A DNA stretch of 64,000 bases from Lachnoclostridium sp. Marseille-P6806 (GTDB taxonomy: Bacteria > Bacillota > Clostridia > Lachnospirales > Lachnospiraceae): the NCBI RefSeq assembly GCF_900625025.1, contig NZ_LR130585.1, positions 1 through 64,000 of the forward strand, written 5' to 3'. The notes below the pieces were generated by a model. That model was not told where the DNA came from. It did no database searches and saw nothing but the letters and a program-made list of their open reading frames with translations. Each line of letters begins with the position of its first letter. The stretch's first letter is position 1. A program made the translations under genes and the position numbers. This document shows, one piece after another, positions 1 to 64,000 of the stretch.

Positions 1-25
1 AAGGTATAGTATTTCAGATATAATC

Positions 26-54
26 ATTATACTATATAGTACCATAGTACGCAA
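26..54 (-). promoter_or_regulatory. Sigma-A type promoter reading out of the window to the left
   Basis: On the minus strand TTGCGT (49-54) and TATAAT (26-31) are separated by 17 bp. This is a good housekeeping promoter for a gene left of the window. It lies just beyond the minus-strand terminator at 74-110, so it starts a separate transcription unit. Confidence 0.5.
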
Positions 55-262
55 TGTAAGAAAATAAATTTGACACAAAAAATAAAGTCCTGCAAGGCTT
101 TGCGGACTTTGGGGTGTTAAAAACCCGGGCTGCCCGGATAAAGATCCCGGATCCATCATGGATGAATTTTGCAATCTTCGTCGGATCATCGAAGAAACTT
201 TCCTGGATTTGTACCAGTTCAGGAATCCCGCTCTGGCCAAACTGTAGTATACTTTCAAGCAT
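32..262 (-). pseudogene. Remnant of ISLre2/UPF0236-type transposase (N-terminus only)
   Basis: A 76-codon frame starts at an ATG at 262 with an AGAGG ribosome site. The first ~36 residues (MLESILQFGQSGIPELVQIQ, then a run ending in AKFIH) resemble the N-terminus of ISLre2-family (UPF0236) transposases from memory of the family. The remaining ~40 residues are unrelated, and a factor-independent terminator lies inside the frame at 74-110, so this is an internally deleted element rather than a gene. The family call is by recognition only; a search of ISfinder with this peptide would decide it. Confidence 0.45.
74..110 (-). terminator. Rho-independent terminator, minus strand
   Basis: On the minus strand AAAGTCC-GCAA pairs with TTGC-a-GGACTTT (arms 104-110 and 84-90 plus inner pairs), followed by a T-rich run (74-83). 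It probably once ended the transposase gene now reduced to a remnant. Confidence 0.6.
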
Positions 263-499
263 AGGGGGTACCTCTTTTCTGTGCCGGATTGTTGTGTGGT
301 GCATTAATCTTAGCACAAAAGGGGGTATCCCTTTTTATATACTGTATTCCTACGAAAACTTTACACTAGCTATAATGACCGACAGTTCAACTAGTCTCAC
401 AAATTCCGCTATTTGTCCCGTGACTTTGCCGGCTTCGGCCGATACAATGCAGACATAAGATAAAGAATATTGTGTCTGCGGGCAGGGAGGAAGGAAAAA

Positions 500-2005
500 A
501 TGGCGAATATTGCAGAGAGTGTAAGTCATGCGGCGGAACGGAAAGCGGTCAGCCTGTTGATCGATCAGTTTCTGAAGCACAGGGAAACGGCGGAAGACAG
601 GAATAAGTTCTATCTGCAGATTCTTGATTTCGCGCAGACCTTTTATGGAAAAGCGGCAAAAAAGGAGACGCTGGAGGCGATCCGTGCGGCGATTACCGAT
701 CCGGATAACCGATGGTTCCGCTTCATCAATAAGGTAATCGACGAGGCGGATCCTCATTACGCGAAGATCACCCTCCTGAATCTGGGATATGAGGCGTTTT
801 TCCGCGGGACGAAGACGATCCGCGCGAACCGGGAAAAGTACCACTGCAATATCCCGTGGCTCATCCTGTTCGATCCCACGACAGCCTGCAACATGCACTG
901 CGTGGGCTGCTGGTCCGGAACCTACGGGCCCAAGCACAACCTCTCCTACGAGGATATGGACAAGATTGTCACGCAGGGCAAGGAGCTCGGCACCTATCTG
1001 TATATGATGACGGGCGGTGAACCCACGGTCCGCATGAAAGACATCCTGCGCCTCGCGGAGAAGCACAATGACTGCGAGTTCGCCCTGTTCAGCAATTCCA
1101 CGCTGATCACGGAGGAGCTCTGCAAAAAGCTTGTGGAGCTCGGCAATATCACGTTCCTCCTCTCGATTGAGGGAACGCCGGACACCAATGACGCCCGCCG
1201 CGGCATCGGTCATTACGACGCCGTGATGAATGCCATGGATCTGTTCCGGAAATACGGTATCATTTTCGGAACGTCGATCTGCTATACCCGGGCCAATATC
1301 GAGGCGGTCACCGACGAGAAGTTCCTGCGCTTCATCGCGTCGAAGGGGGCGCGCTACGGCTTCTACTTCCACTTTATGCCGGTGGGGAACAATGCTGTGC
1401 CGGAGCTGATGCCGACGCCGGAGCAGCGCAGGCTCATCATCGACCGGCTCCGGTATTACCGCTCAAAGGAGTGTGATCTGGAGTTCTATCCGATGGATTT
1501 CCAGAACGACGGCGAGTTTGTCGGCGGCTGCATCGCGGGCGGACGCAATTATTTCCACATCAATGCGAACGGCGATGCGGAGCCCTGTGTGTTCATTCAT
1601 TTTTCCAACGCGAATATCCACAGCAGCTCGATTCTGGAAATGCTGCAAAGCCCTCTGTTCATGGCGTACCATGAGGGGCAGCCGTTCAACCGCAATCATC
1701 TGCGCCCCTGCCCGATGCTGGAAAATCCTGAGCTGCTGCGCGAAATTGTCGAAACGACGGGTGCGCAGGGCACAAACCTCGAGTCGGAGGAGTCCGTGGA
1801 GCATCTGTGCGAAAAGTGCGACGAATACTCTAAGGTGTGGGCGCCGGTCGCGGAGGAGATCTGGGCGGGCCAGACGCACAAGCATCCCTCCTATGAGAAT
1901 TTCACGAAAGAAAAGAGAGAGCATCCGGAGCTGGCGGCGTTTGAACACGCCGACGGCAGCCGTTCCATCGATCTGAGCCCGGAATATGTGGAGAGCCAGT
2001 TCTGA
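500..2005 (+). CDS. Radical SAM protein with SPASM-like C-terminal cysteines
   Basis: A 501-residue protein. The ATG at 500 is chosen because it follows GGGAGGAAGG; an upstream in-frame ATG at 470 lacks such a site. Residues ~120-140 hold the CxxxCxxC motif of radical SAM enzymes (C130, C134, C137) that binds the 4Fe-4S cluster and SAM. The segment with TGGEPTVR is the usual glycine-rich SAM-binding strand. The C-terminal third has further cysteines (GGCIAGGR, EPCVF, RPCPM, LCEKC), as expected for auxiliary clusters of SPASM-type proteins. An N-terminal ~110-residue helical extension precedes the barrel. A TATAAT box lies at 371-376. The gene is alone, closed by the terminator at 2019-2067. 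The substrate is unknown; no precursor peptide is visible beside it. Confidence 0.8.
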   Translation: MANIAESVSHAAERKAVSLLIDQFLKHRETAEDRNKFYLQILDFAQTFYGKAAKKETLEAIRAAITDPDNRWFRFINKVIDEADPHYAKITLLNLGYEAFFRGTKTIRANREKYHCNIPWLILFDPTTACNMHCVGCWSGTYGPKHNLSYEDMDKIVTQGKELGTYLYMMTGGEPTVRMKDILRLAEKHNDCEFALFSNSTLITEELCKKLVELGNITFLLSIEGTPDTNDARRGIGHYDAVMNAMDLFRKYGIIFGTSICYTRANIEAVTDEKFLRFIASKGARYGFYFHFMPVGNNAVPELMPTPEQRRLIIDRLRYYRSKECDLEFYPMDFQNDGEFVGGCIAGGRNYFHINANGDAEPCVFIHFSNANIHSSSILEMLQSPLFMAYHEGQPFNRNHLRPCPMLENPELLREIVETTGAQGTNLESEESVEHLCEKCDEYSKVWAPVAEEIWAGQTHKHPSYENFTKEKREHPELAAFEHADGSRSIDLSPEYVESQF

Positions 2006-2018
2006 CACCGGAGGTTCG

Positions 2019-2067
2019 GCCCGGCCGCGCGCGGCAACGTTCATCGCGCGGCCGGGCTGTTTTTTTA
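2019..2067 (+). terminator. Strong rho-independent terminator
   Basis: A 13-bp perfect GC-rich stem (2019-2031 with 2045-2057) is followed by TGTTTTTTTA. It ends the radical SAM gene 14 bases after its stop codon. Confidence 0.9.
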
Positions 2068-2094
2068 TTCCCGCGTAAAAGACGCTGTTGTCTT

Positions 2095-3011
2095 GCCATC
2101 ACGCGCAATGAGATTGCCCGTTTGCTGGAGTTCACGCTGCCCACCATCAGCACCAGCATTCAGGAAATGATCAATGAGGGATTTGTGGAGAGCGGGAGCG
2201 GCCGCATCAGAAGCAGCCGCAACAAGGACTGGAACGGGAAGCGGCCGGCGAGCTGGGGCAGAATGCGATACGGGCCGTCACTTATCTCGGGATTGCACTG
2301 TCGCAGGTGGTCAACATCATCAATCCGGGTCTGGTCGTGGTGGACGCGGCTATTTTTTGCAGCGAGGAGCGCTGGCGCGAGGTCATCACCAAATTCTGGG
2401 GGTATATCACGCTGATCGACGACGCCATCGGGGACTTTCTGGATTTCCTTGAGGAAAACGGCCTGTACGGGCAGACCTTTATCGCCCTCACGGCGGATCA
2501 CGGCGACGCCATGGGAGCCCACCGCATGATTGAAAAGGGCGAGTTCATGTTCGACAGCACCTATCATATCCCGCTGATTATCAGGGACCCTGCCTCCGGA
2601 CGGAGCAATGTGCGCGACGAAAATCTGGTCTATCTGCATGATCTGACGCCGACGGCCTACGACGCCGCGGGCAAGGCCATCCCGGAAAGCTTTGAAAGCC
2701 GGTCACTTCTGCCCATCGTAAGGGAGGGCGCGGATAACGGGCGAAAGGGGGTACTGTGCCAGCTCGCGGGGCACTTTGTGTCCTTTGAGCAGCGCATGTG
2801 GCGGAGAAAGGATTACAAGCTCGTATTCAACGCGTCCGATCTGAGCGAGTTATACGATGTCGTCCGGGACCCCGGCGAGCTCGACAATCTGTTCTATGAT
2901 CCGGACTATGTGGCGGTGAAAAAGGAAATGCTGGAGGAGATGCGGACCGAGATGGAGCGCATCGGAGATCCTCTGGAAAACTGGCTGTATCGGGTGATTG
3001 AGGAGATATAA
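2095..3011 (+). pseudogene. Chimeric remnant: ROK-family regulator fused to C-terminal half of a sulfatase
   Basis: Three pieces lie in a row. First, at about 2100-2205, a winged-helix segment of the ROK type (TRNEIARLLEFTLPTISTSI, then QEMINEGFVESGSG). Second, in another frame at about 2220-2360, the C-terminal ROK end (ELGQNAIRAVTYLGIALSQV, then VNIINPGLVVVDAAIF). Third, in frame with the second, the C-terminal half of a type I sulfatase (ITLIDDAIGDFLDFLEE, LTADHGD, then a long tail to the stop at 3011). The sulfatase catalytic Cys/Ser region is absent, and so is the middle of the ROK protein. The open frame 2307-3011 (234 codons) is therefore a deletion product, not a working sulfatase. 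A terminator follows at 3051-3087. Confidence 0.7.
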
Positions 3012-3050
3012 TACACGGAAATATGATCAACGAAATATGAGCAGACGCAG

Positions 3051-3087
3051 GGAGCATCGCCCGCTTAGACGGGTGATGCTCCTTATT
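3051..3087 (+). terminator. Rho-independent terminator
   Basis: GGAGCATCGCCCG (3051-3063) pairs perfectly with CGGGTGATGCTCC (3070-3082, one G-T pair) and is followed by TTATT. It closes the ROK/sulfatase remnant. Confidence 0.75.
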
Positions 3088-3188
3088 GCGATCAGTCGAT
3101 CCGATCGAAAAAAATAGGAAGTTTATCGTTTTACCTTGTAAAAACAAAAGAAACGCGGCATGATAAAGAGCAGAGAGGAAACGGGGGA

Positions 3189-3257
3189 CGCCGGCGCGCC
3201 TGCGCGGATTTTGCGCCGCGTGCCTCGCAAAAAAACGCTTCGGCATTGGGGGTATTT
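3189..3257 (+). repeat. Copy of the start-codon-adjacent leader repeat (copy 1)
   Basis: The stretch carries TGCGCG..GCGCCGCG, then GCGTGCCTCGC, then ACGCTTCGGCATTGGGGG, ending 7 bases before the ATG of the GH43 gene. The same ordered blocks occur before the starts at 12120, 27453 and 60181. The last part supplies the purine-rich ribosome site of the downstream gene. Confidence 0.65.
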
Positions 3258-4676
3258 ATGAAAAACAGGAAGCAGGTTGTGAATCCGTATCTTCCGTCGT
3301 GGGAACATATCCCGGACGGCGAACCGTATGTGTTCGGGGACCGCGTCTATGTGTACGGCTCGCACGACAAATTCGGCGGCGAGCTCTACTGCATGCTGGA
3401 CTATGTCTGCTGGTCGGCGCCCGCGGACGATCTGGCCGACTGGCGCTGCGAGGGCGTCATCTACCGGAAAGATCAGGACCCGGGAAACGGCGACCTGCAG
3501 GGGAATCTCTATGCCCCGGCCGTCACGGTCGGGCCGGACGGGAGATATTATCTGTATTATGTGCTCAGCAGCTGGGGCGTGGTATCGGTTGCGGTCTGCG
3601 ACAGTCCGGCCGGCGCGTACCGCTTCCTCGGCTACGTCCATTATAAGGATGGAACGCGTCTGGGAGAGCGGCCCGGCGATGAGCCGCAGTTTGACCCGGC
3701 GGTGCTCACGGAGGGGGACAGAACCTATCTGTACACGGGCTTTTCGGCGGTCGGGGATACGTCGAGGCACGGCGCGATGGCGACGGTGCTCGGGCCGGAT
3801 ATGCTGACGGTGGAGGAGGACCCGGTGTTTGTTGCGCCGAGCGAGTCGTACAGCGAGGGGACGGGCTTTGAGGGACATGCGTTTTTTGAGGGCCCGTCGA
3901 TACGGAAGAAAGGCGAGGAATATTTCTTTATCTATTCGTCGCAGCTCTATCATGAGCTGGCCTACGCCACAAGCCGCAACCCGGTCGGAGGGTTCCGCTA
4001 CCGGGGCGTGCTGGTCAGCAACGGCGACCTTGGCATCGACAGCTACAAGCCCGCCGGGAAGCCGATGTGCTACTGCGCGAACAACCACGGGAGCATGGTG
4101 CGGATCGGGGACGACTGGTACATTTTCTACCACCGTCATACGAACGGCACCAATTACAGCCGGCAGGGCTGCTTTGAGAAGCTGACGGAGAGGGAGGACG
4201 GAGGCTTTGCGCAGGCGGAAATCACATCCTGCGCCGGGGCGGCGCCTCTGCGCGGCGAGGGAGAATACCCGGCCTATCTGGCCTGTCACCTCTTCTCGGA
4301 GCTGGATGTGACCTATATTCCGTGGTCAGGCTGGATGGACGACCGCTTCCAGAAGATCACGCAGGAGGAGACGGACAGCGGCGAAAGCGTCAGCTATATC
4401 GCCAACATGCGCCCGGGAACCTCCGCGGGCTTCAAGTATTTTGACTGCCGCGGCGTGAAAATGGTCGCGGTCAGCACGAGAGGCTATGCCTCCGGTGTTC
4501 TCGAGGTTCGCACGGCGTGGGACGGCGAGCCCATAGCCGGGATTCCGGTCGGCTATGCCAACGTGTGGAAAACGACGTCGGCGCCGTGCCGGATTCCCGA
4601 CGGGGTGCAGGCTCTCTATTTCACATTCCGCGGAGAGGGACATCTTCAGTTCCGTTCGTTTACGCTCGTCCGGTAA
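3258..4676 (+). CDS. Glycoside hydrolase family 43 protein (arabinosidase/xylosidase type)
   Basis: A 472-residue cytoplasmic enzyme with no signal peptide. The ATG at 3258 follows a GGGGGT ribosome site; a TTG at 3246 is possible but less likely. Residues ~8-300 form the five-bladed GH43 propeller. Candidate catalytic acids are D20 (PDGEPYVFGD), D146 (PQFDPAVL, the FDP motif) and E211 (FFEGPSIR), so the triad of general base, pKa modulator and acid is intact. Residues ~330-472 form a C-terminal beta domain like those attached to other GH43 enzymes. GH43 enzymes release L-arabinose or D-xylose from oligosaccharides; the exact linkage cannot be read here. Its 3' end overlaps the convergent gene by 31 bp. 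The nearby importer and GH51 enzyme suggest arabino-oligosaccharides. Confidence 0.85.
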   Translation: MKNRKQVVNPYLPSWEHIPDGEPYVFGDRVYVYGSHDKFGGELYCMLDYVCWSAPADDLADWRCEGVIYRKDQDPGNGDLQGNLYAPAVTVGPDGRYYLYYVLSSWGVVSVAVCDSPAGAYRFLGYVHYKDGTRLGERPGDEPQFDPAVLTEGDRTYLYTGFSAVGDTSRHGAMATVLGPDMLTVEEDPVFVAPSESYSEGTGFEGHAFFEGPSIRKKGEEYFFIYSSQLYHELAYATSRNPVGGFRYRGVLVSNGDLGIDSYKPAGKPMCYCANNHGSMVRIGDDWYIFYHRHTNGTNYSRQGCFEKLTEREDGGFAQAEITSCAGAAPLRGEGEYPAYLACHLFSELDVTYIPWSGWMDDRFQKITQEETDSGESVSYIANMRPGTSAGFKYFDCRGVKMVAVSTRGYASGVLEVRTAWDGEPIAGIPVGYANVWKTTSAPCRIPDGVQALYFTFRGEGHLQFRSFTLVR

Positions 4677-6850
4677 ATGCGGTTCCGGCGCTGCCGCTCC
4701 GGGAGGCTTTGCGCCTCGGCCTCGTCGATCTCATAGACGCCGAAGAGATCGTACAGTCCGGCGGTGGGCTCGGCCTCCACAAAGGTGCACCACGGGAGCC
4801 AGTGATAATGACTGTTCACGGTCTGCGTCCAGAAGCCGGAGGCCTCGTGGCCGAGGGCGGGCATGGCATAGCCGGTTTTTCCCCCGACATCCGTCGACTG
4901 CTTGGTGTTTTTGTGGAGAAAACGGGCAAAGTCCAGATAATGGCGGTCGCCGGTGCTCAGATAGAGGCGGTAGTAGCTGAGCGAGCACGCGGCCATGTAG
5001 CAGTCCGCGCCGCCTCCGAGGTAAATGATGCTCTGCCCGCTGATGGAATACTGATTGAACGGGTGCTTTTTCCATGGGGTCTTTACGGGGAAAGACCATA
5101 CATAGGTCCAGCTTTCCGTGTAGTCGGCGGCCTTTTGGGCGGCGTCCAGCCATTTCGCATCGCCGGTCAGATCATGGAGAGCCATCATTCCCCACATGGC
5201 GTAGATGCCGGCCTCCTTGTCCTGCACGTCGGCGTTGTCGCAGGTTCCTCCCCGGTATTCCAGCGCGGGGACGGCCTGCGTCAGCGTCCATTCGCCGGCG
5301 CGCAGCGCCGCATCGCGCAGGGCTTCCTCGCCGGTCTCGAGAAAGAGCTCAATGAGGAAGCGTATGATGGCCGGCGTATTGGCCCGGGAGCTCATCCGCA
5401 CGGAGCTGTCGGGATAATAGGCGCGGAAATAGCTGCCGTCCGGGTTCTGGAGCCGGACGAGACGGCGGCCGGTCTTCTCGCAGAAGCGGAGCCACGCCTC
5501 CTTTACCGTGCCGTGCTCCTTGAGGAGGCGATAGGCCCGCAGGATCGCCTCCATGCCGTCCGCGAGCATGCGGATATAGACCGGATAGGGCTCAAAGCCG
5601 GACATGGACGGGTTATAGCACAGCGGCGGCAGACCGGACTCCGTGTCGGCGGCGCGCGTCCAGAAATCGAGGATATCCGTTCCGGCCCGCAGGAAATCCT
5701 CCCGCTTCTCCAGAAGGCCGTAGCGCAGGCACAGACCGCCGATCGCCGGCTGCTGGCCGACAAAGCCGAACTGGAAAGAAACGGAATTGATATCCATATC
5801 CGGGAGCTGCGCGGCGAAAGGGAGGCCGACGGAGCCGTCCGCAAAGCGCTCCGTGTAGCGGAGAAAAATATCCATGCAGTCCCGAAAATGCTGCTCTGCG
5901 CTGACCGCAAAGAGCGGCGCGCGCATCCTGTCGTAGACGCTCCGCCAGCTTTCGCGCAGGAAGCCATAGTAGGAGCTGTGGTATTCCGGCGAGACGGCGA
6001 TCGAGTACTCCTGCGCAAAGCCGGGGGTCACCGGATGGTAGAGGCGGCTGAAGCCCATGGGCCGGTTGTGAAAATCGAGCCCCGCGTAGGCGCCTGCATA
6101 GAGAAACTGTCCGTCGCTTCCCGGGTAGACGTAATCGAGAGAAAGACCTCTTTTCTGTGCGGGAGCCGGGTGTGAGACCTCGTAGCCGTAGTAGGTGTAG
6201 TTGAGCGTCCGGCCCGGCCGGCGGCTGACGCCGAGGCCGCCGATGGTCAGCAGCGGATCGGTGCTGTTTTCCGACAGATTCTGTTCCAGATTCCGCAGGG
6301 TGATATCCGGCGCCCAGCGGGAAAAGACGAGGCTTTCGCCGCTGTCCGGGTTCCGCACGCCAAAGAGCGGGAGCGCGCAGTGCGTCTCCATGAACCAGAT
6401 GAAATCCATGTCCGGCGAGCTGCCGATGGCCTGCGCCGGAGCGAAGCGGTTGTGCAGATAGTAGCAGCCGGGGGCGAAGCCCTCGATGTCCTCCATGCTC
6501 TTTGCCCCGCAGAGAACGAGGCTGAACAGGGAGGCGAAGCCCTTTTCCGTGCCGGCCTCCTCCACGGCGACGCGGCGGCGGAGCCGGATGTCGGTGCCGG
6601 AGAGCAGGTAGTCGTCCCGGAAGCAGAAGCGGCTCCCGCCGGGCGTGGACAGTGAGCCCTCGCAGCGCACGCCGTCGGAAAGCGCCGAGACGCTCTCGTA
6701 GATTCCGTCGCAGAACTCATTGGAGACGGCCTGTGTTTTGAGCTGGAGGGACAGCGGGGCCGGATTGGCGTAGAGCATGCGGTCCCCGCGGAAGACGGCG
6801 ATGCCGCCGTCCTCAAAGAAAAAACGATAGGAATGACAGAAAATATTCAT
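4646..6850 (-). CDS. Uncharacterised 734-residue protein, probable sugar-active six-hairpin fold
   Basis: The family is not recognised with confidence. The ATG at 6850 is preferred because TGAGGA lies 6 bases upstream; the in-frame ATG at 6862 would add four residues. There is no signal peptide, so it is cytoplasmic. Residues ~1-280 look beta-rich with many aromatic residues. Residues ~300-700 show repeated helix pairs rich in W, Y and G (for example YRGGTCDNADVQDKEAGIYA and GYAMPALGHEASGFW), the style of (alpha/alpha)6 barrels found in glycosidases, lyases and epimerases. It is divergent from a LacI regulator, has a clean promoter and a LacI-type operator in front, and converges on the GH43 gene. 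A role in the same oligosaccharide pathway is inferred. A profile search or structure prediction would settle the fold. Confidence 0.6.
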   Translation of the reverse strand: MNIFCHSYRFFFEDGGIAVFRGDRMLYANPAPLSLQLKTQAVSNEFCDGIYESVSALSDGVRCEGSLSTPGGSRFCFRDDYLLSGTDIRLRRRVAVEEAGTEKGFASLFSLVLCGAKSMEDIEGFAPGCYYLHNRFAPAQAIGSSPDMDFIWFMETHCALPLFGVRNPDSGESLVFSRWAPDITLRNLEQNLSENSTDPLLTIGGLGVSRRPGRTLNYTYYGYEVSHPAPAQKRGLSLDYVYPGSDGQFLYAGAYAGLDFHNRPMGFSRLYHPVTPGFAQEYSIAVSPEYHSSYYGFLRESWRSVYDRMRAPLFAVSAEQHFRDCMDIFLRYTERFADGSVGLPFAAQLPDMDINSVSFQFGFVGQQPAIGGLCLRYGLLEKREDFLRAGTDILDFWTRAADTESGLPPLCYNPSMSGFEPYPVYIRMLADGMEAILRAYRLLKEHGTVKEAWLRFCEKTGRRLVRLQNPDGSYFRAYYPDSSVRMSSRANTPAIIRFLIELFLETGEEALRDAALRAGEWTLTQAVPALEYRGGTCDNADVQDKEAGIYAMWGMMALHDLTGDAKWLDAAQKAADYTESWTYVWSFPVKTPWKKHPFNQYSISGQSIIYLGGGADCYMAACSLSYYRLYLSTGDRHYLDFARFLHKNTKQSTDVGGKTGYAMPALGHEASGFWTQTVNSHYHWLPWCTFVEAEPTAGLYDLFGVYEIDEAEAQSLPERQRRNRIYRTSVNERN

Positions 6851-6880
6851 AAGAATCCTCATTCCGAAGCACTTTGCGGC
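6851..6880 (-). repeat. Partial leader repeat before the start at 6850 (copy 7, minus strand)
   Basis: Read on the minus strand it is GCAAAGTGCTTCGGAATGAG followed by GATTCTT and the ATG at 6850. This matches the right end of the leader repeat seen before the starts at 17003 and 27453, including the position of the ribosome site. Confidence 0.55.
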
Positions 6881-6890
6881 GCGCAGAACA

Positions 6891-6936
6891 GTTAAACGTT
6901 ATATGAAATTATAAGAAATCCGGAGAGAAAAGACAA
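6891..6936 (-). promoter_or_regulatory. Promoter and LacI-type operator for the gene at 4646-6850
   Basis: On the minus strand TTGTCT (6931-6936) and TATAAT (6908-6913) are separated by exactly 17 bp. Immediately downstream lies the operator-like sequence containing GTTAAACGTTA (plus-strand 6891-6901). The same 11-mer stands before the importer operon at 8118-8128. A centre of CG flanked by A/T half sites is typical of LacI-family operators. Position after the -10 box suggests repression. Confidence 0.65.
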
Positions 6937-6958
6937 TTCCGGATATGGGAGAGGCTGG

Positions 6959-8027
6959 ATGGTCACACTCAAGGAAATTGCGGAAATATGCGGCGTTTCA
7001 GCGACGACGGTGTCCAATATCCTGAACGGAAAATGCAAAGCGAGCGAGGAGACGCGGCAGAGAGTGCTCGCCGTCGTCGGAGAGCAGGGCTATCGCCCCA
7101 ATTATGTGGCGCAGGGACTGCGGCGGCAGAAGACGCACACCGTTTCCATCATCGCGGAGGACATTGCGCAGTTCACTTCGCCCCCCCATCATCGAGAGCA
7201 TCATGGAATACTGCGAGGCGCAGGGCTACCGGGTGACCGTGCACAATCTCCGCCTTTATGCGAGGTGGGCGGACACATGGTACAACCAGGAGGAGGCGTA
7301 TCACTCGATACTTGATCCGGTGCTGAGCGATATTCTGTCGGCGAGGGCGGACGGCGCGATCTATATTGCGGGACACGCCCGCGTCATTCACTGTTTTGAC
7401 GAAAATTTCCCGATTCCGGCGGTCATGGCCTATGCACGGTCGGGCGCGGCGGGGATTCCCTCGGTCGTCATCGACGATGTGCGGAGCGCGCGCGAGGTGG
7501 TGGATTGTCTTCTGGGAATGGGGCACCGCAGAATCGGCTTTATCGGCGGACGAAAGGACAATCTTCACACGCAGCTCCGTCTTCAGGGCTACCGCGAGGC
7601 GCTCGAGGGAAAGGGGATTCCCTTTGATCCGGAGCTTGTCTATTACGGAGACTGGAGCCGGGGCTCAGGCTGTCAGGGCGCGCGGACGCTGTCGGAAAAG
7701 GGCGTCGGAGTCTTTTTCAGCATTTCGGATCAGATGGCCGGAGGCATATACGATTATGCGGACGAGGCGGGAAAGGAGATTGGAAAGGATATCTCGGTGG
7801 GCAGCTTTGACAATCAGGAAATTGCGCAGTTTTTCAGACCGGGGCTTACGACGACGGCGCTGCCGCTTACGGAAATCGGCAGGGAGTCGGCAAAAATTCT
7901 GATCGGAAGAATCGAGTGGCAGAGGCAGAAAACGGGGCCGTCGGGGGAGAGAAAGCTAGTGGAGATCCCTTGTACGATGGTGCGGCGAAGCTCCATAGCT
8001 GATGCAAGATGCACAAAAACGGGATGA
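6959..8027 (+). pseudogene. LacI-family regulator interrupted by a one-base frameshift in a C7 run
   Basis: The first frame (6959 to ~7187) encodes a LacI helix-turn-helix (TLKEIAEICGVSATTVSNIL, hinge NYVAQGLRRQ). The second frame (~7188-8027) encodes the periplasmic-binding-protein-like sugar domain up to a normal C-terminus. The frames join at seven consecutive C residues (7181-7187); removing one C restores SPPIIESIMEY and a full protein of about 355 residues. Beyond the C7 run the first frame continues as unrelated sequence to 7315. It is divergent from the 734-residue protein and upstream of the importer operon, both with matching operators. It may be a sequencing error, a recent mutation or a phase-variable switch. 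Confidence 0.8.
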
Positions 8028-8075
8028 AAAATTCTACTGATATCTACAAAGTTGAATGATAAAGAGCAAAAGCTG

Positions 8076-8131
8076 TTGACAGCGGACGGGCAAAAGGGGA
8101 AAATATTAGCATCATAGGTTAAACGTTAAAC
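8076..8131 (+). promoter_or_regulatory. Operator and probable promoter of the first importer operon
   Basis: GTTAAACGTTA (8118-8128) with flanks forms an imperfect palindrome centred on CG and is identical to the 11-mer at 6891-6901. Upstream, TTGACA (8076-8081) is a good -35 box, but no -10 box lies at the ideal distance; AATATT or TATTAG (8102-8109) are the best candidates. The operator is well supported by its repetition, the promoter less so. Confidence 0.55.
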
Positions 8132-8154
8132 AAAAACAAAGGAGGCTTTGCTCC

Positions 8155-9066
8155 GTGACGAATAAAAAGAAACTGTATTCGATAAAGCTTTTCCTGCTGG
8201 TTCTGCCGTTTATCGTTCTGGTCCTGCTGTTTGCCTATTATCCGCTGTACGGCTGGATGTACGCTTTCTATGATTACAAGCCGCCGAAGACGCTGGCGAA
8301 CAGCCCGTTCGTGGGATTCAAATGGTTCCTGAGTCTGGTCCAGAACGACGTCAAGATCAATCAGCTCCTGCAGGTGCTCAAAAATACCTTTGCCATGAGC
8401 GCCCTGACGCTGGGGACGAGCTGGCTGCCGATGATTTTTGCGGTGTTTCTCAATGAGATCCGCTGCCTCCCGTTCCGGAAGTTCGTGCAGACCGTGACGA
8501 CGCTGCCGAACTTTGTGAGCTGGGTCATGGTGTATTCCATCGCGTTCAGCCTGTTCAACAGCACGGGCATGATGAATTCGTTCCTGCTGAAGCTGGGGCT
8601 TATCGACACGCCGATTCTGTTTCTTCAGTCCACCAGCCATGTGTGGTTCACGCAGTGGCTGTGGCTCACATGGAAGAATCTGGGCTGGGCCGCGATCATG
8701 TACATCGCGGCGATCTCGGGGATCGACGACGAGCTCTATCAGGCGGCCAAGGTGGATGGGGCGTCGCGGATGCAGCTGATCCGCTACATCACGATTCCGA
8801 GCCTCCTGCCGACGTATTTCGTTCTGCTGATGCTGAATGTCGCGAATTTCCTCAACAACGGCATGGAGCAGTATTACGTGTTCCAGAACTCGTTCAACAA
8901 GGATTTCATTCAGGTTCTGGATCTGTACGTCTACAACATGGCGATGGGGAACGGCGGCTATTCCGTTTCCGTTGCCGTCAGTATGCTTAAGAGCCTTGTG
9001 AGCGTCGTTCTGCTGGTGGCGGTCAACGGGCTGTCCAAGCTGCTGCGCGGAGAGAGCATGCTGTGA
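8155..9066 (+). CDS. Sugar ABC importer permease, LplB/YteP type
   Basis: A 303-residue membrane protein starting with GTG at 8155, nine bases after AAAGGAGG. It has about six hydrophobic segments, and the cytoplasmic EAA loop reads YQAAKVDGASRMQLIRYI (residues ~196-215), the contact site for the ATPase. LplB-type permeases pair with LplC-type permeases and large lipoproteins in importers for complex oligosaccharides. The next gene begins 14 bases after its stop. No ATPase gene is present, so a shared MsmX/UgpC-like ATPase is expected elsewhere. A LacI-type operator lies upstream. Confidence 0.9.
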   Translation: MTNKKKLYSIKLFLLVLPFIVLVLLFAYYPLYGWMYAFYDYKPPKTLANSPFVGFKWFLSLVQNDVKINQLLQVLKNTFAMSALTLGTSWLPMIFAVFLNEIRCLPFRKFVQTVTTLPNFVSWVMVYSIAFSLFNSTGMMNSFLLKLGLIDTPILFLQSTSHVWFTQWLWLTWKNLGWAAIMYIAAISGIDDELYQAAKVDGASRMQLIRYITIPSLLPTYFVLLMLNVANFLNNGMEQYYVFQNSFNKDFIQVLDLYVYNMAMGNGGYSVSVAVSMLKSLVSVVLLVAVNGLSKLLRGESML

Positions 9067-9080
9067 GTCGGAGGTGGCGT

Positions 9081-10007
9081 ATGAGTCGTTTGAATGAACC
9101 GAAGAACCGGATCCGGATGAGCGCGGGCGACCGGATGGTCGGCGTGGTCTGCTATATCGTGTTTGCCGTGGCGGCGCTCCTTTGTCTGTATCCGTTCTAT
9201 TATGTCGTGATCAATACCATTAGTGCGAATGATATCAGCGCCAGAGGCGACGTTCTCTTCTGGCCGCAGGAGATTCATTTTCACAACTATATTTCGGCGT
9301 TCCGTATCGACGGGCTGCTTCAGTCCTTTAAGATATCGCTCCTGCGCACGGTGATCGGAACCTCGCTCACGGTCTTTGCCTCCGCGTTTCTGGGTTTCAT
9401 GTTCACGCAGGACAAGATGTGGCACAGGAAGTTCTGGTACCGTCTGATCGTTGCGACGATGTACTTCAACGCCGGCATCATTCCATGGTTTCTTGTGATG
9501 AAGAATATGCACCTGACGAACAACTTCTGGGGCTATATTCTTCCGGCGATCGTCTCGCCGTTCAATCTGATCCTGACAAAAACCTTTGTGGAATCCATTC
9601 CGAAAGAGCTGCAGGAGGCGGCGGAGATCGACGGCGCCGGAATACTGAGCGTCTTCTTTCGCATCATCGCGCCGGTCATCAAGCCGATCATGGCGACGGT
9701 GGCGATCTTCTCGGCGGTCGGCCAGTGGAATGCCTTTCAGGACACGCTGCTCCTCATGACCGATACGAAGCTGTATCCGCTGCAGTTCGTACTGTACCAG
9801 TATCTGAATCAGGCGAGCTCTCTGGCTTCTCTGGCGCAGAGCACCACAAGCACCACCTCGCTGGCGGCCGCGGCGGCGACGACGCAGACGACGACCAGCG
9901 TGCGCATGACGATCACCGTGATCGTCGTACTTCCCATCATGCTGGTGTATCCGATCTTCCAGAGATATTTTGTCAAGGGAATCATGATAGGGGCCGTCAA
10001 GGGCTGA
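9081..10007 (+). CDS. Sugar ABC importer permease, LplC/YtcP type
   Basis: A 308-residue partner permease. The ATG at 9081 is chosen because GGAGGTGG lies directly upstream; the in-frame GTG at 9063 overlaps the previous gene and has no such site. Six membrane spans are predicted, with the EAA loop at LQEAAEIDGAGILSVFFRI and the characteristic C-terminal end FVKGIMIGAVKG. Between the fifth and sixth spans is a low-complexity Ser/Thr/Ala stretch (QSTTSTTSLAAAAATTQT) at a loop that varies in this family. It is second in the operon 8155-11897. Confidence 0.9.
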   Translation: MSRLNEPKNRIRMSAGDRMVGVVCYIVFAVAALLCLYPFYYVVINTISANDISARGDVLFWPQEIHFHNYISAFRIDGLLQSFKISLLRTVIGTSLTVFASAFLGFMFTQDKMWHRKFWYRLIVATMYFNAGIIPWFLVMKNMHLTNNFWGYILPAIVSPFNLILTKTFVESIPKELQEAAEIDGAGILSVFFRIIAPVIKPIMATVAIFSAVGQWNAFQDTLLLMTDTKLYPLQFVLYQYLNQASSLASLAQSTTSTTSLAAAAATTQTTTSVRMTITVIVVLPIMLVYPIFQRYFVKGIMIGAVKG

Positions 10008-10070
10008 CGGGCAGTTCGCTTAGTGCAGCGGCCTCTATACTGCATTTTTCTGCGGCGGCAGGCAACGTCG

Positions 10071-10092
10071 CTCCGGGACAAGGCGCCCGGAG
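10071..10092 (+). promoter_or_regulatory. Stem-loop between permease and binding-protein genes
   Basis: CTCCGGG (10071-10077) pairs with CCCGGAG (10086-10092), followed by TGTCTTTC. The T run is too weak for a full terminator. It may stabilise the downstream binding-protein mRNA or attenuate read-through. Confidence 0.4.
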
Positions 10093-10124
10093 TGTCTTTC
10101 ATAAAAAAGAAGGAGGATCATTTT

Positions 10125-11897
10125 ATGAGAAAGAAACAGTTCCTATCTCTCGCGGCGGCGTCCGTGCTTGCACTGTCAGCACTGGCCGGCTGCGGAAACA
10201 CGGCAGCTGCGCCGGCGCAGAATGGAGGGGCGGACACCCCGGCTGCGGCGGAAACCGGCGAGGGAGCCGCGGAGACGGCCGCCCTGCCGGAGGCGAATCA
10301 TGACGAGCTCTATACCGTCGACTTTTATGATGTCGCGGCGAACTTTCAGGGGATTCAGCCGGGCTGGTACGGCAAGATCGTCAAGGACAAGTTCAACATG
10401 GAGCTCAACATCATCTCCCCGCAGGTGTCGGGCGACGGTGCGGCTCTGTATCAGACGAGAACGGCGGCGGGCGCGTTGGGTGATCTTGTGATTCTGGACA
10501 ATGCGCAGATGCAGGAGTGCGTCGACGCGGGACTGATCTATGATCTCAGCGGGATTATTGAAAAGTACCCGAATCTGATGAAGTTTGACGCGCAGATCGA
10601 CGCGTTCAACAAGCTCCTCGGCGACGGAACGAAGACCTATGCGATTCCGCTCGAGATGAACAACAACGGCCCCACGGCGTTCAGGGATCTCCATGTGTAT
10701 TCCTATCCCAGAATGGGCTGGGATATGTATCAGGAGGCCGGCGCGCCCGATCTGAAGAACATGGATGATCTGCTTGACTGCCTTGAAAAGATTCAGAAAG
10801 CGCATCCCATGAACGAAAAGGGCGATCCCGCTTATGCGATCAGCCTGTGGCCAGACTGGGACAGCCAGTTCAGCGAGAATGTGGCGCAGATCGCAAAGTG
10901 GTACGGGCAGGAGGTCAATGGCTCGGTTCTGATCGGAACGGACAACAGCATTGTTCCGCTGACGGACGAGGCCGGTTCCTACTACCGCATGTGCAAATTC
11001 CTCTTTGATGCGAACCAGAGAGGTCTGGTCGATCCGGACTCCGCGACGCAGGACTGGAACGCGGTCGTGTCCAAGATGCAGGATAAGCGGATCTACCTGT
11101 ACTGGTACAGCTGGCAGTACGGCTTCTGGAACAGCCCGGCGAGAGGGGAAGAGGGCGTCAATTATGTTGAGATTCCGGTGGCTGATACCAATCTCTTCCA
11201 GACCGGCAATACCTACTACGGCGACGGCCGCGTCATCGGCGTCGGCGCACAGGTCAGCGAGGAGAAGCTTGCCAGACTTATGGAATTCCTTGACTGGTAT
11301 GCCTCTCCCGAGGGTGCGCAGATTCAACATGCAGGAACTGAGGGCCTGATTTATACCGTGGGTGATGACGGCAAGTATGTCATGACCGATGCCGGACTTG
11401 TGCGGTTCGCGGAGGAAGTGCCTGTTCCTGAGGACCAGGGCGGCGGCAACTGGAATGACGGCAACAACATGATCAACCAGTGGATCGTGGCGGGCGTCGA
11501 TGTCAATCCCGATACGGGCGAGCCGTATTCCGGAGATCTCTGGGCATCCACCATCAGGAAGAACCAGACCAAGACCACAAAGGAGTGGTCTGAGAAATTC
11601 GGTGCACCGGATGATGTGCATTATCTGGCAGACAAGGGCCTGATGACGACAGTGGCCAGCATCAACATTCCGCTTGACGTCGACACCACCGACATCAGCC
11701 TGATCCGCAAGCAGTGCGGTGATCTCATCAAGGACACCTCATGGAAGATGGTTTTTGCGGCGAATGAGGAGGAGTTCAAGAGCCTTTGGGAGGATATGTG
11801 CACCAAGCTCAATGGCTTCGGCTGGGACGAACTGGTAAAATTTGATACCGAGAAGTATACGCCCGTGATCGAGGCGAGAAAAGCAGCGGCGAAGTAA
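10125..11897 (+). CDS. Extracellular sugar-binding lipoprotein of the first importer (LplA/YtcQ type)
   Basis: A 590-residue lipoprotein. The ATG at 10125 follows AAGGAGGATC. Residues 1-23 are a lipoprotein signal peptide ending in the lipobox LAGC (C23 lipidated), followed by a low-complexity Ala/Glu/Pro linker to about residue 55. The rest has the length and Trp/Tyr-rich style of the large binding proteins that partner with LplB/LplC permeases and deliver oligosaccharides. It sits outside the cytoplasmic membrane. It is the last gene of the operon and is closed by the terminator at 11930-11957. The ligand is inferred from neighbouring GH43 and GH51 genes to be an arabinose-containing oligosaccharide. 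Confidence 0.88.
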   Translation: MRKKQFLSLAAASVLALSALAGCGNTAAAPAQNGGADTPAAAETGEGAAETAALPEANHDELYTVDFYDVAANFQGIQPGWYGKIVKDKFNMELNIISPQVSGDGAALYQTRTAAGALGDLVILDNAQMQECVDAGLIYDLSGIIEKYPNLMKFDAQIDAFNKLLGDGTKTYAIPLEMNNNGPTAFRDLHVYSYPRMGWDMYQEAGAPDLKNMDDLLDCLEKIQKAHPMNEKGDPAYAISLWPDWDSQFSENVAQIAKWYGQEVNGSVLIGTDNSIVPLTDEAGSYYRMCKFLFDANQRGLVDPDSATQDWNAVVSKMQDKRIYLYWYSWQYGFWNSPARGEEGVNYVEIPVADTNLFQTGNTYYGDGRVIGVGAQVSEEKLARLMEFLDWYASPEGAQIQHAGTEGLIYTVGDDGKYVMTDAGLVRFAEEVPVPEDQGGGNWNDGNNMINQWIVAGVDVNPDTGEPYSGDLWASTIRKNQTKTTKEWSEKFGAPDDVHYLADKGLMTTVASINIPLDVDTTDISLIRKQCGDLIKDTSWKMVFAANEEEFKSLWEDMCTKLNGFGWDELVKFDTEKYTPVIEARKAAAK

Positions 11898-11929
11898 TTC
11901 GGAAGCGCTGTGTTCTTTGAAGAATTCGG

Positions 11930-11957
11930 GGAGGCCGGCAAAACCGGCCTCCTTTTT
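11930..11957 (+). terminator. Rho-independent terminator
   Basis: GGAGGCCGG (11930-11938) and CCGGCCTCC (11944-11952) form a perfect 9-bp stem with a five-base loop, then TTTTT. It ends the first importer operon. Confidence 0.9.
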
Positions 11958-12026
11958 CAGGAAAAATAAAACCGCCTGCGCGGACCTTTCAGCAAACGAA
12001 AAATGCTGTCAGGTAAAGGGACGGCA

Positions 12027-12119
12027 CGAGCCGCTTTGCGGCTCGGCACCTTGTGCGCCGGCGCAGGGTGCTTTGCGTCGCGTGCCTCGCTGGGAAACGC
12101 TTCGGCATGGGGGAACAGT
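12027..12119 (+). repeat. Copy of the start-codon-adjacent leader repeat (copy 2)
   Basis: It holds an 8-bp perfect hairpin (12027-12034 with 12038-12045), then TGCGCCGGCGCAGGGTGCTT, then CGCGTGCCTCGC, then ACGCTTCGGCATGGGGG, ending at the ATG of the GH51 gene. The left part (GGGACGGCACGAG) resembles the block GGGACGGCATGAG in the longer copies at 27210 and 44901. No separate promoter is evident between the terminator at 11957 and this element. Confidence 0.65.
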
Positions 12120-13622
12120 ATGAAACTATATATCAATGAGAATCACAGACAGGGACATATCCGGCCGGAGATATACGGGCATTTCTCCGAGCATCTGGGG
12201 AGATGTATTTATGAGGGCATCTTCGTGGGAGAGGATTCAGAGATTCCGAACGTGAACGGCATGCGCCGGGATGTGGTGGAGGCGCTGCGGGAGATATGGA
12301 TTCCGGTGCTGCGCTGGCCGGGCGGCTGCTTTGCGGATGAGTACCACTGGCGGGACGGCATCGGCCCGAAAGAGAGCCGCAAGCGGATGATCAACACGCA
12401 CTGGGGCGGCGTCGTCGAGGACAACAGCTTCGGCACGCATGAATTTTTTGAGCTGTGCCGGCAGCTCGGCTGCAAGAGCTACGTGAACGGCAATGTCGGC
12501 TCGGGCACCGTGCAGGAGATGAGCGAGTGGGTCGAGTATATGAGCTTCGACGGCGTATCGCCGATGGCGGAGCTGCGCCGGAAAAACGGGCAGGATGCCG
12601 CGTGGTGCGTCGATTATTTCGGCGTCGGCAATGAGAACTGGGGCTGTGGCGGCAATATGACGGCGGCGCAGTATGCGCAGGAATATCGGCGCTATCAGAC
12701 CTATGTTCGCAATTACGACAGGAACGCGCCGATTTTCAAGATCTGCGGCGGAGCGAATGCGGATGATTACGAGTGGACGCGGACGGTGATGGAGGAGTGC
12801 TTCCGGAGCCCGGCGCCGGAGGAGGCGCACGGCTATATGGACGGCTATTCGGTTCATTACTATGTCGGCGTTGAGAAAGGGGAGCACAAGGGGAGCGCGA
12901 CGGAGTTCGACGAGAACGTCTGGTATGAGACGATGAAGCGCGCGTTCGGGATGGAGGAGCTGATTTCACGCCACGGCGCGATTATGGATCAGTACGATCC
13001 GGAGCGCCGCGTCGGCATGATGGTAGACGAGTGGGGCTGCTGGCATGATGTGGAGCCGGGCACCAATCCGGGCTTCCTGTATCAGCAGAATACCATGCGG
13101 GACGCGGTGGTCGCGGGCCTTACGCTGAACATCTTCAACCGGCGCTGCGACAGAGTCCGGATGGCCTGCATCGCACAGGCGGTCAATGTGCTGCAGTCTG
13201 TTCTCCTGACGGACGGGCCGAGGATGGTGAAGACGCCCACATGGTACGTCTTCCATATGTATCGCTTTCATCAGGACGCGGATCTGGTGTACAGCTGGCT
13301 CTCCGGAGCAGAGGAGACGGGCCTCGGGGAAAACCGCGTGCCGGGCATTGTGGAGTCCGTATCGGCGGACGCGCAGGGTATCATTACGGCGACGCTCAGC
13401 AATCTGTCCCTTGACAGGGATGAGGAGCTGGAAATCGTGCTCACGGAGAAGCGTCCGCAGTCGGTGCAGATCACGCGGCTTTCGGGAGCGATGAATGCGT
13501 ACAACAGCTTTGAGGAGCCGGAGAAGCTGAAAGAAGAGGAGATCCGGGAATATGAGCTGACGGAGCGGGGAGTGAGACTGACGATTCCCGCGTGCAGCGT
13601 CACCACGGTGCGGATCGCGTAG
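12120..13622 (+). CDS. Alpha-L-arabinofuranosidase, GH51
   Basis: A 500-residue intracellular enzyme that releases terminal L-arabinofuranose from arabinan or arabinoxylan oligosaccharides. The ATG at 12120 follows GGGGGAAC; the frame stays open upstream through the leader repeat, but that part is repeat-derived. The acid/base is E172 (GVGNENWG) and the nucleophile E304 (VDEWGCWH), with the expected 132-residue spacing. [19 protein letters not shown] is the usual GH51 strand. The C-terminal ~100 residues form the beta sandwich. No signal peptide. It follows the importer operon and probably acts on its cargo. Confidence 0.93.
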
Positions 13623-13798
13623 AAAGCCGAAGAACACAGCGGGGAGGGACGCGCGGCCCTGCTTTGCCCTGTCTGCGGAGGAGGACCTCGGCGAGGAGCT
13701 CCGCGGGGGCGAAATCATTATGGAGGCGGAGGACGGCGGCCTGTGATACAATAAAGCGGCAGAGCATTTGTGGCCTGCATGAAAGGAAGACGACCGCT
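13623..13798 (+). other. Intergenic stretch with a possible short coding tail
   Basis: No gene is called. A frame from about 13660 to the TGA at 13743-13745 reads like the end of a protein (SAEEDLGEELRGGEIIMEAE) but has no start or upstream coding sequence. GAAAGGAAG near 13785 is the ribosome site of the next gene. No terminator is visible. Confidence 0.3.
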
Positions 13799-15442
13799 AT
13801 GACAGAGCCGGGAGGAAACAGGCTGCTTCGCAGCAGGAGCTATCTCTATATCACGGAATTTTTTGCCGGAATGGGAGTGATGGCGGTGGAGCTGGGTGCG
13901 AGCCGTCTGATGGCGCCGTATTTTTCCTCCTCGCAGATCGTGTGGACGATCATCATTTCGACGATCATGATTGCGATGGCGCTCGGCAATCTCTACGGAG
14001 GCAGGGCCGCGGACCGGGACGGGAACCCGGACCGGCTCTACCTCCGTATTCTCATTGCCGCCGTGTGGATCGCGGCGATCCCCGTGCTCGGAAAATATGT
14101 GATCCTCGCCGTCTCCGCGGCGCTGATCTTCACCGTGTCTGAAAACCTGCTGATCGTCGCGGCCTTTGCGGCCTGTATGCTGATCTTCGTGTTTCCCTGC
14201 TTTCTGCTGGGGACGGTCACGCCCTCGCTCGTGCGCTTCGCCGTGAACCGCCTCGACAACAGCGGCAGCACGGTCGGCCGGCTGAACGCGTTCAATACCG
14301 TCGGCAGCATACTGGGAACCTTTCTTCCGACCTTCGTCACGATTCCGGCTGTCGGGACGGCGGTCAGCTTTCTCATTTTCTCGGGGATTCTTCTTGCTCT
14401 CGCCCTGATTTACTTTGCGGCGGGACGCACGAGGCGGAAGAGCTGCGCGGCGGCGGTGCTCCTGTTTCTTTTCTGCACGGCGGCCGGAAATGACGGCAGC
14501 TTTGCGTTTTGGGAAAAGGGACTCGCCTATGAGGGCGAGTCGATCTACAACTATCTTCAGGTAAAGGAGGATGAGCATACGACGGTGCTCTCCACCAATG
14601 TGCTCTTCGGCGTGCAGTCGATCCTGCGAAAGGACGCGGCACTGACCGGCATGTATTACGACTACGCGATGGCGGCGCCGATCATGGCAGGGCTCCGGCA
14701 GGCAGAGGCACCGCGGACGGTGACGGGAAAAGAGACGGACAGGCTCACGCTCCTCGTGCTCGGCATGGGGACCGGAACCTACGCGCGGCAGTGCTCCCGC
14801 TATTTTGAGGATATGGAGATCACGGGCGTCGAGATCGACCGGAAGATCACGGAGCTCGCCCGGACATATTTTGATCTGGAGGAAGCGATCCCCGTCGTGA
14901 CCTACGACGGGAGAGCGTACCTGCAGGCCGACCGGGGGCGATACGACGTGATCATGGTGGACGCCTATCAGGACATCACCATCCCGTTTCAGATGTCCTC
15001 GCTGGAGTTCTTCCGCATCGTGGAGGAGCACCTGAACCCCGGGGGCGTCATGATCGTCAACATGAACCTGCGATCCGGCTCGGAGGGTTCGATTAATCAG
15101 TACCTCGCGGATACGATCGCAGCTGTTTTCCCGTATGTGTATACGGCGGATGTGCCGGGCAACACGAACCGCGAGCTCTTTGCCTCGCGCGAGGTGTTCG
15201 ACCGGGATGCGTTCGAGGCGTATCTTGCGGCGCGGGGCCCGGGAGCGCTGCGGGAGGTTATGACGGCGGCGGCCGCGGGGCTCGTGCCCTATGAAAAGGG
15301 AGACTATCTTCTCACGGACGACCGGGCGCCGGTCGAGCTTCTCGGCATGCGGGCGATCGATGAAATCATCCGCGAGGAGGTGGAGATATACAGAAAACGC
15401 TTTGAGGAGCAGGGGTTTTCGGGAGTTCTGGACGCCCTGTGA
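13799..15442 (+). CDS. Fused membrane/spermidine-synthase-like protein
   Basis: A 547-residue protein. Residues ~15-215 contain about six or seven hydrophobic spans. The C-terminal half is a Rossmann-type methyltransferase fold: motif I LLVLGMGTGTY (~316-326), an acidic strand end GVEIDRKI, and YDVIMVDAYQD, as in spermidine synthases and their relatives. Such fused proteins are common in bacteria, but their reaction is often unproven; the usual decarboxylated-SAM pocket residues cannot be checked by eye. The ATG at 13799 has GAAAGGAAG upstream. Neighbours give no clear functional link. Confidence 0.8.
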   Translation: MTEPGGNRLLRSRSYLYITEFFAGMGVMAVELGASRLMAPYFSSSQIVWTIIISTIMIAMALGNLYGGRAADRDGNPDRLYLRILIAAVWIAAIPVLGKYVILAVSAALIFTVSENLLIVAAFAACMLIFVFPCFLLGTVTPSLVRFAVNRLDNSGSTVGRLNAFNTVGSILGTFLPTFVTIPAVGTAVSFLIFSGILLALALIYFAAGRTRRKSCAAAVLLFLFCTAAGNDGSFAFWEKGLAYEGESIYNYLQVKEDEHTTVLSTNVLFGVQSILRKDAALTGMYYDYAMAAPIMAGLRQAEAPRTVTGKETDRLTLLVLGMGTGTYARQCSRYFEDMEITGVEIDRKITELARTYFDLEEAIPVVTYDGRAYLQADRGRYDVIMVDAYQDITIPFQMSSLEFFRIVEEHLNPGGVMIVNMNLRSGSEGSINQYLADTIAAVFPYVYTADVPGNTNRELFASREVFDRDAFEAYLAARGPGALREVMTAAAAGLVPYEKGDYLLTDDRAPVELLGMRAIDEIIREEVEIYRKRFEEQGFSGVLDAL

Positions 15443-15531
15443 GAATCCTGCGGGAGCCACGGCGACGCCGCCTGTGTTTGCGCCCGGGCGGAAAGCGTCT
15501 TATCATCAGAGGAGAACGGGGGCCTTGAATT

Positions 15532-16512
15532 ATGGGAAGACTGGAAATGGAAATGCAGAGCGTCGTCAGCGACATCCTGCGGGACTATGACAATGGAAGA
15601 ACAATCGACAGCCTGAATCCGCTGCTGGAGCCGAATAAGGAGATTATTACGGGGATGCTGGAGCAGCTCTTTCACATCGTATATCCCGGATACTTCAAGG
15701 ACGGAACCTACCGCTACTATAATATTCAGAACATGCTCGCCGCGTCGATGGAGGACATCGCTTTTCATCTGAACCGGCAGATCGGCATCGCGCTCCGCGC
15801 CGAATGCGGGGGACGCAATCAGGGCTGCCGGGAGTCGGAGTGCACGATGGCGGAGAGTATCGACGCCCGCGCCGAGTGCATGACCATCCAGTTTTTCCGC
15901 CGCATCCCGGAGGTCCGGGCGATGCTCTCAACGGATCTGGAGGCCTTTTATGACGGCGATCCGGCGGCGGAGAATGTGGATGAGATCATTCTGGCCTATC
16001 CCGGCTTCTATGCGATCACCGTGTACCGTCTGGCGCATGTCCTGTACCTCCTCGGCGTTCCGCTGATTCCGCGCATCATGTCGGAGCATGCGCACAGCCG
16101 CACCGGCATCGACATCAACCCCGGGGCGAGCATAGGGCGCTACTTTTTCATTGATCACGGCACCGGCATCGTGATCGGCGAGACGACCTCGATCGGCGAG
16201 CATGTAAAGATCTATCAGGGCGTCACGCTCGGCGCGCTCTCGACCCGCGGCGGCCGCCAGCTCCAGAACAAAAAGAGACACCCCACCATTGAGGACAACG
16301 TCACGATCTATTCCGGCGCGTCGATACTGGGCGGCGATACGGTCATCGGCCATGACTGCGTGATCGGAGGAAACGTATTCATCACCGGTTCGGTGGAGCC
16401 GGACACTCGGGTCAGCGTCAGAAGTCAGGAGCTTCGCTTCGACAGGGAGCGGAATACGGTTGAGGCGGTGGAGTCGGCGGTGATGGACGCGAGCTGGTGT
16501 CAGGAGCTCTGA
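15532..16512 (+). CDS. cysE: Serine O-acetyltransferase
   Basis: A 326-residue enzyme that makes O-acetylserine from serine and acetyl-CoA, the first committed step of cysteine synthesis. Residues ~1-190 are the helical N-terminal domain; residues ~195-300 are the left-handed beta helix of hexapeptide repeats (DINPGASIGRYFFIDHGTGI, then VIGETTSIGEHVKIYQGVTL). The His of FIDHGTG is the expected catalytic residue. The length is that of the long EpsC-like branch common in Bacillota and Bacteroidota. The 89 bases upstream are too short for a T-box leader and show none. The HMA-domain gene follows after 72 bases. Confidence 0.92.
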   Translation: MGRLEMEMQSVVSDILRDYDNGRTIDSLNPLLEPNKEIITGMLEQLFHIVYPGYFKDGTYRYYNIQNMLAASMEDIAFHLNRQIGIALRAECGGRNQGCRESECTMAESIDARAECMTIQFFRRIPEVRAMLSTDLEAFYDGDPAAENVDEIILAYPGFYAITVYRLAHVLYLLGVPLIPRIMSEHAHSRTGIDINPGASIGRYFFIDHGTGIVIGETTSIGEHVKIYQGVTLGALSTRGGRQLQNKKRHPTIEDNVTIYSGASILGGDTVIGHDCVIGGNVFITGSVEPDTRVSVRSQELRFDRERNTVEAVESAVMDASWCQEL

Positions 16513-16584
16513 GCCCGCGGCGGCGGAGCGGAAACGAGGCCCGCAAAGAGGCCCGGAGGAAGAAAGACGAAAGGAGGACAAACG

Positions 16585-16842
16585 ATGTACAGAACGACAG
16601 TGAAGATCGACGGAATGGCTTGCCCGATGTGCGAGGCGCATATCGCGGAGGCGATCCGCAGGGGGATTCCCGCGGCATCCGGGGTCTCTGCCTCCTTTAA
16701 GAAGAAAGAGGCCGTTTTTCTCAGCGAGGAGCAGCCGGAGGAGGAGACGGTCCGGGGCGTGGTGGACGCGACCGGTTACCGCTATCTTTCCTCAGAGAGC
16801 GTGCCGTATGTGAAAAAAGGGCTGTTTGGCTTCCTGCACTGA
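16585..16842 (+). CDS. Small heavy-metal-associated (HMA) domain protein
   Basis: 85 residues with the metal-binding motif MACPMC (C13, C16) in an HMA fold, as in copper chaperones and P-type ATPase N-termini. AAAGGAGG lies upstream. The C-terminus (YVKKGLFGFLH) is short and hydrophobic. It may shuttle a soft metal ion, but no metal ATPase is nearby. It probably shares a transcript with cysE. A weak GC-rich inverted repeat follows, but no good terminator. Confidence 0.8.
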   Translation: MYRTTVKIDGMACPMCEAHIAEAIRRGIPAASGVSASFKKKEAVFLSEEQPEEETVRGVVDATGYRYLSSESVPYVKKGLFGFLH

Positions 16843-16915
16843 GACGGGTGCCGCCGGCATTCGGCCGGATCGGACGCCGCGCGAAAGAATGTGAAAAATA
16901 ATTTTGATTTAAGGC

Positions 16916-16961
16916 TTGACAGGGCAAATATATTGTGTAAAATATAGTTGTAAACGATATT
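16916..16961 (+). promoter_or_regulatory. Promoter with overlapping 21-bp palindrome in front of gpx-ohrR-trxB
   Basis: TTGACA (16916-16921) and TAAAAT (16938-16943) are 16 bp apart. Overlapping the -10 box is a palindrome at 16941-16961 of the form AATATnGTT-N3-AACnATATT, matching in 8 of 9 positions per arm. An MarR/OhrR-family repressor is encoded two genes downstream, and such repressors bind palindromes of this size at their own promoters. Autorepression relieved by peroxide is inferred. Confidence 0.7.
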
Positions 16962-16973
16962 AGTAGGGGATTT

Positions 16974-17002
16974 CACAAGGTGCTTCGGCATGGAGGATTG
17001 TT
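16974..17002 (+). repeat. Partial leader repeat before gpx (copy 5)
   Basis: CACAAGGTGCTTCGGCATGG followed by AGGATTGTT and ATG. Only the right end of the repeat is present. It supplies the GGAGG ribosome site of the gpx gene. Confidence 0.6.
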
Positions 17003-17548
17003 ATGGCAGGCTTTTATGATTATTCCGTATCGGACAGCAAGGGCGGCGAGGTCTCTCTGGAGCGGTACCGCGGCAAGGTGGTCATGGTGGTGAACACCGC
17101 GACGGGCTGCGGCTTCACCCCGCAGTACAAGGACATCGAGGAGATGTACGAGCGTTTTCACGAGCAGGGCTTCGAGGTGCTCGATATCCCCTGCAATCAG
17201 TTTGCAGGGCAGACGCCCGGAACGGATGAGGAGATCCACGAGTTCTGCACGCTGAAATATCACACGCAGTTCCCGCAGATGAAAAAGAGCGATGTGAACG
17301 GCGAGACGGCGCTTCCTCTGTACGGCTTTCTCAAGAGCCGGCAGGGCTTTCAGGGCTTCGGCAAGGGCGCGCAGGCTCTCATGATGAGCGCCATGCTCAA
17401 CAAGATCGACAAGGATTACAGGAACAATCCGGAGATCAAATGGAACTTCACGAAGTTCATTATCGACCGGGACGGGAACGTCGCGGCGCGCTTTGAGCCG
17501 ACGGCGGACATGGCGGAGGTTTCGGCCTTTGTGGAGAAGCTCCTGTAA
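17003..17548 (+). CDS. Glutathione-peroxidase-family peroxidase (cysteine type)
   Basis: 181 residues. The peroxidatic residue is C36 in NTATGCGFTPQY, coded by TGC, so it is not a selenoprotein. Q70 (CNQFAGQ) and W147/N148 (KWNFTKF) complete the family's catalytic tetrad. Bacterial enzymes of this type usually use thioredoxin rather than glutathione, which fits the thioredoxin reductase two genes downstream. It reduces hydrogen peroxide and organic peroxides in the cytoplasm. The start at 17003 has GGAGGATTGTT upstream. It is first in the operon 17003-18991. Confidence 0.92.
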   Translation: MAGFYDYSVSDSKGGEVSLERYRGKVVMVVNTATGCGFTPQYKDIEEMYERFHEQGFEVLDIPCNQFAGQTPGTDEEIHEFCTLKYHTQFPQMKKSDVNGETALPLYGFLKSRQGFQGFGKGAQALMMSAMLNKIDKDYRNNPEIKWNFTKFIIDRDGNVAARFEPTADMAEVSAFVEKLL

Positions 17549-17593
17549 GGGAGCCGGAGCCGCCGGAGCCACGGCGGAGAAAGGGAGACGGAT

Positions 17594-18025
17594 ATGACAA
17601 AGGGGCAGGATGAGCGCTTAAAGCTGGATCATCAGCTCTGCTTTCCCCTGTATGCGGCCTCGCGGAATATTGTGAAGCGCTACACGCCTTTCTTCAGGCC
17701 GCTGGGGATCACCTACACGCAGTACATTGTGTTCATGGCGCTGTGGGAAAAGGACGGGGAGACCGTCGGCGAGCTCGGGGAGCGCCTCTTTCTCGATACC
17801 GGGACGCTGACGCCGCTTTTGAAAAAAATGGAGCAGGCGGGCTATCTTACCCGGACGCGGGAGAGCCGCGACGAGCGGGTCGTCACCATCCGTCTGACGC
17901 AGCAGGGCCGTGATATGAAAGAAAAATGTGCAGAAATTCCGGAAAAGATCGGAGGTTGCATCCGGCTTTCTCCCGAGGAGGCCGGAGCGCTGTACCGTCT
18001 GCTGCATAAGCTGCTGGAGACGTAA
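17594..18025 (+). CDS. ohrR: MarR-family peroxide sensor, OhrR-like
   Basis: 143 residues. The N-terminal LDHQLCFPLYAASR closely follows the OhrR signature; C16 is the expected peroxide-sensing cysteine. The winged helix runs from about residue 55 to 105 (TVGELGERLFLDTGTLTPLL, then KKMEQAGYLTR). OhrR proteins repress until the cysteine is oxidised by organic peroxides. There is no ohr gene here; the regulator is instead placed between gpx and trxB. The palindrome at 16941-16961 is a strong candidate operator. Confidence 0.88.
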   Translation: MTKGQDERLKLDHQLCFPLYAASRNIVKRYTPFFRPLGITYTQYIVFMALWEKDGETVGELGERLFLDTGTLTPLLKKMEQAGYLTRTRESRDERVVTIRLTQQGRDMKEKCAEIPEKIGGCIRLSPEEAGALYRLLHKLLET

Positions 18026-18061
18026 CAGGCGCCGGGCAGAGCCTGGGAAAGGATGGGAACT

Positions 18062-18991
18062 ATGGCGGACAACAGATATGATATTGTGATTGCAGGAGCC
18101 GGCCCCGCCGGACTTTCCGCTGCGATTTACGCCCTCCGGGCCGGCAAGAGCGTCATGCTGCTCGAGGCGGCGCAGTTCGGCGGACAGATCGTCAACACGC
18201 CCGAGGTGGAGAATTACCCCGGAATCAAGCATATTTCCGGCTTTGATTTTGCCTACGGCCTCTATGAGCAGGCAATGGCTCTCGGCGCGCAGATCGCGTT
18301 TGAGCGGGCGGAGTCCGTGGAGGATCTCGGGGACCGGAAAATTGTCCACGGTGTCAAAAATGATTACGAGGCCGGGGCGGTGATTCTTGCGACCGGCGCG
18401 AAGAACCGGCCGCTGGGACTGGAGGCGGAGCAGCGCTTTATCGGTCACGGCATCTCCTACTGCGCGACCTGTGACGGCGCGTTCTTCCGCGGCAGGGTCG
18501 TGGCCGTGAACGGCGGAGGGAATACGGCCATTGAGGACGCCGCGTACCTTGCGGGGATCTGCGAGAAAGTTTATCTCATTCACCGCCGGGAGCAGTTTCG
18601 CGGGGAAGAGAGAGCTGTCGAAGCTCTCCGCGGGCGCGGGAACGTCGAATTTGTCCTGAACGCGACCGTGACCGATCTTTTCCCGGATGAGGCGGGAGAG
18701 CGGCTCGGCGCGGTGGAGGTGACGGATAAGAACAGCGGGGAAACGCGGCGGCTGGACGTCGCCTGCCTCTTCGTCGCCATCGGTCAGATTCCGGAAAACA
18801 GCGGCTTTGCGGATGTGGCAAGGCTCGACGAAAAAGGCTATATCGCGGCGGGCGAGGACTGTCTGACAGGGACGCCCGGCGTTTATACCGCGGGAGACTG
18901 CCGGACCAAGACGGTTCGCCAGCTCGTGACGGCGGCATCCGACGGAGCGGTGGCGGCGCTCGCTGCGGCGTCGATGCTTGACGCGAAATAA
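18062..18991 (+). CDS. trxB: Thioredoxin reductase
   Basis: 309 residues from the ATG at 18062, chosen because AAAGGA lies 8 bases upstream; the in-frame ATG at 18053 would add three residues. FAD-binding GAGPAGLSA lies at residues ~12-20, the redox-active CATC at 134-137, the NADPH-binding GGGNTAIEDA soon after, and the C-terminal FAD motif GVYTAGDC near 275. It reduces thioredoxin with NADPH. Its place after gpx and ohrR suggests it supplies electrons for peroxide removal. A terminator follows at 19037-19077. Confidence 0.93.
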   Translation: MADNRYDIVIAGAGPAGLSAAIYALRAGKSVMLLEAAQFGGQIVNTPEVENYPGIKHISGFDFAYGLYEQAMALGAQIAFERAESVEDLGDRKIVHGVKNDYEAGAVILATGAKNRPLGLEAEQRFIGHGISYCATCDGAFFRGRVVAVNGGGNTAIEDAAYLAGICEKVYLIHRREQFRGEERAVEALRGRGNVEFVLNATVTDLFPDEAGERLGAVEVTDKNSGETRRLDVACLFVAIGQIPENSGFADVARLDEKGYIAAGEDCLTGTPGVYTAGDCRTKTVRQLVTAASDGAVAALAAASMLDAK

Positions 18992-19036
18992 AACGGGCGG
19001 GAATAAAAAACGAACAGAAAACGGGAAATGTGATTT

Positions 19037-19077
19037 GCCGGCAGGCGCCGAATCGGGCGTCCGCCGGTATTTTTTTC
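19037..19077 (+). terminator. Rho-independent terminator
   Basis: A GC-rich imperfect stem (GCCGGCAGGCGCCG with CGGGCGTCCGCCGG) around an AAT loop is followed by TATTTTTTTC. It ends the gpx-ohrR-trxB operon. Confidence 0.75.
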
Positions 19078-19204
19078 GGGAAAAAGAATGCGGAAAAAAC
19101 GGAGCGGTGTACAAAGAATGCTTTAAGAATGTTTTTCTGCGCTGTCCGCCGTCAGGTTTTGCGGTAGAATATCCGTATAGCGGTTTTAAGTCAGAGGAGG
19201 AGTA

Positions 19205-20995
19205 ATGTCACGGACGATTACAAAAACCTACGGCACAGGGGAGCTGATCAGGAGATTTCTTCCCTATCTCATGAAGTACAGGAAGCTCCTGCTGCTTGAT
19301 CTGGGCTGTGCGTCTCTCACCACGCTCTGCGATATTGTGCTGCCCCGCATTATGTCCACGCTCACCAATACGGCCATGTACCGCCCGGCGTCTCTGACCG
19401 CGGGGCTGATCGGGAGGCTCGCGCTGCTGTATACCGTGCTGCGTCTGCTCGATGCGGCGGCGTATTACTATATGTGCTCGCAGGGACATATCATGGGGGT
19501 GTATATCGAGACCGACATGCGAACCGATGCGTTCCGGAAGCTCGAGACGCTGAGCGACAGCTATTACAGCAATACCAAGATCGGGCAGATCATGGGAAGA
19601 ATCACCGCGGACCTGTTTGACATAACGGAGTTTGCGCACCACTGCCCGGAGGAATTTTTCATCGCGGCGATCAAAATTACGGTGAGCTTTGTGATTCTGT
19701 GCTTTGCGTCGGTGCCGCTGACGCTGATTATTTTTGCCTGCGTGCCGTTCATGCTGCTGGCGTCGGTCAGGCTGAACCACCGCTTCCGGTCGACCACCAA
19801 GAGCCAGAGAGTGGAGCTCGGAGAGCTGAATGCACAGGTGGAGGACGCCCTGCTTGGCGAGCGGGTGGTGAAAGCGTTCACGGCGGAGGACGAGGAGCTG
19901 CGGAAGCTGGAAGCCGGCAATCAGAAAATGCAGAACATCAAGAAAGAGCGCTACTATGCCATGGCGGACTTCAACATGTCCACACGGTTGTTTGACGGTC
20001 TGATGTACTCGGTGACGATCATCGCCGGCGGGCTCTTTCTGGTGCGGGGGAGGATACAGGCCGGTGATCTTGTGGCCTATATTCTCTACGTGACGACGCT
20101 GATCGCGACCATCCGGAGGATCGTGGAATTTGCGGAGCAGTTTTCGCAGGGAATCACCGGCGTGGAGCGCTTTCTGGAGATCATGGATACGCCGGTGGAC
20201 ATCACGGACCGGCCGGGTGCCCGCAATCTGGTCATCCGGGGCGGGGACATTCTCTTTGATCATGTGACCTTTGAATATCCGGACGATCACAACCGGGTGC
20301 TGCACGATCTCTGCCTCGAGATTCACCCCGGGGAAAATCTGGCGCTTGTCGGCGAGAGCGGGGGAGGGAAGACGACGCTCTCCGCGCTGATTCCGCGCTT
20401 TTATGACGTCACAGATGGGGCGGTGCGGATCGACGGGCAGGATGTCCGGGATGTGAAGCTGTACAGCCTGCGGAGCCAGATCGGCATCGTGCAGCAGGAG
20501 GTCTATCTCTTCTCCGGCACGGTGGCGGAAAACATCGCCTATGGAAAGCCCGGGGCCTCCCGCGAGGAAATCGTCCGCGCGGCAAAGCTCGCGGGGGCGG
20601 ATTCGTTCATCCGTGACTTGAGAGACGGCTATGATTCCTATGTCGGGGAGAGAGGGATCAAGCTGTCCGGGGGCCAGAAGCAGCGGATCTCGATTGCGCG
20701 GGTCTTTCTCAAGAATCCGCCGATTCTCCTGCTGGATGAGGCGACCTCGGCGCTGGATAACGAGAGCGAGATCCTGATCGAGAGGAGTCTTAGGGATCTC
20801 TCCGAGGGGAGAACCACGCTGACGATCGCTCACCGCCTCACGACGATACAGCACGCCGACCGCATCGTAGTGCTCGGCAAAAGCGGGATCGAGGAGGAGG
20901 GGAGCCATCAGGAGCTTCTTGCGAAGAAAGGCACCTACTACCGCCTGTGGAACGGCGTTCTGACGGAAGACGAGGCAGAGAGAAAGGCAATATAG
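19205..20995 (+). CDS. ABC exporter half-transporter (membrane domain plus ATPase)
   Basis: 596 residues. Residues ~20-310 hold six membrane spans; the ATPase domain follows with Walker A GESGGGKTT, signature LSGGQKQR, Walker B ILLLDEATSALD and the H-loop AHRLTT. It belongs to the MsbA/LmrA-like group that exports lipids, drugs or peptides as a dimer; the substrate is not readable. It starts three bases after GAGGAGGAG. A TAGAAT box lies at 19165-19170. The LysR gene begins 8 bases after the stop, so the two may be co-transcribed. Confidence 0.9.
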   Translation: MSRTITKTYGTGELIRRFLPYLMKYRKLLLLDLGCASLTTLCDIVLPRIMSTLTNTAMYRPASLTAGLIGRLALLYTVLRLLDAAAYYYMCSQGHIMGVYIETDMRTDAFRKLETLSDSYYSNTKIGQIMGRITADLFDITEFAHHCPEEFFIAAIKITVSFVILCFASVPLTLIIFACVPFMLLASVRLNHRFRSTTKSQRVELGELNAQVEDALLGERVVKAFTAEDEELRKLEAGNQKMQNIKKERYYAMADFNMSTRLFDGLMYSVTIIAGGLFLVRGRIQAGDLVAYILYVTTLIATIRRIVEFAEQFSQGITGVERFLEIMDTPVDITDRPGARNLVIRGGDILFDHVTFEYPDDHNRVLHDLCLEIHPGENLALVGESGGGKTTLSALIPRFYDVTDGAVRIDGQDVRDVKLYSLRSQIGIVQQEVYLFSGTVAENIAYGKPGASREEIVRAAKLAGADSFIRDLRDGYDSYVGERGIKLSGGQKQRISIARVFLKNPPILLLDEATSALDNESEILIERSLRDLSEGRTTLTIAHRLTTIQHADRIVVLGKSGIEEEGSHQELLAKKGTYYRLWNGVLTEDEAERKAI

Positions 20996-21003
20996 AAAGA
21001 AGA

Positions 21004-21966
21004 ATGGATTTTCGCACACTGCAGTATTTTGTCACGGCCGCCCGGGAGCAGAACTTCACCCGGGCAGCGGAGAAGCTGGGCATGAGCCAGCCTCCGCTCA
21101 GCAATCAGATCAAGGCGCTGGAGGAGGACCTCGGCGTGCAGCTCTTTGTCCGCGGGAAACGGCGGGTGCAGCTCACGGAGGCCGGAGAGCTGCTTCTGCG
21201 CCGCGCCGGGCAGATTCTGGCGCTCTGCGATAAGACGAGAGAAGAAATTGAAATCATGGGGAACGGGCTCTCCGGCCGGATCACGCTGGGTATGGTCGAG
21301 GGCCGGGCTCCCTATATGGCGGCGCGCTGGATCGCGGGCTTTCGGAAGAAATTCCCCCGAGTCCGCTTTGATCTGTGGAACGGCTCGGGAGACGATGTTC
21401 TGGATCAGCTCGCGAGAGGTCTGGTGGACATCGCGGTGATCGCGGCGCCCTATGACAGGGAGCATCTGGCGGGGGTAACTATAGCCAATGATTACTGGAC
21501 GGCCATGATCCCGAGGGAGCACCCGCTTGCCGCGCGGCCGGGCAATGAGATTCCGCTGCGGGAGCTTGCGGGCTGGCCGCTGGCGGTTCCGAGCCGCCCC
21601 TCCCGCCGCGCGGCGATCGAGCGATGGTTTGCCGATATCGGCTGCGAGCCCGCTATCGTGTGCACGCTGTCGAATTATGTCGATGCCGTCGCGCTCGCGG
21701 AGCAGAATGCCTGCATCAGCATTTTTCCGCAGACCAGCTTTACGGGAAATGAGCATGTGGTTTCCAAAATCATCACGGAACCGGCCAAATTTGCGCAGTA
21801 CGTACTGGTGTGGAACAAGGAGCAGAGCCCGGCGGGCATCGTGCGGACGTTTGCGGACTATGTAAAGGAGGCGGCAAGGGAAGAGAACCCGGCGCCGGAG
21901 ACAGAGACAGGGCAGCCAACGGGCGAGCAGGTGCCGGGGCGCACGCACGGGGCGGAGCTTCTGTGA
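21004..21966 (+). CDS. LysR-family transcriptional regulator
   Basis: 320 residues. The N-terminal winged helix (MDFRTLQYFVTAAREQNFTR, then AAEKLGMSQPPLSNQIKALE) is followed by an effector-binding domain of two periplasmic-binding-like lobes. The last ~30 residues (rich in E, T, P and G) look disordered. The start at 21004 has AAAGAAGA upstream. It sits only 9 bases ahead of the sensor kinase gene. The effector and targets are unknown; LysR proteins often control adjacent genes, here possibly the exporter. Confidence 0.9.
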   Translation: MDFRTLQYFVTAAREQNFTRAAEKLGMSQPPLSNQIKALEEDLGVQLFVRGKRRVQLTEAGELLLRRAGQILALCDKTREEIEIMGNGLSGRITLGMVEGRAPYMAARWIAGFRKKFPRVRFDLWNGSGDDVLDQLARGLVDIAVIAAPYDREHLAGVTIANDYWTAMIPREHPLAARPGNEIPLRELAGWPLAVPSRPSRRAAIERWFADIGCEPAIVCTLSNYVDAVALAEQNACISIFPQTSFTGNEHVVSKIITEPAKFAQYVLVWNKEQSPAGIVRTFADYVKEAAREENPAPETETGQPTGEQVPGRTHGAELL

Positions 21967-21975
21967 GCCGAGAGC

Positions 21976-23889
21976 ATGAGACGACTGATCCACTATGCAA
22001 AGCATCATATCGTAGTCGGGCTGCTTTTTGGGATGACGCTGCTGGTGGGCGTTTTTGCGCTTATTTTTGGCGGGTTTCTCCGGGAGCAGAGCTATAAGTA
22101 CATGGTCGATAATATTTACTACACGGAGGAGGCAGTGCTCCATGTAGTCAATAAGGATATCCGGGGCATACTGTCGCCCATTATCGGCTTCGGCATCGAA
22201 AGCGCCGTGTCGACGCAGATGGCTGCGTCGGTACAGGAGTATGAGGCCGACCCGGACGGTATGACGATGCGGCTTACCTCTCTCCTTAAAAGCTATCAGT
22301 TTCCGGATGATGTGGCGGCGATTGCCGTTGTGGGGGAGAAGGGCGTCATTGCGGAGTATGACCGGTACCGGTATACCACCAGAAGCATTTCGATGTGGAA
22401 CGAGGGGAATGCGGAGCTGCTGGGAGATCTTTACCGCGAGGCGATGACAAAATATTCGGATTTCCGGTCGCTCAATATGCCGAAATATTTCTGCGTCAAG
22501 GAACCGGCGGTGCACCCGGCGCATTCGTGGATGCGGGTGTTTCATATTGTGTTTCCCGTGCTCCAGACGAACGGCGAGGAGATACGCTATATCCTTATCA
22601 TGACGGTCAAGCGCAATGCGCTTGAGGACGAGCTGGCCATGGTAGAGGCGCAGCAGAGGGATGCGGCCTGCGCGTTTATCGTCGACGGGGAGGATGAGAT
22701 CGTCTTTTCCGGAGCCGAGGCGGTGATCGGGGAAAAGATCGGCAGGGTGAAAGCGCTTTATCCCGGGATGGATCGCCTCATGGTGCGTGATATCGGGCTA
22801 TTCGGCTGGAAGATATATGTATATCTCAATGAGGGGAAAATACGGAAGAGCGTCGACGAGATTTATGAGAGAAGCTATTACCTGTATGGTCTGCTGCTTC
22901 TGATTTTTGTCCTTTTTGCCGTTCTGTTTACACGCCGTCTCTTACGGCCGGTTAATGCGATCCGGGCGGCGATGCAAAAGCTCAATTACGAGGAGGAGCC
23001 GTCGCTCATCGAGATCCGAGGCTCGCATGAGCTGTGGCAGCTCACGGCGGAATACAATTATATGGTGAAGCGTCTTGAGGAAAAAACGCGGGAGGTCGAG
23101 GCGCAGCACCGGGAGGCGATACTGTCTCTCGAGCGTGCCTATGATGCGGAGAGAGAGGCGCTGGAATCGCAGATCAACGCGCATTTTCTCTGCAATACGA
23201 TCGGCGTCATCAACTATGAGGCGATCGAAGCGGGAGACCGCAGGGTGTCGCTGCTTCTGAAAAAGCTGTCCAATATTCTTCGCTACACCTTTGAGCGGAA
23301 AGCGCAGATTGTCTATATCGGGCAGGAAATCGCGTGGACGGAGCAATATCTGTATCTCCAGAAAGAGAGATTCGGAGAGCTGTTTGACTATTCCGTGGAG
23401 ACGGATGAAACCTATGATGACTGGCCGGCCTGCAAGCTCATGCTGCAGCCCTTTGTGGAGAATTCCATTCTGCATGGCTTTCGGGGAAGAAAGCAGGGCG
23501 GAATCATCCGGATCACGACGGAGATCGATCAGACGGAGAGACTCTGCCTCACGGTTTCCGACAACGGCTGCGGAATGTCCGGGGAGACGCGGGAGCGGAT
23601 CCGGGCTTCCATCGAGGCGGTGAAAGGGGAAAGAGTGCAGAAAGAGAAGCCGGCAGAGACAGAGCTGTCCGGCGTGGGGATACGGAACGTCCTCACCCGG
23701 ATGTCCGCATTCTACGGGCCGGAGCTTGCGGTGGAATTTTCGTCGGATGAGGAGACGGGGACCCATTTTGCGTTCCGTCTCCCGTATCCGGAGGAGGGAT
23801 CGGGCCATGAGAATCGTGATTGCAGAGGACGAGGCCCGCGCGATGCGGGGGATGAGCCGGCTGATCCGGATGGCGGGGGAGCCGTATGA
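21976..23889 (+). CDS. YesM-type sensor histidine kinase with an overlapping C-terminus
   Basis: 637 residues. Span 1 lies at ~11-34, an extracytoplasmic sensor domain at ~35-300, span 2 at ~301-320, a HAMP-like linker, then the His_kinase domain with H403 in SQINAHFLCNTIG; the usual Pro before the His is Ala. The ATPase part has PFVENSILHG, SDNGCGMS and GVGIRNVLTRM. The frame runs 83 bases into the response regulator gene; its last ~27 residues are out-of-frame regulator sequence and not family-like, so the normal stop was probably lost. It pairs with the regulator at 23807 and likely senses sugars for the importer at 24760. Confidence 0.9.
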   Translation: MRRLIHYAKHHIVVGLLFGMTLLVGVFALIFGGFLREQSYKYMVDNIYYTEEAVLHVVNKDIRGILSPIIGFGIESAVSTQMAASVQEYEADPDGMTMRLTSLLKSYQFPDDVAAIAVVGEKGVIAEYDRYRYTTRSISMWNEGNAELLGDLYREAMTKYSDFRSLNMPKYFCVKEPAVHPAHSWMRVFHIVFPVLQTNGEEIRYILIMTVKRNALEDELAMVEAQQRDAACAFIVDGEDEIVFSGAEAVIGEKIGRVKALYPGMDRLMVRDIGLFGWKIYVYLNEGKIRKSVDEIYERSYYLYGLLLLIFVLFAVLFTRRLLRPVNAIRAAMQKLNYEEEPSLIEIRGSHELWQLTAEYNYMVKRLEEKTREVEAQHREAILSLERAYDAEREALESQINAHFLCNTIGVINYEAIEAGDRRVSLLLKKLSNILRYTFERKAQIVYIGQEIAWTEQYLYLQKERFGELFDYSVETDETYDDWPACKLMLQPFVENSILHGFRGRKQGGIIRITTEIDQTERLCLTVSDNGCGMSGETRERIRASIEAVKGERVQKEKPAETELSGVGIRNVLTRMSAFYGPELAVEFSSDEETGTHFAFRLPYPEEGSGHENRDCRGRGPRDAGDEPADPDGGGAV

Positions 23890-24550
23890 ACTCGTCGGAG
23901 AGGCGTATGACGGCAGAGAGGCGCTTGAGCTTTTGGCAAAATGCAGACCGGATACCTGCATTACGGATATCCGTATGCCCTGTATGGACGGTCTGGAGCT
24001 GATCCGCGCGGCCCGGAGCCGAGGGTACCGGACGCGCTTTATCATTGTCAGCGCCTACGAGGAGTTTGATTTTGCGAGGCAGGCCGTATCACTGGGCGTT
24101 GAGGATTATCTCGTCAAGCCGGTCATGGAGGAGGAACTGAAACGCCTCCTCCTGTCAATCGAGCAGGGGCGAAAAGGAATGATACTGCCCGCGGCGCAGG
24201 ACTCGCTTCTCGAGGAATACCGCGAGGTGCATCCGCTGGTCAGAAAGATGCTCCGCGTCATTGAGACCTCTTATTCTGTAAAAATCAGCCTGAAAGAAAT
24301 GGCGGAGCGTTTCGGCGTGACGCAGGAATATCTGAGCACGCTGTTCTCGCAGAATATCGGGCAGGGGTTTGCGAGATTTGTGAAAAGCTATCGCATCGCA
24401 AGAGCAAAGGAGCTGCTGCGCGCAGGGTGCACGCCGGAGGAGACGGCGCAGCGCTGCGGCATAGAAAATGTGAAATATTTTTCATCTGTTTTCCGGGACG
24501 AGACGGGAATGACGGTCACGGAATTTCTCAGAGAGGACGATGTGATGTGA
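23807..24550 (+). CDS. YesN-type response regulator with AraC DNA-binding domain
   Basis: 247 residues. The ATG at 23807 follows GGAGGAGGG. The receiver domain has acidic E7/D8, phospho-acceptor D54 (CITDIRMP) and the late Lys in YLVKPV. A short linker leads to two AraC helix-turn-helix motifs (~150-245; SLKEMAERFGVTQEYLSTLF, then ENVKYFSSVFRDETGMTVTE). It is the partner of the kinase upstream and is transcribed toward the importer genes, its most likely targets. Confidence 0.93.
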   Translation: MRIVIAEDEARAMRGMSRLIRMAGEPYELVGEAYDGREALELLAKCRPDTCITDIRMPCMDGLELIRAARSRGYRTRFIIVSAYEEFDFARQAVSLGVEDYLVKPVMEEELKRLLLSIEQGRKGMILPAAQDSLLEEYREVHPLVRKMLRVIETSYSVKISLKEMAERFGVTQEYLSTLFSQNIGQGFARFVKSYRIARAKELLRAGCTPEETAQRCGIENVKYFSSVFRDETGMTVTEFLREDDVM

Positions 24551-24650
24551 GACGTCCGGGGGCGGCTGCGCTTACCGGAGATTTCCGGACGCAGAGCAGG
24601 AAATGATGAAAACAATCTTAAAAACACTGACTTTTTTTATATTCATGTCT

Positions 24651-24678
24651 TTTACAAATCGTTCATTCAAACTATATT
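24651..24678 (+). promoter_or_regulatory. Promoter of the second importer operon
   Basis: TTTACA (24651-24656) and TATATT (24673-24678) are 16 bp apart in an AT-rich stretch after the response regulator gene. The sub-optimal -35 box fits activation by the AraC-type regulator. Confidence 0.5.
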
Positions 24679-24759
24679 CAACTCACACAATGAAACATTA
24701 AAACAAAGTCGGTGCAGGATCATTATGCACAAAAACGCGTGTACGGGAGGAGGATTTCT

Positions 24760-26145
24760 ATGAAAAGGAAACAGATGACAGCGTTGCTTGCTTCGGGCGT
24801 AATCGCCGCGTCGCTCCTTGCGGGCTGCGGCGCCGCCGCGCCGGCACAGGAGGGGGCCGAAACGGCTCCGGCTCCTGCAGAGACGGCGGAGGAAACCCCG
24901 GAGGCCGGGACGGAGACAGCGGAGGTTTCCGCGGACGATATTGGCGAGCCGAACGGCGGCGCCCAGGTCACGCTCTGGCATTATTTTGAGGGCGAGGCGG
25001 ATGCGCTCAACAAATTTGTCAAGGACTACAACGAATCGCAAAACGAGATCTACATTGTTCCGACGTTCGTCTCCCGCGAGGAGCTGATGAAGCAGTACAC
25101 CATCGGCGCGGTTTCCGGGGATCTGCCGGACATCGGCATGGTCGATTCGCCGGATATGGCGTCCTACATTTCGCTGGGCGTATTCGCGGACATCGATTCC
25201 TACCTGCAGGAATGGGGCGAGCTGGACAATTTCTATGAGGGACCGCTCTCCTCCTGCCGCGGAAGTGACGGACATCTCTACGGTCTGCCGAACAATTCCA
25301 ACTGCCTCGCGCTTCTGTGCAATATGGATATGCTGAAGGAGGCGGGAATTGACAAGGCGCCGGACACATGGGAGGAATTCGAAGCGGCGTGCGCGGCGAC
25401 TTCGGATCCGGAAAGCGGCGTCTACGGCTTTGCTATGTGCGCTGTCTCCAATGAGGAGGGAACATTCCAGTTCATTCCATGGCTGTACGGAGCGGGAGCC
25501 AGTATCGCGGATGCGGATTCTCCGGAGGCGGTCCGGGCGTTTTCGTTCCTTGCGGAACTCGAGAAGAACGGCTATATGAGCAACGAGGTCGTCGGCTGGG
25601 GACAGGGCGACGCGCTGAACGCGTGGGCGGCCGGCAAGGCGGCCATGATGGAGGCCGGAACGTGGATGATCGCGCAGAATCTGGATAACGCGGATTCGAT
25701 CAAAAACAATGTCACATGGGAATATGAGTTTGTTCCGATGCCCTCGGACAACGGAAACCGGGCCACGGTTATCGGCGGAGAAAACTTTGGCGTCTGTTCG
25801 TCCTCAGAGCATGTCGAGGCCTGCGCGAAGTTCCTGATGACGATGGAGACGGCGCAGAACAACGCCGATTGGTGTGAGCTTGCAGGCAAGCTCCCGGTGA
25901 GAGGCGACGCAGTCGGACTGAAAGATTTCTGGACGGCGGACGAACGCTACAAGGTATTCAACGACTCCATGAACTTTGCGGTGGCGCGCGGGCCTCATGC
26001 GCAGTGGCCGACGATCTCCGAGGCGCTCTGGACGGCAGAGCAGGCGGCCATTCTCGGACAGGCGGATGCGGAAACAGCGGCAGCGCAGGCTGCGGCAGTG
26101 ATTGACCCCATTCTTGCCGAGACGCCGCTCCCGTCCGGGAACTGA
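24760..26145 (+). CDS. Sugar-binding lipoprotein of the second importer
   Basis: 461 residues. ATG at 24760 follows GGGAGGAGG. Lipoprotein signal with lipobox LAGC (C23), then an Ala/Glu/Pro-rich linker to about residue 65. The rest is a family 1 extracellular solute-binding protein (VTLWHYFEGEADALNKFVKD near the start, a typical opening strand; later WMIAQNLDN and GGENFGV). It binds a sugar or oligosaccharide outside the membrane for the permeases at 26294 and 27453. Regulation by the adjacent two-component system is likely. Confidence 0.9.
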   Translation: MKRKQMTALLASGVIAASLLAGCGAAAPAQEGAETAPAPAETAEETPEAGTETAEVSADDIGEPNGGAQVTLWHYFEGEADALNKFVKDYNESQNEIYIVPTFVSREELMKQYTIGAVSGDLPDIGMVDSPDMASYISLGVFADIDSYLQEWGELDNFYEGPLSSCRGSDGHLYGLPNNSNCLALLCNMDMLKEAGIDKAPDTWEEFEAACAATSDPESGVYGFAMCAVSNEEGTFQFIPWLYGAGASIADADSPEAVRAFSFLAELEKNGYMSNEVVGWGQGDALNAWAAGKAAMMEAGTWMIAQNLDNADSIKNNVTWEYEFVPMPSDNGNRATVIGGENFGVCSSSEHVEACAKFLMTMETAQNNADWCELAGKLPVRGDAVGLKDFWTADERYKVFNDSMNFAVARGPHAQWPTISEALWTAEQAAILGQADAETAAAQAAAVIDPILAETPLPSGN

Positions 26146-26192
26146 TGTCAGTCGGCGAGTGATACGGCCGGAGGATTCGCCGCAACGGACAG

Positions 26193-26246
26193 ACGGCTGC
26201 CATCAGGATACCCGCCCCTGCGGCGGGGGCTGGCGGCAGCCGTTTT
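26193..26246 (+). terminator. Stem-loop/attenuator between binding protein and permeases
   Basis: ACGGCTGCC (26193-26201) pairs with GGCAGCCGT (26235-26242, ends inclusive of flanks), with an inner stem CCCGCC/GGCGGG, followed by TTTTCATT. As a partial terminator it would leave the binding-protein mRNA more abundant than that of the permeases. Confidence 0.65.
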
Positions 26247-26293
26247 CATTCCTGACGGACGGCTTTCCGGTGTATTTTCAGAATGGGGGCAGT

Positions 26294-27190
26294 ATGAAAA
26301 AGCTGACAATGCAGCAGAAGAAAAGACGGGAGGGTTATGCGTTCATCCTCCCCGGCTTTGCCTATATGGTCGTGATACTGGGCTATCCTCTTCTGTATAA
26401 TATCGTTCTCAGCCTTGAGAACGTGAATGTGAAAACCTTTGCGGGGAAAAGCTATACCTTTGTCGGGCTGCAGAATTATGCGGCGCTGTTTCACAACGCG
26501 ACGTTTCTGCTGATTCTGAAGAACACTTTTGTTTTCACGTTCTGGTGTCTGGTGTTTCAGTTCACCATAGGGTTTCTTCTGGCTCTGTTTTTTTCAAAGC
26601 GCTTTACGCTGGCGGGGCCGATTCGGGGTATGATACTCGTCGCCTACATGATGCCCATGTCGGTTACGGCGCTTCTGGGGAAGAACATGTTTGACAAGTC
26701 CAGCGGCGTGATCAATGATCTGCTGCTGCGGACAGGTCTGCTCCATGCGCGCGCGGACTGGCTGCTGCAGCCGGGCACGGCGATGGCGGCGGTCATAGTG
26801 ATGAACTGCTGGGTCGGGATTCCGTTCAATATGCTGCTGCTGACCTCGGGACTTACCGGGATCTCCGGGGATATTCTTGAGGCGGCGGAGGTGGACGGAG
26901 CGAATCACTGGCAGAGGTTCTGGAAAATCACCGTTCCTCTGCTCCGGCCTGCGATCATGGCGGTGCTGATGCTGGGATTCATCTATACGTTCAAGGCATT
27001 TGATCTGATGTTCATTATGACCTCCGGGGGGCCGCTGAATTCGACGGATGTTCTGGGGACATACGCGTACAATCTTTCCTTTAAGCAGTACGAGTTCTCG
27101 ATGGGATCGTCCGCCGCCATGGTTCTTTTCTGCATACTTTTTGTGATCGGACTTTTTTACCTGAAAATGGTTGCGGCAGAGGATCAGTGA
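26294..27190 (+). CDS. Sugar ABC importer permease, UgpA/MalF type
   Basis: 298 residues with six predicted spans. The EAA loop reads ILEAAEVDGANHWQRFWKI, and the segment TSGGPLNSTDVLGTYAYNLS is typical of this permease group. The ATG at 26294 follows GGGGGCAGT. Its partner permease should follow directly, but a 243-bp repeat element stands between the two genes. Confidence 0.9.
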   Translation: MKKLTMQQKKRREGYAFILPGFAYMVVILGYPLLYNIVLSLENVNVKTFAGKSYTFVGLQNYAALFHNATFLLILKNTFVFTFWCLVFQFTIGFLLALFFSKRFTLAGPIRGMILVAYMMPMSVTALLGKNMFDKSSGVINDLLLRTGLLHARADWLLQPGTAMAAVIVMNCWVGIPFNMLLLTSGLTGISGDILEAAEVDGANHWQRFWKITVPLLRPAIMAVLMLGFIYTFKAFDLMFIMTSGGPLNSTDVLGTYAYNLSFKQYEFSMGSSAAMVLFCILFVIGLFYLKMVAAEDQ

Positions 27191-27209
27191 TCGCCGGGAG
27201 GGAGGAATA

Positions 27210-27452
27210 GTGTGAAAAATCACGCGGATGCGCTGAGTTGCTCCGTGAGCGAAACGTGCTGTTACGTAGTGGGACGGCATGAGACGCGAAGCGGGTCGAC
27301 ACTCTACGCGTCGGCGCAGAGATTTTTCACACAGCTATTTGTGCCGAAGCCCAAATAGCTTCTGATCGCAGCCGTAAAACCGCCTGCGCGCCGGCGCAGG
27401 GTGCTTTTACGGCGCGTGCCTCGCACAAAGTGCTTCGGCATGGTGATTTTTT
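27210..27452 (+). repeat. Long leader-repeat element inside the second importer operon (copy 3)
   Basis: Four structures lie in order. GTGTGAAAAATC (27210-27221) and GATTTTTCACAC (27321-27332) form a 12-bp terminal inverted repeat around a ~100-bp core. Next is AGCTATTTG/CAAATAGCT (27333-27360). Next is a long hairpin GCCGTAAAA...TTTTACGGC with inner CCTGCGC-GCCG-GCGCAGG (27371-27413). Last is the shared right end GTGCCTCGCACAAAGTGCTT plus CGGCATGG, abutting the ATG at 27453. The first 85 bases match 44901 onward with three differences. It looks like a small palindromic insertion between two permease genes. Confidence 0.75.
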
Positions 27453-28313
27453 ATGAAACAGAAAATCAAAAAGGGAAACAGAACACCGCGGGAACGGAGG
27501 AGGAATTTCCTGCTCTGTCTGGGTGCGGTTCTTATTGCGGTCGTTTTTCTGTTTCCGCTCTACTGGCTGATCTCCATGTCTTTCAAGACGGACGCGGAGT
27601 CTTTCGGTAAAATCGTGACATATTATCCGCACAGCTTCACACTTTATCCGTGGAGAACGAACTTTTCGGATCATGAGTTTCTGTCGTCGCTGAAAAACAG
27701 CTTCGTCATCGCGCTCCTGTCGATGCTCCTGTCCATAGGCTTCGGTGTTCCCTGCGCCTACGGCATGGGGCGCTACCGCGTTCCCGGCGGGAGGGGCTTC
27801 ATGTTGGCCTTTCTGGTGTCGCAGATGCTCCCGGCGTCGCTGATGCTGACGCCCATGTATCTTATTTTCAACAAGCTTCACCTTCTGGGAAGCTATCTGG
27901 GGCCGGCGATTGCGATTTCATCGGGCTCGGTGCCGTTTATCGTCGTCACGCTGCGGCCGTATTTCAAGAGCATACCGACCTCGCTGGACGACGCCGCCCG
28001 TATCGACGGCTGTACCGTGCTGCAGTCCTTTGTGCAGATCATGATTCCCGCGATCAAGACGGGGATCATCACGGTGCTGGTGATCTCCTTTCTGGGAGGC
28101 TGGAATGATCTGGCCTACTCCATGACCTTTAACGTGCAGGCCGACATGCGGCCGCTGACGGCGAATATTTACAAATTTCAGAGCAAGTACGGAACCAAAT
28201 GGAACTGCATCATGGCCTACGGGACGATACTGGTTCTGCCGGTTGTATGTATGTTTATTTTTCTGCAGCGCTATATCGTGGGCGGCATGACGGCCGGCGC
28301 GGTGAAGGAGTAG
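27453..28313 (+). CDS. Sugar ABC importer permease, UgpE/MalG type
   Basis: 286 residues with six predicted spans. EAA loop: LDDAARIDGCTVLQSFVQI; the C-terminus QRYIVGGMTAGAVKE is the family's hallmark end. It pairs with the permease at 26294. The ribosome site is only GGTGA from the repeat element, so translation may be weak or controlled by the leader structure. The GH31 gene follows 76 bases later. Confidence 0.9.
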   Translation: MKQKIKKGNRTPRERRRNFLLCLGAVLIAVVFLFPLYWLISMSFKTDAESFGKIVTYYPHSFTLYPWRTNFSDHEFLSSLKNSFVIALLSMLLSIGFGVPCAYGMGRYRVPGGRGFMLAFLVSQMLPASLMLTPMYLIFNKLHLLGSYLGPAIAISSGSVPFIVVTLRPYFKSIPTSLDDAARIDGCTVLQSFVQIMIPAIKTGIITVLVISFLGGWNDLAYSMTFNVQADMRPLTANIYKFQSKYGTKWNCIMAYGTILVLPVVCMFIFLQRYIVGGMTAGAVKE

Positions 28314-28389
28314 AATATGCGGTGAGAGCGCACCGGAGCTTTCGTTCGGAGCTTTCATCATAATGCCTGGGGGGCAGGGGAGGAAAACG

Positions 28390-30420
28390 ATGATCAGGAT
28401 GGAGGAGGACCGGCTGGTCCGGCGATTTGATAAGGAACTTCTTGTCGTCGAGGCGTGGGGGAGAAACGGCCTGCGCGTGCGGGCGACGCAGCGTCATGCC
28501 TTTGAGGAGGACGACGGCGTGCAGGCGCTGCTCCCCCGGCCGAAGCCGAAGGGGGTCAGGATTTACGAGGCGGACGGTGTATGGAGCATCGAGAACGGCA
28601 AGATACGCGCTGAGCTCACCGGCAGCGGAAAGCTCCGCTACTACAATCAGAACGGAAAGCTTCTGCTTGCCGAATTTCAGCGGACCCGCGAGATGTATGA
28701 GGAGGGACACCGGGAATTCAATTCTGCGCTGGAACTGTACCCCAGAACGTTCCGCCCGCATCCGGGAATGGATAATTTTGAGCTCACAGCCCGCTTTGAG
28801 GCGGTCTGCGGCGAGCGGATCTTCGGCATGGGGCAGTACCAGCAGCCCTATCTGGATATGAAAGGCTGCGTTCTGGAACTGGCGCACCGGAATTCACAGG
28901 CCTCCGTGCCGTTTGCGCTTTCCAGTGAAGGCTACGGCTTTCTCTGGAATAATCCCGCAATCGGCTCGGTCGTCTTTGGGAAGAATGTGACCGAGTGGAA
29001 AGCGTCCTCTGCCAAGCAGCTCGATTACTGGATCACGGCGGGGGATACGCCGGCGGAGATCGAGGAGAGCTATGCGGACGTGGCCGGAAAGGTTCCGATG
29101 ATGCCGGAGTATGGGCTCGGCTTCTGGCAGTGTAAGCTGCGCTACAAGACGCAGGAGGAGATTCTCTCTGTGGCGCGGGAGTACCGCAGGAGAGGACTGC
29201 CGCTTGATGTTATTGTCGTGGACTTTTTCCACTGGCCTTATGAGGGGGACTGGACGTTTGACAGGGATTACTGGCCGGATCCGAAAGGAATGGTCGAGGA
29301 GCTGAAAGAAATGGGAATCCGCCTTATGGTCAGCATCTGGCCGACCGTGGAGCAGGATTCGGAAAATTACGCCGAAATGAAGGAGCTCGGATATCTCATG
29401 CGGACGGAGCACGGGAAGCGTCTCGGTGAGCTCGGAGGTGCGGCGGTCATTGATGTCACCAATGCGGACACCCGGCATTATGTCTGGGATAAGATCCGCG
29501 AAAATTATTATAAGCTGGGCATCCGCATCTTCTGGCTGGATGAGGCTGAGCCGGAGCTGAACGGCGAGCCGGGCTACGGTGGTTATGAGTATGAGCACTA
29601 TCGGTATTTCCGCGGCGCGGACATGGAGATAGGGAATATCTTCCCCCGCGAATATGCGCGCATGGCCTATGAGGGCATGCAGGCCGAGGGCCAGGAGAAC
29701 ATCGTAAATCTTCTGCGCTGCGCATGGGCCGGCTCGCAGCGGTACGGCGCTCTGGTCTGGTCGGGGGACATCGATTCGTCCTTTGCCTCTCTCCGCAACC
29801 AGCTCCGCGCCGGGCTGTCCATGGGAATCGCCGGCATTCCGTGGTGGACGACGGATATCGGCGGATTCCATGGCGGGGACATTCGCGCGCCGTGGTTCCG
29901 GGAAGTGTTTGCGCGGTGGTTTGCATTCGGCGCGTTCTGCCCGGTGATGCGTCTGCACGGCTTCCGCGAGCCGATCGAGGAGCCGATGAGCCGCGAGCGG
30001 GGAGGGAAATGCCCCAGCGGTGCGGCAAACGAGGTCTGGACCTACGGAGAGGAAATCTACGAGATCTGCCGCCGGTATCTGCAGCTGCGCGAGGCGATGC
30101 GCCCCTATGTCCGCGAGCTCATGCGGGAGGCGCACGAAAAGGGCACGCCGGTGATGCGGCCGCTGTTCTATGATTTCCCGGAGGATGCGCAGGCGTGGGG
30201 CATCGACGATCAGTACATGTTCGGCCCGGATCTTCTGGTTGCGCCGATTTTGTATGAGGGCGTGACAGAGCGGGAACTGTATCTTCCGGAGGGAAGCTGG
30301 AGAAGCCTTGCGGACGGAAGCATACAGGAGGGCGGGAGGCGCATCACGGTGCCCGCGCCGCTCGACATTCTGCCGGTGTTTGCAAGAGCGGGCAGGCTGA
30401 CGGAGCTGACGCTCACATAA
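28390..30420 (+). CDS. GH31 glycosidase, alpha-xylosidase-like
   Basis: 676 residues, no signal peptide. The ATG at 28390 follows GGGGAGGAAAA; the ATG at 28363 lacks a site. The nucleophile is D384 (IFWLDEAEPEL) and the acid/base D460 (LVWSGDIDSSF). The strand VVDFFHWPYEGDWTFD is of the type found in alpha-xylosidases rather than alpha-glucosidases, though substrate assignment is by resemblance. It would remove alpha-linked xylose or glucose from imported oligosaccharides. It is the last gene of the operon driven from 24651; no terminator is evident before the dinB promoter. Confidence 0.88.
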   Translation: MIRMEEDRLVRRFDKELLVVEAWGRNGLRVRATQRHAFEEDDGVQALLPRPKPKGVRIYEADGVWSIENGKIRAELTGSGKLRYYNQNGKLLLAEFQRTREMYEEGHREFNSALELYPRTFRPHPGMDNFELTARFEAVCGERIFGMGQYQQPYLDMKGCVLELAHRNSQASVPFALSSEGYGFLWNNPAIGSVVFGKNVTEWKASSAKQLDYWITAGDTPAEIEESYADVAGKVPMMPEYGLGFWQCKLRYKTQEEILSVAREYRRRGLPLDVIVVDFFHWPYEGDWTFDRDYWPDPKGMVEELKEMGIRLMVSIWPTVEQDSENYAEMKELGYLMRTEHGKRLGELGGAAVIDVTNADTRHYVWDKIRENYYKLGIRIFWLDEAEPELNGEPGYGGYEYEHYRYFRGADMEIGNIFPREYARMAYEGMQAEGQENIVNLLRCAWAGSQRYGALVWSGDIDSSFASLRNQLRAGLSMGIAGIPWWTTDIGGFHGGDIRAPWFREVFARWFAFGAFCPVMRLHGFREPIEEPMSRERGGKCPSGAANEVWTYGEEIYEICRRYLQLREAMRPYVRELMREAHEKGTPVMRPLFYDFPEDAQAWGIDDQYMFGPDLLVAPILYEGVTERELYLPEGSWRSLADGSIQEGGRRITVPAPLDILPVFARAGRLTELTLT

Positions 30421-30422
30421 AA

Positions 30423-30459
30423 AGAACATATGTTCTGCCCCGGGATTCTGTGATATAGT
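30423..30459 (+). promoter_or_regulatory. LexA (SOS) box over the dinB promoter
   Basis: AGAACATATGTTCT (30423-30436) is a perfect palindrome matching the Gram-positive LexA pattern GAAC-N4-GTTC. A -10 box TATAGT lies at 30454-30459, so the operator covers the -35 region. This predicts repression by LexA and induction by DNA damage. Confidence 0.85.
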
Positions 30460-30486
30460 GAAAGAAAAAGGGGGCGGAGCGGCGCG

Positions 30487-31764
30487 ATGGGAGTGCAGAA
30501 ACAGAGACTGATCTTTCATGTCGATGTCAATTCGGCATTTCTTTCATGGACGGCGGTGCGGCGTCTGGAGGAGAATCCGGAGGCCGTGGATCTGCGGACG
30601 ATCCCCTCGGTCATAGGAGGGGATCGGGCGACCCGGCACGGCATTGTGACCGCCAAGTCGATACCGGCGAAGCGCTACGGGATCGAGACGGCAGAACCGG
30701 TCGCGCAGGCCCTGAGGAAGTGCCCGCAGCTCGTCGTGGCGCAGGGAGATTTTGCCACCTACCGGCGCTTTTCCCATGCGCTCATGGATATTCTGCGCCG
30801 CTGGTCGCCGGTGGTGGAGCAGGCGTCGATCGACGAGGCGTATCTGGATATGACGGCGGCGGATCTGTCTGCTTTCGGAGAAGTGAAAGAGGCAGAAGAG
30901 GAGGCGGCCTGCCGCGCGGCCGATGCCATCCGGCGTGAGGTGCGGGAGGAGCTCCGCTTTACGGTCAATGTGGGCGTCTCCCGCAACAAGCTCCTTGCCA
31001 AGATGGCCAGTGATTTCACCAAGCCGGACAGGACGCACACGCTTTTTCCGGAGGAAATTCCCGCCAAGCTGTGGCCGCTGCCGATCGGGAGCCTCTACGG
31101 CTGCGGAAAGAAGACGGCGGCGCGTCTACGGGACGTGGGAATTATAACAATCGGCGATGCCGCGGCGGCGCCGCCTGCCATGCTGGAGGCTCTTTTCGGA
31201 GAGAAGTGGGGACAGTATATCCGGCGGGCGGCGAATGGGATCAGTACGGGCCCGGTGTCGGATGTGCGGGAGGAGGCCAAAAGCTACTCAAACGAGACGA
31301 CGACGGCAGTGGACGTCACGGCGGAGAATGTGGAGACGCTGGCGGTCCCTCTTCTGCGGAAGCTGTGCGGCAAGGTTGCGTCGCGGCTCCGGAAAGACGG
31401 TGTGCGCGCCGGGACGATCGGTGTCATGGCAAAGACCAGCGACTTCCGCAACCGGTCGATGCAGCAGACCGTGGAGGATCCTCTGGATCGTGAGGAGGAG
31501 ATATTCCGGACGGCGGAGACGCTGCTGCGGCGGCTCCTCCTTGGAGAGAACGGGCATCCGGGGCTGCTCGGAGAGGGCGGCGTGAGGCTCATCGGCGTAT
31601 CGGTCTCCCACTTGACCGGCGATTCATTCCGCCAGATGACGCTCACCGATTTTGCGGTCAGTCAGAGAGAGGCAGAGCACCGCGCCAGAGAAAGAAAGCT
31701 GTCGGAAATGGAGGACAGCATACAGTTAAAATACGGAGACGGGGCGCTCCGGCGGGGCGTCTGA
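30487..31764 (+). CDS. dinB: DNA polymerase IV (Y family, translesion)
   Basis: 425 residues. Metal-binding acids D13 (FHVDVNSAF) and D116/E117 (ASIDEAYLD) are present; the thumb helix-hairpin-helix region (GSLYGCGKKTAARLRDVGII) and the little-finger domain follow. The Clostridia-type NSAFLSW replaces the FFASVE of Proteobacteria. It copies past damaged bases with low fidelity. It has its own SOS-controlled promoter and converges on the AraC gene, whose stop codon lies 5 bases away. Confidence 0.93.
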   Translation: MGVQKQRLIFHVDVNSAFLSWTAVRRLEENPEAVDLRTIPSVIGGDRATRHGIVTAKSIPAKRYGIETAEPVAQALRKCPQLVVAQGDFATYRRFSHALMDILRRWSPVVEQASIDEAYLDMTAADLSAFGEVKEAEEEAACRAADAIRREVREELRFTVNVGVSRNKLLAKMASDFTKPDRTHTLFPEEIPAKLWPLPIGSLYGCGKKTAARLRDVGIITIGDAAAAPPAMLEALFGEKWGQYIRRAANGISTGPVSDVREEAKSYSNETTTAVDVTAENVETLAVPLLRKLCGKVASRLRKDGVRAGTIGVMAKTSDFRNRSMQQTVEDPLDREEEIFRTAETLLRRLLLGENGHPGLLGEGGVRLIGVSVSHLTGDSFRQMTLTDFAVSQREAEHRARERKLSEMEDSIQLKYGDGALRRGV

Positions 31765-31769
31765 GCGGT

Positions 31770-32717
31770 TCAGTGCTCGTCCAGCAGCTCGGTGCCGGAG
31801 GAGAGACGGATGCGGTATTCTGTTGGCGAGCAGCCGGTGTATTTGTGGAAACACCGGTAGAAGCTGGTGATGTTATTGAAGCCGGTGCGGTAAGACAGAT
31901 CCGTGATGGAAATGTCGTCCGTGAGGAGCTTCTGCGCCACACGGATCCGGGTGCGGAGCAGGTAATCGTGGAACGTCGTTCCGATCTGCCGCTGGAAAAT
32001 GCGGGAGAAGTGGAACTTGGAGAAGCCCATGAAATCGGCTGCGTCGTCCAGCGTGATATGCTCGGCGTAATGCGCCTCGATATAATTCAGGAGGCAGGCG
32101 AATTTTTCATAGTTTTCACGGCTTCGACTGGTCTCGTTCATGTCGTCTTTCTGCAGGCGGGAGAAGTGCTCCTTGCCGATCAGGCAGTACAGCTTGAGAA
32201 GATGGCCGTAGATGGACATCTCCCACATGATGTCGTTCCGGAAATAATCGTCGATGATCTGCATCAGAAGCTCATATGCCTCCGGGTAGATCGCCGGGTG
32301 TGTTTTGGGTGTGCAGTGATATGGCGAGAGAAACAGCGGGTCGAGCACGCTTGCGTCCTGTATGACGCGGAGGAGCTCCGTATCGATGAGCAGGACAAAG
32401 CGGGCCCCGGCCTCCTCCGGCTGATCGCAGGTCAGGCGGTGCTGGAGAAAGGGCGGAATCATGATGATATCGCCGGGGTTCAGACCGTAGGAGGCGTCCG
32501 CGGTGTAAACCGTATAGTGCGTCTGCCGGGAGATGATGATCTCCATGGCGGTGTGATGGTGGACATCAAAATTCCGGGACTGGTTGTTGTAGATAATTTT
32601 TACATGCGCCGCCGGGGAATAAGAAGCCGTCCCCTCGCCGCCGGTGGTGATTCGGCCGGTGTAGCTGTGATCCGGCTGCTGGTATTGTAAGGGAATTGCG
32701 CTGTCGTTTGTTTTCAT
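31770..32717 (-). CDS. AraC-family regulator with N-terminal cupin domain
   Basis: 315 residues. Residues ~40-130 form a cupin (FDVHHHTAMEIIISR, then GDIIMIPPFLQHRL) expected to bind a sugar; two helix-turn-helix motifs follow at ~215-310 (ITLDDAADFMGFSKFHFSRI, then SYRTGFNNITSFYRCF). It is divergent from the epimerase gene at 32892 with 174 bases between them, and most likely controls the genes 32892-39451. A TATGAT box at 32841-32846 may serve the divergent genes. Confidence 0.9.
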   Translation of the reverse strand: MKTNDSAIPLQYQQPDHSYTGRITTGGEGTASYSPAAHVKIIYNNQSRNFDVHHHTAMEIIISRQTHYTVYTADASYGLNPGDIIMIPPFLQHRLTCDQPEEAGARFVLLIDTELLRVIQDASVLDPLFLSPYHCTPKTHPAIYPEAYELLMQIIDDYFRNDIMWEMSIYGHLLKLYCLIGKEHFSRLQKDDMNETSRSRENYEKFACLLNYIEAHYAEHITLDDAADFMGFSKFHFSRIFQRQIGTTFHDYLLRTRIRVAQKLLTDDISITDLSYRTGFNNITSFYRCFHKYTGCSPTEYRIRLSSGTELLDEH

Positions 32718-32891
32718 AATAAATATATTCTATGTTCTTTCGGGGCAATGGAGAATAGACGGGGGAGAAAAAAGCAATAAATGTAATAAGAACGACTATT
32801 TTTGTAAAGAAATGTGTGATCCATCTTCCGCGCGGTCTGCTATGATGAAGCTGCAGCAGTGAAAGCAGAATGCACAGGAGGGCAAGTTCAT

Positions 32892-33938
32892 ATGCGCAGA
32901 GCACTGTTTATCGGGGGAACCGGAACGATCAGCACGGCGATTGTGAGGAGGCTTACGGCGGAGTATACGGACTGGGAGGTCTATGTCCTGAATCGCGGAA
33001 ACCGGAGCGGAGCGTTGCCGGAGGGCGTGCACCGGATCACCGCGGATATCAATGATGAGGAAAAGGTGCGGGAGGAACTGGACAAGCTGCCTTTCCGCGT
33101 CTTTGATACGGTATGCGAGTGGATCGGCTTTGTGCCGGAGCAGGTCGAGAGGGATTTCCGGCTTTTCCGGGGGCGCACGCGTCAGTACATGTATACCTCG
33201 AGTGCCTCGGCGTACCATAAGCCGCCGCGGAGCTGCCGGATCACCGAGGGAACGGCGCTCGCGAATCCGTACTGGGAATATTCGCGGAACAAGATCGCCT
33301 GTGAGGAATTTCTGATGAAGCAGTACCGGGAAACGGGGTTCCCCGTGACGATTATCCGTCCGAGCCACACCTATGACGACCGTTCGATTCCGGTGGGCGT
33401 TCACGGAAAGCAGGGGCCGTGGCAGGTGATCCGGCGCATGATGGAGGAAAAGCCGGTCATCATTCCCGGGGACGGAAGCTCGCTCTGGACGGTGACGTTC
33501 CATACAGATTTTGCGGTCGGCTATACCGGGCTTATGGGAAATCCGCATGCCATCGGCGAGGCGTTCCAGATCACCGGGGAGGAAACGCTCACATGGAATC
33601 AGGTTCATGAGGAGATTGCGGCAGCAGCCGGCGTTCCGCTTCATGCGGTGCACGTATCCAGCGAGTTTCTTTCGCTCGCGGGGGACCGGAAGTACGGTTA
33701 TGACTTTAACGGCTCGCTCATCGGCGACAAGGCGGTTTCTGTCCTGTTTGACAACAGCAAGCTGAAGCGGGTGGTGCCGGAGATGTGCACGCGCGTCCCG
33801 TTTGCACAGGGCGTCCGCATTGCGCTGAAGAATATTCTGGAGCATCCGGAGCTTCAGAGAGAGGATCCGGAGTTCGACGTCTTTACGGAGAGCGTCCTCG
33901 CCGCGAGAGAGGCGGCGCTGGAGGCGCTGAACCGGTAG
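32892..33938 (+). CDS. NAD-dependent epimerase/dehydratase family protein
   Basis: 348 residues. The N-terminus FIGGTGTISTAIVRRL is the dinucleotide-binding Rossmann motif of extended short-chain dehydrogenases. A Ser-rich strand (YTSSASAYH) and a WEYSRNKI segment supply the likely Ser and Tyr-x3-Lys catalytic residues. The ATG at 32892 follows AGGAGGGC. Such proteins convert sugars or nucleotide sugars; the substrate is unknown. It is first in a cluster with a fucose-isomerase-like gene, both probably under the divergent AraC regulator. Confidence 0.85.
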   Translation: MRRALFIGGTGTISTAIVRRLTAEYTDWEVYVLNRGNRSGALPEGVHRITADINDEEKVREELDKLPFRVFDTVCEWIGFVPEQVERDFRLFRGRTRQYMYTSSASAYHKPPRSCRITEGTALANPYWEYSRNKIACEEFLMKQYRETGFPVTIIRPSHTYDDRSIPVGVHGKQGPWQVIRRMMEEKPVIIPGDGSSLWTVTFHTDFAVGYTGLMGNPHAIGEAFQITGEETLTWNQVHEEIAAAAGVPLHAVHVSSEFLSLAGDRKYGYDFNGSLIGDKAVSVLFDNSKLKRVVPEMCTRVPFAQGVRIALKNILEHPELQREDPEFDVFTESVLAAREAALEALNR

Positions 33939-34112
33939 AGAGGAACTGGAAAAATAGTGCAAGCGTTCCGGCAGGAAAGTGCATGGCTTTCATTGGATCG
34001 TCCTGTTAGACTTTGGGCTGTGTAAGGCGCATTTGTTCGTGTTCTGACGAGTACAGTGTGCCGGGAGCAGGGGCCGCGGTCCGTAAGAAGGCGCGCCGGC
34101 AGGAGGAACGGG

Positions 34113-35480
34113 ATGAAAGCAAAGGCAATGGATGTGAAGCTCGTCGTGCGCCCGATCATAGGGTGCCTCACCCATACGCATTTCTGGGAGGGCCCCTGCC
34201 GGGCCGGGCGCCGCGAGGATATGACGGAGGAAGCGGAGAGCGCCGCGGCAGACCGGGCGTTCGCTGAGAGCTGCGGGGAGCTGGAAAAGCTGACGCCAGA
34301 GGTGCGGCTTCTGGAGCCGATCGACTGCCGCTATACAGAAAGGTTTGTCGTTTCCGGAGAGGATTTCGAGCGCATCGAAGAGGACCTCGACAAGGTGGAT
34401 TTTTTCCTCTGCATGGGGTGGCGTATCCCAAAGCTCGAGCGTTACCGCAAGACGGTCGTCATCATGCAGAACGGCAATGAGGGAATCGACTTTGCCGCGT
34501 ACTGTCGTTCCATCGGCATCGAGGCGTACGTCTGCATGGATATGGAGGATGTGAACCGGCTGGCGCATTATCTGTGGGTGAGAAAGGCGGTTGCGAATAC
34601 GCGGGCGCTGGTGCTCACCGCCGGTTCCCAACCGACGTTCGGCATCCAGAGTCTCATCCGGGATCCGGAGATCATCCGCCGGAAATATGGCCTCGAGGTC
34701 GTGAAGCTCCCCTTTGACTCCATCATACCGTATATGGATGAGATCACGGACGAGGAGGCTTGTCCTCTTGCGGAAAAAATGCTCGGAGGAGCGTCGGAGG
34801 TCAGGGTAAACCGGGAATGGTTTCTGAATGATATCAAGTATTATCTGGCGGCGCGGAAAATGATGGATGTCTATGACTGCAATGCGTTCAGCACGGCCTG
34901 CCATGAGCTTTGCACCTCGGAGATTCCGCAGAATCGGAAATTCACGCCCTGCACCTGCCACAGCCTGATGAAGGACGAGGGGATTCCGAGCGCCTGCGAG
35001 GAGGATCTGAACGCCCTGCTTGCCATGTGCATCATGCAGTATATGGCGAACCGCCCCTGCTTTATGGGAAATCCCAATCACGAGACGGACGAGCTGCTCC
35101 GGATTCATCATGCCGTTCCGCCGCTGTGCATGAACGGCTATGGGACAAAACCGCTCGATTACAAGCTCTGGGCCTTTACCGGGCAGGGCTTCGGCGGGAA
35201 GCTCCAAGTCGATTTTGCACAGAACGACAACGATTATGTGACGCTCGGCCGCTTTAATCCGGCGGGAGACACGATGTGCGTCAAGGTCGGGAGGGTGCTC
35301 CGCTCCGAGTATGACGAGGTATACTGCAGTCCGTACTATTACATCGGCATGGACGACGCCCGGACGTATATGCACCGTCTGGCCGGCTTCGGCCATCATC
35401 AGGTGCTGATTTTCGGCGACTGGCTGCAGGAGCTCAGGGAGGTTTCGGAGCTTATGGGCTTCCGCATTCTGGAGGGGTGA
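34113..35480 (+). CDS. L-fucose/L-arabinose isomerase-like protein
   Basis: 455 residues. The ATG at 34113 follows AGGAGGAACGG. The overall pattern is that of the fucose-isomerase-like group (COG2407): an N-terminal domain of alternating strands, CMGWRIPKLERYRK, and a C-terminal beta domain with the metal-ligand-like LLRIHHAVPP segment. Such proteins interconvert aldoses and ketoses, but many in this group are of unproven function. The next gene starts 12 bases after the stop. No ribulokinase or fuculokinase is nearby. Confidence 0.75.
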   Translation: MKAKAMDVKLVVRPIIGCLTHTHFWEGPCRAGRREDMTEEAESAAADRAFAESCGELEKLTPEVRLLEPIDCRYTERFVVSGEDFERIEEDLDKVDFFLCMGWRIPKLERYRKTVVIMQNGNEGIDFAAYCRSIGIEAYVCMDMEDVNRLAHYLWVRKAVANTRALVLTAGSQPTFGIQSLIRDPEIIRRKYGLEVVKLPFDSIIPYMDEITDEEACPLAEKMLGGASEVRVNREWFLNDIKYYLAARKMMDVYDCNAFSTACHELCTSEIPQNRKFTPCTCHSLMKDEGIPSACEEDLNALLAMCIMQYMANRPCFMGNPNHETDELLRIHHAVPPLCMNGYGTKPLDYKLWAFTGQGFGGKLQVDFAQNDNDYVTLGRFNPAGDTMCVKVGRVLRSEYDEVYCSPYYYIGMDDARTYMHRLAGFGHHQVLIFGDWLQELREVSELMGFRILEG

Positions 35481-35492
35481 TTTTCGCTCGCG

Positions 35493-36662
35493 ATGATTTA
35501 TCTGAATCAGGCAGCAACCACATATCCAAAGCCGCAGAGAGTGCAGGAGGCGCTCGCTGCGGCTTTGCGTCTGCCGCCGCCGGGGCAGTACCGCGGAGGA
35601 GGGGGAGGCGCTCCGGATGAGCTGTTTTCACAGTGCCGGAAGAACATGGCCCGCATTCTGGGATTGTACGGGGAGCCGAGCGCGGAGACGGCGCCCGAGG
35701 AACGGATCTTTTTCACTTCCGGAGCGACGGATGCGGCGAACCGGCTTCTCTACGGCCTTTTTCCGGAGAAAAAGGTCTGCCGCATCGTCACGACAGCCAC
35801 GGAACACAACAGCGTGCTCCGGCCGCTGTATAACCTGCCGCGCTTTGCAGAGGGGCTCCGCATCGTGCCCTGCGGGAGCTCGGGGGAGCTTGTGATGGAG
35901 GCGCTGGCGGACGCCGTGACGGAGGGAACCGACGCGGTGATTCTGAATCACTGCAGCAATGTCACGGGGGCGGTGCAGAATCTTGGCGAGGCGGCGCGGA
36001 TAGCGCATGAGAGGGGGGCGCTGCTTCTGGCGGACTGCTCTCAGAGCGCAGGCTGCATGGAAATCGACGCGGCGCGGGCAGACGTCGACGCGCTGATCTT
36101 TACGGGGCATAAGGGGCTGTTCGGCGTGCAGGGAACCGGCGGCTACTATCTGAAAAGGGGAATCCCGCTCCGCCCTCTTCTCTATGGCGGGACGGGGCGG
36201 AATTCCCGCCAGCTCGTCTATGACGGGGATTATGAGTACGAGGTCGGGACGCAGAACGGCATCGGTATTGCGGCGCTGCGGGCCGGGACGGAATTTGTTC
36301 TGGAGGAGGAACCGGCCCGGATTGCGGCGCGGGAGAGAGAGGAGATGGAGTATCTTTCCCGGGAGCTTCAGGAGATTCCGGGGATCGCCGTGTATGGCTC
36401 GCGGGCGCTCTGCCGGGGACCGGTGCTTTCCTTCAATCTGACGGATATGGAAGCGGCGGATACGGCCTATGTGCTGCAAAACGGCTATGGCATCGCCGTC
36501 CGTGCGGGACTCCACTGCGCGCCCCTTATTCACGAGCGGATCGGGAGCGGGCCGGGGGGAACCGTCCGCGTGAGTATCAGCGCGCTCACGGAGCGTGCGG
36601 AGCTGGATGCGCTTCTTGCCGCGCTGCGGGAGATCGCAGAGGCCCGGCGTGCGGCTCGCTGA
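35493..36662 (+). CDS. Cysteine-desulfurase-like class V aminotransferase
   Basis: 389 residues. It opens with YLNQAATTYPKP; PLP would bind K207 (FTGHKGLFG), with H105 (TEHNSV) and D181 as partners. C342 in the loop GLHCAPLIHERIG is placed as the persulfide-forming cysteine of cysteine desulfurases. It resembles the EF2568-like desulfurase branch (TIGR01977) sometimes linked to selenium metabolism, but no selenium genes are in view. It releases sulfur from cysteine. It is 12 bases after the isomerase-like gene and tightly linked to the small protein at 36688. Confidence 0.85.
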   Translation: MIYLNQAATTYPKPQRVQEALAAALRLPPPGQYRGGGGGAPDELFSQCRKNMARILGLYGEPSAETAPEERIFFTSGATDAANRLLYGLFPEKKVCRIVTTATEHNSVLRPLYNLPRFAEGLRIVPCGSSGELVMEALADAVTEGTDAVILNHCSNVTGAVQNLGEAARIAHERGALLLADCSQSAGCMEIDAARADVDALIFTGHKGLFGVQGTGGYYLKRGIPLRPLLYGGTGRNSRQLVYDGDYEYEVGTQNGIGIAALRAGTEFVLEEEPARIAAREREEMEYLSRELQEIPGIAVYGSRALCRGPVLSFNLTDMEAADTAYVLQNGYGIAVRAGLHCAPLIHERIGSGPGGTVRVSISALTERAELDALLAALREIAEARRAAR

Positions 36663-36687
36663 AAATGGATCGGGGATGGAGAGGGTT

Positions 36688-37047
36688 ATGAAGATACGGG
36701 ACAGAGCGCCTTCGCGCGAGCGCTGCGCCGAATCCGGCTGGTATGCCTGTGATTTTCTGCTGGACGGGCCGATGGACGAGGCGTTTATCCGGCGCATCCG
36801 CGGCTTCGGCGGATCGTTTTTGTTTCTTTCGTCGCTCCGCAGACCGTTCTTTAAGCTGGAGTCGGAGCGCTATGTGCTGAAAGGCTGTCTGGGGGATCCG
36901 TTCTTCCGGATGGCGGCGGACGGGGCGCATATGGAGGAGCTGGACCGGCTGGAGGCGTATCTTGCGCCGGAGCAGGATCTGTGTTCGGGAGGTACGGTTT
37001 ATCGTGATGGAGAAAATAACGAGAAGCGGCATGCACCTGAGGCTTGA
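36688..37047 (+). CDS. Small unknown protein coupled to the desulfurase-like gene
   Basis: 119 residues from the ATG at 36688; an in-frame ATG at 36676 is also possible. The family is not recognised. It shows a compact alpha/beta pattern (GWYACDFLLDGPMDEAFI, then FLFLSSLRRPFFKLES and YVLKGCLGDPFFRMA) with three or four cysteines (C12, C20, C63 and one near the end). Its last 41 bases overlap the GH31 gene in another frame, so the tail after about residue 105 may be extended. Close linkage to a sulfur-releasing enzyme suggests an acceptor or partner role; this is inference. Confidence 0.6.
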   Translation: MKIRDRAPSRERCAESGWYACDFLLDGPMDEAFIRRIRGFGGSFLFLSSLRRPFFKLESERYVLKGCLGDPFFRMAADGAHMEELDRLEAYLAPEQDLCSGGTVYRDGENNEKRHAPEA

Positions 37048-39451
37048 GGTGGCGCGCAGTAATATTCTGCATATATCGGCGGGACTGTCGCCGCTGCCGG
37101 AGAGAATCGCATCGGATTTCATCCGGCAGGAGCTCTCCGTCTGGGAGGGGGAGATGGAGCTCCTTGCTTCGGCGGATGAGGACGGAGCGCTTCGCTTCTG
37201 CACGGCGGAGGGCGGGACGCTTCTTGCGGAAAAAGGAAAAACGCTGGAGGAGATACCGGTCTGTGTCTACACGGCGGAGGGCGGAGAGCCTGTGGTTGAC
37301 CGGGTAAAAACGGTGGATGGGGAGCGGAGCTTTGTCCGGAATCTGAAATGCGTGGAGGATCACCGGGCATATCGCGCGGCATTGGATTTTTATTTTGGCG
37401 AGGACGAGAGGATTTTCGGCTTCGGGCAGGGAGAGGACGGGATTCTGGATAAGCGGCATCACACGACCTATCTCTATCAGCACAATATGCGCATTCCCAT
37501 GCCCTGCTTTCTGTCGAGCCGCGGCTACGGCGTGCTGGTGAACTGCGGCGGACTGATGGTCTATGAGGAGACGGAGGAGGGCGGGCGCCTCACGCTCGAC
37601 TGCGTCCCGTACCTCGACTATTATCTGATTTTCGGTCCGTCCGCGGACCGCATCGTCGAGGGATTCCGTTATCTCACCGGTAGAGCGGCGCTGCTCCCCC
37701 GGTGGGCGTTCGGCTATATCCAGTCCAAGGAGCAGTATTACAGCGCGGCGGAGCTCGCCGGGGTGGCGGCAGAGTACCGGCGTCGGGAAATTCCGCTGGA
37801 CGGCGTTGTGCAGGACTGGAATTCGTGGCGGCCGGGCCAGTGGGGAGAGAAAAGGCTCGACCCCGCCCGTTATGCGGATATGGAGGCGCGTGCGGCGGAG
37901 CTCCGCGGTATGCATGTCCACGCGATGGTATCCGTCTGGCCGAATATGAATCAGACGGCGGAGGACTACCGGGAGCTGTCTGCGGAGGGGAAAATACTGA
38001 ATGATCTCTCGACCTACGACGCGTTTGACGAGAGGGCGCGGGAAATCTACTGGCAGCAGGCGAAGCGGGGACTGTTTGACCGCGGCTTTGACGCGTGGTG
38101 GTGCGATTCGACCGAGCCCTTTTCCGGGCCGGACTGGAGCGGAGAGGAAAAGCGGGATGAAAAGGAGCGCTACAAGCTGGTGGGAGCAGAACATATCCGC
38201 TACCTGCCCCGGGAGAGGGCCAATCTGTTTGCGCTCGCGCACGCAAAGGGGATGTATGAGAATCAGAGAAAGGAGACGCGGGAAAAGCGCGTGCTGAATC
38301 TCACGCGGTCGGGCTATGCCTCCGGGCAGCAGTACGGCGCGCTTTTGTGGTCCGGCGACACGGCGGCGACATGGGAGACGCTGCGGCAGCAGATTGTAGA
38401 GGGGCTTTCCATGGGCCTTTCCGGCTATCCGTGGTGGACGCTGGATGCGGGAGCCTTTTTTGTCGTAAACCGGAACTGGAAAGCCCGCGGCTGCGGCTGC
38501 AGCGGGGATTCCTCGATGAAGTGGTTCTGGAGAGGGAGCTTCGAGAACGGGATCGAAGACCCTGCGTACAGGGAATACTATGTCCGCTTTCTGGAGCTTG
38601 CCTGCTTCCTGCCGGTGTTCCGATCGCACGGGACGGATGTGCCGCGGGAAATCTGGAATTTCGGCGAACCGGGCGGGCTTTTCTATGATGCCATCGCGGA
38701 GACGATCCGTCTGCGCTACCGCCTGCTTCCCTATATTTATTCTCTGGCCGGCGCCGTCCGGCAGTCGGACTTTACGATGATGCGGGCCCTTCTGTTTGAC
38801 TTTCCGGAGGACCGGCGCGCCTGCGGGACAGAGGATGAGTTCATGTTCGGCCGGGGACTTCTTGTCTGCCCGGTGACGGAGCCGATGTATTATCTGCCGG
38901 CGGAGCTTCCCGCGGAGGGAAGAGAGATCACACCGCGCCCTCTGCCGGAGGAGAGGGAAAAGGCGAGGGAGTGCTATCTTCCGAAATCGCCGGACGGCGG
39001 GGGCTGGTACGATTTCCGGACGGGCCGGCGCTATGAGGGCGGGCAGACGGTCATGGCTGCCGCGCCGCTGGACCGGATTCCGCTCTTTGCTCCGGAGGGG
39101 ACGATTCTCCCGGAGAAGGAGGGGCTGCAGTATGCCGACGACGGGGCTGCCGCGCCGCTCGAAATCCATGTATTTCCCGGAAAAAACGGGAGCTTTCTGC
39201 TGTACGAGGATGAGGGGGACGGATACCGGTACGAAAGCGGAGCCTATGCACAGATCCCTCTCACGTGGACGGAGGAGACGGGGACGCTTCTCATGGGAGA
39301 ACGCAGCGGCTCGTACCCCGGCATGAGGAGTGAGGTGACGGTAAAGCTGTATCTTGTGAATACGTATATCAGAGATGAGATCTATGACGGCCGCGCGCTG
39401 GCCGTGAAGCTCTCTGCTCCGGAGCGCGGGAATTCGCTTTCGCCGCTGTGA
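37007..39451 (+). CDS. GH31 glycosidase with N-terminal beta domain, alpha-xylosidase-like
   Basis: 814 residues, no signal peptide. The ATG at 37007 (or GTG at 37004) lies about 14 bases after GGGAGG and within the previous gene. Nucleophile D367 (AWWCDSTEPFSG) and acid/base D451 (LLWSGDTAATW) are intact. Domains: N-terminal beta sandwich to ~230, (beta/alpha)8 barrel ~230-580, C-terminal beta domains to 814. The nucleophile motif is of the type seen in alpha-xylosidases acting on xyloglucan oligosaccharides. It ends 5 bases from the convergent response regulator. Confidence 0.88.
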   Translation: MEKITRSGMHLRLEVARSNILHISAGLSPLPERIASDFIRQELSVWEGEMELLASADEDGALRFCTAEGGTLLAEKGKTLEEIPVCVYTAEGGEPVVDRVKTVDGERSFVRNLKCVEDHRAYRAALDFYFGEDERIFGFGQGEDGILDKRHHTTYLYQHNMRIPMPCFLSSRGYGVLVNCGGLMVYEETEEGGRLTLDCVPYLDYYLIFGPSADRIVEGFRYLTGRAALLPRWAFGYIQSKEQYYSAAELAGVAAEYRRREIPLDGVVQDWNSWRPGQWGEKRLDPARYADMEARAAELRGMHVHAMVSVWPNMNQTAEDYRELSAEGKILNDLSTYDAFDERAREIYWQQAKRGLFDRGFDAWWCDSTEPFSGPDWSGEEKRDEKERYKLVGAEHIRYLPRERANLFALAHAKGMYENQRKETREKRVLNLTRSGYASGQQYGALLWSGDTAATWETLRQQIVEGLSMGLSGYPWWTLDAGAFFVVNRNWKARGCGCSGDSSMKWFWRGSFENGIEDPAYREYYVRFLELACFLPVFRSHGTDVPREIWNFGEPGGLFYDAIAETIRLRYRLLPYIYSLAGAVRQSDFTMMRALLFDFPEDRRACGTEDEFMFGRGLLVCPVTEPMYYLPAELPAEGREITPRPLPEEREKARECYLPKSPDGGGWYDFRTGRRYEGGQTVMAAAPLDRIPLFAPEGTILPEKEGLQYADDGAAAPLEIHVFPGKNGSFLLYEDEGDGYRYESGAYAQIPLTWTEETGTLLMGERSGSYPGMRSEVTVKLYLVNTYIRDEIYDGRALAVKLSAPERGNSLSPL

Positions 39452-39456
39452 AAAAG

Positions 39457-40212
39457 CTATGAGGAAAGAGCTTCCCGGTATTCCAGAGGGGAAAGGCCGG
39501 TCTGTTTTTTGAATATGCGGGAAAAATAGGCCTGCTCGGGATAACCGACAGCTTCTCCGACCTGACGGATATTGATTTCCGGATGGTTTGCGAGGAGCTG
39601 TTTTGCTTTTCGGATCCGAAGCAGAATCAGAAAATGGCCCGGCGTGGTTCCATACTGCTGATCGAAAATTTTGGTCAGGTAGCTCGCGCTGTAATTCATC
39701 TGTGCGGCGATGAGGTTGAAGTTGACATCCTCATGGAAATGAGCGCAAAGATATTCCCGGAGAAGCGCGGCGATCTGCTCCGGAGGTTTTGCGGAAACGG
39801 AGCGGGAAAAGGCCTGCGCCATCTCGTGCTGCCGCGCCAGATTCCGCTCCTGCAGGCGGTGCAGGGCGGCGAGGAGCGCATCCTGATCGATGGGCTTGAG
39901 CAGATATTCCAGCACCTGATAGTGGAGTGCGGTCCGCGCATATTCGAAATCGGAGTAGCCGCTGACGACGATGCAGTCGAGGTCGGGGTGCGTGTCCCGG
40001 ATCTTTTCGATGAGCTCAAGACCGGACATGACCGGCATGCGGATGTCGGTGACAAGCAGATCGGGAGCGTTCTGCTCTATGAGCGCAAGCGCCTGCACGC
40101 CGGTCTGCGCCTTCCCGACGACATGGAAATCCGTGTCGGAGGCGTCGATTTTCTTTGCGAGATTTTCGAGGAGGAGCGGCTCGTCCTCTGCAATAATGAC
40201 GGAATACGGCAT
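39457..40212 (-). CDS. YesN-type response regulator with AraC DNA-binding domain
   Basis: 251 residues. The ATG at 40212 has GGAAAGGAA upstream. Receiver domain with E9/D10, phospho-acceptor D56 (LLVTDIRMP) and YLLKPI; AraC-type helices at ~155-250 (NFNLIAAQMNYSASYLTKIF, then GYPEQAYFSRIFKKQTGLSP). It is separated by 4 bases from the GH95-like gene and is third in a minus-strand operon kinase-glycosidase-regulator. Likely targets are the divergent importer genes from 45054. Confidence 0.92.
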   Translation of the reverse strand: MPYSVIIAEDEPLLLENLAKKIDASDTDFHVVGKAQTGVQALALIEQNAPDLLVTDIRMPVMSGLELIEKIRDTHPDLDCIVVSGYSDFEYARTALHYQVLEYLLKPIDQDALLAALHRLQERNLARQHEMAQAFSRSVSAKPPEQIAALLREYLCAHFHEDVNFNLIAAQMNYSASYLTKIFDQQYGTTPGHFLILLRIRKAKQLLANHPEINIRQVGEAVGYPEQAYFSRIFKKQTGLSPLEYREALSS

Positions 40213-40216
40213 ACGG

Positions 40217-42763
40217 TCATTCCTTTCCGGGAGGAGCCGGCGTAAGGAGGAGCGTTTCGCCGGCAAAGGTGTCTGTGCGGAATATCGCGCCGTCGGACAG
40301 GCGTTCGGCGCCGGTCTGCTCACAAACGGCGCGGATGCGGCGGCCGGGCCATGGATTTTCAAGGGTGAGAGCGCGGCCTTTTAGGCTGGTTATTTTCACC
40401 TCTGCGATTTCGCCCGACCGGAGCGCCGCGCTGACCTCGAATGCCCCGCAGGCCCTGAGGCACCGGAATGCAGCGTCGGGATGCTGACGGCGCGGCCATA
40501 CGGGGAAGATGCGGAGCAGCCGGTCATGGCTCTGGAGCATCATTTCCTGCACGGTGACGGGGACGAGGCTCAGATTCTCGATCCCGTGCGGGTTCTGGCG
40601 GAAAAAGCCGTTGGGGAGACCCCGGTGCACAAGCCGGTCCTTCAGCTCGGCCCAGATGATTTCGGGATCATAGCCGACCCGGACGGCGGCGGGAAAGAAG
40701 AGCGCGTTGAGATTCATGGAATTCCATGCGCCGGTCTTATAGAAATGGGGATCAGCGTCTTCTCCCGCGGGGACGTTGAAATCCCCGACGATTCCGGAGG
40801 CGTCCGTCGCGTGCTGCTCTTTTTGGAGGCGCTTAGCCAGCGCATTTTCCATCAGTGAGTGGATGTGGATGGTATTCCGGGCGGTTTCCAGTTCTTCGGG
40901 ATTCGAGGAAAGACCGATCGCACCCCCGGGATAGATGTGCATGATGTTGCCCGGGAAATGCAGGGACCAGCGTCCGCCCTTTCCCTCGTCGTAAAATACC
41001 GGGCGGTCCAGCCATTCCTCCGGAACCAGCTCGGAGAGGGGGACGTCCGCCTCGGCCCAGAGCGTCGGATTGTTTTCGATTTCCCGGATGGTACCCGCGG
41101 GCCACGGGGCGAGCTGCCCGGCGATGTCCCGCCAGCGGGGGCGGCGCGCCTCATCCAGACCGAGATCCTCGCTGAGTTCTGAAAGAGAGGTAAAAAAGGT
41201 TTTCAGATAACCGAGTGTGTTCACCGGATCCTCCGGAAGACCATGCCGGGCGACATCCGCGGAGACGCGCTCATGCATGCCGTCGCCGACGATATGATAG
41301 CCGTCGCCGCGGAGAACCAGCTCCTGCTCCCAGAAATCCGCAACGCTGAGGAGAAAAGGATAGACTCTGCGTCCGTAGGCTTCATCCAGCGTCAGGGAAT
41401 AGCGCAGCAGCATATTCAGCGCCCCGTGCACCGCCGGCGATTTCATGTGGAGAAGCAGCGCCTCGCTGACCATGCCGTGAGGACCGAGGCCGAGCGGGTA
41501 GTAGGCTCCGCTGTGCCCGAGGAGACGGAGAGACATTTCACGGGTGATATCCAGCAGATCCAGATAGGGGGCGTCATGGGGATCGGCCTGTTCAAAATGT
41601 CCGGAGACCGGCAGGCCGAGATAGGGGGTCTGGTGGTTGTAATTGATTTTGTAATTGCCGTTCCACGCAGGGCGGTCAAAGGTGCAGATGCCGAAGATAT
41701 CGGGCGGATAGTCCGGATTGCGGGAAAGGCTCCCCATCATATACTGTGACAGATAATATCTTTGTTCGATGACAGGGTCATCCAGAGAGACGTCGGACAC
41801 GGACCAGTAGGAACGCCACCAGCCAAGGTGCTGTTCTCGGAGCTCCGCAATGTCGGAGGCGGAAATCCAGCGTGCTCTGGATTCGGCATACTCCAGAGGA
41901 CGCGACACCTGTCCCAGCGTTCGGACGGGGAGCACAAAGACACGCCGTTCCCCGGCGGGGATCGTCATGGAAAGACTGTGGCAGGAGAGACAGGACGCGG
42001 CAAAGCCGGCCCGTACGGTCATATCCGTGTGATCGGAAAATTCGCGGAAGCCGGAGATCACGCCGTCCCGTTCGCTTTTTACCTGCAGGGGCATGCCGCC
42101 GAGGAGCCCGGCGAACGTTCCGGAAAGAGAATCGGAGGAGGAAGCTCTCCGTCCGGTAAAGTCGATGCCGAGATCGCAGCCAAGCCCCGTTTCGTCCGGA
42201 AAACGGAACTCATAGCGGAGCGAAAGCTCCCGCTCGGAGACGAGCGAAACGATGAGAATATTTTCCGTTGCGGCGACGTAGGAATCCATATGGCAAACGG
42301 CGCCGTCCGGCCATGTGAATACGGCGGCCGTCGTAGCGGTGAAAAAGTCCTGCTCGGCGCGGAACGATGTATTCTCGAGAGCCGGAATATCAAAGACGAG
42401 CCGCCCGATGGGCCGGGGGCTTCCGAGGCAGACCGGAGGATCAAAGCGGGCGGCGGCATTGTCGTGGAAGAACTCCCAGTTTGCCGCGCTCTCCATCTGC
42501 CAGAAGTCATTGGTTGAAACCCAGAACTGCGGGTAACGGCAGGGGCCGGCGAACGCGGCGAGGAGATCCCCGTTGCCCAGTATGGGGGCGTCGATTTTTG
42601 TGCCCGCGTACTGCCATACGCGCCAGCGGCCGTTGCCGGAAACGTCGCAGTCCCCGGCGGGTACGGCCCCGGGCACACGGTCGAAGACGGCGCGGCAGCG
42701 CGCCGCGGTGGGGACGGGCGTCTGCGGGTCTGTGTCAGATCTTTTCATGTTTTGATTTCTCAT
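40217..42763 (-). CDS. GH95-like glycosidase between the kinase and regulator genes
   Basis: 848 residues, cytoplasmic. The ATG at 42763 follows GGGAGGC. The order is a beta domain (ILGNGDLLAAFAG), an (alpha/alpha)6 barrel (WNGNYKINYNHQTPYLGLPV) and the characteristic C-terminal run VQEMMLQSHDRLLRIFPVWP, ending NPWPGRRIR. These are features of family GH95, whose members remove alpha-L-fucose or alpha-L-galactose. The catalytic Asp/Glu/Asn set cannot be fixed by eye, so a related family (GH65-like) is possible. It starts 3 bases after the kinase stop and ends 4 bases before the regulator start, so the three are one transcript. Confidence 0.78.
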   Translation of the reverse strand: MRNQNMKRSDTDPQTPVPTAARCRAVFDRVPGAVPAGDCDVSGNGRWRVWQYAGTKIDAPILGNGDLLAAFAGPCRYPQFWVSTNDFWQMESAANWEFFHDNAAARFDPPVCLGSPRPIGRLVFDIPALENTSFRAEQDFFTATTAAVFTWPDGAVCHMDSYVAATENILIVSLVSERELSLRYEFRFPDETGLGCDLGIDFTGRRASSSDSLSGTFAGLLGGMPLQVKSERDGVISGFREFSDHTDMTVRAGFAASCLSCHSLSMTIPAGERRVFVLPVRTLGQVSRPLEYAESRARWISASDIAELREQHLGWWRSYWSVSDVSLDDPVIEQRYYLSQYMMGSLSRNPDYPPDIFGICTFDRPAWNGNYKINYNHQTPYLGLPVSGHFEQADPHDAPYLDLLDITREMSLRLLGHSGAYYPLGLGPHGMVSEALLLHMKSPAVHGALNMLLRYSLTLDEAYGRRVYPFLLSVADFWEQELVLRGDGYHIVGDGMHERVSADVARHGLPEDPVNTLGYLKTFFTSLSELSEDLGLDEARRPRWRDIAGQLAPWPAGTIREIENNPTLWAEADVPLSELVPEEWLDRPVFYDEGKGGRWSLHFPGNIMHIYPGGAIGLSSNPEELETARNTIHIHSLMENALAKRLQKEQHATDASGIVGDFNVPAGEDADPHFYKTGAWNSMNLNALFFPAAVRVGYDPEIIWAELKDRLVHRGLPNGFFRQNPHGIENLSLVPVTVQEMMLQSHDRLLRIFPVWPRRQHPDAAFRCLRACGAFEVSAALRSGEIAEVKITSLKGRALTLENPWPGRRIRAVCEQTGAERLSDGAIFRTDTFAGETLLLTPAPPGKE

Positions 42764-42766
42764 GGT

Positions 42767-44635
42767 TTATACGAGCCTCCCGAGACGGACAAAGGCGTGT
42801 CCGTCCGCTGTGTTGCCGAATTCAAAAACGGCATTGTTTCCGCAGCATATTTTCCAGCGAAGATAGACGCTCACCAGTCCGAGGCCGCCGATCCGGAGAT
42901 CGGGGAGGCCCTGACGGCGGTCCAGCTCGCTGATTTTTTCCTGTAATGTCCGGATGGCGGCCTCGGAAAAGCCGTTCCCCGAATCCTGCACTTCGATGAT
43001 CCAGCCGTTTTCCGTGCGGAATCCGCGGATGCGCAGCTCCCAGGGGGGAAGACAGTCCGTTCCGTGGCGGATGGCATTTTCTGCAAGCGGCTGAATGATC
43101 AGCCTCGGGATGGATTCCTCCAGCAGAGAGGGCTCGATATCCATTTCGCACCGGAGACTGTCCTGATAGCGCACCTTCATGCAGTAGAGATATTTTCGGA
43201 CATATTCCAGCTCTGTCCCCAGAGAGACGAGGGAGCTTGAGGTATCGGAGATATAGCGCATACACTGGGCGAGGACGAGGCAGAGCTTCTCGATTTCCCG
43301 GTTGCAGCCGTTTTCCGAGAGGATGGAGATGCAGGAGAGCGTGTTGTAGTAAAAATGCGGATTGACCTGCGCCTGCAGCGCGCTGGCGCGGGAATTGAGC
43401 TCCTGCTGGCGCGCCTCGAGCAGCTCGTCCATGGAGACTTTCAGCTTTTCGCTCATCTTCTGGTATTCGGCGTACAGCTCGCCCAGCTCCTCGTAGGACG
43501 GGTTGTAGTTATCGGTTTTTTCCACGCCGAGATTCCCGATGCTCAGGCGCTGGAGAATATGCTTCAGATGCTTCACCGGCTTTACCATGGAGCGGGAAAC
43601 ATACCATGTGATCAGAAGCGTAAACGCCAGCAGCAGGATCAGGAGAAACACGAGAGAGGAAAGCACGCGGTAAAACGGCGCCAGAATAATGCTCTCCTGC
43701 TGCACGGTCAGATAGGTCCAGCCGCTGTATGGGGAGACCTCCTGCGCGTAGCGGACCCGCCTGCCGGTCAGGGGGTCGCGGGTGAGCGTCCCAGAGGAGG
43801 CGGTCAGCGAAACGGAGGCCGCGGCCTTTTCGATCCGCACCCGCTCCTCGGAGGATAGATTGTACGGATAGACGAGGACGCCGTCGGTGTTGAGGATATA
43901 GACGGAGGCGGAAGAATCATCCTTTCTCTGATAGGAAAGGACGCTCCGAAAAATCTGACTGCAGCGCCGGACCGCCTCGGTCACGCCGGCATTTCTTTCG
44001 CTGCGCGAGGCAAAAAAATTCCGATACACGGAGAGATACCAGTCAGGACTGCCGCTGCCGGTGGCATAACGGCCGGTAAGACAGGGCGTGCCGATGAGGA
44101 TGCGGCCGTCTCTTTCCGCAGTCTCTTCGTAGAAAAAAAGGGAGTCCGGATCGAGCTTTTCGTACTTTGTGACCTTGCCGATCCGTATGGTATTCCCGAC
44201 CGGATCGTAGAAATTGATCTGATCGGCGCGGAGCGTCGTGCTGTTGATGGTGGCATAGAGATTGGAGAGGACGGGCAGGCTTGCGGGAGAGAGGCCGTCC
44301 CGGAGCGCCTCATCGGGAACCTCTTTTCGGATATTGACGTAATTGATGGTGGCGGAGACATAGTCGAGATCCGAAAGGGCGCTGTCCACCTGCTCCCGGA
44401 AAGAGGAGTTCAGCGTGGTCAGAGACTGTCTCGCCTGACGGAGCAGCACGGTGGAGGCGAGGTACCAGAAAAACGCAGTGAATACCGCGAGCAAGACACA
44501 GGGAACAATGAGATAGTAGCCGAACAGCTTGGACTGCAGCTTTCTGGGAGCCTTTTTCCCGGCAAAGCCTCTCCCCGCCGCCCTGGAATCCGGGGGACTA
44601 CTCTCTGGAATTTTTTGGAGAAGACGGAAAAGCAT
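42767..44635 (-). CDS. YesM-type sensor histidine kinase
   Basis: 622 residues. The ATG at 44635 is preferred (GAGGT 10 bases upstream); a TTG at 44644 would add three residues. Span 1 at ~39-64, Cache-like extracellular sensor ~65-320, span 2 at ~325-346, HAMP linker with a coiled coil, then H427 in QVNPHFYYNTLS, and ATPase motifs PLAENAIRHG, VQDSGNGFS and GGLGLVSVY. It would sense an extracellular sugar signal and phosphorylate the regulator at 39457. First gene of its operon. Confidence 0.93.
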   Translation of the reverse strand: MLFRLLQKIPESSPPDSRAAGRGFAGKKAPRKLQSKLFGYYLIVPCVLLAVFTAFFWYLASTVLLRQARQSLTTLNSSFREQVDSALSDLDYVSATINYVNIRKEVPDEALRDGLSPASLPVLSNLYATINSTTLRADQINFYDPVGNTIRIGKVTKYEKLDPDSLFFYEETAERDGRILIGTPCLTGRYATGSGSPDWYLSVYRNFFASRSERNAGVTEAVRRCSQIFRSVLSYQRKDDSSASVYILNTDGVLVYPYNLSSEERVRIEKAAASVSLTASSGTLTRDPLTGRRVRYAQEVSPYSGWTYLTVQQESIILAPFYRVLSSLVFLLILLLAFTLLITWYVSRSMVKPVKHLKHILQRLSIGNLGVEKTDNYNPSYEELGELYAEYQKMSEKLKVSMDELLEARQQELNSRASALQAQVNPHFYYNTLSCISILSENGCNREIEKLCLVLAQCMRYISDTSSSLVSLGTELEYVRKYLYCMKVRYQDSLRCEMDIEPSLLEESIPRLIIQPLAENAIRHGTDCLPPWELRIRGFRTENGWIIEVQDSGNGFSEAAIRTLQEKISELDRRQGLPDLRIGGLGLVSVYLRWKICCGNNAVFEFGNTADGHAFVRLGRLV

Positions 44636-44724
44636 AAGACCCAATACCTCGCAGAAAGAAAAACGGAATCAGTGCACTGCCCTGCGCAGAGCATTGGGCA
44701 AAACAGGGGGGTAAATGCAAGGAC

Positions 44725-44753
44725 AGAATAGCATTGGAGCGGAATAATTACAA
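44725..44753 (-). promoter_or_regulatory. Possible promoter of the kinase-GH95-regulator operon
   Basis: On the minus strand TTGTAA (44748-44753) and TATTCT (44725-44730) are 17 bp apart, about 90 bases before the kinase start. It is a moderate match. The remaining bases of the 418-bp gap between 44635 and 45054 hold the repeat element at 44901-45053. Confidence 0.4.
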
Positions 44754-44900
44754 ACGCACAGAGAGTTTTTTTGTCAGCTTTCAAAAAAGTGCAAGGGGGA
44801 GTCCGGGAAAATCCATAGAAACAGGCGAAACGCTTTGCTACGCTGTTCATGGTACAGGAGAAAACGCTTTTCAGAATCAAGTTCTCAAAATGAGAGGCCA

Positions 44901-45053
44901 GTGTGAAAAATCACGCGGATGCGCTGATTTGCTCCGTGAGCGAAACGTGCTGTTACGTAGCGGGACGGCGTGAGACGCGAAGCGGCGCGGCACATTACGC
45001 GTCTCGTACAGCCTCGTACAAAGTGCTTCGATAAGGAAGAAGGGAGAATTGTT
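44901..45053 (+). repeat. Long leader-repeat element before the third importer (copy 6)
   Basis: It begins with GTGTGAAAAATC (44901-44912). Its first 85 bases match those at 27210 with only three differences. It then shortens to ACGCGTC and ends with GTACAAAGTGCTTCGATAAGG and an AGGGAG ribosome site directly before the ATG at 45054. The right terminal inverted repeat seen at 27321-27332 is missing here. No other promoter for the importer is obvious. Confidence 0.75.
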
Positions 45054-46517
45054 ATGAAACGTAACATGCTGGCAGTGATACTCAGCTACGTGTGTGCGGC
45101 GGCGCTGCTTTCCGGATGTGGCTCCGGAGGGGCGGCGAATGCGCCGGCGGGGGAGGCGGAAAGCGGCGCACCGCAAACGGAAGCCCCGGCGGAGAGCGCG
45201 GAGGAGGATGCGGAAGTCCCGGCAAAGGAAGGCGGAGCGGGGGAAAGCGCCCCGGCAGACGGCGTTGTGATCGAGGCGGTCGCAAATGAGGGACAGTTTG
45301 ACGGCGAGGAGCTCAGCATCCTCGTGTCGGCTGGCTGGATGGACAGCCGCTATGACGCCGTGATCGCGCGGTTTGAGGAAACGTATGGCGTGACGGTGGA
45401 TCTGCAGACGATTCCCGCCGACCAGTACAGCGATATTCTGCAGAGTGATCTGGCGAACGGAACCTGTCCGGATGTGTTCTGGATCCAGTCGAACCCCTTT
45501 GCCATCAGCTCGGTGATCGTGGATCCCGAGAATTACTGCATCGACTTCACAGGGGAGGCATGGGAGGCGGTCATGCCGAAAGCACGGCTCTCCTCCTGCA
45601 CCAGCGACGGGAAGCTTTACGGGCTGCAGATATGGCACAACTCTCCGGAGTATGTCATGCTGTACAATAAAACGCTGTTTGAGGAGCTGGGGATCAACAA
45701 AACGCCGTCCACCTATGAGGAGCTGAAAGCGGACTGCAAGATCATTGCGGAGGCAGGGATCACGCCGTGGTTCATGCCGGGGGCGGACGGCTGGCAGCAT
45801 CAGCTTGCGTTCTTCCAGATCGGAGGGAGCTATGAGGCGCAGCAGCCGGGGCTCTATGAGGCGCTGAACAGCAACAAGGCGGTCTTTGCGGGCAACGAGG
45901 GGATGCTGACGGTTCTGAAAGAATTCAAGGAACTCTCGGATCTTGGCTATTTCGGAGAAGACTGGATCGGCACGGATTCCACCAACATGTCCAACGAGTT
46001 CGGGGACAGGACCTGCGCGATGGCGATGGCAAACTCGAGCTATATCCAGCAGATCAAAGAGGACACGGGGACCGGCGACGAGTTCGGTCTGTTCCTGATT
46101 CCGCTGAACGACAACGACTGCTATCCGACCAATCCGGCGGGGCCTACGATGTTCGGATATAAGAGCACGCCGCACGAGGACCTGGTGAGAGCGTTCTTCA
46201 CGTTCCTCTGCACGCCGGAGAGCCTACAGGAAATTCTGGACAATTCGCCCGGCTATACGAATCTCGATGTCAATACCGTGATTGAGCAGCACTGGCTTCC
46301 GGAAGAGGAGGAGTTTATGGCGTCGGTCGACAAGGCGAAGATGGAGACGCCTGTTCTGCAGACGGGAACAAAGTATACTAATGATTACTGGATGAATTTC
46401 GGCGCTGACATGGTGGCCTATTGTCAGGGGACGATGGAAGCGGATGAGGTGCTGTCCAACATGGATGCGCGCCGTGCAGAAGCGGCGGCGACGGCGGACG
46501 ATCCCGCGTGGAAGTGA
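45054..46517 (+). CDS. Sugar-binding lipoprotein of the third importer
   Basis: 487 residues. Lipobox LSGC (C22) closes the signal peptide; a Gly/Ala/Glu-rich linker runs to about residue 75. A family 1 solute-binding fold follows (LSILVSAGWMDSRYDAVIAR, then PDVFWIQSNPF). The start at 45054 has AAGGGAGAATTGTT upstream, from the repeat element. It is divergent from the kinase-GH95-regulator operon, which probably controls it. No stem-loop separates it from the permease gene 29 bases later. Confidence 0.9.
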   Translation: MKRNMLAVILSYVCAAALLSGCGSGGAANAPAGEAESGAPQTEAPAESAEEDAEVPAKEGGAGESAPADGVVIEAVANEGQFDGEELSILVSAGWMDSRYDAVIARFEETYGVTVDLQTIPADQYSDILQSDLANGTCPDVFWIQSNPFAISSVIVDPENYCIDFTGEAWEAVMPKARLSSCTSDGKLYGLQIWHNSPEYVMLYNKTLFEELGINKTPSTYEELKADCKIIAEAGITPWFMPGADGWQHQLAFFQIGGSYEAQQPGLYEALNSNKAVFAGNEGMLTVLKEFKELSDLGYFGEDWIGTDSTNMSNEFGDRTCAMAMANSSYIQQIKEDTGTGDEFGLFLIPLNDNDCYPTNPAGPTMFGYKSTPHEDLVRAFFTFLCTPESLQEILDNSPGYTNLDVNTVIEQHWLPEEEEFMASVDKAKMETPVLQTGTKYTNDYWMNFGADMVAYCQGTMEADEVLSNMDARRAEAAATADDPAWK

Positions 46518-46546
46518 TTGCTTTGGCGGAAAGGGCAGGGGCGTGT

Positions 46547-47431
46547 ATGAATAAGAAAAAGCTGTATCCGATGTGGTTCGCGGCACTGCCCCTGACCCTG
46601 TATATCGCATTTTTTCTCTTTCCCAGTCTGATGGGCATATTCTACTCCTTTACCGACTGGGGCTCGAGAACCGCGGTGAACGGGCTGCATTTTGTCGGGC
46701 TGCAGAACTATTTTGAAATTTTTACTTCCCATGAGAATTACGGACAGGGGATCGCCAATACGCTCCGCTTCACGGTCATCTCCAATATCGTGAAGCTCGT
46801 TCCCGCACTGTTTCTGGCCATTATGCTGCAGGAGGGGCTTAAGGGAAAGGGAATCTACCGAACCATTCTGTACCTTCCTTCGATCCTGCCCTTTGTCATC
46901 ATCGGACTGATTTTCCGCTCCGTGCTGAATTATCAGAGCGGGCTGCTGAATGCGGGACTTACCGCAGCGGGCCTCGGCTTTCTGAAGCAGAAGTGGCTCT
47001 CGGATCTCCATGTGGTGTGGGGATCGATCTTCGGTGTGGACGCGTGGCGCGGCATCGGCTATGTCATGACGATTTTTCTGGCGGGGCTCAACGCGATCCC
47101 GCATGACTATTATGAGGCGGCCATGATCGACGGCGCGGACTTCTGGCAGAAGCTTCGCTACGTGACCCTGCCGATGATGAAAGGGGCGGTCATGATCAAT
47201 CTGGTGTTCGGCATCACCTACGGGCTCAAGGTGTTCGATATCGTCTATGTGCTGACGAACGGGGGACCAGGGCATGTGACAGAAGTGATCACGACCTATT
47301 CCTACCAGTTGTATTCCAGCGGCCGGTACGGGATGTCCACAGCGCTGAACACCATACTTCTTGTGATCACGGCGGCGGCGGGGATTGCGGTTGTCCGCGT
47401 GATGAGCAGGAGGGAGACGGAGGCGGCATGA
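46547..47431 (+). CDS. Sugar ABC importer permease, UgpA/MalF type
   Basis: 294 residues with six predicted spans; EAA loop YEAAMIDGADFWQKLRYVTL, and LTNGGPGHVTEVITTY near the C-terminus. The ATG at 46547 follows AGGGGCG. Its stop overlaps the next start by four bases (ATGA), so translation is coupled to the partner permease. Confidence 0.9.
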   Translation: MNKKKLYPMWFAALPLTLYIAFFLFPSLMGIFYSFTDWGSRTAVNGLHFVGLQNYFEIFTSHENYGQGIANTLRFTVISNIVKLVPALFLAIMLQEGLKGKGIYRTILYLPSILPFVIIGLIFRSVLNYQSGLLNAGLTAAGLGFLKQKWLSDLHVVWGSIFGVDAWRGIGYVMTIFLAGLNAIPHDYYEAAMIDGADFWQKLRYVTLPMMKGAVMINLVFGITYGLKVFDIVYVLTNGGPGHVTEVITTYSYQLYSSGRYGMSTALNTILLVITAAAGIAVVRVMSRRETEAA

Positions 47432-48249
47432 AGAAGAAACGGATCCGTTTTGTGCTGAAAACGGCGGTGAGCCTTTTCCTGTGCTCGTTTGTGGTGCTCC
47501 CCTTTTACATGGTATTTATCAATTCGCTCAAGACCAGAGGAGAGGCGGCGCGGATGAGCATGGCGCTCCCCGCGGAGTGGCTCTGGGAAAACTACCTCAT
47601 TGTGATACGGGAGGGGAGACTCGCGCAAGGCTTTGCGAGCTCGCTGTGCTACGCGCTGAGCTCAACGTCGCTCGGCGTGCTTCTCAGCGCAATGGGAGCC
47701 TTTGTTCTGTCAAGGCGGCGCACCGGCTTTCATAATTTCCTGTATTATTTCATCCTCTCGGGGCTGTTCTTTCCGGTCAATTATGTGACGCTTGTGCGGC
47801 TGTTTCAATGGCTGCATCTGACGAATACGCGGCTTGGCATCATTCTCGTTTTCACCAGCGCGATGATCCCGTTCTGCGTGTTTACGGTATACAGCTTCGT
47901 GCAGTCGGTTCCGGTGCAGATGGACGAGGCGGCGGTGATCGACGGCGCGGGGGCGGTCCACCTGTTTTTCCGTATCATTTTCCCTCTGATGAAGCCGACG
48001 CTGATCACCTGCTTTATTCTGCAGTTTATGGGAGTGTGGAGTGATTTTCTCACGCCGCTTTATCTCTCCAGCAAGAGCCGGCTGTTCCCGATGACGATGG
48101 CGGTCTATCAGTTTTTCGGAAAGAACAAAAGCTACTGGAACTATATCTTTGCGGACATTGTTCTGACCTGTCTCCCGGTCGTCATTGTCTATCTTGTTGG
48201 GCAGCGTTATATTATCGGCGGGCTCACGACGGGAGCGGTCAAGGAGTAG
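47428..48249 (+). CDS. Sugar ABC importer permease, UgpE/MalG type
   Basis: 273 residues with six predicted spans; EAA loop MDEAAVIDGAGAVHLFFRI and end QRYIIGGLTTGAVKE. It completes the third importer, again without an ATPase gene. The FNR-like gene begins 41 bases later, with no terminator visible between them. Confidence 0.9.
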   Translation: MKKKRIRFVLKTAVSLFLCSFVVLPFYMVFINSLKTRGEAARMSMALPAEWLWENYLIVIREGRLAQGFASSLCYALSSTSLGVLLSAMGAFVLSRRRTGFHNFLYYFILSGLFFPVNYVTLVRLFQWLHLTNTRLGIILVFTSAMIPFCVFTVYSFVQSVPVQMDEAAVIDGAGAVHLFFRIIFPLMKPTLITCFILQFMGVWSDFLTPLYLSSKSRLFPMTMAVYQFFGKNKSYWNYIFADIVLTCLPVVIVYLVGQRYIIGGLTTGAVKE

Positions 48250-48290
48250 CCGGTTCTGAGAAGAGGGCGCGCGGTTGACGGGAGCCGAAA

Positions 48291-49085
48291 ATGTCGTTAT
48301 CGTGGAAGCATGCAGAGCGGCAGGAAAGCGGAACGGATACGATGACGGCATCAGAGCGGAAAACTTCGGAAGTGAAAACGATCATACAGAGCGGAACGGG
48401 GGCGGACTGCGCCGACTGTGAGAAATGTCACGGGCGGTGCACGGACAAGGTGGAATTTCTTCAGGGGCTTCCGGAGGATAAGCACCTCACGATGATGCGC
48501 CGCTCTCAGCACTATACGCTGGAAAAGGACAGCTTTCTGTTCGAGGAGGGGGATGAGGTTGACGGAATCTTTATCATTCTCCGGGGACGCGTGAAACTCT
48601 CCTCGATGGATGGGGAGGGAAGGGAAAAGATCGCCGGAATTTTTTCGGATCATGACACCATCTGGGAGGGAATTTTTCTGCACGGGAGTGTGTACCCTTA
48701 CTCGGCGGTCTGCCTCACGGAAACCCGTGTGTGCAAGATATACCGCCGGGATTTTGAGGAGGTCATCCGGGATGCGGATATCGCGCTCAAGGTGATCGGC
48801 ATGTTGAGCCGCAAGCTCCATGACGCCAATGAACGCAATCTGATTCTCGGAACCAGTGAGCCGAAAGCGCGTCTTGCGGGGCTTCTTTTGTATCGGAAAG
48901 AACGGAGTGCGGACCGCTTCGTGACGCTCCGTCTCGACGATATCGCGGCGAGCGTCAATCTGCGGCCGGAGACGGTGAGCCGCAAGCTCGGCGAGCTGGA
49001 AAGAGAGAAACTGATCCGGAAGCAGGGACAGAGCAGCTGGGAGATCCTTGATTATGAGGGGCTGAGGAATATGTTCGATCACTAG
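48291..49085 (+). CDS. FNR/Crp-family regulator with N-terminal cysteine cluster
   Basis: 264 residues. C40, C43, C46 and C50 form CxxCxxCxxxC, the type of cluster that holds an oxygen-sensitive 4Fe-4S centre in FNR proteins. A cyclic-nucleotide-like beta roll (EEGDEVDGIFIILRGRVKLS) and long dimer helix follow, then the helix-turn-helix (DIAASVNLRPETVSRKLGEL). The ATG at 48291 has GGGAGCC upstream; 48342 is an alternative start that keeps all four cysteines. It precedes pflA and pflB, each with a TTGA-N6-TCAA dyad, so it is the likely anaerobic activator of formate production. Confidence 0.88.
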   Translation: MSLSWKHAERQESGTDTMTASERKTSEVKTIIQSGTGADCADCEKCHGRCTDKVEFLQGLPEDKHLTMMRRSQHYTLEKDSFLFEEGDEVDGIFIILRGRVKLSSMDGEGREKIAGIFSDHDTIWEGIFLHGSVYPYSAVCLTETRVCKIYRRDFEEVIRDADIALKVIGMLSRKLHDANERNLILGTSEPKARLAGLLLYRKERSADRFVTLRLDDIAASVNLRPETVSRKLGELEREKLIRKQGQSSWEILDYEGLRNMFDH

Positions 49086-49113
49086 TCCGGAACAGGGTTG
49101 CACAGAGGAACAG

Positions 49114-49220
49114 GCGGCATATGCCGCTGCATCGAAAAAAGGCGCCGCCAATATATTGTGTTTTTGGAACAAATGATGCACAATATATAGGCACAACTTC
49201 ATTCGATGCAGCGGCTTTTT
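49114..49220. repeat. Nested inverted repeats forming a bidirectional terminator-like element
   Basis: GCGGCATATGCCGC (49114-49127) is a perfect palindrome. An outer 14-bp perfect stem (49123-49136 with 49202-49215) is followed by TTTTTG. Inside it a second pair, ATATATTGTG and CACAATATAT (49151-49160 with 49179-49188), can form its own hairpin. It probably ends the FNR-like gene, but the nesting and the AT-rich inner arms are unusual for a simple terminator. Confidence 0.7.
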
Positions 49221-49227
49221 GCGTGAA

Positions 49228-49271
49228 CTTTGATCCTGGTCAAAGTAAACGCGCCGGAAATCCGGTATGGT
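49228..49271 (+). promoter_or_regulatory. FNR-type site and -10 box in front of pflA
   Basis: CTTTGATCCTGGTCAAAG (49228-49245) is a dyad of the form TTGA-N6-TCAA. A -10 box TATGGT lies at 49266-49271. The dyad centre is 32 bp from the -10 centre, which puts it at about -41.5, the standard place for class II activation by FNR-type proteins. Confidence 0.7.
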
Positions 49272-49312
49272 AGCAGCAGACGACGGTGGGAACAGGAAAG
49301 AGAGGGGTGCCG

Positions 49313-50053
49313 ATGGATGAAGTGAAGGGCAGGATACACTCCCTGGAAACGTTCGGCTCGGTGGACGGTCCGGGTGTGCGGTTTGTGATCTTCCTGCAGG
49401 GCTGCATGATGCGCTGCGCTTACTGCCACAATGTGGACACGTGGGGGCGCGAGACGGATAATGTGAAGACCGCGGATGAGCTTCTGGGTCAGGCGGAGCG
49501 CTACCGGAGCTACTGGGGGAGTGACGGAGGCATTACGGTCAGCGGCGGCGAGGCGCTGCTGCAGATGGATTTTCTGCTCGAGCTCTTCCGGAAAGCGAAG
49601 GCACGGGGGATCGGCACCTGCATCGACACGGCGGGACAGCCGTTCACGAGAGAGGAGCCGTTCTTTTCAAAATTCCGGGAGCTGATGGAAAATACGGATC
49701 TTCTGCTGGTGGACATCAAGCATATTGATCCGGTTCAGCATCGGAAGCTCACGGGCTGGGGAAATGAAAATATCCTCGATATGCTCCGTCTTCTCAGCGA
49801 CATGGGGAAGCCGGTATGGATCCGGCAGGTGCTGGTGCCCGGGATCACGGACGACGATGGATACCTCCGGCAGACCAGAGCCTTTATCGAGACGCTGTCC
49901 AACGTGCAGAGGATCGAGATTCTTCCGTACCATGCGCTGGGAATCTACAAGTGGGAAAAGCTGGGGATTCCCTATACGCTGGGCGATACAGAGAGCCCGG
50001 CGCCGGAACGCGTGGCGAACGCGGAACGGATCCTGCGGGGAGAACGGGCGTGA
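49313..50053 (+). CDS. pflA: Pyruvate formate-lyase activating enzyme
   Basis: 246 residues. Radical SAM motif CMMRCAYC (C31, C35, C38), preceded by ETFGSVDGPGVRFVIFLQGC, typical of glycyl-radical activases. It abstracts a hydrogen from the conserved glycine of PflB. The ATG at 49313 has AGAGGGG upstream. The order activase then lyase is reversed compared with E. coli, and each gene has its own FNR-type dyad. Confidence 0.95.
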   Translation: MDEVKGRIHSLETFGSVDGPGVRFVIFLQGCMMRCAYCHNVDTWGRETDNVKTADELLGQAERYRSYWGSDGGITVSGGEALLQMDFLLELFRKAKARGIGTCIDTAGQPFTREEPFFSKFRELMENTDLLLVDIKHIDPVQHRKLTGWGNENILDMLRLLSDMGKPVWIRQVLVPGITDDDGYLRQTRAFIETLSNVQRIEILPYHALGIYKWEKLGIPYTLGDTESPAPERVANAERILRGERA

Positions 50054-50077
50054 TGTGGAAAATAAAATTTCATAAAA

Positions 50078-50119
50078 TTGATTATAGTCAAAGTTTTGCA
50101 TAACTAACTCGGATAAACT
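50078..50119 (+). promoter_or_regulatory. FNR-type site and -10 box in front of pflB
   Basis: TTGATTATAGTCAA (50078-50091) differs by one base from the FNR consensus TTGAT-N4-ATCAA. TAAACT at 50114-50119 is a plausible -10 box, and the dyad centre lies 32 bp from it, exactly the geometry seen before pflA. Confidence 0.7.
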
Positions 50120-50231
50120 GGCTCTGCGAGATGAGAAAGAAATATCCCGCGGGGGCGTTCCCCGGACCGCCCGCACAACGGCCGGAGGAATACAGACAGT
50201 GCGCATGGCACAGACAGAAAGGGTATTCGCG

Positions 50232-52496
50232 ATGAGAGAGGAATGGAGAGGCTTTAAGGGCAATAAGTGGACGGATGAGGTAAACGTCAGAGAGTTCATT
50301 CAGAAAAATTATGAGCCGTATGAGGGAGACGAGAGCTTCCTCGCCGGGCCGACGGAGGCGACGGACAAGCTCTGGGGAAGATTGCAGGAGCTGCAGAAGG
50401 AGGAGCGCGCCAGGGGGGGCGTCCTCGAGTGCGAAACCGAGGTGGTCTCCGGCCTTACCGCATACGGGCCGGGCTATATCGACGAGTCAATGAAGGATCT
50501 GGAAAAGGTCGTCGGCATTCAGACCGATAAGCCGCTCAAGAGAGCGTTCATGCCCTACGGCGGCATCAAGATGGCGGAGGAAGCGGCAGAGACCTATGGC
50601 TACAAGGTCAATGAGAAGTTCCACAAGATCTTTACCGAGTATCACAAGACCCACAACGCGGCGGTCTTCGATGCCTATACGCCGGAGATGAAAGCGGCGA
50701 GACACAGCCACATCGTAACCGGCCTCCCCGACACCTACGGCCGCGGCCGCATCGTCGGCGACTACCGGAGAGTCGCGCTGTACGGCATCGACTTCCTCAT
50801 GGAAGAAAAGAAAAAGGACTTCTCGTTCTGCGGCGACGGCACCATGACCGACGACATCATCCGCCAGAGAGAGGAGATCGCCGAGCAGATCCGCGCCCTG
50901 CAGGGGATGAAGGCCATGGCGTCGAGCTACGGATACGACATCTCCGGACCGGCAAAGAACGCGAAAGAAGCGGTGCAGTGGCTGTATTTCGGCTATCTTG
51001 CCGCCATCAAGACACAGAACGGCGCGGCGATGAGCGTCGGGCGCATCTCGACGTTCCTTGACATCTATATTTCGAGAGATCTGAAGGAGGGAACCCTCAC
51101 GGAGGCGGAGGCGCAGGAGCTGATCGATCATCTGGTGCTGAAATTCCGTATGGTGAAATTCGCCCGTATTCCCTCCTATAACCAGCTGTTCTCCGGCGAC
51201 CCGGTCTGGGCGACGCTGGAGGTCGCGGGCATCGGCATGGACGGCCGCAGCATGGTCACGAGGAATGACTACCGCTTTCTTCACACGCTGGAAAACATGG
51301 GACCGTCCCCGGAGCCGAACCTCACGGTGCTCTATTCGAGCCGGCTGCCGGAGAGCTTCAAGCAGTATGCGGCGAAGATTTCGGTGAACACCAGCTCCGT
51401 GCAGTATGAGAACGACGATGTCATGAAGCCGGTATGGGGCGACGATTACAGCATCTGCTGCTGCGTCTCCGCGACCCAGACCGGTAAGGAAATGCAGTTC
51501 TTTGGCGCCCGCGCGAACCTCGCGAAGTGCCTGCTGTACGCGATCAACGGCGGCAGGGATGAGAAGTTCTTCGATAAGAATGGAAATCATATGCAGGTGG
51601 GACCGGAGTATGCGCCGATCACCTCGGAGTATCTGGATTACGGCGAGGTCATGCACAAGTATGATCTGATGCTCGACTGGCTCGCCGGCCTCTATGTCAA
51701 CATCCTGAATCTGATTCAGTACATGCACGACAAGTATTACTACGAGGCGGCCGAGATGGCGCTGATCGACACCGATGTCCGGCGCACCTTTGCAACCGGC
51801 ATCGCGGGCTTCTCCCATGTGGTGGATTCCCTGTCCGCGATCAAGTATGCGAAAGTGAAAACCGTCCGCGACGCGTCGGGACTTGTGACCGATTACCAGA
51901 TCGAGGGCGATTTCCCGAGATACGGCAACGACGACGAGCGCGCGGATGAGATCGCCGTATGGCTTCTCAAGGAGTTTATGAACAAGATCCGCAAGCACCA
52001 CACCTACCGTAATTCCGAGCCGACGACCTCGATCCTGACGATCACCTCCAACGTGGTCTACGGAAAGGCCACCGGCGCGCTGCCGGACGGCCGCGAGGCG
52101 TATGCGCCCTTCGCTCCCGGCGCGAACCCGGCCTATGGTGCGGAGAAGAACGGACTGCTGGCTTCTCTGAACTCGGTGGCGAAGCTCCCTTACGAGTATG
52201 CGCTGGACGGCATCTCCAACACGCAGACCATCAATCCGGGCGCGCTCGGCCATTCCGCGGAGGAGCGCAAGGTGAATCTGGCGCGTGTCCTCGACGGCTA
52301 CTTTGATCAGGGCGCGCATCACCTCAACGTCAACGTCTTCGGCGTGGAGAAGCTGAAAGATGCGATGGAGCACCCGGAGAAGCCGGAGTATGCGAACTTC
52401 ACTATCCGTGTATCGGGCTACGCGGTCAAGTTCATCGACCTGACGAGAGAGCAGCAGCTCGACGTCATCGCCCGCAACGCGCACGAGAGAATGTGA
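50232..52496 (+). CDS. pflB: Pyruvate formate-lyase
   Basis: 754 residues. The ATG at 50232 is chosen because the N-terminus then aligns with known PFL ([20 protein letters not shown]) and AAAGGG lies upstream; GTG 50199 and ATG 50205 are alternatives with a GGAGGAA site at 50183. The active-site cysteines are C410/C411 in ICCCVSAT, with an extra Cys at 409. The radical glycine is G729 (RVSGYAV). It cleaves pyruvate with CoA into acetyl-CoA and formate without oxygen. The adjacent activase installs the radical. A strong terminator follows. Confidence 0.96.
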
Positions 52497-52565
52497 TGCA
52501 GGCAATGTCGGCAGAGTGGTAAATATAATAAGGGCAGTCAATATAATATAAATAAGGATCTGTAA

Positions 52566-52616
52566 TCCGGCGCGGCGGTTCCCGGCTTCTGGGGAACGCC
52601 GCGCCGGATGTTTTTG
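52566..52616 (+). terminator. Strong rho-independent terminator
   Basis: TCCGGCGCGGCG-g-TTCCC pairs with GGGGAA-CGCCGCGCCGGA across a short loop, followed by TGTTTTTGG. It ends pflB. Confidence 0.9.
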
Positions 52617-52719
52617 GGGGGATGGGGCTCTGTTGTGGAAAAGAGCGGCAGTGCGGTAAAATACGAAGCAGGAATCGTGTCCGCCGGGCGCGACCGGGCG
52701 GCCGGCAGTGGGGGAATAA

Positions 52720-53709
52720 ATGGTTACGACGAAAGATCTGGCAAGAGAATGCGGCGTCTCTCTTGCGACGGTGCAGAGAGCTTTGCATGACAATGGGAGA
52801 ATTAACGCGGAGACAAAGCGGAGAATACTGGATAAAGCGGCGGAGCTGAATTACCACCCTGATCTTGTGGCCAGAACGCTGGTCTCCGGGAAGAGTATGA
52901 CGATCGGAATGATCGTGCCGTTTCTTGACAACCAGTACTATCCGAGACTGTGCAATGCGCTTGCGGAGGTCGTGTCCCGCGAGGGCTACATTCTGAACAT
53001 TCTGATCCATGAGGACGATAAGCAGCTGGAAAAAAAGATGGTCGCCATGCTACAGGGGAATCATGTCGACGGAATTATTCTGAATCCCATCAATAAGGGG
53101 AAAGAGCTGCAAAAAATCATGAAAAACATTCATACGAATTACTGCCTCCTCGGGATCGATGAAATGCCGGATTGTCCCTGCCCGTGCATCGGAAATGATG
53201 AGAAAGCGGCGGGAGCGGCGGCGGCGGATTATATTCTGCGGCGGGGCTACCGGGATATTCTGTTCGTCGCTCCGGCTCTGTATGATCGGGAGGGGGCGCG
53301 GAATTTCGGGCATCACAGACGGCTGGAGGGGATCCGTGGGAGGCTCGCAGGAGAAAATGTCAGACTGCATGTCATAACCGGGGAGGGATATGCGGAAGAG
53401 ACGGCGGAACTTGCCGGGCGGCGCGCGGAAGACAGGCCGGCCGTGCTCTGCTCGGGAGAGACGTTTGCGACGGAGGTCATCCGGGACATGAACCGGAGAG
53501 GGCGCAGGCTGGGCGTGGATTACGGGCTGATGACATTCGATCATTCCGAAGCGTTCGGGCTGCTGAGTTCGAGTGTGGTTGCCGTTGATAATCATGTCGA
53601 ACGCATCGGGGAGGCGGCAGGAAGAATCATCATGCAGCTGTGCGGAGGCGTTCCGGCAGAGCAGAAAACAGTCATACCCTTTGAAATTGTCCGAGGGAAT
53701 ACCCTGTAA
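52720..53709 (+). CDS. LacI-family transcriptional regulator
   Basis: 329 residues. Helix-turn-helix TTKDLARECGVSLATVQRAL and hinge HPDLVARTLVSGKS, then a ligand-binding domain of the ribose-binding-protein type (NILIHEDDKQLEKKM, DGIILNP). Intact. It lies upstream of the fourth importer and the second GH51 gene in the same direction, with its own terminator at 53742-53783. The operator at 53821-53836 is its probable target, and an arabinose-containing sugar its probable inducer. Confidence 0.92.
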   Translation: MVTTKDLARECGVSLATVQRALHDNGRINAETKRRILDKAAELNYHPDLVARTLVSGKSMTIGMIVPFLDNQYYPRLCNALAEVVSREGYILNILIHEDDKQLEKKMVAMLQGNHVDGIILNPINKGKELQKIMKNIHTNYCLLGIDEMPDCPCPCIGNDEKAAGAAAADYILRRGYRDILFVAPALYDREGARNFGHHRRLEGIRGRLAGENVRLHVITGEGYAEETAELAGRRAEDRPAVLCSGETFATEVIRDMNRRGRRLGVDYGLMTFDHSEAFGLLSSSVVAVDNHVERIGEAAGRIIMQLCGGVPAEQKTVIPFEIVRGNTL

Positions 53710-53741
53710 TTAAGAAATGACGGATATGGAGAGCATGTTTT

Positions 53742-53783
53742 ATGTGTGCCGCATGATTTTGAATGATGGCGCACATATTTTTA
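53742..53783 (+). terminator. Rho-independent terminator
   Basis: ATGTGTGCC (53742-53750) pairs with GGCGCACAT (53768-53776, one G-T pair), followed by ATTTTTATT. It ends the LacI gene and abuts the -35 box of the next operon. Confidence 0.75.
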
Positions 53784-53836
53784 TTGACAGGAATTGATTA
53801 AAATATATAATAATAAATAAGCGGTCACGTAACCGC
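53784..53836 (+). promoter_or_regulatory. Promoter and operator of the fourth importer operon
   Basis: TTGACA (53784-53789) and TATAAT (53806-53811) are both perfect boxes, 16 bp apart. Just past the expected transcription start is GCGGTCACGTAACCGC (53821-53836), a CG-centred palindrome with 7 of 8 matching positions per arm, as bound by LacI-family repressors. Repression by the product of 52720-53709 is inferred. Confidence 0.8.
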
Positions 53837-53901
53837 AAAAGCAAAATGACAAACAGAGAGATGCTTTTCAGGTGGCAGTGAAATTTCATAAGGAGGAGAA
53901 A

Positions 53902-55239
53902 ATGAAAAAGAGACAGATCAGCCTGCTTCTGACAGGTACCATGACAGCCATGCTCCTTGCGGGGTGCGGGGCGGCGCCGACACCCTCGGGAGCGGGAGAG
54001 GGGGTCGGCACAACAGCAGAATCCGTATCAGAGGAAGCGAAAGAGGCAGGATCGGAACAGGAGGGATTTTCCGCAGCAGAGCCGGTTGAAATTTCATTCT
54101 GGTGTAATTTCACAGGCTCGGACGGCGATGTTCTCCGGGAGATCGTAGATGAGTACAACAGCACCAATGACGATAATATCAAGGTCGCTGTGGATATTAT
54201 GGATTACGGCACATTGCTGGCAAAGCTCCCCACCGCAGTGTCTACGGGTACCGGTCCGTCCTTTATCCTCGCGGGAATCGAGCTGATCAACGAGTACGCA
54301 ACCAACGGCATGCTGGAGGACATCAGTGATTTCTGGGATGCGACGGACATTGATAAAAGTAATTTTTATGACAACGTCCTCGAAAAGGGGGTAGTGGACG
54401 GCGTGCAGTACGGCGTTCCGATGCAATATAATCTTCAGTATCTGTATTATAACAAGGATCTGTTTGAGCAAGCGGGGCTGGATCCGGAGCTTCCTCCGGC
54501 GACCTTTGAGGAGCTGGCAGAGGCAGCCGGAAAGCTGACGGACAGTTCAAAGGGAATTTACGGACTGGCGCTTCCCAAGGATTATGGCGCCTATGTGCAG
54601 TATCTCTGGGGCAATGGCGGAGATGTCATTGACATCAATACAGATCAGAATCTGCTGGTGTCCGACGAGAACAGGCAGACGCTCCGGTGGTTACAGGAGC
54701 TTGCCGGGGAAGGCGTTTCTCCGGCCGGGCTTACCGCGGCAGAGGCGGACACGATGTTTCAATCCGGACAGGTGGCCATGAGCATGTCCGGACCGTGGAA
54801 CATCAACGGACTGAATGCACTGGGGATGAATTACGGCATTGCAGCGATTCCGGCGGGAACGGCGGGCGCTTATTCCGCAGAGGGCGGATGCTGCTGGATG
54901 CTGACGAAGGGAGCGGATGAGACCGTCAGAGACGCGGTTTACCGCTTTATGGCATACTGGCTGTCGGACCCTGTTTTGAAAAAGTGGTCCGTCACCAATG
55001 GATTCCCGGTGTGGTCGAAGTCCGTGCTGAAAGACTCGGAGATCCAGAGCAATGAAATTCTCAGCGACGTGTCCGCGGCTTCTACCATAGGCCGTGACTG
55101 GCATCTCGGCTATTCCTACGGCAGCCAGATCGATTCGGACGTCATGGCGCCGCTGATGGAGAAAGTGCTTGCCGGAGAGGATGTGGAGGCCGCATTGCAG
55201 GAGGCCTCGGATACATTGGATTCCATCGTCGGCAAGTGA
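53902..55239 (+). CDS. Sugar-binding lipoprotein of the fourth importer
   Basis: 445 residues. ATG at 53902 follows AAGGAGGAGAA. Lipobox LAGC (C22) and a Gly/Ser/Glu-rich linker to about residue 60, then a family 1 solute-binding fold (VEISFWCNFTGSDGDVLREI, MSMSGPWNINGLNA). It binds a sugar outside the membrane for the permeases at 55351 and 56235. The GH51 enzyme at the operon end suggests an arabino-oligosaccharide. Confidence 0.9.
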   Translation: MKKRQISLLLTGTMTAMLLAGCGAAPTPSGAGEGVGTTAESVSEEAKEAGSEQEGFSAAEPVEISFWCNFTGSDGDVLREIVDEYNSTNDDNIKVAVDIMDYGTLLAKLPTAVSTGTGPSFILAGIELINEYATNGMLEDISDFWDATDIDKSNFYDNVLEKGVVDGVQYGVPMQYNLQYLYYNKDLFEQAGLDPELPPATFEELAEAAGKLTDSSKGIYGLALPKDYGAYVQYLWGNGGDVIDINTDQNLLVSDENRQTLRWLQELAGEGVSPAGLTAAEADTMFQSGQVAMSMSGPWNINGLNALGMNYGIAAIPAGTAGAYSAEGGCCWMLTKGADETVRDAVYRFMAYWLSDPVLKKWSVTNGFPVWSKSVLKDSEIQSNEILSDVSAASTIGRDWHLGYSYGSQIDSDVMAPLMEKVLAGEDVEAALQEASDTLDSIVGK

Positions 55240-55255
55240 GGCATATCGGAGCAGG

Positions 55256-55278
55256 GCCGCGGCATCAAGGGCCGCGGC
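55256..55278 (+). promoter_or_regulatory. Stem-loop between binding protein and permeases
   Basis: Two copies of the self-complementary 8-mer GCCGCGGC (55256-55263 and 55271-55278) can pair into one stem. No T run follows, so it is not a terminator; it may protect the 3' end of the binding-protein mRNA. Confidence 0.5.
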
Positions 55279-55350
55279 TCTGCCCGAAGAACAGGAATAA
55301 AAGGGTCACAGCAGCAGGCAGGAAAGAAAAATGCCGGATGGCGGAAAATA

Positions 55351-56238
55351 ATGAAAACGAGAAAAATAAATACATATCATCAGAAAAAAGCATATCTGTT
55401 TATTCTTCCGGCCATGGCAGTCCTGACGGTCTTTGTATTCATTCCGCTGATCAGCGCTTTTGTTCTGAGCTTCCTGCGCATTGACATATATATGAATGAT
55501 ATAGGCTTTGCGGGAATTGAAAACTATGCCAGACTGTTTCAGGACGGGCGGATCTGGAATGCGGCGAAAAACACACTGCTGTTTTCCGCGCTGGAAATTC
55601 CGCTGCAACTGCTTCTTGCCCTTTTTCTGGTCATGCTGATGCTGGGAAACAGACGCCTTGACAAGTTGCTCCGCGCGACATTTTATCTTCCGTACGTCTG
55701 CTCCATGACGGCGATCAGTATTATCTGGTCCATGCTTCTCAATGCCAATTCCAGCGTCTTATCCTATGTACTGCGCCGTTTTGGCATGGCGATGCCGAAT
55801 CTTCTGAACAGTGTGACAGGGGCGCTGCCGACGGTTGCGCTGATTACCGTTTGGAAAAATTTCGGCTATACCGTGACGCTCCTGTCCGCGGCGGCGCTGG
55901 ATATCCCGGCGGCCTTGTATGAAGCGGCAGAGCTGGACGGCGCGTCAAATTTCCAGAAGTTCATCTATGTGACAGTTCCCTCGATCCGCAGAACGATCAG
56001 CTTCTGCTTCGTGACCATTCTCATTGCGGCATTTCAGGCCTTTGACCAGATTTATGTCATGACCGGAGGCGGTCCGTTAAACAGTACGGAAACGCTGGTC
56101 ACCTATATCTATGACCGAGGATTTCAGACAACGCATGATCTGGGCTATGCTTCTTCCATATCCGTCGTGTTATTTGTTCTGATTGCACTTGTGACATTTG
56201 GCTTTAGAAAGCAGACGCTGGGGGAAGCAGAGGAATGA
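55351..56238 (+). CDS. Sugar ABC importer permease, UgpA/MalF type
   Basis: 295 residues with six predicted spans; EAA loop LYEAAELDGASNFQKFIYV, later TGGGPLNSTETLVTYIYDRG. The ribosome site (GGCGGAAAA) is weak. Its stop overlaps the next start by four bases, so the two permeases are translationally coupled. Confidence 0.9.
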   Translation: MKTRKINTYHQKKAYLFILPAMAVLTVFVFIPLISAFVLSFLRIDIYMNDIGFAGIENYARLFQDGRIWNAAKNTLLFSALEIPLQLLLALFLVMLMLGNRRLDKLLRATFYLPYVCSMTAISIIWSMLLNANSSVLSYVLRRFGMAMPNLLNSVTGALPTVALITVWKNFGYTVTLLSAAALDIPAALYEAAELDGASNFQKFIYVTVPSIRRTISFCFVTILIAAFQAFDQIYVMTGGGPLNSTETLVTYIYDRGFQTTHDLGYASSISVVLFVLIALVTFGFRKQTLGEAEE

Positions 56239-57071
56239 AAGTCCGAAAGAGAAAGCGGCAGGCGGGAAAGGCAGCCGGCGATATTCTTCTTTTACTGATT
56301 GCGCTGATCGTGCTGTTCCCGATTTTATGGATGTTGGTTTCTTCGTTCAAAACGGATGCGGATGTGATCCGCTGGCCTCCGTCCTTTTTTCCGCGGAGCT
56401 GGGTGAGCGATCAGTACCGGTATGTATTTTCGATACTGCCCGTGCTGAATATGCTTAAAAATACAGTGCTGTTTGCCGGGAGCGTCACGGTCATCAGTCT
56501 TCTGATTGACTCTCTGGCAGCGTACGCCTTTGCGCGGCTGCGATTCAAGGGAAAAGATATTATTTTCGGAATGATCCTGATCACGATGATGGTTCCGTTT
56601 CAGGTCATTATGATTCCGCTCTATATAGAAGAGTATAAGCTGGGCATATTGAATTCCTTTGCCGGTCTGATACTTCCGAGGATTGCGAGCGCTTATGGGA
56701 TATATCTTCTGGCCTCCTTTTTCGGAGGGATCCCCAAATCACTCGAAGAGGCTGCAAGAATTGACGGGATGGGGGAACTCGGAATTTACGGAAAAATCAT
56801 AGCGCCGCTCTCAAGGCCGGCCTTTATCAGCCTGGGAATCTTTCATTTCATGAACAATTGGAACGATCTTCTGTATCCGATGATGCTCACAAGCTCTGTG
56901 GAGATGAGAACACTCTCGGCAGGTCTTGCGATTCTCGTCGGCAATCATTCGATCAAATATGGCCCGACACTGGCGGCCACGGTGGTATCTGTCGCGCCGC
57001 TGATGATTCTGTTTCTGTTCGGACAGAGATTTTTCATGGAGGGAATTGCGACAACCGGGGTAAAAGAGTAA
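56235..57071 (+). CDS. Sugar ABC importer permease, UgpE/MalG type
   Basis: 278 residues with six predicted spans; EAA loop LEEAARIDGMGELGIYGKI and end GQRFFMEGIATTGVKE. It completes the fourth importer; no ATPase gene is present. The GH51 gene follows after 80 bases in which AAAGGAG and a small AGCCT/AGGCT hairpin are seen. Confidence 0.9.
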   Translation: MKVRKRKRQAGKAAGDILLLLIALIVLFPILWMLVSSFKTDADVIRWPPSFFPRSWVSDQYRYVFSILPVLNMLKNTVLFAGSVTVISLLIDSLAAYAFARLRFKGKDIIFGMILITMMVPFQVIMIPLYIEEYKLGILNSFAGLILPRIASAYGIYLLASFFGGIPKSLEEAARIDGMGELGIYGKIIAPLSRPAFISLGIFHFMNNWNDLLYPMMLTSSVEMRTLSAGLAILVGNHSIKYGPTLAATVVSVAPLMILFLFGQRFFMEGIATTGVKE

Positions 57072-57151
57072 AGGCGTACCGATAAAATTAAAAATCCTGC
57101 CCGCTGGGGGCGGAGTGCAGAAAGGAGTCAGCCTCAGGCTGAACAGCGAAT

Positions 57152-58681
57152 ATGATGCAAAGTGCCAGAATCAAGGTGAACCGGAGCTTTCAGAAAGGCG
57201 AGATCAGCCCTTATATTTACGGGTCGTTTGTAGAGCATATGGGGCGGGTCGTCTACTCGGGAATTTATGAACCGGATCACCCTTGTTCTGATGAAGACGG
57301 TTTTCGTGGGGATGTGCTCGAAAAAATCAAAGGCATGGGAGTTACCTGTGTGCGGTATCCGGGCGGCAATTTTGTCTCCACATATGACTGGAGGGATGGC
57401 GTAGGACCTAAGGAAAATCGTCCGCGTAAGCGGACATTGGCCTGGAAATCCATTGAAACGAATGAATTCGGAACAGACGAATTCATGAAATGGGCCGGCA
57501 AGGCGGGAGTCATGCCTGTCTTTGCGGTGAATCTCGGAACCAAGGGGATTGAAAACGCGCTGTCCTTTCTGGAATACTGTAATTTGCCGGCGGGAACGTT
57601 TTACAGTGATATGCGTGCCGGCAACGGACATGCGGCGCCGTATGAAATACCGGTCTGGTGCCTCGGAAACGAGATGGACGGGGACTGGCAGATCGGTCAT
57701 AAAACGGCGGAGGAATATGGAAAGCTGGCGGCGCAGACGGCGCATGCCATGAAAGCGCTGGATGCGGATCTGCAGCTCGTTGTCTGCGGAAGCTCATCCG
57801 CGTCGATGGCCAGCTATACGGATTGGGAGCGCATTGTTCTGGAGGAAGCCTACGATTATGTGGACTATATTGCGCTTCATCAGTACTTTGGAGGGCAGGA
57901 AGCGGGGACGGCGGCATTCCTCGCGCAGGCGGCGGATTTTGACCGCTACATTCACACGGTAGAGGGCATCTGCGACACGGTCAGGAGCAAAAAGAGATCC
58001 CGGAAGCAGATTAACATCAGCATAGACGAATGGGGCGTATGGGAGATCCGGGGCACCGAGGTGGAAAAGGATGTAAATTCCAGGGACTGGGAAATTGCGC
58101 CGGCATTCAGCGAGCAGATCTATACGATGGAGGATACGCTTCTCTTTGCCAGTATGCTCATGACGATGCTCAGGCACTGTGACCGGGTGAAATTCGCATG
58201 TCAGTCTCTGCTTACCAATATCAGCGCCTGCATTATGACGGAAAAAGGCGGAGGCTGCTGGGTGCAGCCGATCTATTATCCGTTTGCCCTTATGTCTGAA
58301 TTCGGCCGGGGCTCGGTGCTGGAATGTGTGGAGGATATTGCCGGTTATGATTATCATGGCATGCGCATTCCGTATATTGATGCTCTTTGCGTGCACAATA
58401 CGGAAAAGAACGAGCTTGTATTTTTTATTCTGAGCAGAAACGGTGAGGATATTCCCTTTGAGGCGGAGCTGCAGGATTTTCATGTGACAGGCATAGAGGA
58501 TGCCGTCGTCCTGCAGGCAGAGGATATCAAGACCACGAATGCAGCAGATCACGAAGTCATCGCGCCGAGAAGCATGCCGGAGAGGTTTTCGCTGGACGGT
58601 CATTTATCCGGCAAGACATTGCTCCGCGGAACGATAGAGGGATATTCGTGGAACATGCTTCGCGTACGCGTGGAAGCATAA
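57152..58681 (+). CDS. Alpha-L-arabinofuranosidase, GH51 (second copy)
   Basis: 509 residues, no signal peptide. Acid/base E174 (WCLGNEMDGDW) and nucleophile E293 (SIDEWGVW) are intact; YPGGNFVSTYDWRDGVGP is the family strand. It differs clearly from the GH51 at 12120 (motif GNEMDG instead of GNENWG, and length), so it belongs to another subgroup and probably prefers other linkages. ATG at 57152 or 57155; the site AAAGGAG lies about 30 bases upstream behind a small hairpin. Last gene of the LacI-controlled operon. Confidence 0.92.
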   Translation: MMQSARIKVNRSFQKGEISPYIYGSFVEHMGRVVYSGIYEPDHPCSDEDGFRGDVLEKIKGMGVTCVRYPGGNFVSTYDWRDGVGPKENRPRKRTLAWKSIETNEFGTDEFMKWAGKAGVMPVFAVNLGTKGIENALSFLEYCNLPAGTFYSDMRAGNGHAAPYEIPVWCLGNEMDGDWQIGHKTAEEYGKLAAQTAHAMKALDADLQLVVCGSSSASMASYTDWERIVLEEAYDYVDYIALHQYFGGQEAGTAAFLAQAADFDRYIHTVEGICDTVRSKKRSRKQINISIDEWGVWEIRGTEVEKDVNSRDWEIAPAFSEQIYTMEDTLLFASMLMTMLRHCDRVKFACQSLLTNISACIMTEKGGGCWVQPIYYPFALMSEFGRGSVLECVEDIAGYDYHGMRIPYIDALCVHNTEKNELVFFILSRNGEDIPFEAELQDFHVTGIEDAVVLQAEDIKTTNAADHEVIAPRSMPERFSLDGHLSGKTLLRGTIEGYSWNMLRVRVEA

Positions 58682-58729
58682 TTGCGGTTCCGGGGGACAT
58701 CGATCCGTATGGAGTCATAACCGGAGTTG

Positions 58730-58863
58730 ACGTTTTTTCCTTGCAGCCGTCACGGCAGTCGTCGGAGCCGGCGCGCTCAGACTTTTCATAGCCGGGCAGG
58801 TCTTTGAGAGCATCCTGAATGTCCTTGGCAGTCTCGATGCCATATTCCTGCAGGAGTCCCCAA
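58730..58863 (-). pseudogene. Remnant of an IS256-family transposase
   Basis: On the minus strand this stretch reads LLQEYGIETAKDIQDALKDL joined to GYEKSERAGSDDCRDGCKEK. These match from memory two N-terminal pieces of IS256-type transposases (EALKDLL... and LGYEKSER...NGYK.K) with the ~25 residues between them deleted. No catalytic DDE part is present, so it is a dead fragment. Confidence 0.6.
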
Positions 58864-58896
58864 GGGAACCGAACATTATAATAACCTGGTATTTGT

Positions 58897-59514
58897 TTAA
58901 TCAAATAATGTTGGCAAATCGAAATGATAAAATGATTCAAAACACATTCGTATTTGCTCTTTTGTACTTTTTTCTTTCGCAAGATTATCTGGCAGATCAT
59001 CTTTGCCAAAAAGAGCAATCTCTGTTGTTTCTACATTTTGCTTAAATTTGCCGCTCTTATACTTGCACAAGAAAAAAACTTTTACAACTCCGTAAGCATA
59101 ATTTGTAATATTATGCTTACGCCAATCTTGAACCGCAATCAGTTTTTCCGCCGATACAATTAATCCCGTTTCTTCTCTGACTTCCTTTTCCGTATTGGAT
59201 GCAATGGACTGGTCAACATCACACCAACCGCCCGGCAATGCCCAGGTACCATTATTTTCATGAACAAGTAGAATTTTATCATCAAGGAATATGGCGGCTC
59301 TTGTATCCACTTTCGGAGTTTGATAACCTGATTCATTACAAAATAAATTGTAGACTTTGTCTGTTGGAATATCCGTTCTTTCCGAAATCATTTCAGCGGC
59401 AATTTTTCTTAGTTCCTCATACCGCTCTTTATCATATATGTCCTTTCCATATTGGAGTCCTGCTTGTGCAATACTTTGGATACGAATTGCAAAATTTATT
59501 ATTTTATCATTCAT
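58897..59514 (-). CDS. NUDIX hydrolase with N-terminal accessory domain
   Basis: 205 residues from the ATG at 59514; earlier in-frame residues do not look like this family. Residues ~1-60 resemble the helical N-terminal domain of NUDIX enzymes acting on nucleoside diphosphates linked to other groups. The NUDIX box (from GGWCDVDQ to REETGLIV) is present with the REVREETG-type core, but the position usually holding the first Glu is Gln. The gene is distinctly AT-rich compared with its neighbours, a sign of transfer. It stands alone between two gene remnants. A weak GAGAAA precedes the start. Confidence 0.82.
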   Translation of the reverse strand: MNDKIINFAIRIQSIAQAGLQYGKDIYDKERYEELRKIAAEMISERTDIPTDKVYNLFCNESGYQTPKVDTRAAIFLDDKILLVHENNGTWALPGGWCDVDQSIASNTEKEVREETGLIVSAEKLIAVQDWRKHNITNYAYGVVKVFFLCKYKSGKFKQNVETTEIALFGKDDLPDNLAKEKSTKEQIRMCFESFYHFDLPTLFD

Positions 59515-59785
59515 AGCTGTTTTCTCATTTTCGCTGCTGAAGCAGCCGCGGGCGAGGATGAAGCCCGCCTGCAGGTACCCGTGTCCCTTCGCTTTCATCA
59601 TCATCAAACTTGTATTTCGGGTACATCTTTTCAGGGTCATCAGGGACCTGTTTCTCTTTATAAGAATGCCTTATGCAGCTGGTGAATGCAACAAAAAGGC
59701 ATTATTTTCTAAAGAAAATCAACATTTTTGAACTTGCGAATTACTTCTTTGAGGATCGGGAGTTAATTAATTTCCGGGAACTCAG
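59515..59785. other. AT-rich gap with no supported gene
   Basis: The minus strand holds an open stretch ending near 59530 that reads DPEKMYPKYKFDDDESEG and then becomes Arg/Pro-rich; it may be the tail of a lost gene but is not recognised. No promoter or terminator is evident. Confidence 0.3.
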
Positions 59786-59878
59786 GATGATTTAACTCCT
59801 GCATTAGAGCAGGGATTCGTTGAAATGACTATCCCGAACAAGCCGAATAGTCGGAACCGGCAATACAGAAGAAAGTGA
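59786..59878 (+). pseudogene. C-terminal remnant of a helicase-related ATP-binding/AlbA-type protein
   Basis: A 30-codon tail (PALEQGFVEMTIPNKPNSRN, then RQYRRK and stop) resembles, from memory, the C-terminus of bacterial AlbA_2/RecG-like ATP-binding regulators, which commonly end in EMTIPDKPxSRxQKYRLT. No upstream coding sequence in frame remains. After it, up to 60101, nothing further is recognised. Confidence 0.5.
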
Positions 59879-60101
59879 CTTGGCTGGTTATCGGCCAGGA
59901 AAAATGATTAAGATATCGGCCAAGTTAATCTGCTTTGTGACGATCGATCTGTTTGCTTTCCGTGCTTTCCTTTCTGTACTTTTGCCCCACATATATATCG
60001 AAAAACAATAAAAATATATTGAATTACGTTTGTTCCTGTGTTATGCTCCTCCTGTGAAACGGCCGACCCGGAAAACGGAATCCTGTGATTCTGTCTCTTC
60101 G

Positions 60102-60180
60102 GGCATACGGTACGCTGCGCGTCGGCGCAGCGTGCTTGCGGCATGTGCCTCGCTGGGGGCGTTTCGGAATGGTGATTTTT
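60102..60180 (+). repeat. Copy of the start-codon-adjacent leader repeat (copy 4)
   Basis: A perfect 9-bp hairpin ACGCTGCGC-GTCG-GCGCAGCGT (60112-60133), then CATGTGCCTCGC, then GCGTTTCGGAATGGTGATTTTT, directly before the ATG at 60181. Relative to the copy at 27371 the stem bases differ but pairing is kept. Confidence 0.7.
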
Positions 60181-60702
60181 ATGTATGGAACTCAAGAGAA
60201 AGAGAATCGGTTTCTTGTCACAGGACGGCGGAGCATTGTTCTGACGAAGCTGTGCGTTGCTTTGCTGCTCCTTGTGTGTGCGGCAATGATGCTTGCGGGG
60301 CCGTGGATCACGCGGGCGTTCAACGAGTGGATTCGGCGCGGAGGGCGCTGTATCGTCCCGGGGAGTGCCGGAAATCCTCTCGCAACATCCTTTCCAGCCG
60401 TTCTGGTGATCGGATATCTGTGCGGGACGACGGCGATTGTCATGCTGCTTTGCATGCTCCGTTTTCTCCGGCGGCTGGAGCGGGGAGAGGTGTTCACCGA
60501 AGCGAATGTCACGGAGCTGCGCCGGATCGGCTGGTGCTGCGGGGCGGGCGCGCTTCTTGGCCTGATTCTCGGTGTATTTATCTACATTCTGTTTCTGATC
60601 GTGGCGGGAGCGGCGGGATTTATGATGCTGATTGTCCGCATTGTGAAAAATGCCTTTGAGCAGGCACTCCGGATGAAAGACGAGCTGGATTATACCGTGT
60701 AG
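60181..60702 (+). CDS. DUF2975-type membrane protein
   Basis: 173 residues with four predicted spans (about 23-45, 75-98, 118-142 and 145-160). The segment RRLERGEVFTEANVTELRRI is typical of DUF2975 proteins. These small membrane proteins are usually paired with a YozG-like XRE regulator, as here with the gene at 60712. ATG at 60181 with GGTGA from the repeat; an in-frame ATG at 60169 inside the repeat would add four residues. Function unknown. Confidence 0.8.
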   Translation: MYGTQEKENRFLVTGRRSIVLTKLCVALLLLVCAAMMLAGPWITRAFNEWIRRGGRCIVPGSAGNPLATSFPAVLVIGYLCGTTAIVMLLCMLRFLRRLERGEVFTEANVTELRRIGWCCGAGALLGLILGVFIYILFLIVAGAAGFMMLIVRIVKNAFEQALRMKDELDYTV

Positions 60703-60711
60703 GGAATGGCG

Positions 60712-60951
60712 ATGGGAAGAATATATGTGAATCTGAACGTGATGATGGCAAAGCGCGGCATGCCGGCGGGGACGCTGGCGGAGCGGATCGGTATTACGCC
60801 GGCCAATCTCTCGATTCTGAAAAACAATAAGGCAAAGGCGATCCGCTTCTCCACGCTGGAGGCGCTGTGCCGGGAGCTGGACTGCCAGCCGGCGGAGCTT
60901 CTGGAATACCGCCCGGGGGATGCGGGGAGAACCGAGGACGGCGAAGCCTGA
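60712..60951 (+). CDS. Small XRE-family regulator (YozG-like)
   Basis: 79 residues, essentially one helix-turn-helix (MAKRGMPAGTLAERIGITPA, then NLSILKNNKAKAIRFSTL) and the family's end LCRELDCQPAELLEY. The ATG at 60712 is preferred over 60706, because GTAGGGA then lies at a normal distance. It begins 9 bases after the DUF2975 stop and is expected to regulate the pair. Confidence 0.88.
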   Translation: MGRIYVNLNVMMAKRGMPAGTLAERIGITPANLSILKNNKAKAIRFSTLEALCRELDCQPAELLEYRPGDAGRTEDGEA

Positions 60952-61035
60952 ATGATGGTCGGAAGAGCTGCCTGAAAGAATAGAAAAGAGTAAAAAGCAG
61001 AAGAGAAAAAACGGAAGAGAAAGGAAACGCGAGCA

Positions 61036-62634
61036 ATGGAACAGAACGTGCGGCTTCAGGCAACAGAAAAAAAACAGGCGACAGGCGCCGGGAAACAGTC
61101 TCTGGCGTTTCTCATCGGAGCCCTGTTGTCCTACCCGCTCGCCTACATTTATGTCGATGCGGTGCTGCTGTATGAAGCGAATCACCGGTCAAGCGGTACG
61201 ATGTATATTTTCTATGCGGGCTATCTGCTCTTTACGCTCCTCTTCATCGCGTCAGTCGAGCTGCTGCGGTATTTCGGCAGTCCGAAGAGGAAAAGCACAG
61301 AGAGAGCCGGGGCGGTGCGTGTGGCTGCGGCCGGAAGAAAGACTCCGGCGGTGCTGGCAGGAGGGCTTCGTTTTGAGGGCTGGTTCTGGGCGGGGATCCT
61401 GCTTCTGCAGGCGATTGCCCTTACGGTATATAGTCCTCATGCGGGGCCGATCGGCATCTGGCAGACGCTGCTCTGGCATCTGACGGCGGTGTATTACGTG
61501 CTGCAGCGCACGGACATGCTCGCGGCAGGGCGCACCGGCTGTCTGATCGGTTTGGATCTGCTGACGGGTTTTTTGGCGATTCCCTGCTTGAATGTGATGC
61601 TTCGGCTGATGTCGGTGATCCGGGGGATCGTTTCCCTGAAAGGCCCGAAAAAGCACCGCTTCTCATGGGTGGTTCTGGTAAGCGTGCTGGCGGCAGCGGT
61701 GGTGGTCATGATCGCGTGGACGCAGCTTTCGGCGGCGGACGATAACTTCGCAAGGCTCGGCAGCAGGCTGTCGGGATGGATCGAAGATGTTCTGGAGAGC
61801 TTTTCGGACGAATTTGTGCTGAAATTTATTCTCTCCGTTCCGGTGGGCTGCTTTCTCTTTGCGCTGACCGGCGGCGCGGTGCGCCGGGAGCGGGCGCTGA
61901 TGACATCGGAGGAATTTGCGAGAGAGACGGCCGGCTTCCGCCGCGTCCCGGCGGTGAGCGCCGTGATCGTCATAGGTGCGCTGACGACGGTGTACGCTCT
62001 GTTCTTCGGGCTTCAGGCCATGGAATTTGTTTCCGCGCTCGGCGGCAGTGCGGCAGGGACCGTGATTTCCGCGCCGACCGCGTCGCACTTTGCGGTGCAG
62101 GGCTTCTGGGAGCTCTTCCGCATCCTCTTTCTCAATATGCTGGTGCTCGGCGCGTTTTCTTTCCTGATGGATACAAAGAACGGGAGAGAAAGGAATCCGC
62201 TCCGGCGGGGAGCTCTTCGGGTCCTGACCTCGGTGTTCGCGGCTTCCGGCGCGGCGTTCGCGGTGCTGGATCTGGTCAAGCTCGGCGTCTACATCCACCG
62301 GTACGGATATACGCCGAAGCGCGTGCTGGCGGGATGGTTTCTGTGTATGCTGTTTCTCTGCGCCGTCATCTTCGTCCTGCGCATCTTCATCAGCTTCCGG
62401 GCGGTTCCGCTGGCGGTGTTCCTCATGGCGGCCGGCTTCACGCTGTTTTCGCTGCTGCCGCTTGAGAGCATGATCACCGGCGCAAATATCGCCCGCTATG
62501 AAGCGGGCGTGGATCGGGGCGTTGACATCGACGTGCTGCGGGAATGCAGATATCCGGACTGGGAAAAATATCGGGATATGGATACGGCCGGGGACCCGTA
62601 TGACGACTCGTACGATTCGTATGAGGATTACTGA
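61036..62634 (+). CDS. DUF4173-like multi-span membrane protein
   Basis: 532 residues with about 11-12 predicted spans. The middle and C-terminal part (QGFWELFRILFLNMLVLGAF, YIHRYGYTPKRVLAGWFLCM) follows the pattern of DUF4173/DUF4153 proteins. The C-terminus is an Asp/Tyr/Ser-rich tail (DPYDDSYDSYEDY). The purine-rich 60 bases upstream contain GGAAACGCGAGC before the ATG. It may form an operon with the DUF2975/XRE pair. It overlaps the convergent MATE gene by 7 bases. Function unknown. Confidence 0.72.
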   Translation: MEQNVRLQATEKKQATGAGKQSLAFLIGALLSYPLAYIYVDAVLLYEANHRSSGTMYIFYAGYLLFTLLFIASVELLRYFGSPKRKSTERAGAVRVAAAGRKTPAVLAGGLRFEGWFWAGILLLQAIALTVYSPHAGPIGIWQTLLWHLTAVYYVLQRTDMLAAGRTGCLIGLDLLTGFLAIPCLNVMLRLMSVIRGIVSLKGPKKHRFSWVVLVSVLAAAVVVMIAWTQLSAADDNFARLGSRLSGWIEDVLESFSDEFVLKFILSVPVGCFLFALTGGAVRRERALMTSEEFARETAGFRRVPAVSAVIVIGALTTVYALFFGLQAMEFVSALGGSAAGTVISAPTASHFAVQGFWELFRILFLNMLVLGAFSFLMDTKNGRERNPLRRGALRVLTSVFAASGAAFAVLDLVKLGVYIHRYGYTPKRVLAGWFLCMLFLCAVIFVLRIFISFRAVPLAVFLMAAGFTLFSLLPLESMITGANIARYEAGVDRGVDIDVLRECRYPDWEKYRDMDTAGDPYDDSYDSYEDY

Positions 62635-63992
62635 TGAGCGGGAGCTTCCCCGGTGCGTTCAGAGCTGGAGCGGAACATGGCTTCAATCTTCCTCATCCGG
62701 GAGCGGTAAGCGAAAAACAGGAAAACCGCGGCGGCGACCCATGCGGCGGGACTGGCAAAGCATACGCCGAGAAAGCTGCGGCTGCGCCCCGCGGCAAAGG
62801 CGACGGCGCCCCGGGCGACAAGCTCGATGACGCCCGCCATCAGCGGCATGAAGCTGTACCCCATACCCTGCAGCGCGTTGCGGTAGATGAAGATGGCGGC
62901 CAGCGGGATCAGAAAGAAGCTGCAGCAGCGCAGATAGACGGAGACCATCGGGAGAATGGTTTCAATATCCTCGGAGATAAAGAGGTAGGTGAGATATTTT
63001 CCGAAGCCGAGCAGAGAGATGCCGGAGACTGCCGCGCAGAGAAAGCCCTGCCGGTCCGCGGCGAGAACGCCCGCTTTCACGCGGTCCGGTTTTCCCGCGC
63101 CGGCGTTCTGCGAGCAGTAGCTTGCCATGGTGACGCCGAGGCCGATGAAGAGCTGATCGAGAAGCTGTTCGATTTTTCCCCCCGCGGTGTAGGCGGCGAC
63201 AGCCGTGGAGCCGAGCAGATTCAGAGAGCTCTGGAGCATCATGGCGCCGATGGCGGTGATGGAAAACTGGAGAGCCATCGGGATGCCGAGAGAAAGCTGT
63301 GCCTTTATCAGGTCATGATCGGGGAGGAAGTCCGTGCGGGACAGGCGGAGGATCGGCATTTTTATGAGGATGAATATCAGCGAGCAGAGGCCCGCGACGC
63401 CCTGTGATATGACGGTCGCCCATGCCGCGCCGGCCACTCCCATGCCAAACGGAATGATGAACAGCAGGTCCAGAACGATGTTGAGGCCGGCCGAAACCAC
63501 GAGAAAGATCAGCGGATCGCGGCTGTCCCCGAGAGTCCGCATCATGGTGGAGAGCATGGTATAAAGAGTCTGTGCGAACAGTCCGGCGCAGATGATGACG
63601 ACGTATTCATAGGTCATGTCAAAGATATCGGGCGGCGTGTTCATGACGGTGAGGAGCCGGCGCATCCCGAGCAGGGACAAAACCGTGATGATCAGCGCGA
63701 AAAGGAGCGACAGCGAGAGGGCGTTTCCGGCGGCCTTTTTCATCCCGCGGATATCTCCGGCGCCGAAGCGTTGCCCCATCGGAACCGTGAAACCCGCGCA
63801 GAGGCCCCATGTAAAGCCGAGGATGAGAAACGTGATCGTGCCGGTTGCGCCGACGGCGGCGAGCGCCCTGGTGCCGACGAACTGGCCGACGATCACCGTG
63901 TCTGTCATGGCGTAGAACTGCTGAAAAATATTTCCCAGAATCACCGGGACGGAAAAGCTGAAAACAATTTTCGCCGGATCACCGACGGTCAT
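62628..63992 (-). CDS. MATE-family efflux transporter (possibly cut by the window edge)
   Basis: 454 residues from the ATG at 63992, 8 bases from the window end. Twelve spans are predicted, with the two-repeat layout of MATE proteins (NIFQQFYAMTDTVIVGQFVG in the first half; LQFSITAIGAMMLQSSLNLL in the second). These antiporters expel drugs or cations using sodium or proton gradients. Relatives usually begin a few residues earlier (an acidic stretch before DMTxGDPxK), so the true start may lie beyond the window. Confidence 0.88.
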   Translation of the reverse strand: MTVGDPAKIVFSFSVPVILGNIFQQFYAMTDTVIVGQFVGTRALAAVGATGTITFLILGFTWGLCAGFTVPMGQRFGAGDIRGMKKAAGNALSLSLLFALIITVLSLLGMRRLLTVMNTPPDIFDMTYEYVVIICAGLFAQTLYTMLSTMMRTLGDSRDPLIFLVVSAGLNIVLDLLFIIPFGMGVAGAAWATVISQGVAGLCSLIFILIKMPILRLSRTDFLPDHDLIKAQLSLGIPMALQFSITAIGAMMLQSSLNLLGSTAVAAYTAGGKIEQLLDQLFIGLGVTMASYCSQNAGAGKPDRVKAGVLAADRQGFLCAAVSGISLLGFGKYLTYLFISEDIETILPMVSVYLRCCSFFLIPLAAIFIYRNALQGMGYSFMPLMAGVIELVARGAVAFAAGRSRSFLGVCFASPAAWVAAAVFLFFAYRSRMRKIEAMFRSSSERTGEAPAHQ

Positions 63993-64000
63993 ATCTCTCT

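Follow-up and report, generated by a model that had tools for sequence, protein, structure and literature searches.

A structured repeat is located directly before the start codons of seven genes in the window, the 64,000-nucleotide (64-kb) stretch of DNA that was analysed. The genes start at positions 3258 (GH43), 6850 (minus strand), 12120 (arabinofuranosidase), 17003 (glutathione peroxidase), 27453 (permease), 45054 (solute-binding protein) and 60181 (DUF2975). The first-pass annotation had placed a repeat before the same seven ATGs, and this placement is borne out. Six of the seven copies match the right-end core, AAAGTGCTTCGGCATGG, with at most 3 mismatches (100 shuffles gave a mean of 0.24 matches and a maximum of 2). 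The seventh, before 60181, is more diverged, and is recognised by eye and by a weak match (19.1 bits, E 0.0016) to the second of two covariance models of the element (R2, see below). The features, with SD denoting a Shine-Dalgarno sequence, are as follows.

27196..27209, plus strand: SD-like left flank of the host, GGGAGGGAGGAATA, abutting the 5′ side of the element (sequence; purine-rich at −9 to −4 and TA at −2/−1 genome-wide)
27210..27443, plus strand: essentially complete element before the permease gene at 27453 (R2, 96.5 bits for 27284-27455; both ends by sequence)
27210..27332, plus strand: hairpin 1, enlarged by an inserted hairpin-rich module of ~87 nt (5′ arm GTGTGAAAAATCACGC at 27210-27225, 3′ arm at 27314-27332)
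27333..27360, plus strand: hairpin 2, its loop GCCGAAGC complementary to GCTTCGGC of the right end (covariation; complement test)
27371..27413, plus strand: hairpin 3 in an enlarged form, containing CCTGCGC-GCCG-GCGCAGG (covariation; sequence)
27414..27443, plus strand: hairpin 4 and right end GCGTGCCTCGCACAAAGTGCTTCGGCATGG (core match; fold of the sister copy at locus L010)
27442..27448, plus strand: SD supplied by the element, GGTGATT, for the ATG at 27453 (sequence)
44901..45036, plus strand: element before the solute-binding protein gene at 45054 (R2, 39.8 bits; left end at 44901)
45020..45036, plus strand: degenerate right end AAAGTGCTTCGATAAGG of the copy before 45054 (core match)
3197..3248, plus strand: right-hand part of the element before the GH43 gene at 3258 (core match; R2, 33.7 bits)
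11968..12110, plus strand: element without hairpins 1 and 2, before the arabinofuranosidase gene at 12120 (core match; R2, 30.4 bits)
16977..16993, plus strand: right end, core only, before the glutathione peroxidase gene at 17003 (core match)
6859..6875, minus strand: right end, core only, before the gene starting at 6850, which has a weak GH127 match (core match)
60112..60180, plus strand: right-hand part in diverged form, with a remnant of hairpin 3, the right end and the SD, before the DUF2975 gene at 60181 (R2, 19.1 bits)

Only the copy before the permease gene (27210-27443) is essentially complete, and the earlier count of four full copies does not hold. The copy before 45054 has both ends, with a degenerate middle and right end. 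Those before 3258, 12120 and 60181 are right-hand parts of the element, and those before 17003 and 6850 consist of the core alone and are missed by the R2 scan. The genes 3′ of the seven copies belong to seven different Pfam families (the 6850 gene only through its weak GH127 match). Two of them are parts of ABC transporters and three are arabinan-type glycosidases.

The element is made up of three hairpins and a small fourth one, followed by an SD (GGAGGATT or GGTGATT). The basic form is ~136 nt from the left end to GGCATGG, or ~145 nt with the SD. Longer forms of ~222 and ~308 nt contain one and two inserted modules, respectively, of ~87 nt; these modules are rich in hairpins and are located in hairpin 1 or 3. 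Partial copies are numerous, and short forms of 34-71 nt resemble internal deletions. The left end mostly has the appearance of a gene start (NN-NTG-AAA), and the right end provides a new SD, most often 8-9 nt upstream of the start codon.

The genome containing the window (G000) has 3,125,999 bases in 38 contigs and is 96.7% complete, with a G+C content of 57%. It contains 93 matches to the core with up to 2 mismatches, compared to 1 for the reversed pattern, and 74 matches to the left end GTGTGAAAAATCACGC, compared to 0. GGCGCGTGCCTCGCAC has 84 matches (reversed, 5), and GCTTCGGCATGG has 234 when 1 mismatch is allowed (reversed, 24). A right end is found within 360 nt for 59 of the 74 left-end matches, and the lengths cluster at 121-140, 153-155, 184, 220-234 and 307-308; at least two of the other 15 (loci L031 and L073) resemble chance matches.

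The placement of the core relative to start codons is far from random in the genome. In 76 of the 93 core copies, the next 25 nt contain the ATG of an open reading frame (ORF) with at least 60 codons, compared to 18.5% of random positions drawn from the same loci, and this ATG is at exactly +8 or +9 in 58 of them (random, 1.7%). An ORF start on the opposite strand, past the other end of the core, is found for 6 of the 93 (random, 10.6%). The adjacency to start codons and the orientation with the gene that had been noted in the window are therefore observed genome-wide. By eye, the 17 core copies without an ATG include 5 that are followed by another copy of the element, 4 with GTG or TTG at +8, and 8 with neither (in loci L004, L013, L016, L035, L039, L047, L049 and L087), which have no recognisable start codon. 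Copies precede genes such as pyrB, ylxR and glgD (putative names, from the translations). Tandem copies are also present, with the right end of one joined to the left end of the next. Among 46 copies of this genome, the best pair, from different loci, has 99.1% identity across 221 nt, and the median of 336 pairs is 85%. A bias of the host toward AAA as second codon (16 of 87, compared to 13 of 204 candidate starts) was set aside, as the background includes internal ATGs.

Two covariance models were built, R1 from 24 full copies of G000, and R2 from 65 copies (24 own copies, 37 from 17 genomes of the same genus, and 4 from G043, a genome of another family). In the 65-copy alignment, which was fitted to the structure, 37 of the 40 base pairs show double changes, and 96.2% of the cells are paired, compared to 33-51% with the partner slid by 1-3 columns. 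The own-genome alignment has double changes in 13 of 40 pairs, with 96.6% of the cells paired. The stems had been suggested to vary while pairing is kept, and the covariance test shows such compensatory changes, with strong covariation. RNA folds of three copies have z scores of −6.7 to −7.5. The cells that are not Watson-Crick pairs comprise 55 GU, 28 AC and 68 others. The excess of GU over AC leans mildly toward RNA, and is not decisive against single-stranded DNA; as the ratio is only 55:28, it leaves room for a structure at the DNA level.

Hairpin 2 has a loop that is complementary to the right end. The longest perfect complement has a mean length of 7.5 nt in 76 copies, compared to 5.4 nt when the right ends are swapped among copies (the maximum of 200 swaps is 5.9) and 3.8 nt with shuffled loops; it is 5 nt or less in 14 of the 76 copies. 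Since the variants of different species retain this complement (GCCGAAGC/GCTTCGGC, CCGGAGCG/CGCTCCGG, GTCGAAGCGC/GCGCTTCGAC and GCCTGAGC/GCTCAGGC), the conserved GCTTCGGC is best read as the putative pairing partner of the hairpin-2 loop, rather than as part of a UUCG hairpin. Such a hairpin (GTGC-TTCG-GCAT) had been proposed from the window. Of 94 core copies, with one place counted twice, only 59 can form all four of its pairs; the second pair is C·A in 18 of the 94, and no double compensatory change is found. Hairpin 4 shares bases with the pairing between loop and right end, and two states are therefore possible. In the minimum-energy folds of two copies with GGTGATT, the linker that joins hairpins 2 and 3 masks the SD. 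Such masking was rejected, as conservation of the linker to that end is not seen by eye.

To the left of the 74 left ends, the host sequence is close to random at −12 and farther out and purine-rich from −9 to −4 (65 of 74 at −8), with T at −2 in 56 and A at −1 in 57. As this left flank resembles an SD, the element is located between the SD of the host and the start codon, and adds a second SD. There is no significant signal of a target-site duplication, since the likeness between left flank and right end within a copy does not significantly exceed that of swapped pairs (5.83, compared to 5.66 with an sd of 0.12; 8.8% of shuffles). Many copies lack the left end, and by eye the left edge of these mostly bears nothing resembling an SD, so that decay, truncation or another route would have to account for them.

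Three genes that have the element in G000 were compared across relatives of the same genus: a hydrogenase small-subunit-like gene (8 places, proteins 71-92% identical; 13 more rows are distant homologues with 44-47% identity), ylxR (29 places, 49-73%) and glgD (24 places, 68-92%). By eye, the 70-100 nt upstream of the relatives' starts are mostly free of the element, with an SD adjoining the start codon. One such pair is GAGGAGAGAAGAT-ATG without the element and GGAGAGAAAAGAGAGTTA-(element)-CCT-ATG with it. An R2 scan of 61 loci of the relatives gives two matches, one behind glgD (L237) and a weak one directly before glgD (L250, E 0.021). Possible remnants are seen at 3 of the 24 glgD places, L250 by R2, and L246 and L257 by eye, as repeats resembling the right end. 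Also by eye, the left junction at glgD coincides with the beginning of the start codon in one relative (L242). The stop codon of the gene upstream of glgD is apparently supplied by GTGTGA of the element. A conserved tie to one gene or function is not found, as the families in the window differ and the orthologues of the three sampled genes are mostly free of the element.

The family is not restricted to one species. Exact matches to the core are few in the relatives (0-8 per genome; control, 0-2), which would suggest a species-restricted repeat, but the covariance model finds the family widely. With R1 and up to 49 candidates scored per genome, the element is found in 25 of 61 genomes, these being 24 of the 37 of the genus (including G000) and G043. 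With R2, it is found in at least 33 of 392 genomes of the order and at least 22 of 174 genera; the genome counts are lower bounds, as at most 7 candidates were scored per genome, and G000 and G043 belong to both the training set and the survey. The R2 matches are in the same family and in family f8, with two weak ones in f5 and some weak ones in f1. The sequences of the element are alike within a species and differ between species. The order is probably Lachnospirales, judging from its size, the G+C content of 57% and a Clostridiales-1 RNA observed in one genome of the same genus.

The layout was compared in copies from among the best-scoring places, 24 own, 41 from the first relatives and 33 at the order level. 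An ATG-started ORF of at least 60 codons begins within the 20-nt right-end interval in 20, 25 and 26 of these, respectively (random, 13-17%), and an SD-like 4-mer is present in the left flank of 18, 31 and 30 (random, 18-22%), in a comparison that is not fully independent because the model spans 9 nt of the left flank and the SD/ATG region. Among the copies from the first relatives, 16 of 41 have no ATG-started ORF in the interval, 12 have none with any start codon, and 10 are without the SD-like 4-mer on the left. Overall, the order host SD, element, SD and start codon is seen in most of the 74 copies from other genomes.

A contig scan of named taxa gave 11 single matches in unrelated organisms, roughly as many as chance alone would yield by simple arithmetic. 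Two element queries had no match in 72,556 plasmid records, and two exact element patterns had 0 matches in viral contigs.

The element also has a strong strand bias. The leading strand was called by the GC skew of spaced 5-kb stretches in three of the 38 contigs (C1, C2 and C4), where, among the matches listed, 67 merged element sites are in the leading-strand sense and 4 are not. A crude control, in which ORFs were picked by length (150 codons or more), gives 101 and 60 (Fisher P of 1.5e-7 against the element sites). The counts are 68:4 with one dropped match restored, and 72:5 with the GGCGCGTGCCTCGCAC matches added. This bias could be due in part to selection. In leading-strand genes, the sense strand is also the template for the lagging strand. 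The lagging-strand template is in turn the reported substrate of IS200/IS605 elements, in the account given in the relevant passages of PMC6006769.

The copies probably represent one family of non-autonomous, hairpin-built mobile elements, which target the junction between SD and start codon and have ends that rebuild this junction. A mobile palindromic element with its own translation start was one of two readings in the first-pass annotation, and it is well supported by the dispersed copies with the 99.1% pair, the element-free sites, the host SD left behind, the new SD and the tandems. The other reading was a structured RNA that controls translation. Its structural part stands, through the covariation, and the data speak neither way on regulation, with most relatives lacking the element at the three genes.

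The insertion target would be a purine tract-TA|NN-ATG. Insertion between the SD and NN-ATG would create a junction of the host SD with the start of the element, and another of the element SD with the host start, so that both junctions would be rebuilt and the gene would keep an SD at the normal distance. Since the element usually begins with NN-NTG-AAA and ends with an SD, the end-to-end joint in the tandems resembles the SD|start junction, which is the putative target. The host gene would still be translated from the rebuilt SD, which may be why copies are tolerated before pyrB, ylxR and glgD. Entry would probably be into the single-stranded lagging-strand template during replication, and the element would be moved by an enzyme acting in trans. 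More tentatively, the family may be a mobile class that recognises a translation-initiation signal, with the hairpin-pseudoknot as the substrate of an unrecognised mobility enzyme and the lagging-strand template as the point of entry. A regulatory or ribosome-loading effect on the host gene is possible as well.

If the element behaves in this way, it would be a mobile element that lands between SD and start codon, one of the spots to which expression is most sensitive, and repairs this spot on arrival. Dozens of genes in element-rich genomes would then start from ribosome-binding sites derived from the element. As the element is present in 22 or more of the 174 genera sampled from a large order, the translation-initiation regions of many genes would have been rewritten. 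It would offer a test bed for SD-start signals as insertion targets, a starting point in the search for a new mobility enzyme, and a warning for the annotation of gene starts and 5′-UTRs.

Intergenic repeats are usually located where they do the least harm, and a plain dispersed repeat could be found near start codons only through selection against its other insertions. Purging alone is not expected to produce the +8/+9 spacing, the host SD at the left edge, or a strand bias beyond that of the ORFs, and this explanation is very improbable. A cis-acting regulatory RNA, in the form of a riboswitch or protein-bound leader across a regulon with a pseudoknot by the SD that opens or closes on a signal, would account for the strong covariation, the pairing of loop and right end adjoining the SD, the fold z scores (−6.7 to −7.5), the GU over AC ratio (55:28) and the sense orientation. 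It is nonetheless unlikely: the host genes in the window share no single function, most relatives lack the element at the three genes, the copies are alike within a genome and different between species, as with amplified elements, and the many core-only copies cannot form the pairing of loop and right end. The left end raises the question of a leader peptide or mini-cistron, in which the host SD drives a frame of ~48 codons, beginning at NTG-AAA and overlapping the gene start, with the translation of the two coupled. A GTG, ATG or TTG is found at the left end in 20 of the 24 own copies; among the first relatives it is present in at least 28 of 41 copies, and at the order level in 30 of 33. The frame from it runs through the element without a stop in 15, 17 and 12 of these copies, respectively. 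The contrast with the other frames is weak, because NTGA by itself closes another frame. The substitutions are nearly flat over the codon positions (468, 441 and 521 in 79 pairs), which suggests no clear coding constraint, and the left end of several species is without a start codon, so that this explanation is quite improbable.

As the mover, a Y1 (HUH) transposase was considered, which would make this a REP/IS200-IS605-type element whose cleavage site is the SD-like sequence. The end hairpins, the lack of a duplication signal, the lagging-strand-template bias (67:4 among the matches listed) and the choice of a site by a short sequence all resemble IS200/IS605 as portrayed in that part of PMC6006769. 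The Y1_Tnp family (PF01797) has 0 matches in G000 (96.7% complete). It occurs in 11 of the 23 genomes rich in the element, and likewise in 11 of 23 in which the R1 and R2 scans find no element, and seven element-rich genomes that are 98-100% complete have no match. Hairpins are present at the element ends, but a PF01797 search reveals no transposase-bearing parent. With no such gene in G000 and no association across the 46 genomes, a Y1 enzyme was rejected as the mover, and this type of element is a rather poor prospect. A group II intron, suggested by the GTGTG start, was dropped because the elements of other species start with GAGTG, GTATG or GATTG; the relevant passages of PMC2882425, on group II introns of such kind, contain nothing resembling the element.

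Known families provide no match. The first-pass annotation had named none, and in the comparison with Rfam 15 no family matches the element at the gathering score in the window or in 5 loci; in 9 loci there are only sub-threshold overlaps, for example with AS-pc01 (31.5/79 bits) and FinP (27.1/45). A literature search that covered few subscription journals and no bioRxiv preprints found no description of it. The following comparisons are with published systems as described in the passages that concern them. The SAS/ESAS of Cluster K mycobacteriophages are likewise short SD-containing repeats, a few bases before the starts of varied genes, in near-constant orientation, and about half are extended upstream by inverted repeats (PMC3203893). 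Unlike the element, they comprise the 13-bp GGGATAGGAGCCC and 17-bp repeats in 11-19 copies per phage genome, with little support for hairpins and no left-behind host SD described in those passages (PMC3203893). The element does not appear to be an SAS/ESAS, as the sequence differs by eye, and one query finds nothing among the phage records, the other only three partial (~40%) matches in unverified gut contigs. The TAACTGA repeats of marine Beggiatoaceae are also mostly right before start codons and mostly in one orientation, but they are direct repeats of a heptamer with little SD character (PMC4679880).

In make-up, the BOX, RUP and SPRITE repeats of Streptococcus pneumoniae are similarly modular (A, B and C boxes), folded and genome-wide, and are considered parasitic by the authors; they are set apart by their description, which in the passages concerned mentions no placement between SD and start (PMC3049150). 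The IS200/IS605 ends and REP sequences share the end hairpins and the targeting of the lagging-strand template, but require the TnpA Y1/HUH enzyme and target a tetranucleotide rather than an SD (PMC6006769). Rickettsia palindromic elements are palindromic mobile repeats that are compatible with the host gene, but nearly half are inside ORFs and not before them (PMC10969869). The MRSC-65-2 motif is multi-copy, structured and classed as mobile, but has a single long stem with a UYCCGG repeat, occurs in diverse phyla, and has no start-codon placement in its description there (PMC11109978). A MITE-like target-site duplication is not seen in the flank and right-end comparison of the 74 left ends, and the element shares with MITE-like elements the many dispersed similar copies and the element-free sites in relatives. 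On the strength of these partial accounts, the nearest known systems are the Cluster K phage SAS (PMC3203893) and the Beggiatoa TAACTGA repeats (PMC4679880) in placement, and the BOX elements (PMC3049150) and REP/IS200 ends (PMC6006769) in make-up.

The window contains a direct repeat of 104 nt (positions 27209-27312 and 44900-45003, 92% identical), which consists of the left end of the element together with a module of about 87 nt. Hairpin 3 of other copies of the element also houses a similar module of this length. The module is a second-level repeat, with hairpins of its own.

Divergent subtypes of the element are located in genomes G031 (loci L293, L294 and L307) and G015 (loci L297 and L298). 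Their left ends (GATAGA, GAAGGA, ATATTC and ATTCAG) are unlike those of the remaining copies, and the same is true of their right ends. In some of these subtypes, a short sequence positioned just upstream of the element recurs in the right end.

Possible decayed copies of the element are found before glgD in other genomes of the same genus:

L250, 1441-1504: possible decayed copy before glgD
L246 and L257: possible decayed copies before glgD

Therefore, some sites of the element may be old or may have been struck repeatedly. At the glgC-glgD junction that carries the element (L233), glgC, the upstream gene, appears by eye to take its stop codon from GTGTGA of the element, giving it an altered C-terminus.

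Two matches to RNA families lie near copies of the element:

L012, 732-912, minus strand: group II intron domain (RF02001, 57.8 bits), near one copy in the element's own genome
L279, 1023-1190, minus strand: Clostridiales-1 RNA (RF01699, 113 bits), close downstream of the element in a same-genus genome

Resemblance to the left end (about 54 nt each, 84-85% identical) is also observed in three human-stool contigs, MT836788.1, MT837007.1 and MT838414.1; they are recorded as 'Bacteriophage sp.' and unverified, and are possibly bacterial DNA.
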